A stretch of DNA of 64,000 nucleotides from Rhynchopus sp. YZ270_cl-10 (Eukaryota > Euglenozoa > Diplonemea > Diplonemida > Diplonemidae), in assembly GCA_964035575.1 (NCBI GenBank), contig OZ037914.1, forward strand, positions 692,176-756,175, in the 5' to 3' direction. The notes under the pieces were generated by a model. It saw nothing but the letters and a program-made list of their open reading frames with translations, searched no databases and was not told the DNA's origin. This document shows positions 1-64,000 of the stretch, in pieces (the first letter of the stretch is position 1; the number at the start of each line of letters is the position of its first letter). Made by a program: the position numbers and the translations under genes.

Positions 1-799
1 TTTCGCAAAAGTCTTAGCAGACCTGCTTGTGCCGTTTCACCAACGCTGCAGGATAGGCCACACTTCGCATGTTTTTTTGTTACATTTTTACCCACAAACG
101 TTGACGGTTCCTTTTTGTGAGCCATGTATAAAAAAAATGAAGAAATACTATTTCGCAAAAGAAAACCTACATCTGTCACTATTTTGATGTGGAAACTCAG
201 CAAAGATAATACTTTACGACATCATGATAGTTGCAGCAGTGTACGATGTTACTTGGATTTCGCGAAACCGACAAAAAGCAAAAGCCCTCTCCGTCCCACA
301 TTTTCTGTTCCATTTCTGATGTTTTACGTGTCGTAAAATGTGCACAACCTGTAACCAAACAAACCAAAGGAAACATCGACCATCGATTGGGTTTGGAGGC
401 ATCCGCATTCTGTGATGCACAGCTCCACGCTGGATGTTGTCGTAAAGCAAAGCACGCAGGCCTGCCTGCTGCGTTACACATATTCTATGTCGCTCGCGAT
501 GCCCTGTGCTGGGCTGCAACCTTCGCGAGTCTCAACGGCTAAACCATGTGTCACACAGTTCTTCACCGTCTGAACATCAACCAGACAGAAACATGATGAT
601 ATTTGCACATTTTCATTCTTTGTAGGTTGGGACAACTGACTCCCCTTGTGGGACGTGCAGATGCTGCATCAGGATAAAAACATTACCACCTGAACACCTC
701 CACACACCACAACACAACACAACACAAAGGCGGTCCTAGCTAGTGGAAGCCACCCTCGACCTCTGTGGGGCTTTACCACCCGTTCCGATCTTGCCAAGA
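1..799. repeat. Duplicated gene-flank segment, copy 1
   Basis: Nearly the same sequence recurs at 30277-31355 in the same orientation. There it begins about 365 bp downstream of a cathepsin stop codon and ends about 355 bp upstream of a DJ-1-class gene. Here it ends about 155 bp before the SAMHD1-like start. By analogy, another cathepsin copy may lie just left of this window; that is inference. Copy 1 lacks about 289 bp present in copy 2, at a point where copy 2 carries an 11-bp direct repeat (ACATGATGATA). Short reading frames in it are unlikely to be genes. Confidence 0.9.
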
Positions 800-955
800 A
801 TACTACCTATTGCAATCACCTGGACTCCCACATTCCCTTTGTCACATGCTGGTCACATACATTGTATTCTGTATAGAGACTTCACAGCACCTGACCCCCA
901 TGTACCCACCTCACCTCCCGTCACACCTCCTCACATCCCCTCCCGAACAGGCAAG

Positions 956-2374
956 ATGCAGTCACCTTTCACGCCAAGATGCCACCAGGCGCCGGTCAGG
1001 AAGCCTAAGGTGATTGTGGACCCTATCCACGGGCATATGGAGTTCCCGCCGATGCTTGTGTCCATCATCGACACGCTGTACTTCCAACGCCTGCGGGAGC
1101 TGAAGCAGCTGGGGTGCGCAGACTGGGTGTTCCCCGGGGCGGTGCACACCCGCTTCATCCATTCCCTGGGCGTCGCGCACCTGGCGAACAACGTGATGCA
1201 GCGCCTCAAGATCAACAACCCGCATCTCGAGATCACCGAGCGCGACTGCATGCTTGTGTCTATGGCGGGGCTGTGTCACGACCTAGGCCACGGCCCCTTT
1301 TCACATGGCTTCGAACGCGTTGTGCAGATCGCCTTAGAAGAAGAACGCGAAAAGGCAGCAGACGACCCAATCAAACAACAGAAGATACCCGACTCCTGGC
1401 ACCACGAGCAGGCATCAGAGCTCTTATTCCAAGCCTCCGTTGAGGAGAGCGGGTTGGACATTAGCAGTGAAGAGGTGGAGTTTGTGAAGGCGATGATCCG
1501 GGGTGTCGGTGAAGATGAGAAACGTCCGATGGACAAACCTCTGTTCTTCTTCCAGGTGGTGGCCAACAAGCAGACCGGCATGGACGTGGACAAATACGAC
1601 TACCTGCTGAGGGATGCGATGTGCTGTGGTGCAAAGATTGCCTTTGACATCTCCCGCCTTCTCCGCCCTGAGGTTCGACGCAATGAGAACGGCAACCTGG
1701 TGCTTGCGTACTACAGAAAAGAGGAGTGGATGATTCACCAGCTCTTCAGGTCCCGCTTTGATATGCACCACCAGATCTATGGGCATTCCGTTGTGGTAGC
1801 GTTCACGCGAATGTTTGAAGAGGTGCTACTCCTTGCAAAAGACTGGCTTCGTGTGACAGAGGCGATCACCACACCAAAGCTGTATCTGTATCTTACAGAC
1901 GCTGTGATACAGCGTATCGAATCGTTGGACATCAACAGCCCGCCGAAGGGGTTCACAGAGGGGTCTTTGAGGAAGACGCAGAAGTTGATACAAAGGATTA
2001 AGCAGCGTGATCTGTACACATCTATTCTGCACGATATGACATTGAAGTTGGATGCAGAAAAGACGGGGAAATACTTTGTGGAGCAGGAGCTGGTGAAACG
2101 GCTTGTGGAGGCGAAGCCGGAGCTGGCGGAGTTTACGATGGATTTTATTGTTGTCGTGGCGGACAGAGACTTCACAAGGGGTGAGCAGAACCCACTCCTC
2201 CACGTACCCTTCTACTCTGACCGTGGTGGGGACAGCAGGGTCACATACCTCACCAACGAGGACCTAGAGAATAGCACACAGCCTGCACGCTTCTGGGAGC
2301 GCTTTGTCCGCGTCTACATTAAGGATAGACGCGCAGACTATGCCGGTCATTTGGTATGCACAACACCCTTTTAA
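956..2374 (+). CDS. SAMHD1: SAMHD1-like HD-domain dNTP triphosphohydrolase
   Basis: Predicted 472-residue HD-superfamily protein of the SAMHD1 type, which hydrolyses dNTPs to deoxynucleosides and triphosphate. Seen: an HTRFIHS stretch with His69, LCHDLGHGPFSH with His108-Asp109 and the following active-site histidines near 112 and 117, and the diagnostic GMDVDKYDYLLRD, whose first Asps fit the fourth metal ligand. Human SAMHD1 has an N-terminal SAM domain; this protein starts directly before the HD core and has none. The frame stays open upstream to a GTG at 743, but that part is CA/C-rich leader-like sequence, partly in the duplicated flank, so ATG 956 was chosen. Single exon. The C-terminal part after about residue 330 is shorter than the human protein. 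Function is confident at family level; allosteric control is unknown. Confidence 0.9.
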   Translation: MQSPFTPRCHQAPVRKPKVIVDPIHGHMEFPPMLVSIIDTLYFQRLRELKQLGCADWVFPGAVHTRFIHSLGVAHLANNVMQRLKINNPHLEITERDCMLVSMAGLCHDLGHGPFSHGFERVVQIALEEEREKAADDPIKQQKIPDSWHHEQASELLFQASVEESGLDISSEEVEFVKAMIRGVGEDEKRPMDKPLFFFQVVANKQTGMDVDKYDYLLRDAMCCGAKIAFDISRLLRPEVRRNENGNLVLAYYRKEEWMIHQLFRSRFDMHHQIYGHSVVVAFTRMFEEVLLLAKDWLRVTEAITTPKLYLYLTDAVIQRIESLDINSPPKGFTEGSLRKTQKLIQRIKQRDLYTSILHDMTLKLDAEKTGKYFVEQELVKRLVEAKPELAEFTMDFIVVVADRDFTRGEQNPLLHVPFYSDRGGDSRVTYLTNEDLENSTQPARFWERFVRVYIKDRRADYAGHLVCTTPF

Positions 2375-2452
2375 AAGGAATCTTCTTCCAGGTCATCTAG
2401 GGGACTCTAAAAAACCTTTACCGGATGAGGTTCCGAACACAGAAAAAAATCA

Positions 2453-2659
2453 TTTTTTTGATAAAACAACTTGTTGTCAATTCTAAAAAGATTGGAGGCA
2501 GCGCTGCAGGGCAAACAAAACGGATTGAAAAAAACAGAAGCTTGCTTGTTTTCTTTGAGTACTCAATTAACCACAACAACCGTACTTCAGTTGAACACAT
2601 TTTTTCACCTTTTTGTTTTCCCGGCTTTGAGTGCACAAACAAAAGACCCGATCTTTTTT
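2453..2659. repeat. 207-bp dispersed repeat, copy 1
   Basis: The reverse complement occurs at 15310-15516 with only a few substitutions visible by eye, so the duplication looks recent. Frames of 60 to 120 residues on both strands simply mirror the repeat and are not taken as genes. Here it lies just 3' of the SAMHD1-like gene; the other copy lies inside a TIR-bounded element (14984-15980). Confidence 0.85.
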
Positions 2660-2842
2660 TAAACCATCCCCTACAGAACGAGCTTTTAGTGAAAGCATTC
2701 CACCTCTTGAAACGCACTGATAATGGCCCGTTGTGTCCGACCCCGGTTGTTCCGGATAAGGTATGGGGTTGCAGATGCACAACATAACACATTTTTGCGA
2801 CGCATTTTTACAACACATCAGGTAATCAGCACCCCCGAGAAG

Positions 2843-3058
2843 ATGTCTCAGGAGTACGAACAACGCATCTCTGAAGGGGGAAGTGACTTTGGTGGGGGTG
2901 TTGGTGGTGAGTTCCACTCACAGTCGAGTCTGCGCCACAGTGGTGCCAAGAAGCGGCAGCTCTTTTCAGAAGGAGGTGACGACGACTATCAAGAGGATGA
3001 GCAGCTCCTCGCCTCCTCTGTTGTCAAGAAAATGCGGTTCTCGATTCCAGACAATTAA
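2843..3058 (+). CDS. Small acidic hypothetical protein
   Basis: A 71-residue frame starting at ATG 2843, rich in Gly, Ser, Asp and Glu, with a basic KKR patch near residue 36 and a C-terminal KKMRFSIPDN. Base composition is coding-like (balanced, G/A-rich) compared with the T-tract DNA on both sides, and ATG is preceded by a C/A-rich leader like those of neighbouring genes. The frame is open upstream to an ATG at 2723, but that part looks like leader. I do not recognise a family. It could be a complete small protein or an exon of a spliced gene; a GTATGG at 2760 and CATCAG near 2820 leave an upstream exon possible. Confidence 0.5.
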   Translation: MSQEYEQRISEGGSDFGGGVGGEFHSQSSLRHSGAKKRQLFSEGGDDDYQEDEQLLASSVVKKMRFSIPDN

Positions 3059-3618
3059 TCTCACCTCTTCTGTGCACCAATTTGTTAATTGGGTAGTAGT
3101 ACCATCCAATCAATGCAAGACTACCCCCAATTTTTTCATAAAAAGCTGCGAAGGCTTCAGTACGAATGACGTCTATAGTAGTACAAAAAGGCTTTGACCA
3201 ACATTAAGTACAGATCCTAGCCTAGAGTGGGTTCTTAGGCGATGGTTGGCAACAAAAAAAATAACGAAACACAACGGCAAAGCTGTGGGCATTTTAACGA
3301 TGTTCCTGAGGATGAGGAAAGGGAAGGAAGTGAAGGTTCCGCCGAGGGTCTACTAGGTCTGTGTATTTCCACACAGATTTTGGCTTTGTGGGAAAAAAGG
3401 AACCGTAATGGAGGGAGGGCATCGTATGCTCAGTTCATCGATAATATTTTTTTTGAATATACGAGAATCGTCATATAAAAATAAAACTCTGTTTTTTAGA
3501 TAGTGCTTGCCGAATTACTCCCCAGATTCATTCACTCAGGGACACTAATTCGAGAGATCAACGAAAAAACTTTCTCTCTTTTTTTCCTTGTTTTCGTTTC
3601 TTTTTACTGAATATCTAT

Positions 3619-4242
3619 CTGGGTCGGTGCCAAAACCCCCCCCTCCCCCTAATTTCACTACGATTTTTGATTTTTTTTTATTTCTGTTGGGAGGCTATGA
3701 GAGGCCCAGGCACATGTACAAGGGGGGTTTGGGGGGTCTGGGGGACGTTTTGGGGTCTGGGGGGTGTTTTGGGGTCTTTTTTATGATATGCGACGCTTTT
3801 TTGGACATGTATGTGTATTGTGGCCTGTATTGCCACAGTTCGTACACGTTCTTTGTGAAACTGAACAAACTGAAGTAACAAAATCCCGCTTTCTCTTAGC
3901 CATGCGGTGAAGGGCGTCTTTTCCGATCCCCCGACATGACCAGTCCCCACGGACGCATTTATCTATACCTTCAAGGTAAGTGTTGAGTCCAACCCTGGGC
4001 ATTCTTTATGTGTCTATCTGTTCTGGGGTTGTAAGGCATGGGGAGTAAAAAATAGCCTAAAAACACAAAAAAATACCCCCAAAAAAGTGTATTTTTCCCC
4101 AATAGCCCCCAAAACCCGCCGGAAAATGGTTTTGGGGGTGGTTCTGGCAGTTTTCGGCGCTTATTTCTGGTAAAACCTGGTACAACCTCAAAAAATCGTA
4201 GTGAAATTAGGGGGAGGGGGGGTTTTTGGCATCTACCCATCT
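3619..4242. mobile_element. Degraded DNA transposon with about 50-bp TIRs
   Basis: Inverted arms at about 3619-3667 and 4192-4241 match almost base for base across a C-rich block and the motif AATTTCACTACGATTTTT; the outer ends (GGGTCGGTGCC against GGGTAGATGCC) are more diverged. The interior is G-rich on one side and carries a minus-strand transposase-like C-terminus (3781-4002). No clear target-site duplication was found. Reading: a deletion derivative of a TIR transposon. Confidence 0.7.
3781..4002 (-). pseudogene. Transposase C-terminal zinc-knuckle remnant
   Basis: The minus-strand frame ends in a CCHC knuckle with exact spacing CX2CX4HX4C (CTNCGNTGHNTHTC), followed by PKKRRIS and a stop. 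A CxxCGxxGHNxxTC knuckle at the very C-terminus is typical of several DNA transposase groups, for example MULE-like, and of some retroelement proteins. It sits inside the TIRs of 3619-4242, so a transposase tail is the simplest reading. The catalytic region is missing, so the superfamily cannot be fixed. Confidence 0.5.
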
Positions 4243-5010
4243 AAAAAAGGAAGAGTTTTATTTTCTCAGATCAGTTTACTTTTCCGCGGAAAATGGTGTG
4301 GGCTGAATGGGTGGGGGCACAAAAAGTGCGAATCAGCCCTCGAATTTTGTTGTGCATGAGGGAAAACTTTTCGTGCGCAGGAAGTGCGAATCACCCTCCC
4401 CTTCAGCCACACCTGAAAGCGGGGTTTTTTTTCCTTCTCCCATGCAGGGAAAATCATTTGTAGAAACACTATTTGCGTCCGTAGAGACGTTCTTGGCTTA
4501 CTTTTTTGAACAGGGGAAAAACAAAACAAAACAAAATATCAGGAAAATAGCTCTGCAGAGTTACGACATTGTACCATCAATCTAACGGGAGTGGAATGAA
4601 TGCCCGAGTGTATCGCAAAGGACGTCGTCCTTTGGAAATGTTCAGCTATTTTTGGAGAAAAAAAAAGTTGCATTTTTTTTTTTCCACTTTTCCAACCCGC
4701 TTGAAGATATGCGCGCTTGAGCAGCACATTCATCTTTCAAGCTTCTCCCCGAAAAAGGGGAACAGGAGAGGTGATGTAGTTTTCTTTTCCCCCCATGCAT
4801 GAGCATGAGCACGACCGAGCTGTGTTTTTAGTACTCTTTTCTTTCTGGTCTTGACAAACTATTTCTCTTTTTCTTTTTCTTCGCACTGCATACACCCTTT
4901 TTGCGCAAAAAAAAAAAAAAAGGCTTCATCTGCACAACACGATACCAATAAAGAAACACAAATCCCCTCCCCGAGCCTCCCCCTCCACACGAGGTTCTTC
5001 TGTCTCATCT

Positions 5011-5090
5011 AGGTGGCTAAGCACTCTGCTTGGGCCATCTTGCCATTTGGCAAGGTGACCCAAGCACAGAGAGGCTTAGGTTCATCTTAT
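5011..5090 (+). repeat. Family A hairpins, two copies in tandem
   Basis: The first copy (5011-5042) has outer arms AGGTGG and CCATCT, a paired change from the usual AGGTGA and TCATCT. The second (5052-5090) has outer arms AAGGTGA/TCATCTT and inner arms CCAAGC/GCTTAG. The tail runs TATAAACTTCTTG into a T-rich stretch. Confidence 0.8.
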
Positions 5091-5450
5091 AAACTTCTTG
5101 TTTTGTGTTGTTCCTTCTATAGAAGAGAGTATTTGATGACGCAAAGAGAGTTCGCATTGTATCTTTGAACCAGTCTTTTCTTTTTTTTTTTTTGGCGATT
5201 TTGACGTTTGAGGTACATAGCCTACCAACTCTAGCTCCCCTGCGGGTTTTTTTTTGGGGAAAAATAGCAATAAATGGGTCTTTTTGTTTGCACGAGATAG
5301 AGACCTCGAGACCAGGCATATATTTCGATATTTCTCAGGGTGCTATCTGCACCCTGCTTTTTTGTCAATGTGTATTGGTGTCAGTAACTACGGCCTGAAC
5401 CAAATTTTGGGAATCTGCCCAATTATTTTGATGCGTATTTACGCAAAGTT

Positions 5451-5524
5451 CACCTGATTTTTACCCCGCGTATAGGCGCATATACGGTCCAAAACGCGCC
5501 AATACGAGGGGTAAAAATCAGATG
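5451..5524. repeat. Fold-back element, about 30-bp arms
   Basis: Arms CTGATTTTTACCCC with CGTAT and the reverse complement enclose a short spacer with TATACGGTCC. It is probably a small fold-back element. No other copy was noticed. Confidence 0.7.
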
Positions 5525-5844
5525 GAAAAATACAGGAATTGAAAATAGGATTTCTCTCTCTCTCGCAACAACGTCTTGTACAAGGAATATGGTGATATTC
5601 AACTCTAAGTCGATTCAGTGGTGATCTATCCTTGTCATCCGTCTCGCACTGTCATGCCCTCTTAGAACAACTAAACACTCCTTGCACCAACCAGCTGGGT
5701 GATGTGTGATCCCCTTTCCCCCCTCCCTCAGCCCCCTCAGCCCCCATAGTTAGATTATTATTCATTTTGCCTTAAATATGCTACACCCCCTTTAAAAAAA
5801 AAGACTTTCCCCCCTTTTTTATACCTACAAAGCGTAGCTTTACT

Positions 5845-5899
5845 GGTGCTCCGGGAGGGGTCGATATTGACAGGTCGTTGACCGACTTCCGAAAGCACC
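5845..5899. repeat. GGTGCT/AGCACC inverted-repeat element (family L)
   Basis: Ends GGTGCTCCGG and CCGAAAGCACC enclose the core CGATATTGACAGGTCG. The same core occurs in reverse at 37714-37826 and in diverged form at 50259-50317, which supports a small dispersed element. Confidence 0.7.
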
Positions 5900-6065
5900 C
5901 TCTACCCAAAAAAGTTACCCCCACAACCAACCCCACAGAGCCCCTCCTACACAACAACACAACACAACACAACCCCCTTCTCTTCTAGGTGATTCCTCAC
6001 TCACGAAAAAAAAAAAAACGATCATCTTCCAACCTTAATTCCCCCCTCTTTCCTCCCCCCTTTCG

Positions 6066-6937
6066 ATGAGTGTGAGAAAGAGTAATAGTGAGATTCTGAG
6101 GGGAAGGTTGTTGAAGCACTTGGCGCAGGATGTGTGGGCACGCATCGGGCCAAGCAAGCATGGTGTCGGTGTGATAGCGATCCGCAACATTGCGAGCGGG
6201 CAGATCGTGGACCGGGTGCCTGGGGAGGTACTACCGCAGGCACAACGACGCATGGTACACAGCACCCGAATCAGCGAGGAGGAGATGTCGTCTCTCCCAG
6301 ACGAGGTACGCAGCTACGTGGACGAGCTGTATGTCTGCAGTGACAACAGCGTGGACATGTGCAGTCTAGGGATGAACAGCTTCATCGGTCTCTCCCACTT
6401 CATCAACCACTCCGACACACCAAACGTCATCTTCGCAAACTCACCAGAAAGCGACGAAACGGACGTAGGGTTCAACATGAAGGTGCAGACCATCTGCGAC
6501 ATCGCAAAGGGGGAGGAGGTATGTAGGGACTCCATATGGATAGGGGTTTTTTGGGCATCATTTTAACAAAAAAAAATGGAAGATTTTTTTCCATCACCTT
6601 CCATAGGCCTACATTGTGTATAAACCCTCCAATGACGAAAGCTTCGGCGATTTTTGTCGTGAAACGTATCTTAACACTGTTGTGGTATATGTACGACGTA
6701 AATTCACATAATTTCATCTCTTGGGTTGATCCAGCCCCGGTACACCCCCGGTGTACCAAGGTATACTGTTTACGAGAGGGCTGTTGTATTTCAAGTTTTT
6801 TTTTGTCACGCAACATAAAAATACAGCTTGTCGCAGACTACGGTGTGTACCTAACAAAGGAGGAGCTGAGCCGTCTCCCAGGGATGGAAGGTGTGGTCGC
6901 GAATGTGCGCAGCAGCAGCCCCATGGAAGAGGATTAA
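6066..6937 (+). CDS. SET-domain protein (two exons)
   Basis: Exons 6066-6518 and 6827-6937 join in phase to give 187 residues. SET-domain landmarks are seen in order: SKHGVGVIAIRNIASG near residue 35, the SHFINHSDTPNV core (NHS) near 114, and KGEELVADYG across the splice junction, matching the GEExxxDYG motif that closes SET domains. The splice is supported by GTATGT at the donor, ATACAG at the acceptor, and restoration of this motif. SET proteins usually methylate lysines on histones or other proteins, using S-adenosylmethionine. There is no pre-SET, post-SET or accessory domain, so the substrate is unknown. The frame ends at the TAA at 6935-6937 with an acidic SPMEED tail. Confidence 0.88.
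6519..6826 (+). other. Spliceosomal intron of the SET gene, carrying a family B hairpin
   Basis: Donor GTATGTAGGG and acceptor AATACAG. The intron contains a full family B unit at 6736-6795. At 308 bp it is much longer than the 52-bp and 73-bp introns of the golgin gene, so the hairpin unit is plausibly an insertion. Confidence 0.85.
6736..6795 (+). repeat. Family B hairpin (in SET intron)
   Basis: A perfect upper hairpin (GGTACACC, CCC, GGTGTACC) is followed by the GTATAC to GTATTT stem with the loop TTTACGAGAGGGC. Confidence 0.8.
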
Positions 6938-7397
6938 GCACTGTGCTGGCAGCCTCATAGCCTATGATGAGATCAGAGCACACCACAGCCATAGTCCCGC
7001 TACCTCGGCCTGAAGAAAGAGAGGGTCTCAAGGCAGCCTTATGCACAAAGCCTACGGAGGGAAAGTAGTACATGCATTAACCCGTCCAGAGAGTATAAAA
7101 GAGCACCCTTGGTTTCATTGATCTGTTTTGATGATTGGTGTTGTTTTTCATGTGAGTTCCGTTGTGTGTTTGGGGGTTTGGGTGGGAAGGGGGTGGGTGG
7201 TACTTCTCAAAAAAGAACCGAGTAAAGTAAAATAAAACAGTCATCTTTTTATTTTTGCGTTGAACGCAAAATATAGCCTTTGTAATCATTGTCTCGGCAG
7301 TCAGTATATTTTTTTGCATTGTGTTTTAAAGTGCCTCATACCTTTTGTGTGAGAATTAGAGACTCATCCGTGGTGTTTTGCACTTCATCAACTCCAC

Positions 7398-7432
7398 TAA
7401 GGTACACTGTCACGAGAGGGCTTTGTATGTCA
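7398..7432 (+). repeat. Family B hairpin, short copy
   Basis: Only the lower stem is kept: AGGTACACTGTCACGAGAGG then GCTTTGTATGTCAG. Confidence 0.65.
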
Positions 7433-7983
7433 GATTCACTTTCGTTTGTATTGGATCAAAAATAATCTGTAGAAAATCCTCACTTCGATAGAGGGACGAT
7501 ATGTCCTCAAACAAAAAGAAGTCTTTTTTTTTTTTTTGCACTGTTAGGTGCAATTGGCGGGAAAAAACGAAAGAAATTCATTAAAACATCCTAGCCTTTA
7601 AAGGCAACCTTTGTTTTTACTTTACTTGATGACACAAAACCATTTGCCGTCTATGGCTATGATGATGGTGTCTATACTCCCAAAAAGAAAAAAAAGGCGA
7701 GATATTGTTTTCATTCTTGATTACCCCTTTCCCCTAGTTAAATACCGGATTTCTGCAATATTTTTTTCGTAGTGAAAAACTGTTTTATGTGGCAGCTACA
7801 CTACACTCACATAATTATCAGAATTTTTTGAATTTGTGGCGGCTGGGTAATCTGCTTCGAACCCACCAACTAACGCTCGTCCCAACCGGGCCTTACATCA
7901 CACAGGATTCATGCCCCTGTGTTCGCAATGATCCTCGTTCATCGGGTTGATGAGTGGAAGCGGGAGTAGCATATATCAGATGG

Positions 7984-8062
7984 TAAAACCACGAAATGGG
8001 TCTACCCCGGTACAGCCGGTCATTGTACCAAATACACTGGCACGAGAGGGCTTTGTATTTCA
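7984..8062 (+). repeat. Family B hairpin, long copy
   Basis: Begins with CCACGAAATGGG, then GGTACA pairing with TGTACC, then the perfect stem AAATACA/TGTATTT around CTGGCACGAGAGGGCT. This is the clearest family B stem in the window. Confidence 0.85.
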
Positions 8063-8323
8063 GCTCTCACATTTATTTGCCCCCCCAAAAAAAAAACCCC
8101 CACACACCACCACACCACAAACCCAGAGTGCTCCCCACCACAACAAAGCACTACACACCTACACAAAAAACACACAACACATTTGTGTTATTTTACACCC
8201 ACATCACTCCACATAACCTCTCCCTCTCTTCCCCCCCTTCCCCCCTCCCCTCGCTTCCTCCCCCCCGCTTCTATTGAAGCCCTCTTTTTTTATTTTTTTT
8301 TCTCCCTCTCTTTCCTTCAGAAG

Positions 8324-9277
8324 ATGCAGGGAGGTGAGGGTGTGAGGCATAGGCTGATTGGAGAGGGTGCGTTTGCGACAGTGAGATATTTTGCGAAGAA
8401 CCAGAGTACGGGGAAGGAGTATGTGATGAAGGTGGGGAAGGATGAGGCGAGTCGGGCAGCGCTTGCAGTCGAGCGCCGTCTTCTGCTCTCCTTGAGCCAC
8501 CGCAACGTCGTGAAGGCAGTGCCCTGCGACATGCCGCGCTACAAAGACAACCTCGTCATGGAAAAAATGTACTGCGACCTTCACCACTACATCAACACCC
8601 GCGCCAGAACCGGCTCCTTCATCCCCGAAACAGTTCTCCGCACCATCATGGGCGAAGTGCTTTCCGGCCTCTCCTACCTCCACTCGCATGGTATTGCGCA
8701 CCGTGATATCAAACCAGAGAACATCCTTCTCGGCACCAAATCCACTGAAGTTGTCCTTTGCGACTTCGGAACTGCGCTGCAATTTGGAAAGACCACCAGA
8801 GATTATAACATCTGTGGCACCGCTCTGTATCAGGCCCCGGAGCTGCTGGATTTGGATGTGTTGAGGAATGGGAGGGTGGGGGAGATGATTGCGATGCCCG
8901 ATATGTTTAGTGTTGGGGTGGCGATGTTGGTGTCACACACTGCGAGTCTTCCCCCGCATCAGAGCGAACACCGCCAAAGCGAGAGGGTTGCGTTGATGCT
9001 GAAGCAGTGCAGACGCCAAGTACCAGAACCCCGCCTCATCTTCGACGACGCCTCCTCAACAGAAGACGGTGAAGACGGTTCGCTCTCCTCCTCCTGCGAG
9101 GAGGGAGGGGCGGAGGTGGAGAAGGTGGAGGGGGGTGCGGGTGGTGCAAAGGGTCCGCTTCTCTCAGAGCCTGCGTTCGAAGTGTTGAAAGGGCTGTTGA
9201 AGGTGGACCCGGCAGAGCGGTTAAGCGCCTCCCAAGCGCTGCAGTTGAGCTGGTTTCAAACACCTCAGTTGAAATGA
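8324..9277 (+). CDS. Serine/threonine protein kinase
   Basis: A 317-residue single-domain kinase. Glycine loop GEGAFATV (residues 13-20), VMK lysine 36, a helix-C glutamate probably at 50, HRDIKPEN with the catalytic Asp at 128, DFG at 147-149, and QAPE closing the activation segment near 170. All catalytic residues are present, so activity is expected. The subdomain IX motif reads DMFSVGVAML instead of the common DxWSxGV. Residues 235-280 are an acidic Ser/Glu/Gly-rich insertion before the last helices. The frame is open further upstream, but the start at ATG 8324 puts the glycine loop at the expected distance and removes a pyrimidine-rich leader. I cannot assign it to a named kinase family. 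Confidence 0.88.
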   Translation: MQGGEGVRHRLIGEGAFATVRYFAKNQSTGKEYVMKVGKDEASRAALAVERRLLLSLSHRNVVKAVPCDMPRYKDNLVMEKMYCDLHHYINTRARTGSFIPETVLRTIMGEVLSGLSYLHSHGIAHRDIKPENILLGTKSTEVVLCDFGTALQFGKTTRDYNICGTALYQAPELLDLDVLRNGRVGEMIAMPDMFSVGVAMLVSHTASLPPHQSEHRQSERVALMLKQCRRQVPEPRLIFDDASSTEDGEDGSLSSSCEEGGAEVEKVEGGAGGAKGPLLSEPAFEVLKGLLKVDPAERLSASQALQLSWFQTPQLK

Positions 9278-9387
9278 ATGCGTTGAAAATATGGGGGGAA
9301 AAATGGGGATTTTTTGGGAGGGGGGTTTTGAAAACCCCCAGAGAAGTGACTCTCGTGTCAGCTGAAAGAACGGTGCGTTTTTTTTGT

Positions 9388-9416
9388 GTGCTTGCGTCCC
9401 AGAGGCGTTTTTGCAC
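9388..9416 (+). repeat. Family C hairpin
   Basis: GTGC/GCAC ends around TTGCGTCCCAGAGGCG, with the tail TATCAACTTCGC into a T-run. Confidence 0.7.
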
Positions 9417-9611
9417 TATCAACTTCGCTTTTTTTTTAGGTGATTTGTCAGAGAGGCTTAGGTATATCTGAGGTTTAAAAAAACCTCGGATTTTTTTTGA
9501 AATATGGTGAAAATGGAAACAAAAAAAAATGTATTTTGAGTGAACACACAACAGAAGAAAAGAGGGGAGGAGAGGAGGGAGGGGGTGACAGGGTAGGGTA
9601 AGCAAAAAAAA

Positions 9612-9670
9612 TATAGTGGAGCTCATCCTCGGGGGGGTGCCTACACTAATACAAACCAAATTTTTCAAAA
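9612..9670 (+). repeat. Family D hairpin
   Basis: TATAGTGG and CTACACTA pair. The middle is CATCCTCGGGGGGGTG, with a G-run expansion. The tail is ACCAAATTTTTCAAAA. Confidence 0.8.
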
Positions 9671-9919
9671 AAAAATTGGAAAAGAGGACGCAGGAAAACC
9701 TCCCTGCCGTCCGTAGTATTAATATGTGGACTTATTTTTGGTTTTTTTTTTTCCCCCTCTCGAATGGTTTGTTGGGAATGGGGAAGGGGGAGAGGAAATT
9801 GAGAGGGTGGAAGGAGTGTTTGCTAATTATAAACCCCTGCTACTTCTCATTTTATTGTCCTTCCCCCTTTTTTCTCCCGATAAAACTTTTGCTGAAGGGG
9901 GGGGGGGGGGGGAAAGGCA

Positions 9920-9980
9920 TAGTATTATGGAGCTCATCCTCGGGTGTCTTTGAGTCTACACTAATACAACAAAGTTTTCA
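9920..9980 (+). repeat. Family D hairpin
   Basis: Starts TAGTATTATGGAGC and carries an inserted TTTGAGT before CTACACTAATAC; the tail is AAAGTTTTCA. Confidence 0.75.
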
Positions 9981-10409
9981 CTGAAAACGGAGGGGGAAAA
10001 ATGTGAACAAAAAAAGGGTTTTAGATGCTCAGATGCGAATATCATAGGAAAAAAAGAATTCTTCCTTAAAAAGCAAGATGTGATGTTGCAAAAGAGGTAT
10101 ACACCCATTTAAATTTTACTTTAATTTTTTTTTGTCTAGCTTCCTTAGTTTGGGGTCTGGTCTCTCCCCTTATTCTAGAATGAGGGGACTTCAGGACTCC
10201 TTTTATATTCACTTTAGTATTTTTTGAACAATGTTGTTATTTTCCGTTTTGAAAAAATTCCCACAAAAAAAAAAGTTGTTGAAAAGTTGATCACGATTTA
10301 TTGTTCGCATTGTTTTATTACTCAGCTAAGTAAAAGCCATCATGTTTTGAGGTGTCATAAACTTATTACTGTGCGTTTAAATATTGGGTATTTGGACTCA
10401 ATTTTGTTA

Positions 10410-10442
10410 GGGATACTGTTCATGAGAGGGCTTTGTATTTCA
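10410..10442 (+). repeat. Family B hairpin
   Basis: GGATACTGTTCATGAGAGGG then CTTTGTATTTC, followed by AAGGCAACG and a T-rich tail. The loop carries CATGAGAGG in place of CACGAGAGG. Confidence 0.75.
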
Positions 10443-10766
10443 AGGCAACGTTTATTTATTTTTTGTTTTGTTTTGTTTTTTTTTGTAGACTGGATGTATT
10501 GTTTTTTTTTTGAGTTCGTTTGTGTACTTTCTCTTGAATGGAAAGTATATGAATTTGATTTGCACGCAGTAAATAACATTTTCCGCAATAATGCTAAGAG
10601 TACCTATCCACCTTAGTTTCTTTGAGCAAAACAACCTGCTCAATGAAAGGCTGCGTGACCGGTTTATTTATTGACACCCCTTTTTTTTTAAATTTTTTAT
10701 CTTTTCAAAATACCTCCAGAAAAATTATTTAAGTGTTTATCCACTGTCGCCCCCCTCTCTTTTGTT

Positions 10767-10800
10767 AAGGTGACTAAGCAATGAGGCTTGGGATCTTCTT
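10767..10800 (+). repeat. Family A hairpin
   Basis: AAGGTGACTAAGCA, ATGAGGCTTGG, then GATCTTCTT. The inner stem is CTAAGC/GCTTGG, with one G-U pair. Confidence 0.75.
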
Positions 10801-11714
10801 AACCAAAATTTTCCCTTTTTTTTTTCTTCTTTTTCCTTTTCTTTTGTGTTCGAACAAGACCCTCCCCCCAATCCTCAATGAAATGCGAAAAATGACACCC
10901 CTTTGTGACAATTTTTGATTGTCGCTGCAAAAAAGATAAAAAAAATGTGGTACAGAACGCACGGTATTGCCTTCACAGAGTACCATATTTTATTTTTTCT
11001 ATTTTTTTTTTCAAATTCAAAAATAAATGAAGCCCTCCCCCCACTCACCCCCACTGCCAGCTGTCTTATTGAGTTCGTCATGTTTTCCCTCCCCCTTTCT
11101 CCCTTTCTCTCTATCCCATCTTGTCCTTTTATTTTTGTGATCCCGTTTTCTCCCTTTTGTGTACTGTTTCGATTTTATTTTTGTGTAGGATGCCAGTGCT
11201 TCTCCTCGAGGCCTGGACATCTTACCATCGTTTTCCCCCTTTTTTTGAAAAAAAAAAAATATAAAAAAAACCTCAGGCTGCTTCCTCTGTTTCCCATATC
11301 CCCCTAAAAAAAAATTCCTGGTCTTATTCCCCCCATATAAACCCAGTTCAAAAGAAGAAAAGGCTGATTTCTTTTACTATTCAAGCGCGGCTCGATTTAA
11401 TCACTCAAAAAAAGCAAGAAAAAAAAATATACGAGAGTTAAAAAGGAATGTAAAAAAAATGAAGGAAAATGAAGAGAGTTGTATTGTCAAATTTTTTTTT
11501 TTTAGTTCTTCTTGGGAAATCGTCATTTCTTGTTGCCGCTTTTAAAAGAAAAAGAGAAAAAAGAGCACAATATCTGATTGTTTTATGTAAAAGTATAAAA
11601 AAAAGAAATAATAATACACGATACTTCTCTCTCTTTCTCTCTTCACATTTTTTTGGATACTAATCACAAGAGTCTTAGGCTCATTCATTCCAAACTTTTT
11701 TTTCTCTTTTTTTT

Positions 11715-11748
11715 GAGATCCACTGTCACGAAAGGGCTTTGTATTTCA
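11715..11748 (+). repeat. Family B hairpin
   Basis: GAGATCCACTGTCACGAAAG then GGCTTTGTATTTC; the left arm is weakened. Confidence 0.7.
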
Positions 11749-12172
11749 ACACATATTTTTCCTCTGATATTCTCTTTTTTTTGTTTTACAATAAGTGTTT
11801 TGAGCCTGCGCGGAAAGTATAGGAATTGGTTTATTTTTCTGATGAACAAACTTTTTAACACAGTCTTTTTTTTTTTTCAAAATTCAGCTTCTTTTTTTTT
11901 GCTGATTTTGCTTTACGGGATTGTGTCCTCCTCTCTCTCACCCCCTCCTTTTTTCCCCCCCTACGTTTTCCAATATCACCCAACGGAAAAAAAAAAACGT
12001 TTGAATTTCCATTTTTTTTGATTTTGATATTTTACCCCCCAAATGGGTTCTCTTATTAATGTTTTTTTTTTTTTTTGGTTTGAAGGCTTTTTGCTATACA
12101 ATGTTTTTACATCTCCCCCCAGACTCAGGAGGGAAGAAAAAAAGAAAAGAAAATGTTTTTACATTTTTTTGT

Positions 12173-12211
12173 TAGGTGACTAAGCAATATGAGCGCTTAC
12201 GTTTCATCTTA
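12173..12211 (+). repeat. Family A hairpin
   Basis: TAGGTGACTAAGC, loop AATATGAGC, then GCTTACG and TTCATCTTATAA. The loop differs from other copies while the arms are kept. Confidence 0.75.
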
Positions 12212-12556
12212 TAATTTTCTTCTTCTTCTTCTGATACCCTCTCTCTCTCTCTCGCTAACTAACCTCAAAAGAAACAAGCTCGTGCAAAAAAAAACTCCCC
12301 CCCCATCCCCTTTTTTTTCGTGCAGCATTGTATTAGCTTAGCCTGAAAGCCTTCATTTTCTTCATCAGTCTCGTGTCCCCCGTTGTCTTTTTCGACAAAA
12401 AAAACTTCATAAAAACCCCTTTCATATGCCCCCGTTGTCTTTTTTTTGCAGGGGTCAAAAAGCAACAAACATATCAAAAACTTCATAAAAACCCATTCAA
12501 AACCCTGATTGATCTTCTCAGTTTCAAGCGAATACTGTCTGAGTATTGGAATGTAA

Positions 12557-12610
12557 ATAGTGGAGTTCATCCTCGGGGTGTCTACACTAATACAAACCAA
12601 GTTTTCAAAA
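12557..12610 (+). repeat. Family D hairpin
   Basis: TAGTGGAGTTCATCC, TCGGGGTGTC, then TACACTAATAC and the tail ACCAAGTTTTCAAAA. Confidence 0.85.
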
Positions 12611-12659
12611 AAAAAATAGTAAATCTCTCAGGTGTGATAGCTGGAATGGAGTTTTTGCT

Positions 12660-13717
12660 TACCGTAATCGTAAAAATTGTGGACCGTAAAAATGTTCCAG
12701 TTTGCCAAAAAACCCCAAAAAGTTCCAGAATTTTTACGTTCCAACATTTTTTGGGGGGGTTTTTTTGTGTTAGCAGTTTTTGATTTTTTTGGTTTTTTTT
12801 TCCCCTTTTCCGTGGAAAAGGGGAAAGCGGGTGGATTTTTTTTTCCCCCGATGAAACCAGTGTTTTTTATAGGATTTGGAGTTTTTGGCTGACGGGGGTG
12901 CACAGGGCAAAAAAGTGGGTATATTTTTTTCCCCGCGGTTGACCATGCAACAGGGGATTAAAAAGGTTTTGGGGTTTTTCGCTGAAACTCGGTCAAAACT
13001 CGGTCGAACCCGGGTCCCCAACCCAGCTCAAGTTGGGGGCCTCCGGCGGAATATGGGAATTCCTCAGTTATCCAACTGCGGAGTTCGGCACTTCATTGAT
13101 ATTTGCACTAGACACACGTGGTACGAAGTACCAGCCGGCGGTCATGGCACCCAAAGGTTCCTGGCGAAGCCACGGTACGCAACATTTCTAAGAAATGATG
13201 ACATAAAATGGCACTTTCGTTGGTAATTATCTAAAATGAAAGTTTCTGGCGAAGCCACGGTACGCAACGTTTCAAAAAATTGCGCTTAAAATTGCACATT
13301 TTTACAGCCAAACAGAGAAGAGCTACACTTACAGCACCTGGGACGCAAAACAGTTATGTTTTCAGTTACGGAAACGCCGACTCCTTACTTCCTGGTGAGG
13401 CTCGCGAGAGCATGATGGGGAAGGTGAAGGGGGGGCAGAGTGGTAGGGGGGTGGGTCCCCCACCCCCAACCGCCCTGCCCCTCCGCCCCCAGGGGGGCCG
13501 CTAGGGGGTGCACTAGGGGGTGCGTGCACTCCTACACTGAATGAAACCAAAAACCGCTAAGTACTCGGCAGGCCAAAACCACATCTGGACCGTAATATAT
13601 CTGGACCGTAAAAATGTTCCAGTTTGCCAAAAAAACCCAAAAAGTTCCAGAATTTTTACGGTCCAAGTATTATACGGTCCAAAAATATTACGGTCCACAA
13701 TTTTTACGATTACGGTA
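12660..13717. mobile_element. 1.06-kb element with perfect 30-bp terminal inverted repeats
   Basis: TIRs are 12660-12689 and 13688-13717, both built on TACCGTAATCG and AATTGTGGACCGTAA. The 60-odd bp next to the left TIR (ATGTTCCAGTTTGCC to TTTTTACG) is repeated in the same orientation near the right end (13612-13662), and GGACCGTAA recurs around 13590-13690. No transposase-like frame was seen inside, so it is probably non-autonomous. A target-site duplication could not be defined; TA is possible. Confidence 0.8.
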
Positions 13718-14436
13718 TATTTTAGTCTTCATTGTGCACCCTCATGTGAATGTGCATTTTTTTTGTACTTTTTTTTTATTTTGAAGAAATCCCTGAAAGA
13801 TATGAAGTGTACCACAGTCGCATTTATCTTTCAATGGTTTCTCACCAGAGTATAGTATTGTGATGTTTTTTCTTTTTTTTTTTCTTTCAGTGCTTTTTTA
13901 AGGATACCAAAAAAGGTTGAGCTCCACATCGGAAAATTTCAGGTTGGTAGCTTAGCTAGCTGAATTGATCACCCCCTCAACACCCCGCAACAAACATCTT
14001 CTGCTTGTAGGTGTGTTGCTCCGAGTTGGGCAAAAATGGAGATTACCCCAAAAAAGAAAAAAAAAAAACAAAACAACTGCTTACCCTTTATCAAAGTCAG
14101 CATCCCTTTTTTTTTGTCAATTTTTTTGACCGTTCTTTAAAATTCCTGTTAAATATGTCCGATTGGTGACCATCTTTGTACCCACGGAGATTTAAAAAAA
14201 AACAGTGAAAACTGTCTGCGTTCACCTACACATCAAAAAACAAAAACCAACAGATTTATTCAAAGAAAAAATATACTTCTGGGTGACTGTGTTACCTGTA
14301 CACCGTATCCTGTTGGTTAGCGCCCTGTTGAGGTCAGAGGGTGTGTGCTCGTCTGGTTCTGTCCATGGTCTGGGGATGTCACATTTTTTTTTGTCGATTT
14401 TTTTTTTCTTTTACTTCATGAAATGAAGGGAGAAAT

Positions 14437-14590
14437 AGAAACAAAGCATTTTGAACACTTTGCGGTTCTGGGGGGGACGAACCGCGCTGCAGAGCCACGC
14501 CTCACCAAAACAGGTCGAGGTGTGTGTGTTGTGCGTTTCACCACAACCTCTCCCCCATGGGTTTTATCGTGTGATGAGTGTTCAGTTTCT
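14437..14590. repeat. 154-bp dispersed repeat (family J), copy 1
   Basis: A near-copy lies at 53227-53380 in the same orientation. Both have AGAAAC/GTTTCT ends and GAACAC/GTGTT next to them, so a small TIR element is likely. Shared core words include GCTGCAGAGCCACGCCTCAC and AACAGGTCGAGGTGTG. Confidence 0.8.
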
Positions 14591-14623
14591 GTACATTTTT
14601 TTCTGACTGCCTTTCTTTTCTTT

Positions 14624-14658
14624 AAGGTGACTAAGCACGAGAGGCTTAGGATCATCTT
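14624..14658 (+). repeat. Family A hairpin, consensus-like
   Basis: AAGGTGA, CTAAGC, loop ACGAGAG, GCTTAG, GA, TCATCTT. The tail is ATAAACTTTTC and then T-rich. Confidence 0.85.
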
Positions 14659-14983
14659 ATAAACTTTTCTTTGTTTGTTGACACCCTCATTTCTTTTAAA
14701 AAAGCTTGGCTAAGTATGAGAGTTTTCTTTTACATCTCATCTTGTCGATTTTTATTTCAAAACGCACGAAACCCCCATTACAGCAGACCGTATCCTCGCG
14801 TATCCACTATTACATAACCAACTTTCAAAAAAAGCTTCTTTTTTTTTTGAAATTTGTTGGAAATCAAATCAAAAAAAAATGTGTATGTCGCCACTGTCCC
14901 CCCTCTTTTGCAAATTGTGGAGAACCCTTTATTTTTCTTCATTTTTTTTCTTAGAACCTCTTTGCTTTCTTTTCATTTCGGTT

Positions 14984-15980
14984 AGGGTGGCACAACTTTT
15001 TTTTTTGTTTCCCGCTCGCTGACTCTGGGAAAAAAATGCGCGCGCGCGCAAAAAAAAAGTTTTAAAAAAAGTTTTGCCTGAAAAAAAGTTGTGGGAACAG
15101 GGTGATCCCGTGGGCTTTTTATATAAAATCGCCGCAGGGGCCCAAAAATGGGTGACCCAAAACACAGTTTTTTAGCATTTCCGGAATCCGTCCAGAAAGT
15201 GGTGGGGTCAATTTCGAAAATTGGACAATTTTTTGACCACTTAAATTTTTGAAAATGTGAGCCCGGTCACTAATACGTGGGTCCCAGTTTTGGCCAAAAC
15301 ATGCTGCTCAAAAAAGATCGGGTCTTTTGTTTGTGCGCTCAAAGCCGGGAAAACAAAAAGGTGAAAAAATGTGTTAAACTGAAGTACGGTTGTTGTGGTT
15401 AATTGAGTACTCAAAGAAAACAAACAAGCTTCTGTTTTTTTCAATCCGTTTTGTTTGCCCTGCAGCGCTGCCTCCAATCTTTTTAGAATTGACAACAAGT
15501 TGTTTTATCAAAAAAATTTTCCCCTGAAAATTTTTCAGCCCCAAAACATGCCGCCATTGGCATTTCCGGAATCTGTCCGCACTGTGGTGGGGTCAATTTG
15601 CCGAAATGGCCAAGTTCTCGGTTTTGGTCAAAAATGAGTGTGAGGTAAAGGGGCCAAGGTAAATCCCACAACTCAGATTTTCTCTCCCTGATGCTGAAAC
15701 CATGAAAATGCGCGAAAGCACCGGCATTTGCATTTCCGGAATCCGCCCGTTGTGTGGTGGGGTCAATTTGCCGAAATGGGGGAGTTTTTATAAATTTTGG
15801 TCAAAATCGTGTACAACCCGGTGAAGAAAAAATATTTTCACTAAAAAAAACCCCCCAAATGTCCACCAGTACTCAGTACCCAGTACCGAAACTTTTTTTC
15901 CACCAAACTTTTTTTTTTTTGAATCTCGAAAAAAAAATGCGCGCGCGAGCGGGAAACAAAAAAAAAAGTTGTGCCACCCT
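14984..15980. mobile_element. 1-kb TIR element holding nested repeats
   Basis: Arms 14984-15019 and 15945-15980 are reverse complements (AGGGTGGCACAAC, T-run, GTTTCCCGCTCGC). Inside are three CATTTCCGGAATCC units (family I) near 15178, 15562 and 15732, and the second copy of the 207-bp repeat. It has no recognisable coding region and looks like a composite element with later insertions. Confidence 0.75.
15310..15516. repeat. 207-bp dispersed repeat, copy 2 (inverted)
   Basis: Reverse complement of 2453-2659, with only isolated substitutions, for example in CTTTGAGTGCACA against CTTTGAGCGCACA. It lies inside the TIR element 14984-15980. Confidence 0.85.
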
Positions 15981-16346
15981 TAAGAAAAGAAAGTATATGA
16001 AATTATTTCATTAGATGTTATGTTATGTCGCATGAGAAGCTGGCACATTCATCTTCCCTTTTTCTTTATGACCTTTTTTTTTCCACTCTGTGATGGAGAA
16101 AAAAAAATACTAATGAAACTTTGCTAATATTGTAACCTTGTTCCCCCTGTGCTCCCAACCCCAGTCTAGTCCACTTCCCCCCCTTTCCCCTGCCTTTTTT
16201 TCTTTTATATGCACGGTTGGGTTTCCACTCTTACTGAGTGCATGGTCTGGCGATGAGACCGACGAAAACAACGGAAAAAAAAATGTATGTGCACAGAACC
16301 CGTCTTCGGACAGGTGATTGTCGAAACCACAAAAAAAAACATACAT

Positions 16347-16404
16347 TAGTACAGTGGAGCACACTCTAGGGTGGCTACACTAATACAAACCAAGTTTTCA
16401 AAAA
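16347..16404 (+). repeat. Family D hairpin
   Basis: GTACAGTGGAGCACACTC, TAGGGTGGCTACACTAATAC, then ACCAAGTTTTCAAAA. Confidence 0.85.
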
Positions 16405-16756
16405 AAAAAAAAACATAATCTATCAACATACCCTATATGATGTACAGAGGTACATTCGTCTTACAGCTCTTCTCCCTGTTTTATTTTATTTTATTTTATT
16501 TTTTTGTGTGTATGTGTAGCGTAGAACCTCAGCCCCAAAACAGACACCAGTTTCCCCGATTGCTTTCGAACCGAAATAGCACCATTAGCTGACAGGTATT
16601 AACAAACGGGATGTTTGGAAAATGTTTGTGTAAAAGGGTTGAGAAAAAAAAGAAGAAACAAATGGCACTACGTTTTTCACCCTCAGGTTCTGTCTTCGAA
16701 AACCTATTCTATGAAAGGTTGGCTGGCAAGATTGGGGCATGCAAAAAAAAGAGTTT

Positions 16757-16820
16757 AGTATAGTGGAGCACACTCTAGCCTAGACTAGGGTGCGCTACAC
16801 TAATACAACCAAGTTTTCAA
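16757..16820 (+). repeat. Family D hairpin with extended apical stem
   Basis: An insertion turns the tip into CACTCTAG, CCTAGA, CTAGGGTG, lengthening the stem instead of breaking it. It lies just upstream of the orphan frame 16925-17425. Confidence 0.85.
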
Positions 16821-16924
16821 AAGAAGAAGAAAAAAATCTGTACTTCATTGGTCCCCACCAGTGGAGTCCCCCATACAGGAGGAAGGGAGGGGGTTCGCCC
16901 TCTCCCACCATACTACACGCGAAT

Positions 16925-17425
16925 ATGACTCTCCTTTTAAGGAGATATGATATGGCGATTGCTCAGTCGCGGGCTATGATGGATGAGGCGGTGACTGAGG
17001 AAAAGTGGTGTGCTGCGGCCGACCTGGTGTCAGCTGCATGCACTCTATCGGGGCTGATCTCGCAGCTCACGATAGAGGTAGCAGAAGAGGAAACGGCGGT
17101 GCAACCGCCACATGACGAGACACCGCGGGCCGTAGCGCTTGCGATGTTGGTGCGAGCAGCAGCAGCGACTTGCACCGAAGACGAGACACCCGGCGCCTGC
17201 TTCCCCGCAGGAGCCACCACAACAGCGACCCCCACCATGACGTGCACCACCGGTGGGAAGGTCAAGACGCCTCACAAGGCGCTGAAGAACAAGCCCCCGC
17301 CGCCGCCCCCACCCGACCGTGGGTTGACTGCAGCCAGGAAGCCAGTGCCGCCGCCGCCGCCCAATCGAGACTGGACGACGACGACCGCCATGAGCATTGC
17401 ATGGAGTAACTCCGGCATCACTTAG
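16925..17425 (+). CDS. Orphan 166-residue Pro-rich protein
   Basis: This frame has clearly higher G+C and coding-like composition in the middle of T-rich repeats, which is the main support. The N-terminal half (residues 1-60) looks helical and Ala-rich, with a DLVSAACTLSGLISQLTIEV stretch. The C-terminal part has two poly-proline runs (about 119-125 and 139-144), which could bind profilin or SH3/WW-type domains, but no such domain gene is nearby. The frame is open upstream into a family D hairpin, so ATG 16925 was chosen. Family D hairpins flank it closely on both sides (16757-16820 and 17434-17486). No family recognised; it may also be a captured gene fragment. Confidence 0.5.
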   Translation: MTLLLRRYDMAIAQSRAMMDEAVTEEKWCAAADLVSAACTLSGLISQLTIEVAEEETAVQPPHDETPRAVALAMLVRAAAATCTEDETPGACFPAGATTTATPTMTCTTGGKVKTPHKALKNKPPPPPPPDRGLTAARKPVPPPPPNRDWTTTTAMSIAWSNSGIT

Positions 17426-17433
17426 ACGCGTGT

Positions 17434-17486
17434 AGTATAGTGGAGTTCATCTTCGGGTGTCCACACTAAAACAACCAAGTTTTCAA
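17434..17486 (+). repeat. Family D hairpin
   Basis: AGTATAGTGGAGTTCATC, TTCGGGTGTCCACACTA, then AACAACCAAGTTTTCAAAA. It lies 8 bp after the orphan's stop codon. Confidence 0.85.
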
Positions 17487-17956
17487 AAAAAAAAAACATT
17501 CCCCCTTTGTTCCCCTAGGTACAATGCTCTAACAATGTGCTGAGGGTGAAGAAAAAAAAAATATTTTCAGAGAACAATGCGGCTTGCTAAAAGGGGGTGT
17601 CAAACACAAGATGTAGCTCTTTGTGTTAGATTTTCTATTTTATCCCTTTAAGTCTAATGTAAAAGGTACCTTTTGTATTCGGTACCCCCCTAGTAAGGCA
17701 TTAGCAGAGAGGGAGGTGGCGTCTGTGCTTCCGCATCGTTCTTGTTTCTCTCAACTTAAAATTAAAATAAGAATAGGAAAAGAAGAAGGGCACGAAAAAA
17801 GGAGTTCCTTCCTAGACTCCTATTCTCTAAGTTTCCGTTTTTTTTTTTTAACTTTATCACTATTGCCCTTCAGTGGTGTGTACAAAAAAAAATTGTTTTG
17901 AACGAAAAAAAAAACAAAGAAAATAAGACACACGCTAGTTTATGATCAATATTTTT

Positions 17957-17996
17957 TTCTGCGTCCGCCGATTGTACGGTGCGGCGTTTTGCACTT
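17957..17996 (+). repeat. Family C hairpin
   Basis: TCTGCGTCCGCCGATTGTAC, GGTGCGGCG, TTTTGCAC, with the tail TTTTCAACTTC. Confidence 0.65.
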
Positions 17997-18116
17997 TTCA
18001 ACTTCTCTCTTTTTTTTTTTGCTTTGCATTGTTTCGTTGCTTTCCTTATCTGCAATGGCAAATAATTCACTCTCTCTCTCCCCCCTCATTACTCTCTCAT
18101 CAAGAAAACAAGCAAA

Positions 18117-18163
18117 TAGTGGAGTACACTCTAGGGTGGCTGCACTACAACAAAGTTTTCAAA
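18117..18163 (+). repeat. Family D hairpin, short form
   Basis: TAGTGGAGTACACTC, TAGGGTGGCTGCACTA, then CAACAAAGTTTTCAAAA. Confidence 0.8.
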
Positions 18164-18402
18164 AAAATAAACACCTTTTTTTTTTTTTTTTTGGGAGTTT
18201 TTGCAACGAAACTCCGATTTGTCTGATATATGCGCTCAAGAGCATTTATCTTTCAATTTTTTGTTTTTTGTTTTCTTCCAGCACAACAACACCAATCTAG
18301 ATTTTTGCAATAAACAAAAAATGGTTTTATCCACCCCATCCATAAAATCATTGAGCAAAACAAGAGAGAACCAACCATATTTTTTTATAACGAATGTGAT
18401 CA

Positions 18403-18435
18403 AAGGTGACTAAGCAACGCGCTTAGGTTCATCTC
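18403..18435 (+). repeat. Family A hairpin, short loop
   Basis: AAGGTGACTAAGC, loop AAC, GCGCTTAGG, TTCATCTC. The stem is kept although the loop is cut to a few bases. Confidence 0.8.
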
Positions 18436-19125
18436 TAAAACTTTTCTTTTTTTATTTTATTTTTCAACTATTCATGCCCACCTCCACTTCACGCCTTTTT
18501 TACTTCTTCCAAAAGAATGATGGGGTCATTTTTTGATCCCCCCCTCCTCCCTATGCTATCAATTTATTGATTTGCATATGTCGAAAATACTTCTTCCAAT
18601 TCGGTGATTTCCCCTTTTTTTTTGCCACTTTTTTGTCGACTCTGGCTCTCAATTCGAATGACCTGAGAAGCCTTGTTCACAAACTCTCCCTCCTTATCCT
18701 CTCCGACCCTTTTTATTTGCACTCTTGCGATGAAAAAGGTGTCCTGCACGTTATCGCTTTATTGATTTTATACAAGGTGGTTAAAATACAGAGAACCTTG
18801 TGGTCATTGGTACAAAAAAATAAATGTTTCTCTTTATTGATTCCGTTAGGTGAAGCAAAAATGAATTAACTTGTTGTTTGCTTTGTCGTTTCATCGTTGG
18901 TTTACTACGGCGAAACCCCAAAATGTGTGTAAAAAAACCAAAAGTTAAGTCATTTGCTTTACTGTCGTGCAGTACTCCAAAAAAACACTGGGTAGAGGTG
19001 ACACGTACCCATATCCAAGAGGTGTACTGCAGGTTGGAAGGTTGACACATAATGGAAAAATATCTATATTCTCACAAAGGAAATAGAGAAGATTTTGAAG
19101 AAGATACATTTTTTTTTTGTTTGTG

Positions 19126-19190
19126 CCTTCATCCGGATGGCTGGCATCGTACAGTGTCAGTCGGAAGGTGTCTGCATCAATGACTATTCC
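19126..19190 (+). repeat. Family F repeat (CATCCGGATGGCTGGCATC)
   Basis: TTCATCCGGATGGCTGGCAT, CGTACAGTGTCAGTCGGAAG, GTGTCTGCATCAATGACTA. Four other copies lie at 21566, 23330, 24033 and 33966. Confidence 0.8.
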
Positions 19191-19286
19191 TTATTATGTT
19201 ATTTTTTAAATTTTTTTATTCGATGGGGGTTTTGATGAGCTGCAAAGTGGCCACAAATCACACATCTATATTTTTATTTTTATTCT

Positions 19287-19334
19287 GATAAAATTGTTGG
19301 AGTAGTGCAGTTGCCTACTCCAACAAATTTTATC
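19287..19334. repeat. Fold-back hairpin (family M)
   Basis: GATAAAATT and TTGGAGTAG pair with CTACTCCAA and AATTTTATC around a short TGCAGTTGC loop. Related but looser copies lie at 28446-28508 and 34901-34964. Confidence 0.8.
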
Positions 19335-19380
19335 ATGTCATTCTCTGGAAATTCTCTACCGACCCCGACCCCCCAGAGAG

Positions 19381-19423
19381 GTGTCTGCGCCTGCCGATGT
19401 ACGATGAGGCGTGTTTTTTGCAC
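19381..19423 (+). repeat. Family C hairpin
   Basis: GTGTCTGCGCCTGCCGATGT, ACGATGAGGCGTGT, TTTTTGCAC. GCGCCT and AGGCGT face each other. Confidence 0.65.
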
Positions 19424-20751
19424 TTTCAAAAAAAGGGGGCAGAACGTATTACGATCTCAACTCCTGCTTGCTATGTTAAAACTAAAGCGCGGTGGATGTT
19501 GTCGTAGTTTTGCCTTTTTATTATATTTTTTTTTGCAACGTTGTCTGTAATATTCTCTCTACTATTCAAGTAGAGGTTGTTTTTTGTTTTTCTTCTACAT
19601 CTCCCTCTTTTTATCTTATGCAATGTGTCTCGGGTGTTTAACTGCCTTTTCTTTCAAATCTGCAGCTCGTCAGTGTTGTATTGCTCAACCCAAGCGCGGT
19701 AACCAGAAAAAGCGGGGAAAAAAAAAACATCTGGTTTTGTTTTGACATTGTAAAGTTTTGAAGTGAGGGTTTTTTGTGTCGAAAAATGAAAAGAACAGTG
19801 ATTGATTAGGAAGAGAAGTGATATTACTATTCAAGGTTGCATGATTTCCCCCCCAATAAGACCAGGTTATAATTACCCCTTCCCTTTTTTTTTGCATGAG
19901 CTTACCTCTTTTCTGATGGATGTATCAGATTTCTCCCCTCTTCTTTTGTTTTGTTTTTACCCACTTTCTTATTTGTCTTGTCCTTGTTTTTTTTTTTGTT
20001 TTGGGTAAATTTTTCTCAAAAAGCCCCGTTTTTGACTTTTTTGACTTTTTTTTTTGCTCCACACACCCCCCCACCAGCAGAGTTGAAGCCCTGAATAATC
20101 TAACCTAAAAAAAAAAAAACAAAACAAAACAAAATCAAAATTGCCTTTTTTTTTCCTCCCCCGTCTTTTGTAATCCACTCACCCTACTCCATTCACTTCC
20201 CTCCAACCCATTTTTTTGAAATGTTACTTTTTATATTTTTTTGCAGTGTGGAGGCAAAGTTCATTATTTTGAACTTTCTTTTTTTTCTCTTTTTGCCATC
20301 CCTGCCACCCCTCCCATCCCGCATGACGACTCAGATAAAAGATGAAAATAACGACGTTTTTTTAAAAAAAGGGGAACAAAGATTTTTATAGTGATTGTCG
20401 ATATAACAAGTTAGAGGGGAGATTTAGGGAGGAGTGTCGTAATGTTACACACTATATCAAACCCCCCTTTTTTTCTTATTCCTACGAAGCTTGTTATTAA
20501 AAGGAGAAATAGTATTTACCGGGGTACGGTCGCCAAATCATCCCTCAAACAGGAGGATGCAATCAATGAAGAAGAAAAAAAAGCAACTTTACTTTACCTA
20601 CCCCGATCCTGCTATTTCCAGATGGAAACTACGAAATGGATTGTAGGACTGCATGGTTGGGGGGGGGGGGGGGGGGGGTCCAGCCTGAGTAATAAAAAAG
20701 GGGGGTTTTCGGCCCAAAAAGCCCAGACCCCAGACCCCCGGCCACAACCTA

Positions 20752-21394
20752 GTGCGTAATAAGGGGATGGGGTAGTACTGTACCCAAAACCCCGTTTTTC
20801 GGCGTTTCCGGAGTCCACCCAGAAAGTGGTGGGGCCATTCTGAAAAAATGGACAAGTTTTTCGGTGTTTAAGTTTTCACGACTTTTCTTGGGTACAGTTT
20901 TACGTGTGCTTTTCCGGGGCCCCATCTCGAAAAGGGTCACACGGGGTATAACTCAGTAGTCCCGGCCCTGGCCCTGGCCCTGGCCCCGGCCCCGCATGCT
21001 GAAAACATGAAAATGCGCGAAAACACCGGCATTTGCATTTCCGGAATCCGTCCGTTCTGTGGTGGGGTCAATTTGCTGAAATGGACAAGTTCTTGGTTTT
21101 GGTCAAAATCCATGTAGGGTAAAGAGGGCCAAGGTAAATACCACAACCCAGATTTTCTCACCCTGATGCTGAAAACATGAAAATGCCCGAAAACACCGGC
21201 ATTTGCATTTCCGGAATCCGCCCGTTCTGTGGTGGGGGATATACAGAAAAATGGACAAAATTTTAATGACTAAAATTTTCACAAAATATGAACCCATACC
21301 CAATACAAGGGTAAATGACAAAAATTACCATAAAAACCCCCCAAAACCCAAAAGCCCAGACCCCAGACCCCAGGCCACCTCCCTTATTACGCAC
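20752..21394. mobile_element. 643-bp element with 14-bp TIRs and family I units
   Basis: Ends GTGCGTAATAAGGG (20752-20765) and CCCTTATTACGCAC (21381-21394). Direct copies of AAAGCCCAGACCCCAGACCC lie just outside the left end and just inside the right end. The interior holds three CATTTCCGGAATCC units with a period near 170 bp, shared with 15540-15780. No coding region. Confidence 0.65.
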
Positions 21395-21413
21395 CCTGGG
21401 GGGGTCCACCCCC

Positions 21414-21470
21414 CGGTACACCTGGTCATACCAAAGGTATACTGTTCATGAGAGGGCTTTTGTATTTCAC
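21414..21470 (+). repeat. Family B hairpin, long copy
   Basis: GGTACACCTGGTCATACC, then AAAGGTATACTGTTCATGAG, then AGGGCTTTTGTATTTCAC. Confidence 0.75.
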
Positions 21471-21565
21471 GTCATTTTTTTTTTTTTTGTGGAAAGCAAG
21501 GGTACATTTTTCGCACCCTCTTTAGCTTCTTTTCGTTTAGAAAAGAAAAGTATATCAAATAATTT

Positions 21566-21625
21566 TGTGTGATGCCATCCGAGGGCTGGTATCGTAAGTC
21601 AGTCAGGGAGGTGCCTGTATCAACA
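21566..21625 (+). repeat. Family F repeat, diverged
   Basis: GATGCCATCCGAGGGCTGGT, ATCGTAAGTCAGTCAGGGAG, GTGCCTGTATCAACAACTT. Confidence 0.7.
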
Positions 21626-21949
21626 ACTTCACCTTTTTTTTTCCAGACCCAACACAAAAAATGTTTGGTACTCCCGACGAGGTGTATCACGAAGTACGCA
21701 ATATGTACGCAAAGGACCACTTTCAGGAGTACCAATGTTAAAAAATTGTTGGTAAATTATAGAAATAAAAGGTTGTTAGGTTGTAAGAAGAGGGGAGAAG
21801 ACGTGCTCGTTTTCTTCTTCTCTCTCTCTCTCTCTCATAAAAATCCTCGAGAAAGGTATTGCAAATGAGATGAAAACCTGAAACAAAATAAAATCAAAAG
21901 GGAACACAAATAATGGAAATACCCATACACCTCTCGCTAAATATGCCGT

Positions 21950-21985
<36 letters not shown>

Positions 21986-22113
21986 CCCCGCCCCCCCTCG
22001 AAAAATTTTAGAATCTACGGCGAATTTCTTTTTTTTTTTCCAAAAAGCCCCACAAAACACGGCTAGAGAGAGGTATGGAAATACCCCCCCAAAAAAATCC
22101 CCATTTTTTTTTG

Positions 22114-22149
22114 AAGGTGTCTAAGCGCTGCAAGGCTTAGGTTTATCTT
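22114..22149 (+). repeat. Family A hairpin
   Basis: AAGGTGT, CTAAGC, GCTGCAAG, GCTTAGG, TTTATCTT. Outer arm changes GTGA to GTGT and TCATC to TTATC. Confidence 0.75.
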
Positions 22150-22534
22150 ACCAATTTTTTTTTTATCACGTTTTCTTGCTTTTTTTTTTTTTTTGTTTTT
22201 TTTTGCTTTGTTTTTGCACGAATGAAGCATTTGCGAGAATTTGTTTTAAATTTGCCACCATCCGTTCCACTTTGGGTGAAACCCTCCCCTCTTTTTCCCC
22301 AAAGAAGAAATGAATTGTCACATGCATTTTTGTTGTCTTCGGAATTATGGTCCGGATGTAAAACCCCTGGGTGGTGTATGTCACGAATGTGTGTGCACGG
22401 AAGGCACCTACCTTTCCTTTATGTGCTTATGCTTTCTCTTCTTTTTGATTGGGAAAGCGTATGAAACTAAATTTTTTTCTTTTTTTTTTCTTTTTGTGCA
22501 ACATGGATTCGCTACAGAGAGTTTGTAGAGTGTC

Positions 22535-22563
22535 AGTGCCTGCGTCCCAGAGGTGTTTGTACT
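22535..22563 (+). repeat. Family C hairpin
   Basis: AGTGCCTGCGTCCCAG, AGGTGTTT, GTACT. The terminal arm is AGTGC/GTACT, with a G-U pair where other copies have G-C. Confidence 0.75.
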
Positions 22564-22617
22564 GTTAACTTCACTTTCTTTTTGTTTAGAGATTCTCTCG
22601 GCGATTTTTAATTATTC

Positions 22618-22713
22618 CATCTGATTTTACCTGAAATTTGGTGGAGTTTAATGGAGTTTAGTGGTGTTTTGGTGGTGTTTAAATACTACCAAAATTTCAG
22701 GCAAAATCAGGTG
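22618..22713. repeat. Fold-back element (family K), copy 1
   Basis: CATCTGATTTTACCTGAAAT pairs with the stretch ending in ATTTCAGGCAAAATCAGGTG. The centre is made of GGAGTTT and GGTGGTGTTTAAATAC. Related to 58227-58321. Confidence 0.75.
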
Positions 22714-22987
22714 GATGTTACGGAAGGGAGAAAAAACGGTTTTCAGCATTTCCCCCCTTTTTGTGTACCCTTTTTTGATTGTGACTCGGCTGTTCAGCAT
22801 TTTCACTTCGAAAGGGATTGCTTCGAAACGTTTTCAGCATCTACACAAAAAAAAGTTTTATTTTGCGCGCGGACCCCCCGATGGGCCACCGTGTTGTTCT
22901 CGTATTGCATTAGTCTATTGGTTGCAATGAGAATTTTCCTGCTTTTTTTTGTTTTGTTTTATCGCAGCACAATATTTTGGTCAATTT

Positions 22988-23015
22988 GTGACTAAGCAAG
23001 CTTAAGATCATCTTA
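22988..23015 (+). repeat. Family A hairpin, short
   Basis: GTGACTAAGCAAGCTTAAGA then TCATCTTA; nearly no loop. Confidence 0.65.
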
Positions 23016-23329
23016 CAAAATTGGTTGTGCCCCCCCCCCCCCCCCTTTGTGAACAAGCAAGCACAAAGAGTACAAAACATAAACGAAAAACATCTACAAA
23101 CCCCCCTTTGTGGAAAAAAAAAGAGGAAGAGAAAAAAAAGCAGAAACCACATGGAGCTCCTTTTCCATTATAGTATAGTAACGCCCCACCCACACACACG
23201 ATACCCCATCAGCGTGTTTCTTTTGAAAACTGACTTGAGTTTTTTTTTTCCCCCCTCTTTTTTTTCAACAACATCTGATAGGGGGTGGGTGAGTGGACGA
23301 TGTGGGTTTTTTTTTTGTTCTTTTTTGTT

Positions 23330-23395
23330 GTGCTTTCACTCAGATGGCTGGCATCGTACGTGGGTCAGTCGGAGGTGTCTGTATCAATGACTATT
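23330..23395 (+). repeat. Family F repeat
   Basis: TTTCACTCAGATGGCTGGCA, TCGTACGTGGGTCAGTCGGA, GGTGTCTGTATCAATGACTA. Confidence 0.75.
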
Positions 23396-23905
23396 TCCCC
23401 CCCATTTTTTTTTTTTTTCTTTTCAAAATTTCTCTTCAGGGGGACCCATGTCCCCCTTCTGCTTTTTCTGATGTTTTTTTTTTTATTCTTTTTTGTTCTC
23501 TTTTTATGAACCTAAGCAACGAGGCGGCGGTTCCAATCCAAATATTTCTCTCTTTTCTTTATTTTTTTTGAGAGAGATTTTTGGCAAAAAGAGAACATAA
23601 TATGTGAATCTGTTTTGAAAAGCACATGGGACAGCCCCCCCCCCCTCATGACGCAGAACATCATCTATGAGACTATACCATGCATGGTGGGTCGTGTTCC
23701 CTCCCCAACCCCCTCCCCCATACCTCATCCCCCCCCGGGGATGGCTCAACCCCTCTCTGCCCCCCTTCGCGCACCAGTCGTATGAGAACGAGAGAAAAAA
23801 AAATATTGGTGTGAGAGGGGGGGGACGAAGTTTGAAGACAAGAGAAAAAAAAAGTTTTGCAGTTTGATTTTTTTGCCATTCTTAAAATTATCCCTTTTTT
23901 TAGAC

Positions 23906-24098
23906 TCACAACTCTACAGCGGCAGATGGGACGCCGGCTGACGAGCAGTTGTAAACTGCCCTCGTTCTATTACGGGCCATTAGGTTTCCTTTTTGCCTCT
24001 GTTGCACTGTGTTGTAGGCCGCAGGGTACTTTATACTTTCATCCGGATGGCTGGCATCGTACAGTGGGTCAGTCGGAGGTGCCTGCATCAACTACAGT
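23906..24098 (+). repeat. Long family F repeat, intergenic copy
   Basis: Matches 33834-34032, the copy inside the kinase intron, over its whole length: AACTCTACAGCGGCAGATGG, CGCCGGCTGAC, CATTAGGTTTCCTTTTT, then CATCCGGATGGCTGGCATCG. The middle (from about 23947 to 23975) differs between the copies. Confidence 0.85.
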
Positions 24099-24245
24099 TT
24101 TTTTTTAAAGGTAGAAAAGTAGAATAGTCAATATGAAACAATTTCAAGGACAACTTTCCCCCCCTCCCACCTCAACTCCACACAGACAAGCACATTCCTC
24201 CTCTCTCTCTCCTCCTTCCCCTTCCCCCTTTCCCCCCTCTGCACA

Positions 24246-25625
24246 ATGACCAAAAGCTTTCTCGAGGCTGTCAAAGAAAAGTATGTGTATACTAACGATG
24301 ACATTGCAGCGGAGGAGGACTTGGTAGTCTCCGCAGAGGGGCAGCAGGAGGAGAAGAAGTGGGTCATGGTGGGGATGGCGAAGCACAAAAAGAAGACCGG
24401 GCAGCTGGACCGTCTGCGCAGCCTTGCTGTAGGGGAGGAGGGGTTTGCGACTGTTGATTCTGTTGAGGAGATTTCTGCAGCGCTTCCTAACCTTGCAAGG
24501 CTTGAGCTTGCAAAGGCTACTTTCAGTACCTGGACTATTCCTACCGCCCTTCTTGCAGCGCTTCCAAAAGTAAACGAGCTTGACCTCTCCTGCGTCTCTC
24601 TCTTCCCCTCATCTACCCCTATCTACCCAACACCAAACACCCTCCAAAACATTCGCCGTTTAATTCTGAACAAAACCGGAGTTTCTTGGTCTCAAGTAGT
24701 CACCTCTCTGAACACTGGAGTGCCTTCATTAGAGGATCTGCGAGTAGAAGGAAATGAGTTGTCTTCTCTGGATGATGGTGGCGTGCATCTGGAGGCCCCT
24801 TCTTTGAGGCAGATTTCGCTTAGGGACAATAAAATTTCGTCGTGGAAAGGGATTAAAAGGATTTTGGATGGGAAGAAGGAAAAGAAGAATATGGTCTCAG
24901 AGTTTATCCTTAGTGCGAATGAGTTGGGGGATCCGGAGGAGGATGTGGTGGAGGCATTGCATGAGGCTGGGGTAACCTCAATTTGTCTCGCAGAAAACAA
25001 AACAGGAAAGCTAGGATTTCTGAAGCAGTTGAAAACGGTGACGTCCCTGAAGGTTACGTACCCTACCATCGAAGGGGTAGCACCAAACCACGTTCGACTT
25101 CTTGTTATCGCTGATATGCCTGGTTTGTTGTCACTCAACTCCTCTACCGTATCCAGCAAGGAACGTGGTGAGGCCGAAAAGTTCTATACAATTCGTGCCT
25201 TCAACACCCTTCCAAAGGATACCACTCATGCGGATGACTGCTCTGATCTGAAGGAAACGTTTTTGGAGGAGTACCCATTCTACAAGGAGTATGTCGCGAA
25301 GTGGTCAAACCCTTCCAAGCAGGCGCAAGCAGAAGGAGGAAGCGGCGGGGTGTCAGGACTGAGCACTCTGACATTGAGGGACTGCTGTGAGGGGAGAAAG
25401 TTTAAGCCAGACGTAACGCGGCCGTTCCCAGGGATCATGAAGGTGGCCCAATTGAAGGCTGTGGTGAAGGCAGCGTTCCAGGTGGAAGTGGCAGACCAGC
25501 GCCTCACCTACAAAAGCCTTGACTGTGAAATCCCAGTACCCATGGAGCTCGACAATGACCTTGAGGCTCTGACATACTACGGAATCTACGGAGGAAAAGG
25601 GGTGGTCGAGGTGTCTCTCAAATGA
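24246..25625 (+). CDS. TBCE: Tubulin cofactor E-like protein (LRR plus ubiquitin-like domain)
   Basis: A 459-residue single-exon protein. Leucine-rich repeats run from about residue 70 to 300 (NLARLELAKATFSTW, VNELDLSCVSLF, SLRQISLRDNKISSW). Then a TBCE-type linker with SSKERGEAEKFYTIRAF follows, and residues 370-459 form a ubiquitin-like domain (MKVAQLKAVVKAAFQ, LDNDLEALTYYGIYGGKGVVEV). TBCE takes part in folding and disassembly of alpha/beta-tubulin. The CAP-Gly domain that starts full TBCE is missing, as in the TBCE-like (TBCEL) branch; the N-terminus has instead a short charged stretch. ATG 24246 follows a C/T-rich leader typical of this genome. I am confident of the family, less so of TBCE versus TBCEL. 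Confidence 0.82.
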   Translation: MTKSFLEAVKEKYVYTNDDIAAEEDLVVSAEGQQEEKKWVMVGMAKHKKKTGQLDRLRSLAVGEEGFATVDSVEEISAALPNLARLELAKATFSTWTIPTALLAALPKVNELDLSCVSLFPSSTPIYPTPNTLQNIRRLILNKTGVSWSQVVTSLNTGVPSLEDLRVEGNELSSLDDGGVHLEAPSLRQISLRDNKISSWKGIKRILDGKKEKKNMVSEFILSANELGDPEEDVVEALHEAGVTSICLAENKTGKLGFLKQLKTVTSLKVTYPTIEGVAPNHVRLLVIADMPGLLSLNSSTVSSKERGEAEKFYTIRAFNTLPKDTTHADDCSDLKETFLEEYPFYKEYVAKWSNPSKQAQAEGGSGGVSGLSTLTLRDCCEGRKFKPDVTRPFPGIMKVAQLKAVVKAAFQVEVADQRLTYKSLDCEIPVPMELDNDLEALTYYGIYGGKGVVEVSLK

Positions 25626-26374
25626 GACTTTCGAACAAAATATTCTGGAAAACAGAAATCTTAGATGTTGATTTTGCGTGGGAGGAAGGGGAGGATTGGG
25701 GTGAAAAAAAAATGAGGATTTCAAGAATTCTTGTCGCTTTGTATCTAACCTGAAGTTTCAAAAAAAAGGAGGAGGAGGAGGTCCTGAATTGATAGGAAAA
25801 TCATCTCCAATAAAGAGAGAGAGGAAAAAAACCCCAAAAAAACAAAACAAAAAAAAAATTGGATTCAGAAAAAAAAAGAAAACGAACATTGTGGTCCGTC
25901 AAAGTAGAGACAGAGCAAGAGAGATAGACATATATCATGAGAGGTACCAAGGGTATTATTTTCTCTTTTTTTTTCTCTTTCTCTTCCCCCCCTCCCTGTC
26001 TCTCCCATCTCCCACAGCAAAAAAAAAAGCATAACGAAACCCCTATTTTAGAGCAAAAAAAGGAAAAACGTCCCCATTTCTCAATTTTGTCTCCTTTTCT
26101 CCCCTCCTCCTCTTCCTCCCCTTCCTCCTCTTTAAGTAACACAAACAAAGTAACCCCTGGTGTGGCTAAAGGGAGGGGTGCTATTTTTGGGCTACTTTCT
26201 GCTATTTTCTGCTATTCTGGGCATCTAGATTTTTTTGATGCGGCTGAAGGGAGGTGCTATTTTTGTGCTACTTTCTGCTATTTTTTGGGGTTGTCAGCCA
26301 CACCAGACCTTCCAGAAAACACACTCTGCCTTCCTTCTCCTCATCCTTTCTTTCCCCTCCTCCTCCTTCTCAAT
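25626..26374. other. Intergenic and leader of the ZIP gene
   Basis: Holds purine-rich then C/T-rich leader sequence and the family N element (26158-26305). The ZIP frame is open through this part, but the sequence is not protein-like. Confidence 0.6.
26158..26305. repeat. TIR element (family N) upstream of the ZIP gene
   Basis: Ends CTGGTGTGGCT and AGCCACACCAG, 11-bp inverted repeats. The interior is two direct units of about 70 bp sharing GGCTACTTTCTGCTATTTT-like words. A shorter relative with TGGTGTGGCT/AGCCACACCA ends lies at 55461-55528. Confidence 0.7.
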
Positions 26375-27196
26375 ATGGGTGGCAGTGCAGCTGCCATCAA
26401 GCTGGGCGGATGTGTTGCGATCTTCGCCATCGCCTTTGTGGGCATCATGCTCCCTGTTAAATGGCGTTGGATTGCAGAAAGCAGGGTCATGCTTGGACGT
26501 GCCAACTCCTTCGCAGCGGGAGTGTTTATTGCCTTGGCGCTGATTCATTTGCTTCCCGAGGCAATGGAGGGAATGTGGAAGGGGCAGGAACGTCTGGCCC
26601 CGTTTACCTGCGCTGCTGGGTATCTTTTGATTCTTGCTGTCGAAGCTTTTGCGAAGCCTGCACCTTCCGAAGCACTTCTTGGATCAGAACTTCAACAACG
26701 AGACGACGAAGATGATATCATGAGTTTAGAACCCGAAACCACATCTCGCGCAAAACAAGAAATTCCTCCGATAATGTCCATTGTCTTAACCTTTGCATTA
26801 AGTCTGCACTCTTTAATCGAAGGCCTTTCGATTGGAGTGGAAGCTGGAGAAGCGGAGGTGTTATTGCTTGTGTTAAGTATTAGCGCGCATAAATTGATTG
26901 CAGCGATTGCGTTGGGGGCGAATTTTTCGTCGGAAGGGATAACGCAGAATGTTGCCCTGATGGGAAGCATCTTCGCAGTGTCGACCCCCATCGGGGTGCT
27001 GATAGGCTGGGCTGCAAACGGTGTGCTTCCTCCCGTGGCTGATGCCTTCATCCAAGCCCTCAGTGCAGGAACGTTCCTTTACATCGGCACTTCAGGGTCC
27101 TGTGGAGGGAAGGTTGCCCCAAGGAGCAAGCTCCCCTTTATGACCCTTGGGATAGTGGTGATATATGTTCTCACGATTAGCCTTGATTTTGATTAA
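26375..27196 (+). CDS. ZIP-family zinc/divalent metal transporter
   Basis: A 273-residue membrane protein with about eight hydrophobic segments; ZIPs move zinc or iron into the cytosol. Signature helix IV reads LSLHSLIEGLSIGVE (His145, Glu149, Gly150), and helix V reads SISAHKLIAAIALG (His172 with Lys173), as in the ZIP I subfamily. Helix II has ALIHLLPEAM. The loop between helices III and IV (residues 95-130) is short and acidic and lacks the usual His-rich metal-binding run. ATG 26375 was chosen because the reading frame before it is homopolymer-rich leader and the first helix follows directly. The C-terminus ends just after helix VIII. Confidence 0.9.
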   Translation: MGGSAAAIKLGGCVAIFAIAFVGIMLPVKWRWIAESRVMLGRANSFAAGVFIALALIHLLPEAMEGMWKGQERLAPFTCAAGYLLILAVEAFAKPAPSEALLGSELQQRDDEDDIMSLEPETTSRAKQEIPPIMSIVLTFALSLHSLIEGLSIGVEAGEAEVLLLVLSISAHKLIAAIALGANFSSEGITQNVALMGSIFAVSTPIGVLIGWAANGVLPPVADAFIQALSAGTFLYIGTSGSCGGKVAPRSKLPFMTLGIVVIYVLTISLDFD

Positions 27197-27446
27197 GGTT
27201 TTTGTTTATTTTGGGGGGGAGGATGGATATGGGGTAGTGAACGTCGATCTGGTATTAGAAGCGAATGAAGCTATGACTGATGTATCAAAAAAAAAAGAGA
27301 GAAGAAATAACTTTACCAGGTGTAAAGTGATTGTTGACACAACGGGGGAAAACATATCTTGGGGGGATTTTTTTGGGGGGGTTGTGAAGGAAGTATTTTT
27401 TTGGTACAAGGTAGGTTCATCTTTTTAACTTTTCTGGTCATGCACC

Positions 27447-27480
27447 AAGATACACTGTCACGGGCTGGTTGTATTTCAAG
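27447..27480 (+). repeat. Family B hairpin, diverged
   Basis: AAGATACACTGTCACGGGCT then GGTTGTATTTCAAG, followed by TCAACTTT. Confidence 0.65.
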
Positions 27481-27495
27481 TCAACTTTATTTTTG

Positions 27496-27523
27496 GTGCC
27501 TGCGTCCACAGAGGCGTTTGCAC
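27496..27523 (+). repeat. Family C hairpin
   Basis: GTGCCTGCGTCCACAG then AGGCGTTTGCAC, 17 bp after the family B copy. Confidence 0.75.
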
Positions 27524-27643
27524 TTTACAGCTTCCACTGTGTTCTGCTAAAAAGATACGTTGTGATTGCTTTTTTGCGTGACTGCTTTTGTTTCTCATGA
27601 ACTTTGTTTTTTTTTGGGGGTTACTTTGAAAGAACACCATAAC

Positions 27644-27774
27644 CCCACTAAGACAGTGGTGGTTGCATACGTGCATGTATGTGTGCGTTTGCATTCGCAT
27701 GCACATATGCGCTTTTGGTGCATACGCGTACGCACTGTATGCAGCCACCACTGCACTAAGGTGGGTACGGCGAA
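27644..27774. repeat. 131-bp imperfect palindrome
   Basis: CAGTGGTGGTTGCATAC pairs with GTATGCAGCCACCACTG, and CCCAC with GTGGG at the ends. The centre is rich in alternating purine-pyrimidine (GTGCATGTATGTGTGCG). It would form a long hairpin or cruciform. Confidence 0.8.
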
Positions 27775-28445
27775 CATTATTATTAGGTTTGGTACGATAG
27801 GAAACATTTTTTTGAGGGTTGAGGGTTATTTTGAAAAAGTGTGTGTATTCGGATCTTGTGCGTCTGTACAAAACGCGATATTGTTGGTGCAATCTCTCTA
27901 TGTCCAGGTCACCCTCTCTGTTTATTACGCAAAGATTATTGTGGTCTCTCTCCCTCTTTCTTCTCTGTCTTCCCTTTGGAATACCAATCACAATAGTTTT
28001 CAGAAAAGCAATCAGCGAAAATTCTATAGGAGCCCGGTTCACGCCTTACAGCTCCAAAAAACTCCCTTTTTTATTTGTAATTGCGCCTTCTCAAGGTTTA
28101 AAGTAGTTTGCACCAATTTTTTACCCCCCTTTTTAAGGCTTTTTTCCTCACCCCTATTATAAAAGACCCATGTGGTTGTGGTACGGTAAGGTTTTTGTTC
28201 TTACTTGAGAAATACGTTTTACGGTGTTTGGTAAGGATGCCTTTTGTGTTGAGTTGTGTTGCGGATGCCTACCTGATCGAAGCCCTCACCCCCCATCTGA
28301 CGCTTGACACCTCCCTTCAAACACCCTTCAAACAAAACCAGTAGACCCTATGAGGGCCCATGATGTGCCAGTTGCACACCCGCTTTTTGCTCACCCAAGT
28401 TGCCTCACCCAGGATGGACGTGGCAACTGTGCAGAAATAGAAGAG

Positions 28446-28508
28446 AGTGGAGATTGCACAACTGTGGCAACACAACCGAGGCATCTACACTACTCCAATA
28501 ATTTGATC
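28446..28508. repeat. Family M relative
   Basis: GTGGAGATTGCACAACTGTG, GCAACACAACCGAGGCATCT, ACACTACTCCAATAATTTGA. Very similar to 34901-34964. Confidence 0.65.
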
Positions 28509-28592
28509 AAGAGAAAACGAACTAAAATGAGAACGTCATGGTGGAAGAAGAAAATCGGTTTTACCCAGTTGGTGAAAAAACAGTGTGGGGAA

Positions 28593-28640
28593 AAGTGAAG
28601 GCTCATCCTCGGGTGTCTGCGTTGACTGTAAAATTTTCAT
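28593..28640 (+). repeat. Degenerate family D copy
   Basis: AAGTGAAGGCTCATCCTCGG, GTGTCTGCGTTGACTGTAAA, ATTTTCA. The outer arm pairing is lost. Confidence 0.5.
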
Positions 28641-28915
28641 CTTCTCATCTTTATACGAGTAGGTGTAAAGTGATGGTAGATACCACAAAGAAAAACAAGA
28701 AAATAGAACCTTGAAAAGGACGAACAGCCTCGATGGGCAGGAAATTGGGTGTATGGGGGGGAGCCCGTCGGGCATGTGTCGTTTCTTGCTTTGCTAGCTT
28801 TTTTTTGAAGCGATGAAAAAAAAAAGTTACTTTCCTTTTCAACCTTGGAAAAATAATGATTCCCACACTACACCACATACAGACCACATTCACACACAGC
28901 AACAACACTACTAAA

Positions 28916-29911
28916 ATGAAGGCAATTATGACCGGCCTTGCGGCACTTCACTGTGCCTCTGCCATGACCCAGAACGAGGTGTCGTTCTCCCTGTACAAGG
29001 ACCACTTCGGGAAGACGTACAAGGCAGACGAGGAGCAGGCACGCTTCGCTGCCTTCGAGGCCTCGCTTGAGCGTGTGGCCAAGTCCGGAAACCCTGCGTC
29101 TGGCCTGACCCAGTTCTCCGACATGACCCAGGAGGACTTCAAGCGCACGTACGCAAACAGGCGTGGAAGGGCACTTCCCGCAGACGCACCGCGTTGGGGT
29201 GGTGAGTGCTCTGCGTGCCAGCGTTTCCCCGAGCACGCGACCCAGTCCTTCGCCGAGGGCTTCGACTGGACCACGAAGGGAGCCGTGACGGCAGTGAAGG
29301 ACCAGGGCCAGTGCGGAAGCTGCTGGAGCTTCGGAACCACCGGAGACATTGAGGGAACCTGGTTCCTTGCGGGCAACCCGCTTCAGGCACTGTCTGAGCA
29401 GCAGCTTGTGTCGTGCGACAAGACGGACGCTGGGTGCAACGGAGGACTGCAGGAGAACGCATTCGCATGGATCATCAAGAACCACGGAATTGCGGCCGAG
29501 AAGGACTACCCGTACGTTTCTGGCACCGGCATTGACCACCTCTGCAAGCAGGGACACAAGAGCGTTGCCAACATCTCGAGCTGGTTCCAGGTGTCCGAGA
29601 AGGCCTCGGAGGAGAACGACATCGCCACCCAGCTTGTGAAGGTCGGACCCATCACCATCGGCATTGACGCCACCCCCATGCAGGACTACTCCGGTGGAGT
29701 TGACAGCCCGAAGCACTGTGGATCCTCTGCACGCGACCTTGACCACGCTGTCCTGATTGTTGGCTACGGTACCGACAACGGCGTTGACTACTGGAAGATC
29801 AAGAACTCCTGGGCATCCAGCTGGGGAGAGAAGGGATACTACCGCATTGTGCGTGGTGAGAACAAGTGCGGTGTCGCCATGGACGCCGTCCACTCCAAGG
29901 TGCACGCCTAG
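28916..29911 (+). CDS. Cathepsin L-like cysteine protease
   Basis: A 331-residue papain-family (C1A) preproprotein. Residues 1-16 look like a signal peptide (MKAIMTGLAALHCASA). An I29 inhibitor propeptide follows at about 22-80 (FSLYKDHFGKTY, SGLTQFSDMTQEDF). The mature enzyme starts near FDWTTKGAVTAVKDQG. Catalytic residues are complete: Gln130 (oxyanion hole), Cys136 in CGSCWSFG, His277 in LDHAVLIVGYG, Asn297 in IKNSWASSWG. It is expected in lysosome-like or digestive vacuoles, or secreted. Between propeptide and catalytic domain lies an unusual CSACQRF stretch. Codon use is extremely biased to G/C third positions, as expected for a highly expressed gene, and this creates a long open antisense frame. 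ATG 28916 precedes the signal peptide; an ATG at 28856 lies in C/A-rich leader. Confidence 0.95.
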   Translation: MKAIMTGLAALHCASAMTQNEVSFSLYKDHFGKTYKADEEQARFAAFEASLERVAKSGNPASGLTQFSDMTQEDFKRTYANRRGRALPADAPRWGGECSACQRFPEHATQSFAEGFDWTTKGAVTAVKDQGQCGSCWSFGTTGDIEGTWFLAGNPLQALSEQQLVSCDKTDAGCNGGLQENAFAWIIKNHGIAAEKDYPYVSGTGIDHLCKQGHKSVANISSWFQVSEKASEENDIATQLVKVGPITIGIDATPMQDYSGGVDSPKHCGSSARDLDHAVLIVGYGTDNGVDYWKIKNSWASSWGEKGYYRIVRGENKCGVAMDAVHSKVHA

Positions 29912-30276
29912 AACTGAGAACAGGGGACCCTCGGGTTGCCTGCCTTGGCAGAACGTTCATCCGCCGAACTAATTTGTTACTGTTTTTCACAATTATGTTT
30001 TTATTAGTTTACTGTTCTGGTAAACCTTGCTTTATTCTTGCTTGCGAGACCACTGACAACAAAATGTGTACGCGCTGCGCTGCTTGGTGGCTACTCTAGA
30101 CATCACTTACCCATACCCTGGTACATGTGAGTTGGGGAACCAGCTCCAAGCACGCGTGTGTGTGTCCCGTCGTCGTCTTACCGTGTGTTTTGTTCAGATG
30201 TGTTTGTCTTGTAGTCTGTTGTAGTCTTCAAGGCTTATTCATCCTTTCAAAAATCTGTTCGTACAGTGTGTCCACT
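29912..30276. other. 3' flank of the cathepsin gene
   Basis: No gene seen. Likely 3' UTR and terminator-proximal DNA; the duplicated segment begins directly after it. Confidence 0.5.
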
Positions 30277-31355
30277 TTTCGCAAAAGTCTTAGCAGACCT
30301 GCTTGTGCCGTTTCACCAACGCTACAGGATAGGCCACACTTAGCATGTTTTTTTGTTACATTTTTACCCACAAACGTTGATGGTTCCTTTTTGTGACCCA
30401 TGTATAAAAAGAGAAAAACATACTATTTCGCAAAAGAAAACCTACATCTGTCACTATTTTGATGTGGAAACTCAGCAAAGATAATACTTTACGACACCAT
30501 GATAGTTGCAGCAGTGTACGATGTTACTTGGATTTCGCGAAACAGACAAAAACAAAAGCCCTCTCCGTCCCACATTTTCATTTTCATTCTGATGTTTTAC
30601 TTGCAATATAATGTGCACAACCTGCAACCAAACAAACCAAAGGAAACATCGACCATCGATTGGGTTTGGAGGCATCCGCATTCTGTGATGCACAGCTCCA
30701 CGCTGGATGTTGTCGTAAAGCAAAGCACGCAGGCCTGCCTGCTGCGTTACACATATTCTATGTCGCTCGCGATGCCCTGTGCTGGGCTGCAACCTTCGCG
30801 AGTCTCAACGGCTAAACCATGTGTCACACAGTTCTTCACCACAAGACAGAGACAGAGAGAGTACATGATGATACACTAGGGTCAGGACAGGTATTGTTTG
30901 ACAGCTTCGGCTGCATGAAATAGAGATCCGTTATCCAAAACATGCTGATTGCCTCACTTCCTCCTCTGCACGAATGGAATGCAGGAAAGACAGGACAGAA
31001 GAGTGATGAGATTGTATTAATCTTTGTAGGTTGGGATTGACAGCTTCGGCTGATTGAAACTAAAACCAGGAACTAAAATTCAACACACTGACCTGTGTCC
31101 TGTGGCGCAAGCCTCCACACGAAGATCCACCAGAAGACAGAAGGGAAACGAACATGATGATATTTGCACATTTTCATTCTTTGTAGGTTGGGACAACTGA
31201 CTCCCCTTGTGGGACGTGCAGATGCTGCATCAGGATAAAAACATTACCACCTGAACACCTCCACACACCACACCACAACACAAAGGCGGTCCTAGCTAGT
31301 GGAAGCCACCCTCGACCTCTGTGGGGCTTTACCACCCGTTCCGATCTTGCCAAGA
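30277..31355. repeat. Duplicated gene-flank segment, copy 2
   Basis: Matches 1-799 in order and orientation, with one extra block of about 289 bp. ACATGATGATA occurs at both edges of that block (30863-30873 and 31152-31162) and once at the junction in copy 1 (591-601). The extra block has its own internal repeat (GACAGCTTCGGCTG at about 30900 and 31040). Both copies include the C/A-rich sequence and GGCGGTCCTAGCTAGTGGAA that precede a gene. Confidence 0.9.
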
Positions 31356-31395
31356 TCTGCCAGACACACAAGAGAAACGTTCCTGATGAAGCACA

Positions 31396-31584
31396 TTACC
31401 TTTGGCGTACGAGCCTCTGCAAAGAGGTGCTGAATTCCTGCCTCAAATACAACCAAGATCTCTGAGTCGTGAACACCACGACAAGGCAAGACAACAACAC
31501 CTGTGCACTATGATGACAACACTTTTACCTGGCGTATGAGCCCTTTCGGGTGTTGATTATTTATTCCATTCGCAAACCAAGATC
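31396..31584 (+). repeat. Two related about 60-bp stem-loop units upstream of the DJ-1-class gene
   Basis: Unit 1 (31396-31461): TTACCTTTGGCGTACGAGCC, TCTGCAAAGAGGTGCTGAAT, ending ACCAAGATCT. Unit 2 (31525-31584): TTACCTGGCGTATGAGCC, CTTTCGGGTGTTGATT, ending ACCAAGATCT. The middle forms CCTCTGCAAAGAGG in one and CCCTTTCGGG in the other, so the hairpin is kept while its sequence changes. Confidence 0.6.
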
Positions 31585-31711
31585 TGTTCTGATGTGAAGA
31601 CACATCCAATACGCAAACAAACAAACAAACAAGCAAATATATCCCCATTCTCGACTACCCGACACAAAACAGGATCAAGACAAAATCTCACCCACCCACA
31701 CCCACACAAAG

Positions 31712-32428
31712 ATGACTTCTGTTCTGCTTGTTGTGTCGCAGCACACTGACCTGCCTGCAACAAAGGCGGAGCAGAGCAAAGGGACAACACCGCACAAGAC
31801 AGGGTGGTACCTGCCTGAGGTGGCACACCCGTACTACGCGTTCAAGAGGGCAGGGTTCGAGGTGGTGTTTCTGAGCCCGAAGGGTGGGGACGCGTTGTGC
31901 GACGAGAGCAGCCTGGCTGCGTACGCAGAGGACAAGGAGTCGCAGCAGTTCAAGGCGGACGTGATGGACAAGGAGGGGACAAACCTGAAGACTGTGTCGC
32001 TGGCGGAGCTGCCGAAGCCTGCAGCGGAGTACAGCGCCATCTTCTACGCAGGCGGGCACGGGGTGATGTGGGACTTCCCCGACTGCGAGGTGCTGAACAA
32101 GGCTGCGGCTGCGATCTACGAGAAGGGTGGTGTGGTGTCGGCTGTGTGCCACGGACCTGCAGGACTTGTGAACGTGAAGCTGTCGGACGGGACGTACCTT
32201 GTGGACGGGAAGCTTGTGACAGGGTTCACAAACACCGAGGAGGACGCTGTGGAGAAGTCGGAGGTCATGCCGTTCATGCTGGAGACAGTGCTGAAGGAGC
32301 GTGGTGCACGGTTTGTGTCTGTCAAGGACTGGGGTGCACACTCTGCCAGTGACGCTCGTGTTGTCACTGGTCAGAACCCGCAGTCTGCAGGTGTCTGTGC
32401 TGATGCGGTTATCAAGGCACTGCAGTGA
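31712..32428 (+). CDS. DJ-1/PfpI superfamily protein, Hsp31/glyoxalase III class
   Basis: A 238-residue class I glutamine-amidotransferase-like fold. Seen: TGWYLPE with Glu36, the IFYAGGHGVMWDFPD loop (residues 110-124), and the nucleophile elbow SAVCHGPAGL with Cys146-His147. This Glu/Cys/His set is that of Hsp31-type proteins, which convert methylglyoxal to D-lactate without glutathione and act in carbonyl-stress protection. It probably acts in the cytosol; no targeting signal is seen. Codon use is strongly biased to G/C-ending codons, like the cathepsin, suggesting high expression. ATG 31712 follows a C/A-rich leader (CACCCACACCCACACAAAG). Part of its upstream region is shared with the SAMHD1-like gene through the duplicated flank. 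Confidence 0.9.
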   Translation: MTSVLLVVSQHTDLPATKAEQSKGTTPHKTGWYLPEVAHPYYAFKRAGFEVVFLSPKGGDALCDESSLAAYAEDKESQQFKADVMDKEGTNLKTVSLAELPKPAAEYSAIFYAGGHGVMWDFPDCEVLNKAAAAIYEKGGVVSAVCHGPAGLVNVKLSDGTYLVDGKLVTGFTNTEEDAVEKSEVMPFMLETVLKERGARFVSVKDWGAHSASDARVVTGQNPQSAGVCADAVIKALQ

Positions 32429-33056
32429 TGATTCTACTTATTTTTTGTCTTTTCTTCCGTTTGTTTGTTTTGCATTGTGTGCATTGCTCGTTTGCACATT
32501 TGCGTAGTTGGGTGAATGAATAATTCCTGCCAACTTTTATTTGTCTTGATGTTTCTTGACGTGTCTCTTCAGGAGACAATTCATCTTTTTAGCTTTTCTT
32601 TTAATTTGTTTGAAGACTTTGGACGAAACACGTTATGTGTTTTGTTCTTTGTTTTGCTTTTGTTTCCCTTTTCTTCAATGACTGTTGCAGTTCCGCAAAA
32701 AACCAGAAAATTGCACACCAAGACACAGCTTTTGGCATATTCTCGTATTTGCGTTTTACTGCACAGTCCCACAACAGAAGACACTTTTTCTGGTCTTCTG
32801 CGAGTCTTCCACAGCAAGCTCGAATCTGAGTTTGCTTGTAAAGACCTTCTTTCACGTTACCGTTGTTTTGATGCCACCTCGACAGGGCCGTGTTGTGCTC
32901 TTCTCATACATGGTGCAGTCTGACAAAAGAAATCATGCGAAACCCATTTCACCCTGTATCCTTTCCAAACCACACACCACACAAACCCTCTGCAGATAAC
33001 ACATTTATCTTTCAACAAGACACAGCCGACCCACACACCCACACAACCACAACCAC
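32429..33056. other. Intergenic, ending in a C/A-rich leader
   Basis: No gene seen. The end (about 32960-33056) is rich in CACACC words and carries ACATTTATCTTTCAA, a family E motif. A C/A-rich leader directly before the gap suggests that the next gene starts within it. Confidence 0.5.
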
Positions 33057-33256
33057 NNNNNNNNNNNNNNNNNNNNNNNNNNNNNNNNNNNNNNNNNNNN
33101 NNNNNNNNNNNNNNNNNNNNNNNNNNNNNNNNNNNNNNNNNNNNNNNNNNNNNNNNNNNNNNNNNNNNNNNNNNNNNNNNNNNNNNNNNNNNNNNNNNNN
33201 NNNNNNNNNNNNNNNNNNNNNNNNNNNNNNNNNNNNNNNNNNNNNNNNNNNNNNNN
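33057..33256. other. Assembly gap (200 N)
   Basis: Exactly 200 unknown bases, probably a placeholder of unknown true size. It hides the start and N-lobe of the kinase that follows. Confidence 0.99.
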
Positions 33257-33429
33257 GATCGCGAAGGTACACTTTCTCCCCCACACATTTACATTTTTGC
33301 TTCAATTTTTTTCAAATAAACCCCACCAAAGGCTTTCGGTATCTACCCTCCTTTTGTGTCTCAAGAATGCTGTTGAAAGCTGAATTTTACTCTTTTGTGA
33401 TATTTTTCAAACTTTGCTTTGTATTACAG

Positions 33430-34442
33430 GGTGGTGAGTTGTTCGAAAAAATATCGCCGAACAAAGGCATGCCTGAAGAGGACGGGCGACGGTACTTCCA
33501 GCAGCTCATCAGCGCAATGTGGTTCTGTCACGCCAGTGGTGTGGCCCACCGCGACATCAAACCGGAGAACCTCATCCTCTCTGAGACAGGGGTTCTCAAG
33601 GTGACGGACTTCGGACTCAGCAACCTCCAAAAAATTAATGACTCTGGGGCTGTCTCCTCATCTCTGCGGTTAAAGGTATGCACGAAAAATACTGTTTTGG
33701 GGTTGACTACAGGGGTTCCGCTTTCATTGAATCCCATCTGATGTTCTTGAAAAACACATTTTTATTGCAGTATTTTTAGTCTCGACCATCGTTCATTAAG
33801 AGTTGGGTGAAGCGAACAGGAGTGCCTGTAAGGTCGCAACTCTACAGCGGCAGATGGGCCGCCGGCTGACAAGCCTTTGTGTACCGCCCCGTTCGTTCTC
33901 TTACGGTACGGGGAAGTCATTAGGTTTCCTTTTTACATCTTCTGTTGTAAGCCACAGGGTATTTGTGCTTTCATCCGGATGGCTGGCATCGTACAGTGGG
34001 TCAGTTGGAGGTGCCTGCATCAATAACTACAATGTATTTTTTTACATCTTCAAAAATAACCATACACAAACAGACCATCTGCGGGACACCAAACTACGTT
34101 GCACCCGAGGTCATCAGCGACACTACAATGGGCTACAACGGCTTCCAAGCGGATGTGTGGTCGTGCGGGGTGGTGCTGTACCACTTGCTTGCAGGGCATT
34201 TACCCTTCACAGGGACAAGCGTGAAGGAAGTGCTGCAGAAGATTGCGGGGGCCGAACCTGCGGAATGTGAACACATGTCCGAGGGTGCACGGGATCTCAT
34301 CTGCATGCTGCTTACGAAGGATCCCACCCTCCGGCCAAGCATGAAACAGATCATCGAGCATGAATGGTTCAAAGTCGGCTTCGATGCGTCAGAGCTTGAA
34401 GACCGTGTTGAACCTGTTAGCCCTGCCTCGCCTATGATGTAG
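33430..34442 (+). CDS. SNF1/CAMK-type protein kinase, 5' end lost in gap
   Basis: Exons 33430-33675 and 34074-34442 join in phase 0 to give the C-lobe of a CAMK/SNF1-like kinase. Exon 1 shown here begins GGELFEKI (the hinge region of this group) and includes [11 protein letters not shown] and DFGLSN. Exon 2 begins [13 protein letters not shown] and continues with [19 protein letters not shown] and the [11 protein letters not shown] and HEWF motifs that close the domain. The acceptor ATTACAG at 33427 shows there is an earlier exon; its glycine loop and lysine are not in the sequence, and the 33257-33266 bases before GTACAC may be its end. About 30 residues follow the kinase domain, with no NAF, UBA or KA1 domain. 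The class points to calcium, stress or energy signalling, but the partner is unknown. Confidence 0.88.
33676..34073 (+). other. Kinase intron carrying a long family F repeat
   Basis: Donor GTATGCACG and acceptor ACAAACAG. The copy at 33834-34032 fills half of this 398-bp intron and closely matches intergenic 23906-24098. Confidence 0.88.
33834..34032 (+). repeat. Long family F repeat, intronic copy
   Basis: Shares AACTCTACAGCGGCAGATGG, CATTAGGTTTCCTTTTT and the CATCCGGATGGCTGGCATCG block with 23906-24098; it lies in the sense orientation of the host gene. Confidence 0.85.
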
Positions 34443-34900
34443 TGTGTGTATGGTGATATGTGATCCGTCTGTGATCAGTCTGTCTAGGGGAAAGTTAGGT
34501 TTGAATTTTTTTTTGAAAAAGAAAACTAAAGTTGCAAATTCTTGAGTGAGAGATTGTTTATCTGAATATTTGGATCTGCCACGCCGGTTACGGTGTTGTC
34601 AGCGCTATGAGGATGTCCATGTAAAGCCCTAAAAGAGGGTGTTTTTTTTTATAAAGATGTCAGTCTCTGTGAGTCCTTATCGTTTTTAAAAATCTGTCTT
34701 TTTTTTTTTGGATTTTTTTTCTGAAAGCAAAATAAATCCAAAAAAAGGGCGATCTAAGTTTATCCTAATTAAGCTAGCTTGCCATTATAAAATATCGATT
34801 TGTTCGGTAAAACCACTGCAAAAAAAAAGGGGGGTCTTTTCTGCAGTACACACCCGATCTTAGGATGTATGTCAGCGAGAGAAAAAAAAGAAACAAACAA

Positions 34901-34964
34901 AGTGGAGATTGCACAACTGTGGCAACACAATTGAGGCAACTATCACTACTCCAACAATTTATCA
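34901..34964. repeat. Family M relative
   Basis: GTGGAGATTGCACAACTGTG, GCAACACAATTGAGGCAACT, ATCACTACTCCAACAATTTA; close to 28446-28508 and sharing CTACTCCAACAA with 19287-19334. Confidence 0.65.
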
Positions 34965-35870
34965 AAAAAAGCAAAAAACAAAACAAAAAAAAGCAAAAAA
35001 AGGGATACAGCTTAAGGCAAATGCAGCCCAGCGTTCTTTAGTTTTGGATTGATCAACTAATGCCTTTACTGAGAAAAGACTGGCGGGGGAGGGAGGGGGG
35101 GAAAAAACGTAATTCTTTTTGCCTCGTTGCCTGGGGGATGCTCGCTCTTCCGGTCAAGGATGACAGGATGAAAAAAGGGGGTGGGAGAGGGGAGGGGAGC
35201 AGGCTTTTATCGACACTCCCCAAAATTTTTTCAAAATAAAAATAAAATAAAAACATTTGTCCCCCGTTTTTGTTGTATTTGTTTACTTACTATTTTTTTG
35301 GTGGTGGAAACCCCACAAAAAGAACATAGCAAAAAAATTGAGAAAAAAAGCTGACAAAAATAACAGAGGCGGAACGAGTGACTATGGGGTGATTGGGTGG
35401 TGGGAGAGGGTCAACGAGCGGGGTGTGTGTGTGTGTGTAGTTTGTTTGTTTTAGTATGTCTGAGGGTTTGGAGTGCTTGAGGCTTATTCTCCTTTCGAAA
35501 AAGGATTTTTTTTTTTTCTGTCAGGGCTTAGGTTGCCTTCACCAATATTTCTCTTTTTTTTTTTTTACTTTGTTTTTTTTTTTGAAGATGTGAACGAGAG
35601 GCAGACTCTTCTAATTTTTCTTCCAAGATGACGAAAACACAAAAGGCTTCGTCAGATTTAAAAAAAAAAAGAATTTTCTTTTCTTCTTGCACTCCTCCTC
35701 CTCCTCTCCCCCCCCTACCTTCCCCCCCGCCCTTTCTTTCTTCTCCCGAAAGTTCTGGTTTTGCTCTGTTACTGTTTGGGTCATCAGCCCCCTTTCTCCC
35801 TTGCCGTTCCCTCCTCCCTTCCAACTCTTTACAAACGCACAAACGTCTTCCCCCACCCCCCACCACCACA

Positions 35871-35983
35871 GCTGAGAATAAGCCGGGTCCCCGGTCCCTG
35901 GGTCTTGGTACTGGTCCCAGTCCCAGTCCGGCTGAGAATAACCGAGTTCCCAGTCCCTGGGTCCCCGAGGTCTTATTCTCAGC
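35871..35983. mobile_element. Small TIR element, GCTGAGAATAAG ends, copy 1
   Basis: Ends GCTGAGAATAAG and CTTATTCTCAGC. The interior is G/C-rich with GGTCCCTGGG-type words and a second internal GCTGAGAATAAC. The other copy is 60211-60444. No clear target-site duplication. Confidence 0.75.
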
Positions 35984-36120
35984 TTGTGCCCCCTATCCCA
36001 CCCCTCGCATTGTTTATTGCGTGCCCTGGCCAGATGTGCGCCGTACATATTCCCCAACTAGGAAAGGGTTCTCGAGTGCACCGCTGTAGCACACCTCTCC
36101 CTCCTTGATGAATGGTGATC

Positions 36121-36221
36121 GCTGTATTGTGATAACCGCCTCATAATACATAATACACATCGCAATACAGCTGTATTGTGTGTATTTATGTATTGTGATT
36201 GGGCAGTTATCACAATACAGC
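36121..36221. repeat. TATTGTGAT fold-back element, copy 1
   Basis: GCTGTATTGTGATAACCGCC pairs with GGGCAGTTATCACAATACAG plus C; the interior is itself an inverted repeat of AATACA words. The end motif TATTGTGAT/ATCACAATA is shared with 47130-47250. Confidence 0.8.
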
Positions 36222-36369
36222 TATTACTGGTGGAGGGCTGAATGGTGTATTTTTTCTTTTCTTTTCTAAAATGCATGTTTTTACGTAACGGAACCCACTC
36301 CAGTGTACAGCGTATCGTATAAGAAAAAAATAGCATATGTGGGGTGAAATTAGCATGTTTCCTTTCCTC

Positions 36370-36805
36370 CATAGATGGTAGTCTGGCAGAGTCTGGCAGA
36401 GTCTGGCAGACTTTTTTTTGGAACTTCCCAGACTTTAAAAAGCAAAAAAAAAGTCTGGCAGACTAAAAAAAAAGTCTGGCGAGAAAAAAAAAGTCTGGCG
36501 AAAAGTCTGGCGAGAAAAAAAAAAGTCTGGCGAAAAGTCTGGCGAGAAAAAAAAAGTCTGGCAAAGTCTGGCAGACTTTTCAAAAATCTGGAGTCTGCCA
36601 GACTTTGCCAGACTTTTTTTTTCTCTCGCCAGACTTTTCACCAGACTTTTTTTTCTCGCCAGACTTTTCGCCAGACTTTTTTTTAGTCTGGCAGACTCTG
36701 CCAGACTAAAAAAAAGTCTGGCGAAAAGTCTGGCGAGAAAAAAAAGTCTGGCAGACTCCAGATTTTTTGAAAAGTCTGCCAGACTCTGCCAGACTACCAT
36801 CTATG
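36370..36805. mobile_element. 436-bp palindromic element of AGTCTGGC units with 6-bp target duplication
   Basis: Ends CATAGATGGTAGTCTGGCAG and CTGCCAGACTACCATCTATG are exact inverted repeats, and TTCCTC stands directly outside both ends (36364-36369 and 36806-36811). The whole inside is built from AGTCTGGC, GAAAAGTCTGGCGAG and A-runs, first in one then the other orientation. Its Lys/Arg-rich frames on both strands are products of the repeat. Confidence 0.85.
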
Positions 36806-37713
36806 TTCCTCTTCAGGGAAACTGTCTCCACAAAAAAAAGAAAAATTTGCCTTCAATCTTTTATGATTATTTTAAGATTGCCAAAAACGAGAAAAAATGC
36901 GAAAACAGAGACCCCGGGATTTTTATCAACCACAACAAAAAAGAAGAAGAAGAAGAACAACAGCAATATATAAAAAAATAGCAATCCAAAAACAACAACA
37001 AAAAAAAAAAAAATTGTAAAGTGTCAGAACAGAGTTTCCTAAGCCGTCTCTCATCTCTGCCACACTCTCTTCGGGAGGAAGTGTTGGCTGTATGAAGAGT
37101 TGTTTGTAGATGAACCCTTTTTTGGGATGATTTTCGAGTAGAACCCCATATTAGGTTGTTTGCTTCGTCTATAGGCAAAAAAAAAGTAAAAAAGCAAAAA
37201 AAAGAACAAAAAAACGTTACAGATACTTACCAAAAATGGTAAGTATTTAGGCGGCTGTCGGCACAAAAAAGAGAAGAAAAAAATCAGTGTGGGCTACTTT
37301 GCGTCTCCATACTGTCATTTTTTTAATACCAAAAAAAAAAAAATAGCTATTTTTTAAAAAGCGGGACGAGCTGGGCTTGCCAACAAAAAAAGGTACAATT
37401 ATGAAAACCAAAACTAAGATACAATTTCCCCCCACACCCCTCTCTCCCTCTTCTCTCCAAAAAAAAATTTTTAATACCTCTTTCTCTCCCTCCTCCTCCT
37501 CCTCCCTCCCCAACCATTCACTTACAAAGCTACTACAATGAAATGCAATACAACACAAAACAGAGTACCAGTTGTTGTGCACGTTTAGGAAAGGAAAACT
37601 TTCTATTAAGCCCGCCGACTCTGTTTTTCTTGGAGCTGTTCCAGGACCGTACATAGCTCCGTTCCCTAATAGGCATGGTAAAAAAAAAGTGTTCAAAAAA
37701 CAAAAACAAAAAT

Positions 37714-37826
37714 GGTGCTTTCGGAAGTCGGTCAATGACCTGTCGGCGACCTGTCAATATCAGGGGGGGGTGTGTATAAAGTCCCTGTGTCAGCGACCTG
37801 TCAATATCGACCCCTCACGGAGCACC
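37714..37826. repeat. GGTGCT/AGCACC element (family L), copy 2
   Basis: Reverse orientation to 5845-5899. CGACCTGTCAATATC is present twice, with a GGGGGGGGTGTGTATAAAGT insert between the copies, so this copy contains an internal duplication. Confidence 0.7.
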
Positions 37827-38005
37827 AAAAAACAAACTTTCAATCCCCCCAACCATTCCACAACCTCCCAGAATACACAAAGGGAACTTTCCCTTTCCCC
37901 CTCCTACCCCCTACCCCCATACCCTCTCAGTTTCTCCCTCATGAGAGGGTATTGATATCCTTTTTAAATTGTCTGTAGTTTGAATTTGGAGAAAAAAATT
38001 GTCAA

Positions 38006-41000
38006 ATGGCTGCAAGCGAAGATGATGTTGTTGCGTTGCAAGAGGCCCTCCGTGTCTCTCGCGAGGAAACGGTCAAGGCGAAGGACAAAATGAAAACTTG
38101 GAAGACGAAGATGCAGGAAATTGTTGAAAAAGAGCGTGCGGAAATCCTTGAATTGCGGGCTTTTAAGGAGGCCTGTGAGAATAATACAGACGACGGCTGC
38201 TCTGAAAAGGACGCTATTATTGAATCTCTTGAAGCTAAGGTGCAGAAAACACGCCAAAAAGCGACAGAATTTGTTGACGACGCGAAGAAACGGATATCCG
38301 AAAATGAAGCACGCTTTACTGAACATCAGACCCGCCTTGAAGCGCAAATCACCAGTCTTGTACAACAGCTTGCCGACGTTGAGGTGGGGCATTCCTCTGA
38401 GACGGAGACCCTCCGTGAACAGCTTTCTGCTGCAGAAGCTGCGTCAGCTGCATCAGGATCGCAGGCGGTACAGGATATGGTACTGCAGGTAGACACCCTT
38501 GAAGGAATCATCAAATCCATGGAAGCGGAGAAGGGGGATCAACTGCTGCTGCAGGAGAGCACCGCCGCCACATTGCGAGCGGTCAACGCAGACGTCGAGG
38601 CACGGCAGGCAGAGATACTACAGCTGCAAAACGACAAGACAGAGGTGGATAAAGCACTTCTCTGTGCAGAGGAGACCGCCACCGAGCAGGCAGAGCGGGT
38701 ACGGTGGTTGGAGGCAGAAGTAGACAGGGTGGCGCTCGAAAAGCATTCTGAGGAGGAGCAGAGGGAAGGTGCCCTGCAGGCTGCGCTGCGTGAACGCACA
38801 GAAGAGGTAGATGGTCTACGGGTACAGCTTGCAGAGGCGCAGACGGGGTTGGGTGAGGCAGCGGCCCTGCGGGAGAAGGTGGCAGAGTTGACTGTGCAGT
38901 GCGAAGAGGCGGCTGGGTTGGTAGCGATGCAAGCGGGAGAGGGGGAGTTGGCAGTGGAGGACAGAGACAGCAAAGCTGAAGAGCTTGCCCTGCAAACAGA
39001 GCGCACGGTTGTTCTCGAAGCTGCGGTTGCAGAGCTGGAGGGGAGGCTTGCTGAGTACACCTCCGCCTCGTCAGAGCAGTGCACGGCGCTAGAGGCACTC
39101 CGAGTAGAGCTTGCAGAAGTGGCGCAAGATAGGGACAGCCACGTGGAAAATCTCACCATACAAAAAGATCGTACAGCCACCCTTGAAGCTGCCGTCATGG
39201 AGCTAGAGGGGAGGTGTGCTGAGCACACCACAGCCACCGACTCTGAGCAGGACATATTGGAGGTGTTGCGCAATGAGTTGGCGGGGGTGACGCAGGACAG
39301 AGACTCCCAGATGGAGGAGCTCACTGCACAGACAGAGCGTGCGGATACACTCGAGGCTGTTGTTGCAGAGCTTGAAGGGAGGCTTGCTTCGACAGAGCAG
39401 GACACTGCGCTGGAGGCACTGCGTGTGGAGCTGGCAGAGGTGATTGGGGAGAGAGACACTCACGCGGAAAACCTCGCGTTGCAAATTGAGCGTACGGTCG
39501 CCCTCGAGGCCACTGCTGCAGCGACGCACACCACCCACGTCGACACCGTGGCTGCGCTTGAGGGCAGGCTTGCTGAGGTGGCAGAGCACACCACAGCCAC
39601 CGACTCTGCAGAGCAGGACACTGCACTGGAGGCACTGCGCACAGAGCTGGCTGAAATGACGCAGGACAGAGACACCCAGATGGAGGAGCTCACTGCACAG
39701 ACAGAACGCACAGCCACGCTCGAAGTTGCTATCACTGATCTTGAGACACGACTTGCCTCGACAGAGCAGGTCACTGCACTGGAGGCACTGCGCAATGAGT
39801 TGGCAGAAGTGACGCAGGACAGAGACACCCAGATGGGAGAGCTCACTGCACAGACAGAACGCACAGCCACACTTGAAGCTGCTGTCACTGATCTTGAGGG
39901 CAGACTTGCTTCCACCTCTACCTCGTCCACGGAGCAGGACATCGCGCTGGACGCACTGCGCACGGAGCTTGCTGAAATGACACAAGACAGAGACACCCAG
40001 CTGGAACACCTCAGCACACAGACAGAACGCACAACCACACTCGAAGCTGCTGTTACAGAACTTGAGACGCGACTTGCCTCTTCCGCCACCTCTACCTCCG
40101 AGGACACACTGGAGGCACTACGTACTGAACTTGCTGAAATGACACAAGACAGAGACACCCAGCTGGAACACCTCAGCACACAGACAGAACGCACAACCAC
40201 ACTTGAAGCTGCTATCACTGATCTTGAGACGCGACTTGCCTCGACAGAGCAGGACACTGCACTGGAGGCACTGCGCAATGAGTTGGCAGAAGTGACGCAG
40301 GACAGAGACACCCAGCTGGAACACCTCAGCACACAGACAGAACGCACAACCACACTCGAAGCTGCTGTCACTGATCTTGAGGGCAGACTTGCCTCCACCT
40401 CTACCTCTGAACAGGACGCATTGGAGACACTGCGCACGGAGCTGGCTGAGGTGACCGCGGATAGAGACAGCCGCGTGGCGGAGTTGACTGCGAAGGTTGC
40501 ACGGGTGAAGGAGAAGGCGACACGCTTCCTTGGGGAGCACACTGAGGAGCACGCGAGTGTGTTGGTGCAGGAGGCGCAGAAGAGGAAGGAGATGCAGGAC
40601 ATGGTCGACAACCTGCAGGCGATTGCGCAGGAGAAGACGGAGCAGGCGGAGACACTGCAGGCATCACGCGACGCGATCACGGCGGAGGTGGAGGAGAAGC
40701 GTCTGCTGTGTGCTGAAGTGTCGCAGTCCATTGAGACACTGCAGGCCACTATCCAGGACCTCAAGGCACAGAACGCGGCGCTGACCAACGAGGTGGCGGA
40801 CCACGAGCGTGATGCCGCCGACCACCTTGCAGCGCATCACCGCGAACGCACGACGCTGTCCGAGGAGCTCCGTGCTACACACGAAGAGCTGGCTGCACAC
40901 CAAGCAGAACAGCTCCGCTTCAAAAAGGTCAACAAATCCGCCCTTCTCCTCCGCGATCAGCAGCTCAGCGCTGCGAAGGTATGTGCATTTTAGCAGTTGT

Positions 41001-42221
41001 AAAAAAAAGAGAAAAAAAAACCCCCCACAGGAGGAAGCGCACCGTCTACAAGAGCAGCTCAATGCAGCAGAGCGTGACCACTCAAGCGCAGACGTCACCA
41101 CCCTCCAAGAAGAGGTCGAGGGACTGCAGGTATAAAACAACAGATTTTTTTTTGACCCACAATTTGGGGTGGTTTGGGGTCCTTTATGTCAGCCAAATCC
41201 ACAAAATTAAGCAATTTTTTTTGTTCAATCTGGCATATTCAAGGTTTCTTTTCGGAGACCACTGGACAAGAATTTTTTTATTCAACTCTCATTTCGTAAC
41301 CCTTACAGAACCAACTGAGTGCGAAGTATGAGGAGAGTGCAAAGGAACGCCGCCACTGGCAGCGTGACGTCGAGGAGGTCAGGAACGGGACTGACAGCAC
41401 AGTGGCGTTGAACCGTGCACACATGGACGAGCGGGTGTTCCTTCTGCAGGAGGCGCACCATCGCGAGCTGCAGGAGTTGGAGGACCGTATGGAGGTGGCT
41501 GCAGTGGCGGCGCAGCTGACGCACGATGAGGATGTGTCGGGGATGAAGCGTGAGTGCGACCGCTTCCGTGATGCGGCAGCGGCAGCAGCTCGGAGCACTG
41601 CAGCTGCAGAGCAGGAGATGGCGGCGCAGGCACAACGCCTTCAGGTGGTGGAGGCGGATCTATGTGAGTCACGCAAGCAGCTTGCAGGGCTTGCATCCTC
41701 TCCCCCTGCACAACAGCGCCACGATGCGCTCCAAGCAGAGTGCGCAGCGTCTCTCGCACGCCTTGCCCAGAAGGACGACGAGATTCAAGAAGGTCGCGAC
41801 GAGCTGGCCCTCTGCCGTCGCCAGCTCCTCGAAGTACAAACCCAGGTAGACAAACTCATGGTCGCCCGCCACCAATCTGAACGAAAGTCACACGATCTAA
41901 TCTCCCTGCAAACCACCAACAAAACCCTCGAAGCTGACATCCAACAGCTCAAAGAAGAGCTCAAAACACACCGTGCAAAGCTTCTCGACAGCACCAACGA
42001 TATGTACCTCAAGGTATGCTGAAGGCATAGATGAATATATACCAATATGTGTCTGAACTTGTCAACACACAACCCCCCCTTTACAGAGCATTGTGGTCAG
42101 GTTCTTGGTGTGTACACCTGAGGTGCGTGCTGCCGTCCTCCCCATCCTCGTACAGTTGCTAGCGTTGTCGCCTGCTGAAGTAAAGGAAATCTTCTCTAAT
42201 AATCCTGAGTGGATGCCGTAA
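38006..42221 (+). CDS. GRIP-domain golgin (long coiled-coil Golgi tether), four exons
   Basis: Exons 38006-40978, 41031-41129, 41309-42013 and 42087-42221, all phase 0, give about 1303 residues. Almost the whole protein is predicted coiled coil. Residues about 345-820 are roughly nine tandem repeats of 48-57 residues (ALEALRTELAEMTQDRDTQ and LEAAVTDLEGRLAS-type units). The last 50 residues form a GRIP domain: MYLKSIVVRFL across the last splice, then PEVRAAVLPILVQLLALSP and EVKEIF. GRIP domains bind Arl1-GTP through the conserved Tyr and place golgins on the trans-Golgi. Introns are 52, 179 and 73 bp, with GTATGT, GTATAA and GTATGC donors and ACAG acceptors. Without the splices the GRIP domain would be missed. 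ATG 38006 follows a C-rich leader. Repeat number may differ between alleles. Confidence 0.85.
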
Positions 42222-42660
42222 ATGAGGTAAAAAAAAAAAGCTGTCGGTGGTTACCGTATCATGTGGCAGAGACAAAGATGTTGCGGGAGATGTCAGAAGA
42301 ATGGAGGTGTGTGCGTTACGGCGGGTGGTGCTGAGCGCCATCGGATCGATTAGCTCTCTCCAAAAGGTCTTTTTGAAAAAATATGTGCATCTTTGGATGC
42401 TATTCCAAAACCTTATGGACTGTGTTCTCCCCCGCCGCAGCTGAACATACAGAACAGCTGTATGCGGTGTCAAAAGGGGAAGGGAAAGGGTGTGCTCAAC
42501 TGCTTCCCCTCACCCCCATTTCCCCCAGAAAACAAAAATTTAAACAGAAGCGAACATATCTCCGTTGTGTACTCTCTTCATCCTATCCACCCATCACCAC
42601 CACCCACCAGCGATACACTAGGGAGCCCCACCCCCCCGCTGAACCTTGGGGTTGCCATAC
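42222..42660. other. Intergenic and leader
   Basis: No gene seen. The second half is C/A-rich with CCACC words, a typical leader here. Confidence 0.5.
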
Positions 42661-45456
42661 ATGGGGCTCACAACGACAAGCTCATCCAGGGTGAAGGTAT
42701 TCACCCTGGATGAGCTTGTCGAGAAGCTTGATGGATTCCACCAGCTTGCGATTGACCGGGGGCATGACAATAATAAAGTGGGGAAGGGGCGGAACATTTT
42801 GACAGGGAAGTTTAAGGACAAGCCTACGGATCTTTACAATGGCCTGGCGGAGAAGTACCCGAGCATGTTGGACGAGCTTGGGTTTTTGAAGGAGTGGGAG
42901 GAGCAGCTGCGCAAGCTCGAGGAGCAGTCTGAGACACGCTCGACGTCGACAACCGCTTCGAAGAAGTCGCGCTCGCGTGCGGCGAGTGCCGCATCTGGTG
43001 TGGTGTCGCCTGTCCCGCCGCAGACGGACGCTGAAGCCGAGGAACGTCTTGAGAGCTACTACCGTGCAATCGGCAACACAGACAAGATTAACAGCGTCCC
43101 AAAGATATGGGAGTACTACAAAAAGCAGCCTGCCGAACTGCGTTCCCGTTTGGTGAAGACGAACGGCCACGAAGACAAGCTTGTCTGGCTTGAGGAGTAC
43201 ATCAAGCAGCATGGACCGGATGTTCCCCGCAGCGCCCCACCGGGCCCGACACCCGAGGAGTACATGCAGCAGCTCACCCCCCGCCACCGTGGCATCGCCG
43301 AGGAGCTCAAGGAAGTCTGTGCAGACGTCCCCGGTGCAGCAGGTCTTGTGGAAAAGGCTCCCAGCTTTGTTGTAACGTATCGAGATAACCTCCGCGGGCT
43401 GGCCTCGCGGTTGATGGAGAAGTTCCCGGATCATACAGATAAGTTCCGGTTTTTGTTGGATTTTGCGGATGAGTTGGAGGGTATCCCGGCAAAGAAGGTG
43501 TCAAGCCGGAGTGCGAAGTCTGCGCAGGACGCCTCGCGGGAGGAGCGGGAGAACGCAAGCCAGGCGGCGTTGCAGGAGCAGATCAAGCAGTTGCAGGAGC
43601 AGATCAGCTCGCTGCACAGCTCGCAGCAGGCGCAGCAGCAGCAGTCTGCAGTGCCGCCACCTGCAGCGTCGCCCACACCTATGCAGGCACCGCAGCAAGT
43701 CACGTCGCAGGGGAGCAGCGCCGCACAGCAGCACACCAGTCAGCACCGCCCACACACACCCATGGCACCACCGCCTGCAGTGCAGCAGCATGTCTCGCAA
43801 CAACAACAGCAACAGCAGTCGCAACAACAACAACAGCAACATGTCTCGCAGCAACAGCAACAGCAACAGCACGTCTCGCAACAGCAGCAGCAGTCACAGA
43901 GCAACGTGCAAGGCACAGGCACCATGATGATGCGCTCCCCTCCCCAAGTCCCCTCCCCACAGCCGCCCCCACCGCCAGCCTCGTCGCCCGCAGTGCAAAC
44001 CCACAACGACCCCTCCGTGCCCGCACCACACAACTCGCGGCAGCTCTTCTCCGCACAGAACCAAGCCCAGCTCGCACCGTCCTCATCCCTGATGATGCAG
44101 CAGCACTACCAGCACCCCACGCCACACGCAGAGGCGCTGCCAACACCGTCGCCACAGATGGACATGGAGGCTGCAACAGCAGCACTCATCGCAGCAGGCT
44201 GGGCACCACCACCCGCAGCAGTGCCTGCACACGCAATGGGTGTAGGCAACGACCAGTCGCCGTTCTTCCCTGGCACCACACGGGACAGGGCCGTGTCGGT
44301 GTCCCCCAATGACGGAGGGTTCCGCCCCCGCAGGTTCACGGATGGGCAAACTTCGTGGAGTGGTGGGGACAGCACACCGACGCCGACCTTGGGTGGGGCG
44401 TCGTTTAAGCACCAGCTTGTGTCGCAGATTAGAGAGTTGCAGGAGATACATAAGGAGCTTGCGACGCATCAGCAGAGTCAGATGGAGCTGTTGGCGCAGC
44501 AGCAGCTTATTAACTCTCGGGTATATCAGTCCCCGGCACGGCAGGAGGTGCAACAGCAACCACAACAACCACAGCAGTCAGCCATGACCGCCAACAGTAC
44601 CCAGGACGACACCCGCCTCCACGTTCTTGAGGAGGAGATGGCGCGTGTACGTGGTCTCTGCAGCCAACTGATGGGGCTCGTCCAGACAAGCCTCTCTGGA
44701 GCAGCTACACCTGCCCTGGGTCCACAACCTGCCGTGCAGACTGCGGTACCCTCTGCCACTGCCACTGCCACTGCCACTGCAACACCGCAACACACCCATA
44801 CCGTTCCAAAGGTGACACCACCGGTCCCAGGTGGGGAGGCTACATACACTACAACGGCCTCCCAACCACAGCCACAACCACAGCAACCACAACCCTCAGT
44901 ATACCCACAGCACCAGCCCTTCTACGCATATTCCCCTACAGCTGGGACGCCACCACCGGTGGGGCGGAGGGAGGACAAGAAGGGCTTCTTTTCGGGGTTG
45001 TTTCGGAAAAGGGAGAGAAGCCCGAAGCGGGAGAAGCGGCAGGGGACGGAGGTGGAGCGCTTTAGGGAGAGGGTGTTGCAGGCGGAGGAGCTGATCCGGC
45101 AGTTCAAGAAGATTTCGAAGACGACGGAGCGGGAGCCGAGCTCGCAGCTGCGGCAGGATAGGTTGTACGTGCAGGAGCAGTTGGCGACGCTGTCGCGCGC
45201 TTTGAAGGAAGAGGCAAAGGACCTCCGCCTGCTCCCACCCACACCGCCCGGCAGACGACAGCGGCACCCACCCTCCTACAACGCCTCCTCCCCGTCCACA
45301 GAGCTCTCCACCGAGCTCTCCACAGACGACTTCTCCTCCTACGACAGCCAGTCCTCCCCCTCCGTCTCCGCCACGTCGACCTCCCTCACAGAGGACACCA
45401 CGGTGTCGCGTGGAACGCCAAGGCGGGCTGGACACAGAAGGTATGTAGGGTGGTGA
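42661..45456 (+). CDS. Gln/Pro-rich protein with three divergent N-terminal repeats
   Basis: A 931-residue protein, family not recognised. Three related helical units of about 60-70 residues lie at about 13-80, 130-195 and 220-290, with matching points such as KPTDLYNGLAEKYPSMLDEL, QPAELRSRLVKTNG and NLRGLASRLMEKFPDHTDKF. Next come a short coiled coil (QEQIKQLQEQISSL), a Gln-rich and HVSQQ-repeat region (about 320-420), Pro/His/Ser-rich low complexity, a second coiled coil near 585, a basic patch (KKGFFSGLFRKRERSPKREKR) and a last helix. This suggests a scaffold; function unknown. ATG 42661 is the only good start, but a perfect 22-bp inverted repeat (42674-42721) covers residues 5-20. GTATGT at 45441 could be a splice donor, replacing the last residues. 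Confidence 0.8.
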   Translation: MGLTTTSSSRVKVFTLDELVEKLDGFHQLAIDRGHDNNKVGKGRNILTGKFKDKPTDLYNGLAEKYPSMLDELGFLKEWEEQLRKLEEQSETRSTSTTASKKSRSRAASAASGVVSPVPPQTDAEAEERLESYYRAIGNTDKINSVPKIWEYYKKQPAELRSRLVKTNGHEDKLVWLEEYIKQHGPDVPRSAPPGPTPEEYMQQLTPRHRGIAEELKEVCADVPGAAGLVEKAPSFVVTYRDNLRGLASRLMEKFPDHTDKFRFLLDFADELEGIPAKKVSSRSAKSAQDASREERENASQAALQEQIKQLQEQISSLHSSQQAQQQQSAVPPPAASPTPMQAPQQVTSQGSSAAQQHTSQHRPHTPMAPPPAVQQHVSQQQQQQQSQQQQQQHVSQQQQQQQHVSQQQQQSQSNVQGTGTMMMRSPPQVPSPQPPPPPASSPAVQTHNDPSVPAPHNSRQLFSAQNQAQLAPSSSLMMQQHYQHPTPHAEALPTPSPQMDMEAATAALIAAGWAPPPAAVPAHAMGVGNDQSPFFPGTTRDRAVSVSPNDGGFRPRRFTDGQTSWSGGDSTPTPTLGGASFKHQLVSQIRELQEIHKELATHQQSQMELLAQQQLINSRVYQSPARQEVQQQPQQPQQSAMTANSTQDDTRLHVLEEEMARVRGLCSQLMGLVQTSLSGAATPALGPQPAVQTAVPSATATATATATPQHTHTVPKVTPPVPGGEATYTTTASQPQPQPQQPQPSVYPQHQPFYAYSPTAGTPPPVGRREDKKGFFSGLFRKRERSPKREKRQGTEVERFRERVLQAEELIRQFKKISKTTEREPSSQLRQDRLYVQEQLATLSRALKEEAKDLRLLPPTPPGRRQRHPPSYNASSPSTELSTELSTDDFSSYDSQSSPSVSATSTSLTEDTTVSRGTPRRAGHRRYVGW
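42674..42721. repeat. Perfect 22-bp inverted repeat with 4-bp spacer
   Basis: Arms 42674-42695 and 42700-42721 around GGTA. The right arm encodes FTLDELV, the start of the first protein repeat; the left arm is its reverse complement and stays in frame. It may be a real hairpin near the start codon or a fold-back made in copying or sequencing. Confidence 0.9.
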
Positions 45457-45961
45457 GAAAGAGAGAGAGAGAGGCTAAGGTTCTCAACTTTGCGAGAGAA
45501 TACAAAATTAAGTTTTCAAAAAAAAAAAAAAAAACGTAAATATTTCACAGCGCGCATTCCTCTCGAAACAGAGTGCCGAGAACGAGGTGGTAGCGTGAAG
45601 GAGAGAAGTAGCATTGCCGTGGGGGGTGGGGGGTGGGGAAGGGGATGGGGATGGGGATGGGGATGAGGTGAAAAACGTGTTGTTGTAGTCTAGATTCATA
45701 GAAATAGGCAAGGTGCTGTGCTCCTCCCAATGGGAAAAATAAGGTACAGATTTCAAAAAAAAACCCCCAGATACTCTCTCAAAAATTAGAAGCTGAATAG
45801 CAAACACTTCTCTTTTAAATGATGTTGTGAGGGGATATTTATCAATCCCCCCTAAACCCCCAACTCCCCATCCACTCCCCATCCACACCCCCTTTGTAAA
45901 AAAGGGTGACTAAGAGGGTTTACTGTCACCTTTATCAACTTTTTCTCTCTTTTTTTAGTTT

Positions 45962-45997
45962 TAGGTGACTAAGCACAGAGAGGCTTAGGGTCATCTT
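45962..45997 (+). repeat. Family A hairpin
   Basis: TAGGTGACTAAGC, loop ACAGAGAG, GCTTAGGG, TCATCTT, with the tail ATAA and a T-run. Confidence 0.85.
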
Positions 45998-46034
45998 ATA
46001 ATTTTTTTTTCTCTCTAAATTTTGGGTACCCTGT

Positions 46035-46066
46035 TATACCTTCTATTCAGTAGAATAGATAGTATA
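46035..46066 (+). repeat. Family G hairpin
   Basis: TATACCTT, CTATTC, AGTA, GAATAG, ATAGTATA, followed by TGAA. Other copies: 49301-49332 and 62788-62819. Confidence 0.8.
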
Positions 46067-46085
46067 TGAAACATTATTTGATGAT

Positions 46086-46120
46086 AAGGTGACTAAACAC
46101 GAGAGGCTTAGGTTCATCTT
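46086..46120 (+). repeat. Family A hairpin
   Basis: AAGGTGACTAAACACGAGAG then GCTTAGGTTCATCTT. One inner pair is broken (CTAAAC against GCTTAG); the tail ATAAACTTTTC is intact. It lies 20 bp after the family G copy. Confidence 0.8.
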
Positions 46121-46182
46121 ATAAACTTTTCTTATTTTCTCTCTTTCCATTAGATCTGGAAATATTGAGTTGATTTCCTCTC

Positions 46183-46268
46183 CCCTTTAGGGGGTTCCAC
46201 TGAAGGGGTTTTTTGGACAGCAAATCCTTAAGGATTTCCTTCTGCGTGGAACTCCCTCTAGTTTTCCC
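46183..46268. repeat. Fold-back element
   Basis: GGGGGTTCCAC pairs with GTGGAACTCCC, with AAATCCTTAAGGATTT, a perfect palindrome, inside. Confidence 0.75.
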
Positions 46269-47129
46269 CTATTCTACCATCCAGGATTGCGTTCCCGAAT
46301 AAAATAGTAGCAAACAACAACCACTTCTTTTAGCAGGAGGGAGTCCCATTTCTTCTGCTAAAAAAACACGATTCGTTTCTTTAGTTTTGTACAAAAATAA
46401 ATAAAGGGGTGGGGGTGGGGGCTTATCGTGGGGGGTTCTGCAGAACCGTTCGTGTCTCAACACTCCCTTCTTCGTTAGCAGAGTTGTGAGGAGGAGGAGG
46501 AGGAGGAGGAGGGGGTGTAGATACGTCCTGCTTCACCCCCCTGAACAATCTTTCCGAAACAGAAAAAAAAAACAAATGAAATAAATATTCGAAACTCCCG
46601 TCGTAGCCTTCCCACCTTTCCCTTGTTCCCTGTATTAAGTTGTACAGAAAAAAAAAATGCAAAGGGGTTGAAAAAAAAGAGAGAATTTTATTTTTTTAAA
46701 AAATGCGAAATTGTGAGGAAACTGTATAGAGTTTTCTTTAGCGTTTTTTTTTTCAGAATTTTTCTGAAAAAAGAGGGGATTTTTGTTTGTGTAGTTACCT
46801 AGCTATGTGTGTTCTCCCTTCTTTCTATAGATGTTCGTGAGGTTCTGGTTCATCTGATATCTAAGGTTTCGTTTCTTGGTGACTAAACACATAGAGGTTG
46901 ACACCACCTTTTTTTTTTGACACCTTTTTTTTTTTTTTCTCTTTCTTCGTCCGATACTTTAGTTTCCCTTTGTTTGTTTGTTTGTGTTTGTCTGAGTTTT
47001 TTTTTGTCCATTTTTGTTCGTGTGTAAATAACCCTTTGCTCTGGTGTCTCTTCCTGGAGACTCTTCCCCCTCTCTCTCTCTCTCCATCTCCTCTACTGTT
47101 TCTTCTTAAAATATCCTCACCTCCCCCAC

Positions 47130-47250
47130 TAATGGTGACAGTATTGTGATGGGAGCCCATTGGAATACGCAAAATACATCAAAATACATCGTGTATTGTG
47201 ATGTATTTTGCGTATTTCAATGGGCTCCCATCACAATATTGCCACCATTA
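47130..47250. repeat. TATTGTGAT fold-back element, copy 2
   Basis: Arms of about 60 bp: TAATGGTGACAGTATTGTGA, GGGAGCCCATTG, ATACGCAAAATACATC and their reverse complement, with only a few mismatches. It would form one long hairpin. Shares its end motif with 36121-36221. Confidence 0.88.
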
Positions 47251-47425
47251 TCCACCCACTCCCTTCACCTCCCCTATACAGTAGTAACTACACACAAACA
47301 AAAGACCACATACACCGCACTGCGCTTTTCGCTTCATTGTTTTGTTCAAAACACACATCTTTTCTTTTTTGGTCTTTTTTTCATCGTTTTGTTTGTTTGT
47401 TTTGCTAAAGGTCAAAAAAGCAAAA

Positions 47426-48715
47426 ATGCGCAGCACCATGCCTCAGGAATCTTCGGAGGGAAAGTCGAACGTCACTGTGTTCGACCCTGTGAACAAGAAG
47501 GGATATGAACTGCGTTTTGGTGGAGATGATGCTGAGGTTTTCTCTACTATTGGCCTGCAGATTTACTTTGACCAAAAACGTCATGGAGGATGCAAAAGGG
47601 TGTTTCTGTGCAAGAAATACCAGGCAAAGCTGTGCCGTGCGGAGGCAATGTGCAACTCTATTCACGCATGCCGCAGGAAGGTCTCTGAAATGCGCAAACT
47701 ATACCCTTCCTCTGAGAACGAAGCAGGCGTCAAAGTGTTCAGCGAAGCGGATGATGAGCGTTTTGATGTTCCAGTCTCTCGGGTGCATCAGACAGCTGGG
47801 TCGTTCGAAGCGTTGGCGCGTCTGCAGATGGCAGCTACATCTGCAAACCCTTCTTCAACCATGCCATACTACTTGCTTTGCACCGCATTCGAAAACCGTG
47901 CCTGCTTCAAAGGGGACCAATGCGAAAAGGTTCATGTAGACCCCCGCTATCTTCACTCGATGCGCGCCCTCTGGGGGGTTCCATGTTGTGGAGACCCTAC
48001 CTGCCCTTCTGGATCCTCCATCGCCGCAGACCTTCCAGGGGTGGCAACAGAGGAGGGAGTTATGCCGTGGACCCATTTTTCAATCCAGCGTGCCCCTGCC
48101 GCAGAGAAGGGGAGGCTTGCAAACACAAAGGGTCTGAAGGATTTGCTTGCGACCCTCCGGCATGGCGCTTTGTATAAGGATGTGGTGCAGATCCCTTCTG
48201 CGAAGCTCTGCCGTCCGCACCTTAGAAGGCAATGCAAATGGGGGCCGGACTGCAACAATGTGCATCTGTGCAGAATGAGGCTTCCAGAAGGGGTTACTGC
48301 GATGCCTGTTTCTCAGGGTGTCAATGTCTCCCCACCGCCTACTCCTGCGACGACAGAACATCTGAATGTCCCTGGGGTGAAATTTCCGTTGAACCTGCAG
48401 AGACAGCCGACCCTCTCCGTCACAGCAAGCAGTGAGGACCTCGCGACTGCGGCACAGCGTTCGCCGAAGACAGCAGACTCAAGCTACACATCTGCCTGCT
48501 CCTCGTCCTCAGTCGCCTCTTTGTCTGCTAGCGATGAAGACGAAGCGCCCCCCCTCACAATAGTCTCTGCTGTCGCAGCCTTGAAACTCGGCTGTCTCCC
48601 CTTAGATGTGAACACAGAGGTTAACGTTGCGTCTCAAGGTACAAACCTGTCTGACGTCCTCTCCTCGTTCCGTGCAATCAACCTTCCGTGCGGTGGAGTG
48701 CATGTCTTCCCTTGA
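47426..48715 (+). CDS. Three-finger CCCH zinc-finger protein
   Basis: A 429-residue protein with three CCCH fingers, all with the spacing CX7CX5CX3H: Cys62-Cys70-Cys76-His80, Cys152-Cys160-Cys166-His170 and Cys262-Cys270-Cys276-His280. Such fingers usually bind single-stranded RNA and regulate mRNA stability or translation; that role is inferred. The fingers are spaced 90 and 110 residues apart, not in a tight tandem. A Cys-rich CCGDPTC stretch lies near 187-193. The C-terminal third is Ser/Thr/Pro-rich with an acidic ASDEDE patch, likely a regulatory tail. ATG 47426 was chosen; a second ATG is at 47438. The frame before it is T-rich leader. Single exon. Confidence 0.85.
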   Translation: MRSTMPQESSEGKSNVTVFDPVNKKGYELRFGGDDAEVFSTIGLQIYFDQKRHGGCKRVFLCKKYQAKLCRAEAMCNSIHACRRKVSEMRKLYPSSENEAGVKVFSEADDERFDVPVSRVHQTAGSFEALARLQMAATSANPSSTMPYYLLCTAFENRACFKGDQCEKVHVDPRYLHSMRALWGVPCCGDPTCPSGSSIAADLPGVATEEGVMPWTHFSIQRAPAAEKGRLANTKGLKDLLATLRHGALYKDVVQIPSAKLCRPHLRRQCKWGPDCNNVHLCRMRLPEGVTAMPVSQGVNVSPPPTPATTEHLNVPGVKFPLNLQRQPTLSVTASSEDLATAAQRSPKTADSSYTSACSSSSVASLSASDEDEAPPLTIVSAVAALKLGCLPLDVNTEVNVASQGTNLSDVLSSFRAINLPCGGVHVFP

Positions 48716-49088
48716 AGTGATTCGATTATGGGAAGTTTAAAAAAGATATAAAAAGGGTGATTTTTGTTTTTTTTTTTTTGCACGATCTCAACTTAAAATG
48801 AGATGAGTTGTACAAAAGGCACCCCTTTCGGGCTTTCATTGTTTTTTTTATTTTATTTTTTTTGAATCAGAAAGTCTTCAAAATTTACCATCCCCCCTCA
48901 GAGAGGCGTTGTCTCACTAATACTTAAAGGAGAAACGCGTTCCTTCTTTTTAGCACCCCCCCTTCTTCTTTCTTCTTCTCTTATCCCTATCTTTTACGTA
49001 TCTTTACTAATGGGGAAAGGAAGGGGGGGGAAGGAAGGAAGGAACAAAAACCGTGTTACCTTGCAATACATATTGCTGCCCTTCATCG

Positions 49089-49119
49089 AAGGTGATTTGC
49101 CTTAGAGGCGGTTCACCTT
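49089..49119 (+). repeat. Family A hairpin, fully Watson-Crick outer arm
   Basis: AAGGTGA and TCACCTT pair perfectly (usual right arm TCATCTT), and the inner stem is replaced by GCCT/AGGC. The loop sequence changed but folding is kept. Confidence 0.75.
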
Positions 49120-49300
49120 TTTGCCAACTTTTTCTTTTCTATGTTATTTTTTTTTTTTTTCCGTTCTTTTTTTTTCCAACGATTTCTAAAAGCATATAAC
49201 CTTCTGTTCTCGAATCAGGAGGCTGGTGTGCGGAGACGGTAAGCCTCTCCCTTCCCCCCCATAAGCGTACAATCGACGCTGTTTTTTTTATTTTGTTTGG

Positions 49301-49332
49301 TATACCTTCTATTCAGTAGAATAGTTAGTATA
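49301..49332 (+). repeat. Family G hairpin
   Basis: TATACCTTCTATTCAGTAGA then ATAGTTAGTATA; a single base differs from the copy at 46035. Confidence 0.8.
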
Positions 49333-49442
49333 TGAACCAAATTTGTTTGTGTTTATACTACTCCAAAAAAGGGATTGGCAGTCAAAAAATAATGTGACTT
49401 TTTGAGGATTTTTTGCGGTAATTTAGTGTAGATGTACAATGT

Positions 49443-49556
49443 AAACCACGAAAATGGATAGGACTGCATGGTTGGGTGTGTCCACTCTCCGGTACAGCTG
49501 GTCATACCAAAGATACACACTGTTCACGAGAGGGCTTTTTTTTTGTATTACAAAGT
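49443..49556 (+). repeat. Family B unit, longest copy
   Basis: AACCACGAAAATGGATAGGA, CTGCATGGTTG, GGTACAGCTGGTCATACC, AAAGATACACACTGTTCACG, AGAGGGC, T-run, GTATTACAAAGTCAAC. The first part recurs at about 20626-20660 without the hairpin. Confidence 0.75.
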
Positions 49557-49923
49557 CAACTTTTTTTTGTCAAGCATTTTTTGGAGTAGTGTATTTCTCA
49601 AAAAAAAAAAATTCTTCCTTCTCCCTCTTCCCTCTTCCCCTCTAACACACCCGATTACTATTTCTAAAAAGCAAAAGGAAAAAAAAAAAAAAAAACTGGG
49701 TGAACAACGAATATTCTACTGCTCACGTATTTTTTTGTCATATAGAGCCTTCCCCACAACAACAACAAAAAAATTTCTTTTTTTCTTGAAAATTGTTTAC
49801 CGTGGTTTAGTATGACGCTCTTCACCAGAAACATTGTTTTTTTTTTTTTTTCTTGAAATATACTGTGCTGCGATGAGAGACACATTCATCTTTCAGGTTT
49901 ATTTTTTCTCCCCTTTTCTTTAA

Positions 49924-49953
49924 AAGGTCCACGAGAGGGCTTTTGTATTTCAA
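49924..49953 (+). repeat. Family B hairpin, truncated
   Basis: AAGGTCCACGAGAGGGC then TTTTGTATTTCAAGTCAACG. The loop and right arm are kept, the left arm is not. Confidence 0.65.
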
Positions 49954-50258
49954 GTCAACGTTTTTTTTTGTTGTTTTCCACCTCTACACATTTTGCTTTT
50001 TTTGACACTGACGCTACTTACTAATGGTATTTAATAATAAAGTTCATAATTTTTTTGTGTTTGTTTGTTTTTATTTTGTTTTTGAGTTAGGTTTTTCGCG
50101 GGTTTTTTGCGGGTTCTCTTGTTAAGTCTACTCATTGTGACCTTAGCTCAATCCCTCCCATTTCCCCATCCCTTTCTTAAAGGGTGATTCGTCTGAACAT
50201 ACAAGGCGTGAATATTTATCAACTATTTTTTTGTTTGTTTGTTTTGTTTTTCTTTTAT

Positions 50259-50317
50259 GGTGTTCCGGAGGGAGCCTATATTGACATGTCCTTGACATGT
50301 CGTGTTTCAGAAACACC
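50259..50317. repeat. GGTGTT/AACACC element (family L relative)
   Basis: GGTGTTCCGGAGGGAGCCTA, TATTGACATGTCC, ending CAGAAACACC. Both ends changed from GCT/AGC to GTT/AAC, so the terminal pairing is kept. Confidence 0.6.
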
Positions 50318-50473
50318 ATTTTTATTGTTTGTCTTTAAATTAGCGTTGCCCACAGAAAGGCTTTGTTTCCACTATTTATGTTATGATACAAGGTGACTAA
50401 GCACAATACGAGCCTCATGCAGTTTTTCTTTATCTCTCTAAGGGAGGGGGGGTTTATCTACCCGGAGATGGTT

Positions 50474-50506
50474 AGTGCCTGCGTCTCCCATAGGCGCTTT
50501 TTTGCG
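50474..50506 (+). repeat. Family C hairpin
   Basis: AGTGCCTGCGTCTCCCAT, AGGCGCTTTTTTGCG. GCCT/AGGC stays paired. Confidence 0.65.
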
Positions 50507-51497
50507 TTGCCAAATATTTTGCATTTTGGTGTGAATAAACAGCTAATTTGTGTCGTGCAAGAGAGTGAGGCACATTGTTCAAAAAAAAAATTTTTTTTTT
50601 GCCTTTTGTTTCTCCGAATTACCTCTCACCTGCTCTCCATTTTTTTAAAAGGAGAAGGGCCAGGGGTGTGTGGAGAGTATTTTAAAGATGTTGTGTGTAC
50701 GAGAGGCTACGTCTTACATTTCTTTTTGAAAATGATCATTGTGTCACCTTCCGGTGAGCCCCCTGTTTCACCGGTCTTTTTTTTTATACAATTATTTTTT
50801 TGTTTTTGTTTTGTTTTTTTTTTTTGCAAACACAGAATTATCACCGAAACGTATACCCGAAGTTCTTTGAGAACGGGAGTTGCGACCAGGAGGATGGAAT
50901 ACGGGAGGAAGGGCTTCAACCCGATTTTCCCAACCTGCTCCCCATTTCCACCCCCCCTCCACCACAACCACCAAAACTCCCATACACCCACTCTCTCACT
51001 TTTCTTTCCATTCTTGTTTCCCCCCTTCCAATCCCCTCCCAACAAAACCAAAAAGGGAGGACCGACAAATGTTGATGAACAAAAACTTCATCTTTTAAAG
51101 AATCTATCTTAATAATTTTCCAACACAAAAAGGTGGCTTAAGCAACTGGAGGAGGGCTTAAGTGTGCATATTTTCCCCCTCACCATTTTATCCTTTTTTT
51201 CCCCCTTCTCTTCTCTCGTTTACTACTTCCCCCCCCCTTTTTGGAAGATGTGTGTGTGTGAATGTGCCTTGTCGCGCATCCATCTTCATTGCTTTCTTTT
51301 TTTTTTTTTTCTCTCTAAATTATTTCTTTGCGTCAGCGCTCGCTATTGTAAAAGGATGGTATCATCTTTGAAGGGAACAAGAAAAAAAAAACAGTTCACG
51401 CAAAAACCCCCCAAAAAAAATGCTTCAAAAAAAAAAAAGCAAAGAAATACAAATGTATTTCGATATTTGAAATGTGACCAACCCAAACAAAAAAAAA

Positions 51498-51536
51498 TAT
51501 AGTGGAGTTCATCCATCGGGTGTCTACACTAATACA
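51498..51536 (+). repeat. Family D hairpin
   Basis: TATAGTGGAGTTCATCC, ATCGGGTGTC, TACACTAATAC; the AAGTTTTC tail is missing here. Confidence 0.8.
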
Positions 51537-51671
51537 AAAAAAAAGTCTGTCAGATGTCAGACCAGAGTTTCCTAATTATCTCATCTCTGCCACACTCTTT
51601 AGGGATGAGGTGTGCAGTCTGTATTGGCGTCATTTTGCCTTTCAAAAAAAAACAAAAACAAAAACAAAAAC

Positions 51672-51724
51672 ATAGTGGAGCACACTCTAGGGTGGCTACA
51701 CTAATACAACCAAGTTTTCAAAAA
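51672..51724 (+). repeat. Family D hairpin, consensus-like
   Basis: ATAGTGGAGCACACTC, TAGGGTGGCTACACTAATAC, AACCAAGTTTTCAAAA. Confidence 0.85.
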
Positions 51725-51730
51725 CAAAAA

Positions 51731-51874
51731 CAAAACCTGTACTATCGTGTAGTCAGCGTCACGCCTACCATGGTAGGTTACAGTGAAAAACAAAAACAAA
51801 ACCTGTACTATCGTGTAGTCAGCGTCACGCCTACCATGGTAGGTTACAGTGAAAAACAAAAACAAAACCTGCTT
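51731..51874. repeat. 66-bp tandem repeat, 2.2 copies
   Basis: The period is 66 bp, measured at CCTGTACTATCG (51736, 51802). Each unit contains the perfect palindrome CCTACCATGGTAGG. It starts directly after a family D tail. Confidence 0.9.
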
Positions 51875-51991
51875 GCTTGACCATCTCTTCGGTGGCATTT
51901 CCCCATTACCCAATTTCCCTCTCACTGTCTCTCTCTCCTCTCTGCTTCAGTAATTACAAAAAGAAATTTAAGGTGGAGTTTATTTTTGATC

Positions 51992-52026
51992 AAGATGACT
52001 AAGCACGAGAGGCTTAGGTTCATCTT
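51992..52026 (+). repeat. Family A hairpin with perfect 13-bp stem
   Basis: AAGATGA, CTAAGC, loop ACGAGAG, GCTTAG, GT bulge, TCATCTT. The left arm has A where other copies have G, turning the G-U pair into A-U. Confidence 0.88.
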
Positions 52027-52290
52027 TTTATTTTATTTCTTTTTGTGTGTCTTTTTATTCAACCGCACAAAAAATAACCCGAAGGCAAAATGTGACCGCG
52101 AGGGCCATTCGTCTTACAGCCATTTCTTCTTTTTTTTTGTAGTTCAAGTTATGTTTTTTACTTTTCAACACTCCGGGGTTTTGAAGATCTACGGAGCGTC
52201 AGTGTCTGCGTTCTTTTTTTGAAGCGTTGTGGGTACTGTCTCAACTTTTACCGTTCTTTGACTTTTCAGAGAAAAAAGAAAACAAATAAA

Positions 52291-52343
52291 GTATGGTGCA
52301 GCACACTCTGGGGTGGCTACACTAATGCAACTAAGTTTTCAAA
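52291..52343 (+). repeat. Family D hairpin
   Basis: GTATGGTGCAGCACACTC, TGGGGTGGCTACACTAATGC, AACTAAGTTTTCAAA. Confidence 0.75.
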
Positions 52344-52390
52344 TTAAAACAAGCGTTTGGTATAGCTACACTAACGCAAAATTTATTTTA

Positions 52391-52510
52391 GGGGAATAGT
52401 CAGATTTACCCTACCCTATTTTGAAAAAGTTCAGACTTGCCCTAGAACAGTTTTTAGGGCAAGTCTGAACTTTTTCAAAAATAGGGTAGGGTAAATCTGA
52501 CTATTCCCCT
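52391..52510. repeat. 120-bp nearly perfect fold-back element
   Basis: Arms of about 56 bp, starting GGGGAATAGTCAGATTTACC and continuing through CTACCCTATTTT, AAAAGTTCAGACTTGCCCTA. TTTA stands outside both ends and may be a target duplication, though the flanks are low-complexity. Confidence 0.88.
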
Positions 52511-53226
52511 TTATTTTTTTTTCTTTTTCAAATACACAATCAGGCTCTCCGCTAGGATTTCCGATTTTGAAAATATTCTGTTGATGGTCCACGTTGGTGG
52601 GGTACATGCTTGCGCCGCAGGCGCACGGTACGCAACTTTTTTTTTACCAACGCCCGATTTTGGCTTTTTTGGGACGTTTGAGCACTCACCTCTCCATATC
52701 TTCTTGTCCTGAGCTTTTTTGACAGGTAGAACGGGTCTGAACCACTCAGCAGAACTTTTTTTTTTTTTTTTTTCCCCCCATTTTCAAAAAGTTCTGTTGA
52801 CAATCAACAGAACTTTAGTACCTAGCGGAGTCACTGTACACAATACTACCTCTCATTAGCGTTATCCGAAACATAAAAAAAAACAGAACAAATGATGTGA
52901 TCGAGCCCCGAAATGGACGAATTTTTAAAAAGATTTTTTTTTGGTGTGGCAAAAAAAGAGCATTTCCGTACTAAGAAAACGATTTATTTAACAAATAAAA
53001 TGCGTCATTATTTCACTCAAGAATTGAAGGGTGTTGCAAAAGCGATTCGAGAATGGAAAAATAAAATATAAAAATGGCTCAATTTAGAGTTAATACTTGG
53101 TTGTTTTAATGCTAAAAAAATGGTGAGTTTGAAAAACTGCGGAAATGCATCTTTGCACCCACGCCAGCTTTTGTAAAAAAAACCCCCCTATTTTATTTTA
53201 TTTTTGTCGCCTCATGAAGGAGGAAA

Positions 53227-53380
53227 TAGAAACAAAGCATTTTTGAACACACCTTTGCGGTTCTGGGGGGACAAAACCGCGCTGCAGAGCCACGCCTCAC
53301 CCAAACAGGTCGAGGTGTGTGTGTTGTGCGTTTCACAACCTTTCCCATGGGGTTTTCTGTGATGAGTGTTTAAGTTTCTA
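53227..53380. repeat. 154-bp dispersed repeat (family J), copy 2
   Basis: Similar throughout to 14437-14590, with small indels such as ACAAAACCGCG against ACGAACCGCG. Ends TAGAAAC and GTTTCTA. Confidence 0.8.
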
Positions 53381-53816
53381 TTTTGTTGTGAAAAGTGTCG
53401 CCAGAAAAAAAACACAGAATTATCGTTTGTTTTTCGTGTAAAAAACTACTTCGTGTTTATTCTCTGCCGCTCGAGGGAAACGGTACCTATACTACAGTGT
53501 GTTATGGAATATAGTCTAATCAGTATAGGATATGGGGTAATTTGATGCCTTTTCTGGATATCAAACACTGCAATATCTTCTGTGGGTTTGTATCAAATCC
53601 GCAAACCCAAATGAAATGTTCGTTCCCTCTGCAGTTTCAATACACCTAAAAGGGAGGAGGGGAAAACGGTGTCGCGTCCACCGTACAATTGGTACAAAAA
53701 AAAAAAAAAAATGGACATTTTTTCCGTTTAATCCCTTCCTTCCCTCTGTTTTGTTCAAAACATATCTCAAAGCACTTTATATCATATTTTCTGTGTGTCT
53801 TCTTCTGGCTGCCACG

Positions 53817-53849
<33 letters not shown>

Positions 53850-53854
53850 ATGTC

Positions 53855-54698
53855 CAGGGCTTCCCGCAGGATCTGGGGTTTTGGCTTCCCAGGGGGACCA
53901 GCCAAAAAAAGGTGAAAAAAATTTTTTTTTCGCGCCTTGTTGTGTGTGGTGTGTAGTACTAACGCTGACGCTACATTACGTTACGCGCCTCTACGCACTT
54001 TAAGCGGTCAAAAATCTTTTTTTTCGCCTCCGGCGAAAATGTCCCGGTAAACCGTTAAAACTGCTGCATTCACTCGCATATTGCATATCATCTCACGTTC
54101 CCCACCTTTGCAGACATTTCCTAGTAGGGGACGAAAGTTGTTGGCGAAGCCACGGTACGCAGCATTTCAAAATATTGTGCTTAAAATTGCACTATTTTAC
54201 AGCCAAACTATGTCATGGGTGGCTTGCAATCTTGCGCCGCAGGCGCACGGTACGCTACTTTTTTCCTTGGCCCCGAAGAGGCAGAAAATAGCGGTTGCAA
54301 AGAACCACGAGTATGCCTCATGAACAAAGTGACCCCGTCACAGCCAGAACGCGACTCAATTGGTCAAACGCCGAAGGAAAAGGAAGCATGCAGCGTGGCG
54401 AAATAAGGCCTGAGCAGATAACTTGGGACTCCGCCGGTCGCTTTGCAAATTCCATTATGGAAATCTGTCTTGGTCCGGAGGACTTTTTTGGTGCCATCTT
54501 TTCCCCCTGTTAGTTGCCTGTATTTGGATGCGCGGCGACGGGAGGGTAGGAAAAGTTTAAAAAAAATGTGGAAAATTCCTAATAGGCAGCCTCGGAACAC
54601 TCAACGGCAGGCTGGTCCCCCCTGGTCCCCCCTTATTTTTTTCTTTTTTCCCCAGGGGGACCAGTGGTCCCCCCTGGTCCCCCCTGTGGGAAGCCCTG
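53855..54698. mobile_element. hAT-like non-autonomous element, 5-bp target duplication
   Basis: Ends CAGGGCTTCCC and GGGAAGCCCTG are exact 11-bp TIRs (15 bp with one mismatch). ATGTC stands directly outside both ends (53850-53854 and 54699-54703). Subterminal GGGGGACCAG-type words recur in both orientations near both ends. CAGGG termini and subterminal repeats are typical of hAT transposons, but most hATs make 8-bp duplications. No transposase frame inside. Contains GCGCCGCAGGCGCACGGTAC and GGCGAAGCCACGGTACGCA, words shared with 13150-13280, 52610 and 61130. Confidence 0.85.
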
Positions 54699-54805
54699 AT
54701 GTCGTAACATTTGGCTTTATAGATGTGTATGTACATAAATCATATGCATCTCTCAACGTTTCTCTTTATCCCGCAACCGATTTACAAAACGATGTTGTGA
54801 TCAAA

Positions 54806-54842
54806 AAGGTGACTAAGCAGCGAGAGGGCTTAGGGTCATCTT
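54806..54842 (+). repeat. Family A hairpin
   Basis: AAGGTGACTAAGC, AGCGAGAGG, GCTTAGGG, TCATCTT. About 100 bp after the right end of the hAT-like element. Confidence 0.85.
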
Positions 54843-55460
54843 ATAAAAAAATTTTCTTCTCCTTAGATGGGACCATTATTTTGTGTTGATCCCCCCCTCC
54901 TCCCTATGCTATCAATTTATTGATTTGCATATATTGAAAATTCTTCTCCTTCAGGCGATTCAATATGTGAGACTTAGAAACTTTGCATCAATGTTGTTTT
55001 TTTTTTATTGGGAGTTGACGAAAAAAAGGGCAATTGATCATGTTGTGTCTTGATTCATAATATTTGTTTCCCTCACCTTCTTGTGTGCACATATTATATC
55101 TTTTTTTTTTTTTTTTTTTTGAATTTGAAAAAAAGTTTTTTCGAGTCAAAAAAGTCAAATCAAAAATCTTGTAAACCGAACAACAGAACCCTGTTGTTCT
55201 TTTTGTCAAGGTATTGTTGTTTAACAAAAATGAGAGGTTGGGTACAGTTCCCCCCCCCCCCACCTGCAACAAGGGATATTGCTCCAATCAAGGAGGGTCT
55301 TGTATTTAACCGCCTGTCGTTCTATCACCCGACAGTAACATAAAAGATAAAAAACAAAAGCACAGAACCCACCCTATGGTGGGCGATTAGATTAGTCAAT
55401 ACAACAAAAACACCGCTCTCTATTTACTGCTTTTCATTAGAAGCTTTGAACCTAAAAAAA

Positions 55461-55528
55461 TGGTGTGGCTCAAAGCCCCTTTTGTGCCACAACAGAAGTA
55501 CAAAAATAATTTGGCGCGAGCCACACCA
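55461..55528. repeat. TGGTGTGGCT fold-back (family N), short copy
   Basis: Ends TGGTGTGGCT and AGCCACACCA enclose an unrelated 48-bp interior. Confidence 0.7.
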
Positions 55529-55723
55529 AAAAAGTGAAGTTATTGCACAGTAGCAAAAAAAACTACACAATTTTTCACAATACAAGAAACAATGTCCCTC
55601 TCATTTTTTTTGTTGCATATTTAATATTACAACTATGTTTTTCAAGTATCCTGCGTAACGCATAAAACAGGGCATATAGTAGCGCCAGTTTTTGTCTCCT
55701 TTACAACCCGTTTTCCCTTTTAA

Positions 55724-55752
55724 AAGGTGCTATACGAGGCTTAGAGTCATCT
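55724..55752 (+). repeat. Family A hairpin, diverged
   Basis: AAGGTGCTATACGAGGC then TTAGAGTCATCTT. The tail CCAACTTTTC is kept; the inner left arm is lost. Confidence 0.6.
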
Positions 55753-56150
55753 TACCAACTTTTCTTTCAAATCGTTCCAATAATGTGTGTGTCCCTCCAA
55801 GGGCCCTTTACCTGGTTTAGGATGACCCACTGAGGTTCACGTCATTTTGCTGCGTTGTTTTTCTCTCAATATCTTCGGAGAATTGTTACGAGGGGAGGGT
55901 TGAATCAATGTGAAAAAGCAACCCTGAACCCTCGAAGACAGGCGAAAAAAAAAATACTATTGTAGGAACAATGTCTACACTTAGGGAACCCCTCGATCAG
56001 TCTACACTGGAAAAGAAAAAAAAATACCGAGATTTCAAAAATGATAACCTCCCCCCCCGTACTGATTTTAGCAAAAACTCAGTACACCCCCCCCCTCCGT
56101 TCCCGGCACTAATGGGTGTGGATAGGGGGTTTGTTTTTTTATTTTTATGC

Positions 56151-56190
56151 AGTGGCTGTATCCGTCGATGTGCGGTGAGGTGTTTGCACT
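56151..56190 (+). repeat. Family C hairpin
   Basis: AGTGGCTGTATCCGTCGATG, TGCGGTGAGGTGTTTGCACT, with the tail TTTCAATTTCAC. Confidence 0.65.
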
Positions 56191-57165
56191 TTTCAATTTC
56201 ACTTTTTGTTTTTCTTTTATTTTGAATGTGTTATCTCTTTTGCTGAAGAAAAGAGATCGTTTGTCCATAGAAAGTCTATCACGCATTTGTTTGCATTTTT
56301 ATTATTTTTTTTTATTTGAAAAAAGTTCCATTCGCACAGGGGTCATGCCCCGCGCTCGTTGTGTGCAAAAAAATCAAAAAGAGTACCGATCTTTTCCCAG
56401 CTGGTGTACAGTGATTGTCGACACAATAAAAAAAAAAAGTAAAAAATCAAACAAAAACAAAGACCGATGTACATCAATCCCCCCCCTTTTTTTTGCGAAT
56501 ACCAAATTGAGATTATTATTTTTTTTGACACCATCTCTGCGTGGATTTACATGCTATCTTTATGGTGTCTTTCTTACAAAAAGTAGTGTTATGATTTGTG
56601 TATTCACGGATAGAGGTGGGCGCAAGCTTACAACCAATTATGTGCCAACACGCACAACCATCTTTTATTTTTCTTTTTGCAACTTCAACTACCAAATTTT
56701 TTTTTAGCTGATTTTCGTTTTTTGTATTCTTTTTTGTAATTTTCATGATTCTCACTGAAGTAAAAAAACAAAACCCCCCCCAATCATCATCCCCTCCCCA
56801 CCAACTACCTTCCCATAGTATTACTAAAAGACATTTTTTTTTTCATACGTCTATTGTTTTTTTTCTACTTCCATTTCTGGCTTCCTCTACTAATCATTTT
56901 GCCATACCATTTTTTTGTCTTGGCTTTTTTTTTTCCCCTTCTATGTTCTTACATAGAGCACTTAAACCATTACTTTGCTTCCTTCGTTAGTTCACAATGA
57001 AACCAGAATTTTTTTTTCAAACAGAAGATAAGAGCGACGTACTTTGTGTCCTTCCTTCCAATCCCCCCTTCCACACCCAGAAACACAATTTTTTCGTCGT
57101 TTTTTTCCCCCTTTTTTTCTTCCTCTCATTTTTTTTTTTGCCTAATGTTACTGGCATAGTCTTGG

Positions 57166-57218
57166 GGAGTGGATTAAAAAGGGGATGGGGACGCCGAATT
57201 CTCCCCCCTTTTTAATCC
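57166..57218. repeat. Fold-back hairpin
   Basis: GGGAGTGGATTAAAAAGGGG pairs with CCCCCCTTTTTAATCCCTC around GACGCCGAATT. Confidence 0.7.
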
Positions 57219-58226
57219 CTCAGGTGTTTTTTATCCCCCTCAAGGGGAAGTCTTTTTTTTTTTGTTCCTTTTGCTGCAAACCCAAAGAACCGTCAGCCCA
57301 AGAATTTTGCATGTCTTTTCTTGCTACACGCTTAGGGGAAAGGTGTACAGGCTGTACCCCCAACACTTCCCGGTTCACGAGAACCATCAGAGATGTCAAT
57401 TGTTTTCAAAGAATTTTTTTTTTAAATCATTTCTTTTCGCTGGAAAAACCCAGTGTCGGTTGTGGTGCTGAATTACCAGTAGTATTTCGGCTGTCACGCC
57501 TCACGGCTTATTTACTTTTTTTTTTCTTCTTTCTCCCTTTGCTTTTTCTATTTGATATAAGCTACGCATCGAGGGCGGGATTCCCTTTGTTGCGGTGATT
57601 AGCAGAAGGGAGCAATTTTTTTTTTCTTATTTATCCCTCCCCCTTTTATCTTCATTTCTTAAAACGGCTTTTTTTAAAAAAAGGTAAGCGACTAACATTC
57701 GTCTTAGATTCTTTTATTTTACTTTCAAAATATTGGGGTTTTTTTTGCTATTCTTTACTTCGTTGATAACTGCAGCTTGGGGCTTCTGATGGATATGAGT
57801 TATAGATTTGTGAGTGATAGTGAGAAAAAAGGGAGGGGTAAATGTGCAAACACCCTACGGCTTCACGACGGTAAAGTAAATGACTTTGAATTTGTGGTTT
57901 TTTTTACTTTTTGTGATTTTCACCATTTGCAAAAATGCATTTCCTTCACCCGTAGTGTATCCCCACTGCACATCCCCTTCCTCTTCCCTCTTCATTGCCC
58001 AACAGTGTTCTTCCCGTATTCCTCTGTTGTCCCTTCTCTCCACCGCTGTGTTGTGACGGACAGAAGAAAAAAAAAAAAAAAAAAACAGTGCAGAAACCCC
58101 TATTTAATGAATGTTGCAAGAAAGAGATCCATTCTTTAATTTGTTTTTTCTCTTTTTCTTACGCCTTTTTTTTTCTCTTTTCTTTTTCTCTCGCTAAGAA
58201 AGCATGTTTGCTAATGGAGTTGTAAC

Positions 58227-58321
58227 CACCCGATTTTGATTTTGCCTGAAATTTTGAGTTGGAGTTTGGTGGTGTTTAAATACCACCAAAACTCCTCCAA
58301 ATTTCAGGGGAAAATTAGGTG
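58227..58321. repeat. Fold-back element (family K), copy 2
   Basis: ATTTTGCCTGAAATTTTGAG and its partner ending AAATTTCAGGGGAAAATTAG enclose GGAGTTTGGTGGTGTTTAAA. Shares centre and arm words with 22618-22713. Confidence 0.75.
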
Positions 58322-60210
58322 ATTTTGAGGAGTTAAACTACGCCGGTTTCATTATTTGCAAAATCCCTGCCCCACTGGGCTGGACTCCCCTCCCCTGACA
58401 GATTCTAAAAAACGATACAAATTATATTTTTTTTCAAAAAAAAAAAAATTCCCCCTATTTTACGGAATACGGCTTTCCGCTTATAGACTTGACCACCTCA
58501 TAGCGAGAAGAACGTCGAAAATTGTCTCACTAAAAGTTTAATCCAAAGATTTCAAGGGGAAAATGGTGTTCCTTTGTGGTCTAGATTAGAGCTAAAAAAA
58601 GAAAGTGCTTGTTTTCATAGGGAGTCTGTTTTCTTCCTCCCTTGTCACGATTTGCGTTTAGTCGTTTGGTTTTATAAAAAAACTGAACGGATTATTATAA
58701 TGTTCCCGTCTTTCCTATTGAGATAAACAGTTGAAACAAAACTCAGGTTGAAAAAAAAATTATCTACTTACTCCGTGGGATGTCTTTTTATTGTGTGTAT
58801 CCAAGCATTAATGACAGTTCTGCGAAAAAAAAACAAAATCAAAAAAAGCTTCTTTAACCCTTAGCCAACCAGCAACCCGTACAGGGGTTGTTTTTTTTGG
58901 GGGTTTTATGAAGAACACCAGTAAACAAATTTTTTTTTGGACTTTTTGATCGATTTTTTTTATGTTGAAAAGATTTGTCACGAAACGTTCCAAAAAACAT
59001 GTTTTCGGGAGAAAAAAACAACCACATATTTGGTAGGCAACGTCAGGGATCGTCTCCCCCAAACACTGAAAGTTGATGCTATCTTCTGGTTTTTGGGTTG
59101 GTGTCCAAGGCCCAACCAAGACCCCAAAAATTGTCAAAAATATGTTATTTGTCACATATGAGCAAAAATAAAGCAATTGCGGGGTCGCACGACCTCCCAT
59201 TCGTAACACAGCCACCCTCACACCAACAGGACTTTCACCTCCTTTTCACTGTTTTTCCCTGGGTTTGACTGGTTTTGACTGTTTTTACTGTTTTTCACTG
59301 TTTTTCACTATTTTTTGTTCCTCTCTCAAGCTGTTCATACAACTTCTACTCCATATTTCTGACCGATTTTTTTTTTTTATTGATGTCATTTCACGGATCG
59401 GAAAAGTACTTTGCCCAAAAGTAAAGTACTTTTCCAAAAAAAAAAGTACTTGAAGAAAAAAAAGTACTTTTTTTTTTTCTGTGCAAAAATTGTACGGAGG
59501 GAAAAAAAAAAAGTACTTTTTTTTTTTCCCGTCAAAAATTGTACGGAGAAAAAAAATAAAAAGTACTTTTTTTTTTCAGGGTTCTAAATCATGGATGTAC
59601 AAAGTACTTTTTTCCAGAAAGTAAAAAAAAGTAGAAAAATCCCAGTACTTGATACTTCAAGTACTTGACCCGTTTTTTTTTTTTTTTTTACTTGATTACT
59701 TTTTTTTTTGCATCAAGTACTTGATTCGGCAAAAAAATGGAAAAGTACTTGAATAAATTCAAGTACTTTTCCAATTTTTTTACTTTTTTTGCCAATTCAA
59801 GTACTTGATGCAACAAAAAAAGTAATCAAGTACAAAAAAAGTGAAAGTACTTGAAGAAAAAAAAGTACTTGAAGCAAGAAAAAAATATTTTTTTCTTTTT
59901 TTTTTAAATCGATCAAGTACTTGAAGTAGACCAAAAAAAGTAAAAAAAAGTAATCAAGTACTTTGTACATCCATGCTAAATTTTTTGTACAGAAAAAAAA
60001 AAAGTACTTTTTTTTTTTCTCTCCGTACATGGCTTCATAAATATATTGAATATCGTCAATATATTGATTTGGTGATGAATATTATTGATTGAATATTGAA
60101 AGTGTCAAATATTGACTGAAAACTGTCAATATTTCAATAATATTGAAATATTGATCATATTATTGAATATTGACGTTGCAGTGCCTGCTTTTTCCTTGAC
60201 GGGAGGCCAT

Positions 60211-60444
60211 AGCTGAGAATAAGACTTGGGGACCCGGGACCCGGTTATTCACAGTGGGACTGGGCACAATATGTCGAAAACGCTGTGAAAACGCCTGAAA
60301 GCGGGTCAGGGACCCGGGCGCGGGAGGGTGGGGCATGGATGGAGGGGTATTCCCAGTCCCTAGGACTGGGACTGTACCCAGTGCCCAGTACCCGTTCTAG
60401 TTCTAGTCCTGGGACAGTACCCGGGACCCGGCTTATTCTCAGCT
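60211..60444. mobile_element. Small TIR element, GCTGAGAATAAG ends, copy 2
   Basis: Ends AGCTGAGAATAAG and CTTATTCTCAGCT. The interior has GGGACCCGG and CAGTCCC words, like the shorter copy at 35871-35983. It is inserted in the core of the 2.8-kb element. Confidence 0.78.
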
Positions 60445-60804
60445 CCCTTCCAGCCACAGAGTGGAGAGGCAAAGGGTCAAACTTTTCTGCTGAAGCCATG
60501 TGCGCAACATTTCAAAGATTGTGCCATAAATCGCACATTATCACAGCCAAACTATATCATGGATAGGGTAGAGCTGCGGGCTACCGCTCGTAATTCCTAA
60601 ACACTTGTGTTTAGGTTTTTAAGGTTGCTGCCTTCCCAGTACCCTCCTGGTGCACCCACCCGAAAATGCACCAAAGTGTAAGATTTTTTCGGCGTTGGAA
60701 AGATTGGGCCTCAAAAATGCGAATCACCAAATCAGATCTGTGAGAGATTTGTTTTTAATTCCTATTTTCGTGTCGCGAGTTTACGTGGGAAATGCTTTAG
60801 AAAC

Positions 60805-61092
60805 GTGCGTTCCTTAAGTACCCTGTGGGCAAAACGGGCGTTTTTCACCAAAAACCGGGATTTTCGCCTTTTTGGGTGGTTTTTTGGGCCCATACCCGGC
60901 TATATGGACTGGGAAATGCGATTCTGGGGTGCTAGAACCAGGTCTAGGCCGCACAGGGGTACTTCTGTGGGCAAAAACAACCCACAAAACCTGCACTGCG
61001 TTGTGTTCTGTGACCATTCAGGTGTTTTAGCTAGCGTACGAGGCGTTGCGATCGATTTGGTTTCGTTCTCGCTCATCAACCACACGAGCTAG
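60805..61092 (+). pseudogene. Possible DDE-type transposase fragment
   Basis: A 95-residue frame. The order PGYMDWEMRFW, then NPQNLHCVVFCDHSGVLASV, then GVAIDLVSFSLINHTS resembles the layout of DDE_Tnp_4/Harbinger-type transposases: first catalytic Asp in GxxDG-like context, a VxxVCDxxGxxxxV strand, then the second Asp in a GxxHDxxxxxxS context. The Gly/His around the second Asp are changed and no Glu motif follows in frame, so it is at best a decayed fragment. It lies inside the nested TIR elements, which fits. The reading is by eye only. Confidence 0.35.
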
Positions 61093-61365
61093 CAAAAAAT
61101 ATTTAGGATTCGCAAAACCAAATTTTGTCCGCGCCGCAGGCGCACGGTGCGCTACTTTTTTATGAGAGTTGCGAACATACATTTGAAAAATCCATCCATC
61201 CACACGTCTTTTTTTATGAGAGGATCAGTGAATAAATAGTTCCGCTTATGGGCCCAGGAGGCTTCCCCTGGTCAGGGGTGGGGTTTGCTGCTTGGAGAGG
61301 AGGTTGTTCTGGGTACAGAACGAGAAAAAAGAGTAGTTGAAACGTGCTAAAACGCAGTCGAGCTC

Positions 61366-61602
61366 ATGCAAAGGGTAGGAGGTGGGTGTTCCGTAAGAGA
61401 ACGGAGGCGGTTCACAACCGCTCGACGAATCACGCGACCTCTTTATACCCCAGCCTTTTTAACAGCCAAAAAAAACTCTATGATTTTGCACGTGTTACGT
61501 GGGACTCTAAGGGCAATCATGGCTCAGTTCGTAAACGCGCACGTGCCATTCAATGCCATCGCGGGGGAGCGACTTGCCTTGTGGCATCAGATGGCCCCTT
61601 AG
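61366..61602 (+). pseudogene. Weak transposase-like fragment
   Basis: A 78-residue frame ending LRAIMAQFVNAHVPFNAIAG, ERLALWHQMAP. The spacing recalls the region of hAT transposases where a helix is followed by PFN/PFS and an aromatic-rich helix. Short and isolated; it could be chance. Confidence 0.2.
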
Positions 61603-62787
61603 TGGGGGCTACGCGGACAGTGAGAGGGGGTGGGGAACAGCATTCTCTACCTGGCTTCTGAAGAAGGGTGTCTTCCCTTTTGTCATAGTTGGTGTCACAC
61701 AAGTCGCCATATTTTTTGCATTTTTTGGTCCGAAGTTCAATTACCAGTCCTGGAAATTGGGGCAATTTTTTTGTGCCTCAACTCGGGCATGTTTTTATGT
61801 GTGGTGCACGAATTGTGTGAGGTTGGAAGATGCAGACCCAGTTTCCAAGGGGCGCAAGACCATTATGTGAAGGAAAGTGTCAATATATTGATCAATATAT
61901 TGATCAATATTTGCAAATATTGAATGGGAAATTTACACGGTAAAAGTGTCAATATATTGAAAATTTCCTACGTGATATTGATCAATATATTGATATTGAA
62001 AAAAACGTGAAAAAAAATATTGAATATATTTATGAAGCCATGTCCGTACAATTTTTGATGGAAAAATAAAAAGTACTTTTTTTTTTTTCAAGTACTTTTT
62101 TTTTTTCCTGTACAATTTTGATGGAAAAAAAAAAAGTACTTTTTTTTTCGAAAAGTGAAAAAGTACTTTTTTTGACCAAAAAATATCACTTTTTAAAAAA
62201 GTACTTTTCCGAACCGTGTCATTTGCTCTCGATCTTTCAAATAACGCCATTTTCGAGTTCCAGTTTTGCACACATATTTCGTCAGAGGACTGCGGGAGCT
62301 ATTTTTCTCGAATTTTTGGGTGTTTTTTTCCAAGCATTTTGGATTTTTACAAAATATTTTTTTTTTCAAAAAAAATCCAAAAAATAAATAACCAAAAGTT
62401 CTGCTCAAAATCTTTCAATTGCGACCAGAATCGGTCAAAAAGTCGTTGCCCTTCACATTTTGCCTCTTGGAGAGCCTGGACCCCCAAAATCAAAAAAAAT
62501 CACACCTAAAAATGCCTTGGTTGGCTAAGGGTTAAAAAAAGCGCACACCCTTTAAACTTCTGGCCCTTCCTCTTCTCCATATCCCCCAAAGAGTGCAATA
62601 ACCCAAAATACAATGAATGTCTTGCACAATGATTTTTCTGTTTTTTTTCCTCCTTTTCTCCCCCACAATCATCCTCTTTACTGATGTCCAACGACACCAA
62701 CCTTCAGTCTGCGTCTCGAGCAAACATTTGTCTTTCATTTTTTTTTTATTATTATTTTCGGAATAGGGTACATTTAGTGCACCCTAT

Positions 62788-62819
62788 TATACTTTCTATT
62801 CAGTAGAATAGATAGTATA
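62788..62819 (+). repeat. Family G hairpin
   Basis: TATACTTTCTATTCAGTAGA then ATAGATAGTATA, followed by TGAAAT. Preceded by GGGTACATTTAGTGCACCC, another small stem. Confidence 0.8.
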
Positions 62820-63402
62820 TGAAATAATTGTTTTATTACCGCTATGGCAACGTTCTCCTATGCTATACCTCAACAAAAAAATGGTTTGTTTTATTACCCC
62901 ATTTGTGGGCCGAGAGGCACATTGATCTTTTTACAAGGGTGTTTTTTTTTTCTTTCAAAAAGCTGAAAAGAGAGACGAACCTGGTGGACAACTCTGTTAA
63001 AGAAGAATTTATCTTAGAGGACCAATCGGCTTTCATCTTGCCAACATTTTTTCTTACTTTTATTTTCTCTTTCTCTTTACTCCCTTTTTGTCCCATCTTA
63101 TGATGTTGGATATATTTAAAAAAAAATGCCTTGTCTTCCTTCCGCATTCTCTCGACACACTGACATCATCAAAAACAAAAAAAATGCGTGCAATTCACAC
63201 AGGTGGTGTCTACACAGGCGTTGTCAATTTTTCAAAAAAAAAAAAAAAACCAGGGGCTCCGCTACCGTATAAAGTTCTGTTGCGGCGCAACAGAAGTCTG
63301 AAAAAAACTGAAAAAAAGAAAAAAGGTGCAAATTTGTGGTGACCAAGCGAGCAGCTTTACGTTTTTCTTTTACCCCATCCTGTTAATATATATTTTTCTC
63401 AA

Positions 63403-63437
63403 TGTGACTGAGCAAGAGGAGGCTCAAAGACCATCTT
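63403..63437 (+). repeat. Family A hairpin with changed inner stem
   Basis: TGTGACTGAGC, AAGAGGAG, GCTCAAAGA, CCATCTT. The inner arms GAGC/GCTC replace AAGC/GCTT, a paired change. Confidence 0.7.
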
Positions 63438-63515
63438 TACACAATTTTTTCTTTCAAGGTTTACCTGCGTCCCAGAGATATCGCTACGGTATCTACGTCG
63501 TGGTAATTGCTACTA

Positions 63516-63560
63516 AAGGTGCACTGTTGCGAGAGGGGGTTCTTTTTTTTGTATTTCAGA
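63516..63560 (+). repeat. Family B hairpin
   Basis: AAGGTGCACTGTTGCGAGAG, GGGGTTC, T-run, GTATTTC, followed by AGAAAGTCAAC. Confidence 0.7.
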
Positions 63561-64000
63561 AAGTCAACATTTTATTCTTTTTTTTTACGCAAGAACTATC
63601 AAGAACTATTCAGTTATTATTTCAGGTGGTCTTTTTTGTTTTTTTGTTTTTGCAAGATACAAACGCAGCGGATAAGTTAGCTTTTTTATTTTTCGCCAAA
63701 TCCCGGTTTTTCCGGTTTTTTCCGGTTTTTCCCACCCACACAAAAATAATGATGAAAAGTCACAAAAAAATGCCAGCGACCCCAAAATTCTACCCAGCCC
63801 CAGGTCTAAACCCACCAGCTCTTTGAACGACTTTTTCTGACTTCCATAGCCAGTGTTTGTGCGGCACAAAGATCCGCCAGGGGGAGGTAACTGAGGCGTC
63901 GCTCTTCGCCAATAAACGCGTTAATATACTCCTCACAGCTGTGATATAAAATCGAACATTTTCACAGCCAAACTATGGCATGGTAGGGCTACTGCTCATA

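Follow-up and report, generated by a model that had tools for sequence, protein, structure and literature searches.

The window, the whole 64,000-nucleotide stretch of diplonemid DNA analysed here, carries short repeats of four families (A to D; Table 1). In a profile search (nhmmer, E<0.01) all 33 copies of A, B and C (13, 10 and 10, respectively) were found on the forward strand, which upholds the claim of an earlier note that the hairpins that can be oriented lie on the same strand as the genes. Its count of some 45 copies and its family G were not reproduced. Family D, called by blastn, was lettered anew and may differ from the D of that note. The loop CACGAGAGG is on the plus strand at 7 of 7 places in the window, while the octamer AAGTTTTC taken without context is so at just 10 of 13 and thus cannot define orientation alone.

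A spliced-leader relic, a 158-aa open frame with no Pfam match and a B copy with poly-A follow one another at 16835..17489; judged by its order of parts, this segment looks like a retrocopied mRNA.

Table 1. Repeat copies and associated features of the window. Fold z is relative to shuffled sequences.
Feature	Position	Strand	Evidence
A hairpin copy (LINE 3' tail)	5048..5102	+	nhmmer E 1.5e-10
A copy, diverged	10762..10811	+	nhmmer E 2.4e-7
A copy, diverged	11654..11700	+	nhmmer E 3.7e-8
A copy, weak	12172..12215	+	nhmmer E 0.0035
A copy, near consensus	14619..14672	+	nhmmer E 6e-19; fold -14.7 kcal/mol, z -4.5; 98% to LINE tail in L038
A copy, diverged	18399..18450	+	nhmmer E 4e-8
A copy, diverged	22111..22163	+	nhmmer E 2.1e-5
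A copy, diverged	22988..23022	+	nhmmer E 2.3e-4
A copy	45960..46009	+	nhmmer E 7.9e-13
A copy, near consensus	46082..46133	+	nhmmer E 1.9e-17; fold z -2.1; 94% to LINE tail
A copy	51989..52032	+	nhmmer E 9.9e-14
A copy	54805..54858	+	nhmmer E 1.8e-10
A copy, 3' half	55736..55767	+	nhmmer E 1.6e-5
B copy	9613..9671	+	nhmmer E 6.8e-11
B copy	9927..9981	+	nhmmer E 4.1e-13
B copy	12557..12611	+	nhmmer E 2.4e-14
B copy with flanking 13-nt A-rich direct repeat (perhaps a target duplication)	16351..16404	+	nhmmer E 1.1e-15; flanks
B copy	16771..16822	+	nhmmer E 7.7e-14
B copy and poly-A, stop codon 11 nt upstream	17437..17489	+	nhmmer E 2.8e-16; fold z -1.6
B copy	18116..18165	+	nhmmer E 3e-12
B copy, 5' part	51499..51537	+	nhmmer E 2.1e-8
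B copy, 100% to LINE tail in L040, flanking 16-nt A-rich direct repeat	51672..51724	+	nhmmer; fold z -2.7
B copy	52293..52344	+	nhmmer E 3.8e-15
C copy	6743..6798	+	nhmmer E 2.2e-8
C copy	7369..7442	+	nhmmer E 1.7e-14
C copy	8024..8073	+	nhmmer E 1.2e-11; fold z -0.8, no better than shuffles
C copy	10395..10452	+	nhmmer E 7.9e-12
C copy, adjoins A copy	11684..11757	+	nhmmer E 2.5e-13; fold z -1.1
C copy	21429..21470	+	nhmmer E 7.1e-8
C copy	27443..27488	+	nhmmer E 2e-6; fold z +0.8, no better than shuffles
C copy	49515..49562	+	nhmmer E 5.1e-7
C copy	49930..49963	+	nhmmer E 3.2e-7
C copy, weak	63511..63562	+	nhmmer E 3.5e-4
D copy	9385..9426	+	blastn E 1e-6; fold z -0.6
D copy	22536..22572	+	blastn E 4e-5
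D copy	27496..27534	+	blastn E 9e-14; genome-wide listing C82:719677 +; fold z -2.1
Spliced-leader 3'-end relic, 2 mismatches	16835..16850	+	precedes frame ending in B and poly-A
158-aa open frame between spliced-leader relic and B copy	16949..17422	+	codon model

A and B as tails of LINE-like elements

Read from sequence, families A and B each form the 3' end of a different LINE-like (non-LTR) element predicted to encode reverse transcriptase. In RT-1462, named for its 1462-aa reverse-transcriptase frame (two copies), A follows the stop codon and makes up the final ~55 nt; in RT-1747, whose frame is 1747 aa long (two copies), the final ~53 nt are B, with poly-A. The RT-1462 copies come from different contigs; they share 99.95% identity across 2059 nt, up to a point just past the A hairpin, and then diverge. 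For RT-1747 the B end was forecast from coordinates; two copies then fetched showed 97% identity that extends past B into its poly-A, diverging after it. The 3' parts of elements were fetched, and Pfam RVT_1 was found in L038 and L039 alone. The LINE tails fold with z of -3.9 (A) and -2.5 (B) against shuffles; values for single A, B and D copies are in Table 1. Across seven C copies z ran from +0.8 to -1.95, none reaching -2, and in these models C folds weakly as a hairpin.

Since only the 3' parts of the full elements were fetched, it is conceivable for A that the hairpin is a split target, the elements having inserted beside older, host-owned hairpins. Against this, L038 and L039 carry one common variant hairpin (CTGAG), as expected of a single element, and some short B copies sit as one unit between A-rich direct repeats; we regard a hairpin target as highly improbable.

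Most sampled copies of A and B consist of the tail alone, ~50 nt starting near the hairpin base. Among A-LINE matches outside A-centred stretches, 19 of 20 begin no further than 60 nt from the end and the remaining one at 64; all 17 B-LINE matches begin no further than 66 nt from the end, the starts of 13 differ by at most 9 nt, and 16 run in sense. The genome-wide matches, which number in the thousands, are probably tail-only as well. A fixed 5' start is unusual under ordinary 5' truncation, a point against the LINE-tail account. A-rich direct repeats surround several B copies, and the flanks of A are low-complexity T tracts. C and D may be LINE tails of the same kind; neither yielded a parent element, in a search that covered one candidate for C, RT-1057, which was rejected after comparison of fetched sequence.

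Orientation across the genome

As gene markers independent of the hairpins we used 127 kinase and 132 helicase matches (kinase search: 127 of 685 candidates scored, 4 second-fragment rows of 131 having been removed). Listed copies were oriented by the nearest gene if a marker lay within 100 kb and, under a second rule, by contig arm. The positions listed were the first 100 of 5407 for the A core and of 449 for exact A (177 places when merged), the first 100 of 4051 for B, 100 of 2540 for C, 100 of 387 for the repeat T208, and 63 of 63 for D. The earlier note had left its case to a genome-wide count of each family against neighbouring genes; among the matches listed, the strand equals that of a marker within 100 kb at 31/31 A, 23/23 C, 18/18 D and 20/22 B copies. 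These copies group in long one-strand blocks matching the gene strand and, because blocks of both strands exist, raw genome-wide totals are balanced (forward/reverse: A core 2715/2692; B 2076/1975; C 1273/1267). Reversed patterns matched twice for A and never for B or C genome-wide.

In fetched DNA turned to the gene strand (the window, 200 kb of contig C1 and 10 kb of L037), sense/antisense matches at E<0.01 numbered 61/0 for A, 18/1 for B and 24/0 for C; in the weak range of E 0.01-10 they were 30/1, 2/0 and 1/0. Among the matches listed, 8 of the 79 B copies that lie within A/C blocks are antisense, and A conflicts with C at C3:1767248 and at C4:1974713, each a single place. The exact 44-nt A copies, presumably the youngest, are sense at 21 of 21 by nearest gene among those listed, a bias equal to that of diverged A matches (34/34 in fetched DNA). 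T208, which is not evidently a hairpin and was intended as a control, proved co-oriented too (among matches listed, 27/27 by nearest gene, 54/57 by arm, 56/63 with other anchors), so the bias extends beyond hairpin tails.

A change of orientation where gene strand changes, called decisive beforehand, was seen on C1: hairpins flip between 2,272,587 and 2,331,433, gene markers between 2,264,829 and 2,349,674. On C2 the hairpins form blocks -,+,-,+ and forecast a minus-strand kinase gene in the inner block; the gene was then found on minus. Markers run minus left, plus right in 33 of 33 contigs bearing them on both strands. Misses of the arm rule, among the matches listed, were 11/108 for A (all in the C2 minus block), 10/62 for C (in that block and a C1 island) and 25/83 for B. 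The codon model left gene strand undecided in L047 and in L037. The latter, on C1, looks like a small plus island, a reading contradicted by its sole Pfam match above cut-off (Cthe_2159, E 9e-9), which lies on minus.

Because the chromosomes resemble two divergent arms, replication forks may run the same way as transcription, and orientation could track the replication fork instead of transcription, with reverse transcriptase priming on one fork strand. The 33 two-strand contigs fit this idea, as does an L1 preference for leading-strand orientation reported in the accessible text of a review; the existence of local blocks, as on C2, where the inner minus kinase gene agrees with the hairpins, weighs against it, and we consider it unlikely.

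Other retroelements were compared from a search in which 150 of 739 candidates were scored and 146 of the 150 rows were grouped according to frame length and score; the final orientation count took in 8 groups with 118 rows, excluding the 1505, 3384 and 1057 groups. Full RT-1462 elements with an A tail are sense at 7/7 by nearest gene and 14/14 by arm (with other anchors, 9/9 and 16/16). The poly-A element RT-1364, which lacks a terminal hairpin, is sense at 0/4 and 3/11; these counts are small and do not fall significantly short of one half (arm p 0.23). A 750-bp piece of RT-1364 is antisense in C1. RT-1320, known here without its 3' end, is sense at 1/6, 5/8 and 3/9 by anchor set. Co-orientation is family-specific, as RT-1462 and RT-1364 show by arm.

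RNA signals and introns

The link to the direction of transcription drawn in the earlier note is borne out in the genome-wide samples; of the two causes it named, elements tolerated only in sense are possible, and RNA processing signals are unsupported. In favour of host signals of long transcripts (trans-splice acceptors, polyadenylation or decay elements) are the T-rich tract that follows A (51% T at +40 to +60), a first AG that is delayed (median 31 nt, versus 15 nt in random noncoding DNA) and the continuation of the A copy at 54805 into TTAG-ATG. Such a role is nevertheless very unlikely because A and B are, on our reading, tails of mobile elements. In addition, of 29 C1 gaps of 150-1000 bp, which lie between model-called coding segments and may in part be introns, 2 contain A, 1 contains C and none contains B; long gaps each hold several copies. 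Stem covariation of A, from 39 of 51 eligible matches (38 distinct), scored 0.130 against 0.115 in shuffles, not clearly above them (34 of 500 reach it); stem cells were paired in 83.9 versus 82.7% (reached by 23 of 500). A trans-splice acceptor or branch-point signal was rejected, most short C1 gaps being without A.

Hemistasiid diplonemids have noncanonical introns and Amoebophrya has introners, both with ends that pair, but none of 104 A, B and C matches (E<0.01) falls inside coding segments called by the codon model, and a reading of the hairpins as such introns is scarcely credible. Amoebophrya-type introners were rejected, as coding segments are avoided, a search for the dinoflagellate spliced leader found none, and arrays of the kinetoplastid/diplonemid leader occur.

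Probable strand choice at insertion

We favour strand choice at insertion as the cause of co-orientation, since the exact A copies are fully co-oriented and RT-1364, where it could be placed, is mostly antisense. The whole account is probable in our view: A and B are tails, C and D are of the same kind, and sense orientation arises from a primer strand that is the template strand, via sequence tracts together with a process linked to transcription or replication. In target-primed reverse transcription, the strand nicked first sets the orientation of the insertion; for these families the primer strand would almost always be the transcribed (template) strand, so that copies emerge sense. The element's own reverse transcriptase would bind the 3' stem-loop, by analogy with stringent LINEs. 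Part of the bias perhaps comes from sequence, as T- or pyrimidine-rich tracts of the sense strand suit T-rich element ends, and the remainder probably from a process that is specific to one strand and linked to transcription, or to replication in the same direction.

The tracts are indeed asymmetric: T-runs are sense in 57-58%, CTTTTCTT in 80%, T-rich pyrimidine tracts of at least 30 nt in 17 cases versus 2, and T-rich tracts of at least 36 nt in 5 of 5. A-rich tracts are sense in 42-50%, yet B, which they flank, is ~90% sense, so tract asymmetry cannot explain B; nor does it account for the completeness of the A bias. As sole cause it was rejected (57-89% sense for T-rich patterns and tracts up to 30 nt, 42-50% for A-rich).

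Alternatively, insertion occurs in both orientations and selection purges antisense copies, through a disturbed polycistronic transcript or duplexes. Tail-only A supplies a pyrimidine tract in sense alone, and partial precedent exists, in the accessible parts of the sources, in the L1 bias in human transcribed regions and the SIDER sense excess in Leishmania 3'UTRs. However, exact A copies and full RT-1462 elements are already entirely sense, other elements keep antisense copies (RT-1364 8/11, besides the C1 piece), and 41 A matches on C1 lie in 86 kb of gaps >2 kb, where little disturbance is expected; we hold purging to be rather unlikely, if a real contender. Returning to strand choice at insertion, a broader version is possible, though we stop short of calling it probable: target-primed reverse transcription coupled to transcription (or co-directional replication) may prime near-exclusively on the template strand in some LINE families, the mobile unit of the most abundant families having shrunk to a ~50-nt hairpin retroposon in thousands of copies, with a hairpin-less poly-A element taking the opposite orientation.

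Discussion

Several known systems share features with these repeats. Stringent LINEs (zebrafish ZfL2, L2 clade) likewise encode reverse transcriptase, end in a short stem-loop and leave abundant 3'-end copies; the accessible text of PMC4176376 describes the stem-loop as bound by their own reverse transcriptase. In contrast to these, sampled copies here are almost all tail-only, with a near-fixed start and near-complete gene co-orientation, and recognition of the tail is presumed. SINEs that share a LINE 3' tail are also short and non-coding, whereas the ~50 nt here are the tail alone and seem too short to accommodate a body or promoter. Introners and hemistasiid noncanonical introns are likewise short, with pairing ends, in one-strand gene blocks, but they sit within genes and are spliced, while our repeats lie between coding segments.

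SIDERs of Leishmania, a host related to diplonemids, are also degenerate retroposon remains across one-strand gene arrays, and the sense excess within directional gene clusters that marks them is found in our families. Theirs is about 4:1 in the accessible text of the source, a weaker co-orientation than here. SIDERs, which bear the 79-nt signature of trypanosomatids, measure about 0.5 kb, lie mostly in 3'UTRs and show an antisense excess in spacers; our repeats measure ~50 nt, are often far from coding sequence and, for A, C and D, are all sense among listed matches with a marker within 100 kb.

Orientation bias of retrotransposons is usually slight, and insertion and selection are hard to separate. 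Because the bias described here is near-complete, family-specific and set on arm-like chromosomes, mapping could separate the contributions of transcription, replication and target sequence. In a group for which few genomes exist, these repeats can mark the strand of gene arrays; annotators should beware of taking them for RNA signals or introns. In this marine protist, small hairpins, many of them the cut-off ends of jumping genes, nearly always point in the direction of the host's genes and would offer a natural test of strand choice.

Results

The earlier note had claimed that every gene in the window, and every hairpin copy that could be oriented, lies on the plus strand. For the short repeat families A, B and C this proved correct (33/33 copies at E<0.01). 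For genes it held for all nine non-overlapping ATG frames of at least 250 aa, while a codon model kept 17 coding segments on plus and one on minus. Pfam families were matched by 9 of the 20 plus frames submitted, and the ten minus frames submitted gave one weak match, under its cut-off. A 200-kb stretch of contig C1 is mostly of the opposite strand: 30 of its 31 ATG frames of at least 250 aa are on minus, as are its hairpins (A 7/7, C 9/9, B 6/7). When the genome stretches that we fetched were turned to the gene strand, the ratio of sense to antisense copies at E<0.01 was 61:0 for A, 18:1 for B and 24:0 for C.

Across the 152-Mb assembly (126 contigs), in which the window occupies C82:692176-756175, long one-strand blocks are visible among the listed hairpin positions. 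Circularity was avoided by setting strand from gene markers alone, namely 127 kinase and 132 helicase matches, the latter partly tandem copies and so not all independent. Listed copies agreed with the nearest marker within 100 kb in 31/31 cases for A, 23/23 for C, 18/18 for family D and 20/22 for B. Among contigs C1-C102, all 33 that carry kinase or helicase markers of both strands have the minus ones to the left and the plus ones to the right; the chromosomes look like two divergent arms. By its hairpins contig C2 departs from this layout, with an inner minus block predicted. A stretch fetched from that block (L046) carries hairpins on minus and, as predicted, a kinase-PH gene on minus (Pkinase E 1.4e-42), and hairpin orientation does follow a switch of gene strand, the test that the earlier note had called decisive; a second piece (L047) was uninformative on gene strand. 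Exceptions are B copies within A/C blocks (8/79), conflicts between A and C at two single places, and one interval of C1 (Table). Another repeat family, T208 (387 genome matches), shows strong co-orientation with genes, though it has no evident hairpin.

Reverse-transcriptase (RT) domains were listed across the genome and grouped by frame length. Family A terminates the group with a 1462-aa frame (RT-1462), two copies of which share 2059 nt at 99.95% identity. The placement of B, 2.2 kb beyond the RT domain in the group with a 1747-aa frame (RT-1747), was first suggested by coordinates and was confirmed by two fetched copies that agree through B into poly-A. In sampled stretches not centred on A, 19 of 20 matches to the A-LINE start in its last 60 nt; sampled matches to the B-LINE all start within its last 66 nt (17/17). 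The sampled short copies of A and B are the tail alone; longer truncated copies are also present (232 nt in L003, 170 nt in L008, 110 nt in L038). The tails of the A-LINE and B-LINE fold more favourably than shuffled sequences do (z -3.9 and -2.5), folding of seven C copies is not clear (z +0.8 to -1.95), and two D copies gave z -2.1 and -0.6. In some A copies, as read by eye, a second short element sits in the loop and about 10-13 nt of the arm are present twice, a further sign of mobility.

The hairpins might instead be host RNA signals, as the earlier note had suggested. Against this, the called coding segments contain no A, B or C match at E<0.01, and A occurs in 2 of the 29 C1 gaps that measure 150-1000 bp, yet 41 times in 86 kb of gaps longer than 2 kb. 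Covariation in the A stem, across 38 distinct copies, was not clearly over that of shuffles.

Orientation was also scored for placed RT copies, by arm (minus left, plus right) and by nearest gene. RT-1462 is sense in 14/14 and 7/7, RT-1747 in 3/4 and 2/2, and RT-1364 in 3/11 and 0/4, respectively. The remaining groups gave small or mixed counts, and that of RT-1320 shifts between placements (3/9 sense in one, 5/8 in another). RT-1364 has no terminal hairpin and finishes in plain poly-A; in L044 and L045 it extends about 0.76 kb beyond the last long open frame and has an internal GC palindrome.

A spliced-leader pattern, searched with up to two mismatches, gave 736 genome matches against none for the reversed control; the dinoflagellate leader gave none in a genome search. 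Together with the closest relative of the zinc transporter (Table), these leader results mark the genome as that of a diplonemid or a near relative. The leader exon is encoded in tandem arrays; it closes with TACAGTTTCTGTACTTCATTG, and GTATGG follows. Leader sequence also occurs in L009 and L010 without this intron start. One run of features in the window, from leader relic to poly-A, looks from its sequence like a retrocopied mRNA, and the CCAACGATTTCTAAA site is possibly another.

Table. Locations of individual features
Feature	Location	Strand	Observation
Codon-model segment	window 35683-36048	minus
995-aa frame	window 38006-40993		repeats of about 150-170 nt within it; matches no Pfam family
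Direct repeat, 254 nt	window 314-567 and 30587-30840		98% identity; spacing 30 kb
Near-perfect long palindromes	window 36400-36751 and 47130-47250		unlike families A-D
Zinc transporter	window 25937-27193		closest non-self relative in Diplonema papillatum (38% identical over 60%)
Spliced-leader relic, intronless frame, B, poly-A	window 16835-17496		consecutive
CCAACGATTTCTAAA	window about 49175		5' end of spliced-leader exon, within T-rich stretch
T208 copies	window 2452-2659 and 15310-15517	opposite strands
RT-1462 frame stop; A	L038 1991; 2000-2054
C2 inner block, predicted by hairpins	C2, around 1.15-1.5 Mb	minus
A and C in conflict	C3:1767248; C4:1974713
Interval in minus arm	C1, 1.27-1.35 Mb	plus (hairpins)	listed C copies and 5/7 listed B copies; gene strand unsettled
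Element in A loop	L004:571-500		by eye
Element in A loop	C1:2070000 plus 7587, 62233, 105810	minus	by eye

Discussion

The SIDERs of Leishmania are already known as retroposons with a sense excess within one-strand gene arrays; it is about four-fold, with an antisense excess in spacers (PMC2689281, PMC2424063). The D. papillatum genome is described as having gene clusters on one strand and numerous LINE-type frames, and the word "hairpin" is absent from the main text of that paper (PMC10161547). Our literature search, of partial coverage, turned up no description of diplonemid LINE tails that are almost completely co-oriented. LINE proteins bind 3' stem-loops of LINEs (PMC4176376), diplonemids have noncanonical introns (PMC12621601) and Amoebophrya has introners (PMC7789003).

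How might the bias arise? T- or pyrimidine-rich tracts have a sense-strand share of 57-89%, depending on type. For elements with T-rich ends, priming would fall on the purine-rich strand and yield sense copies; a poly-A element primed at T tracts would yield antisense ones. This model fits the direction of the bias for A, C, D and RT-1364. As a full account, tract asymmetry was rejected: it misses the completeness of the A bias and does not fit B.

The bias is equally strong in exact A copies (21/21 listed, by nearest gene) and in diverged ones (34/34 in the fetched stretches), which makes gradual removal of antisense copies an unlikely cause. The main rival is selection against antisense copies that is immediate and strong. 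Our preferred reading is that the strand is chosen at insertion, in a manner tied to transcription or to co-directional replication.
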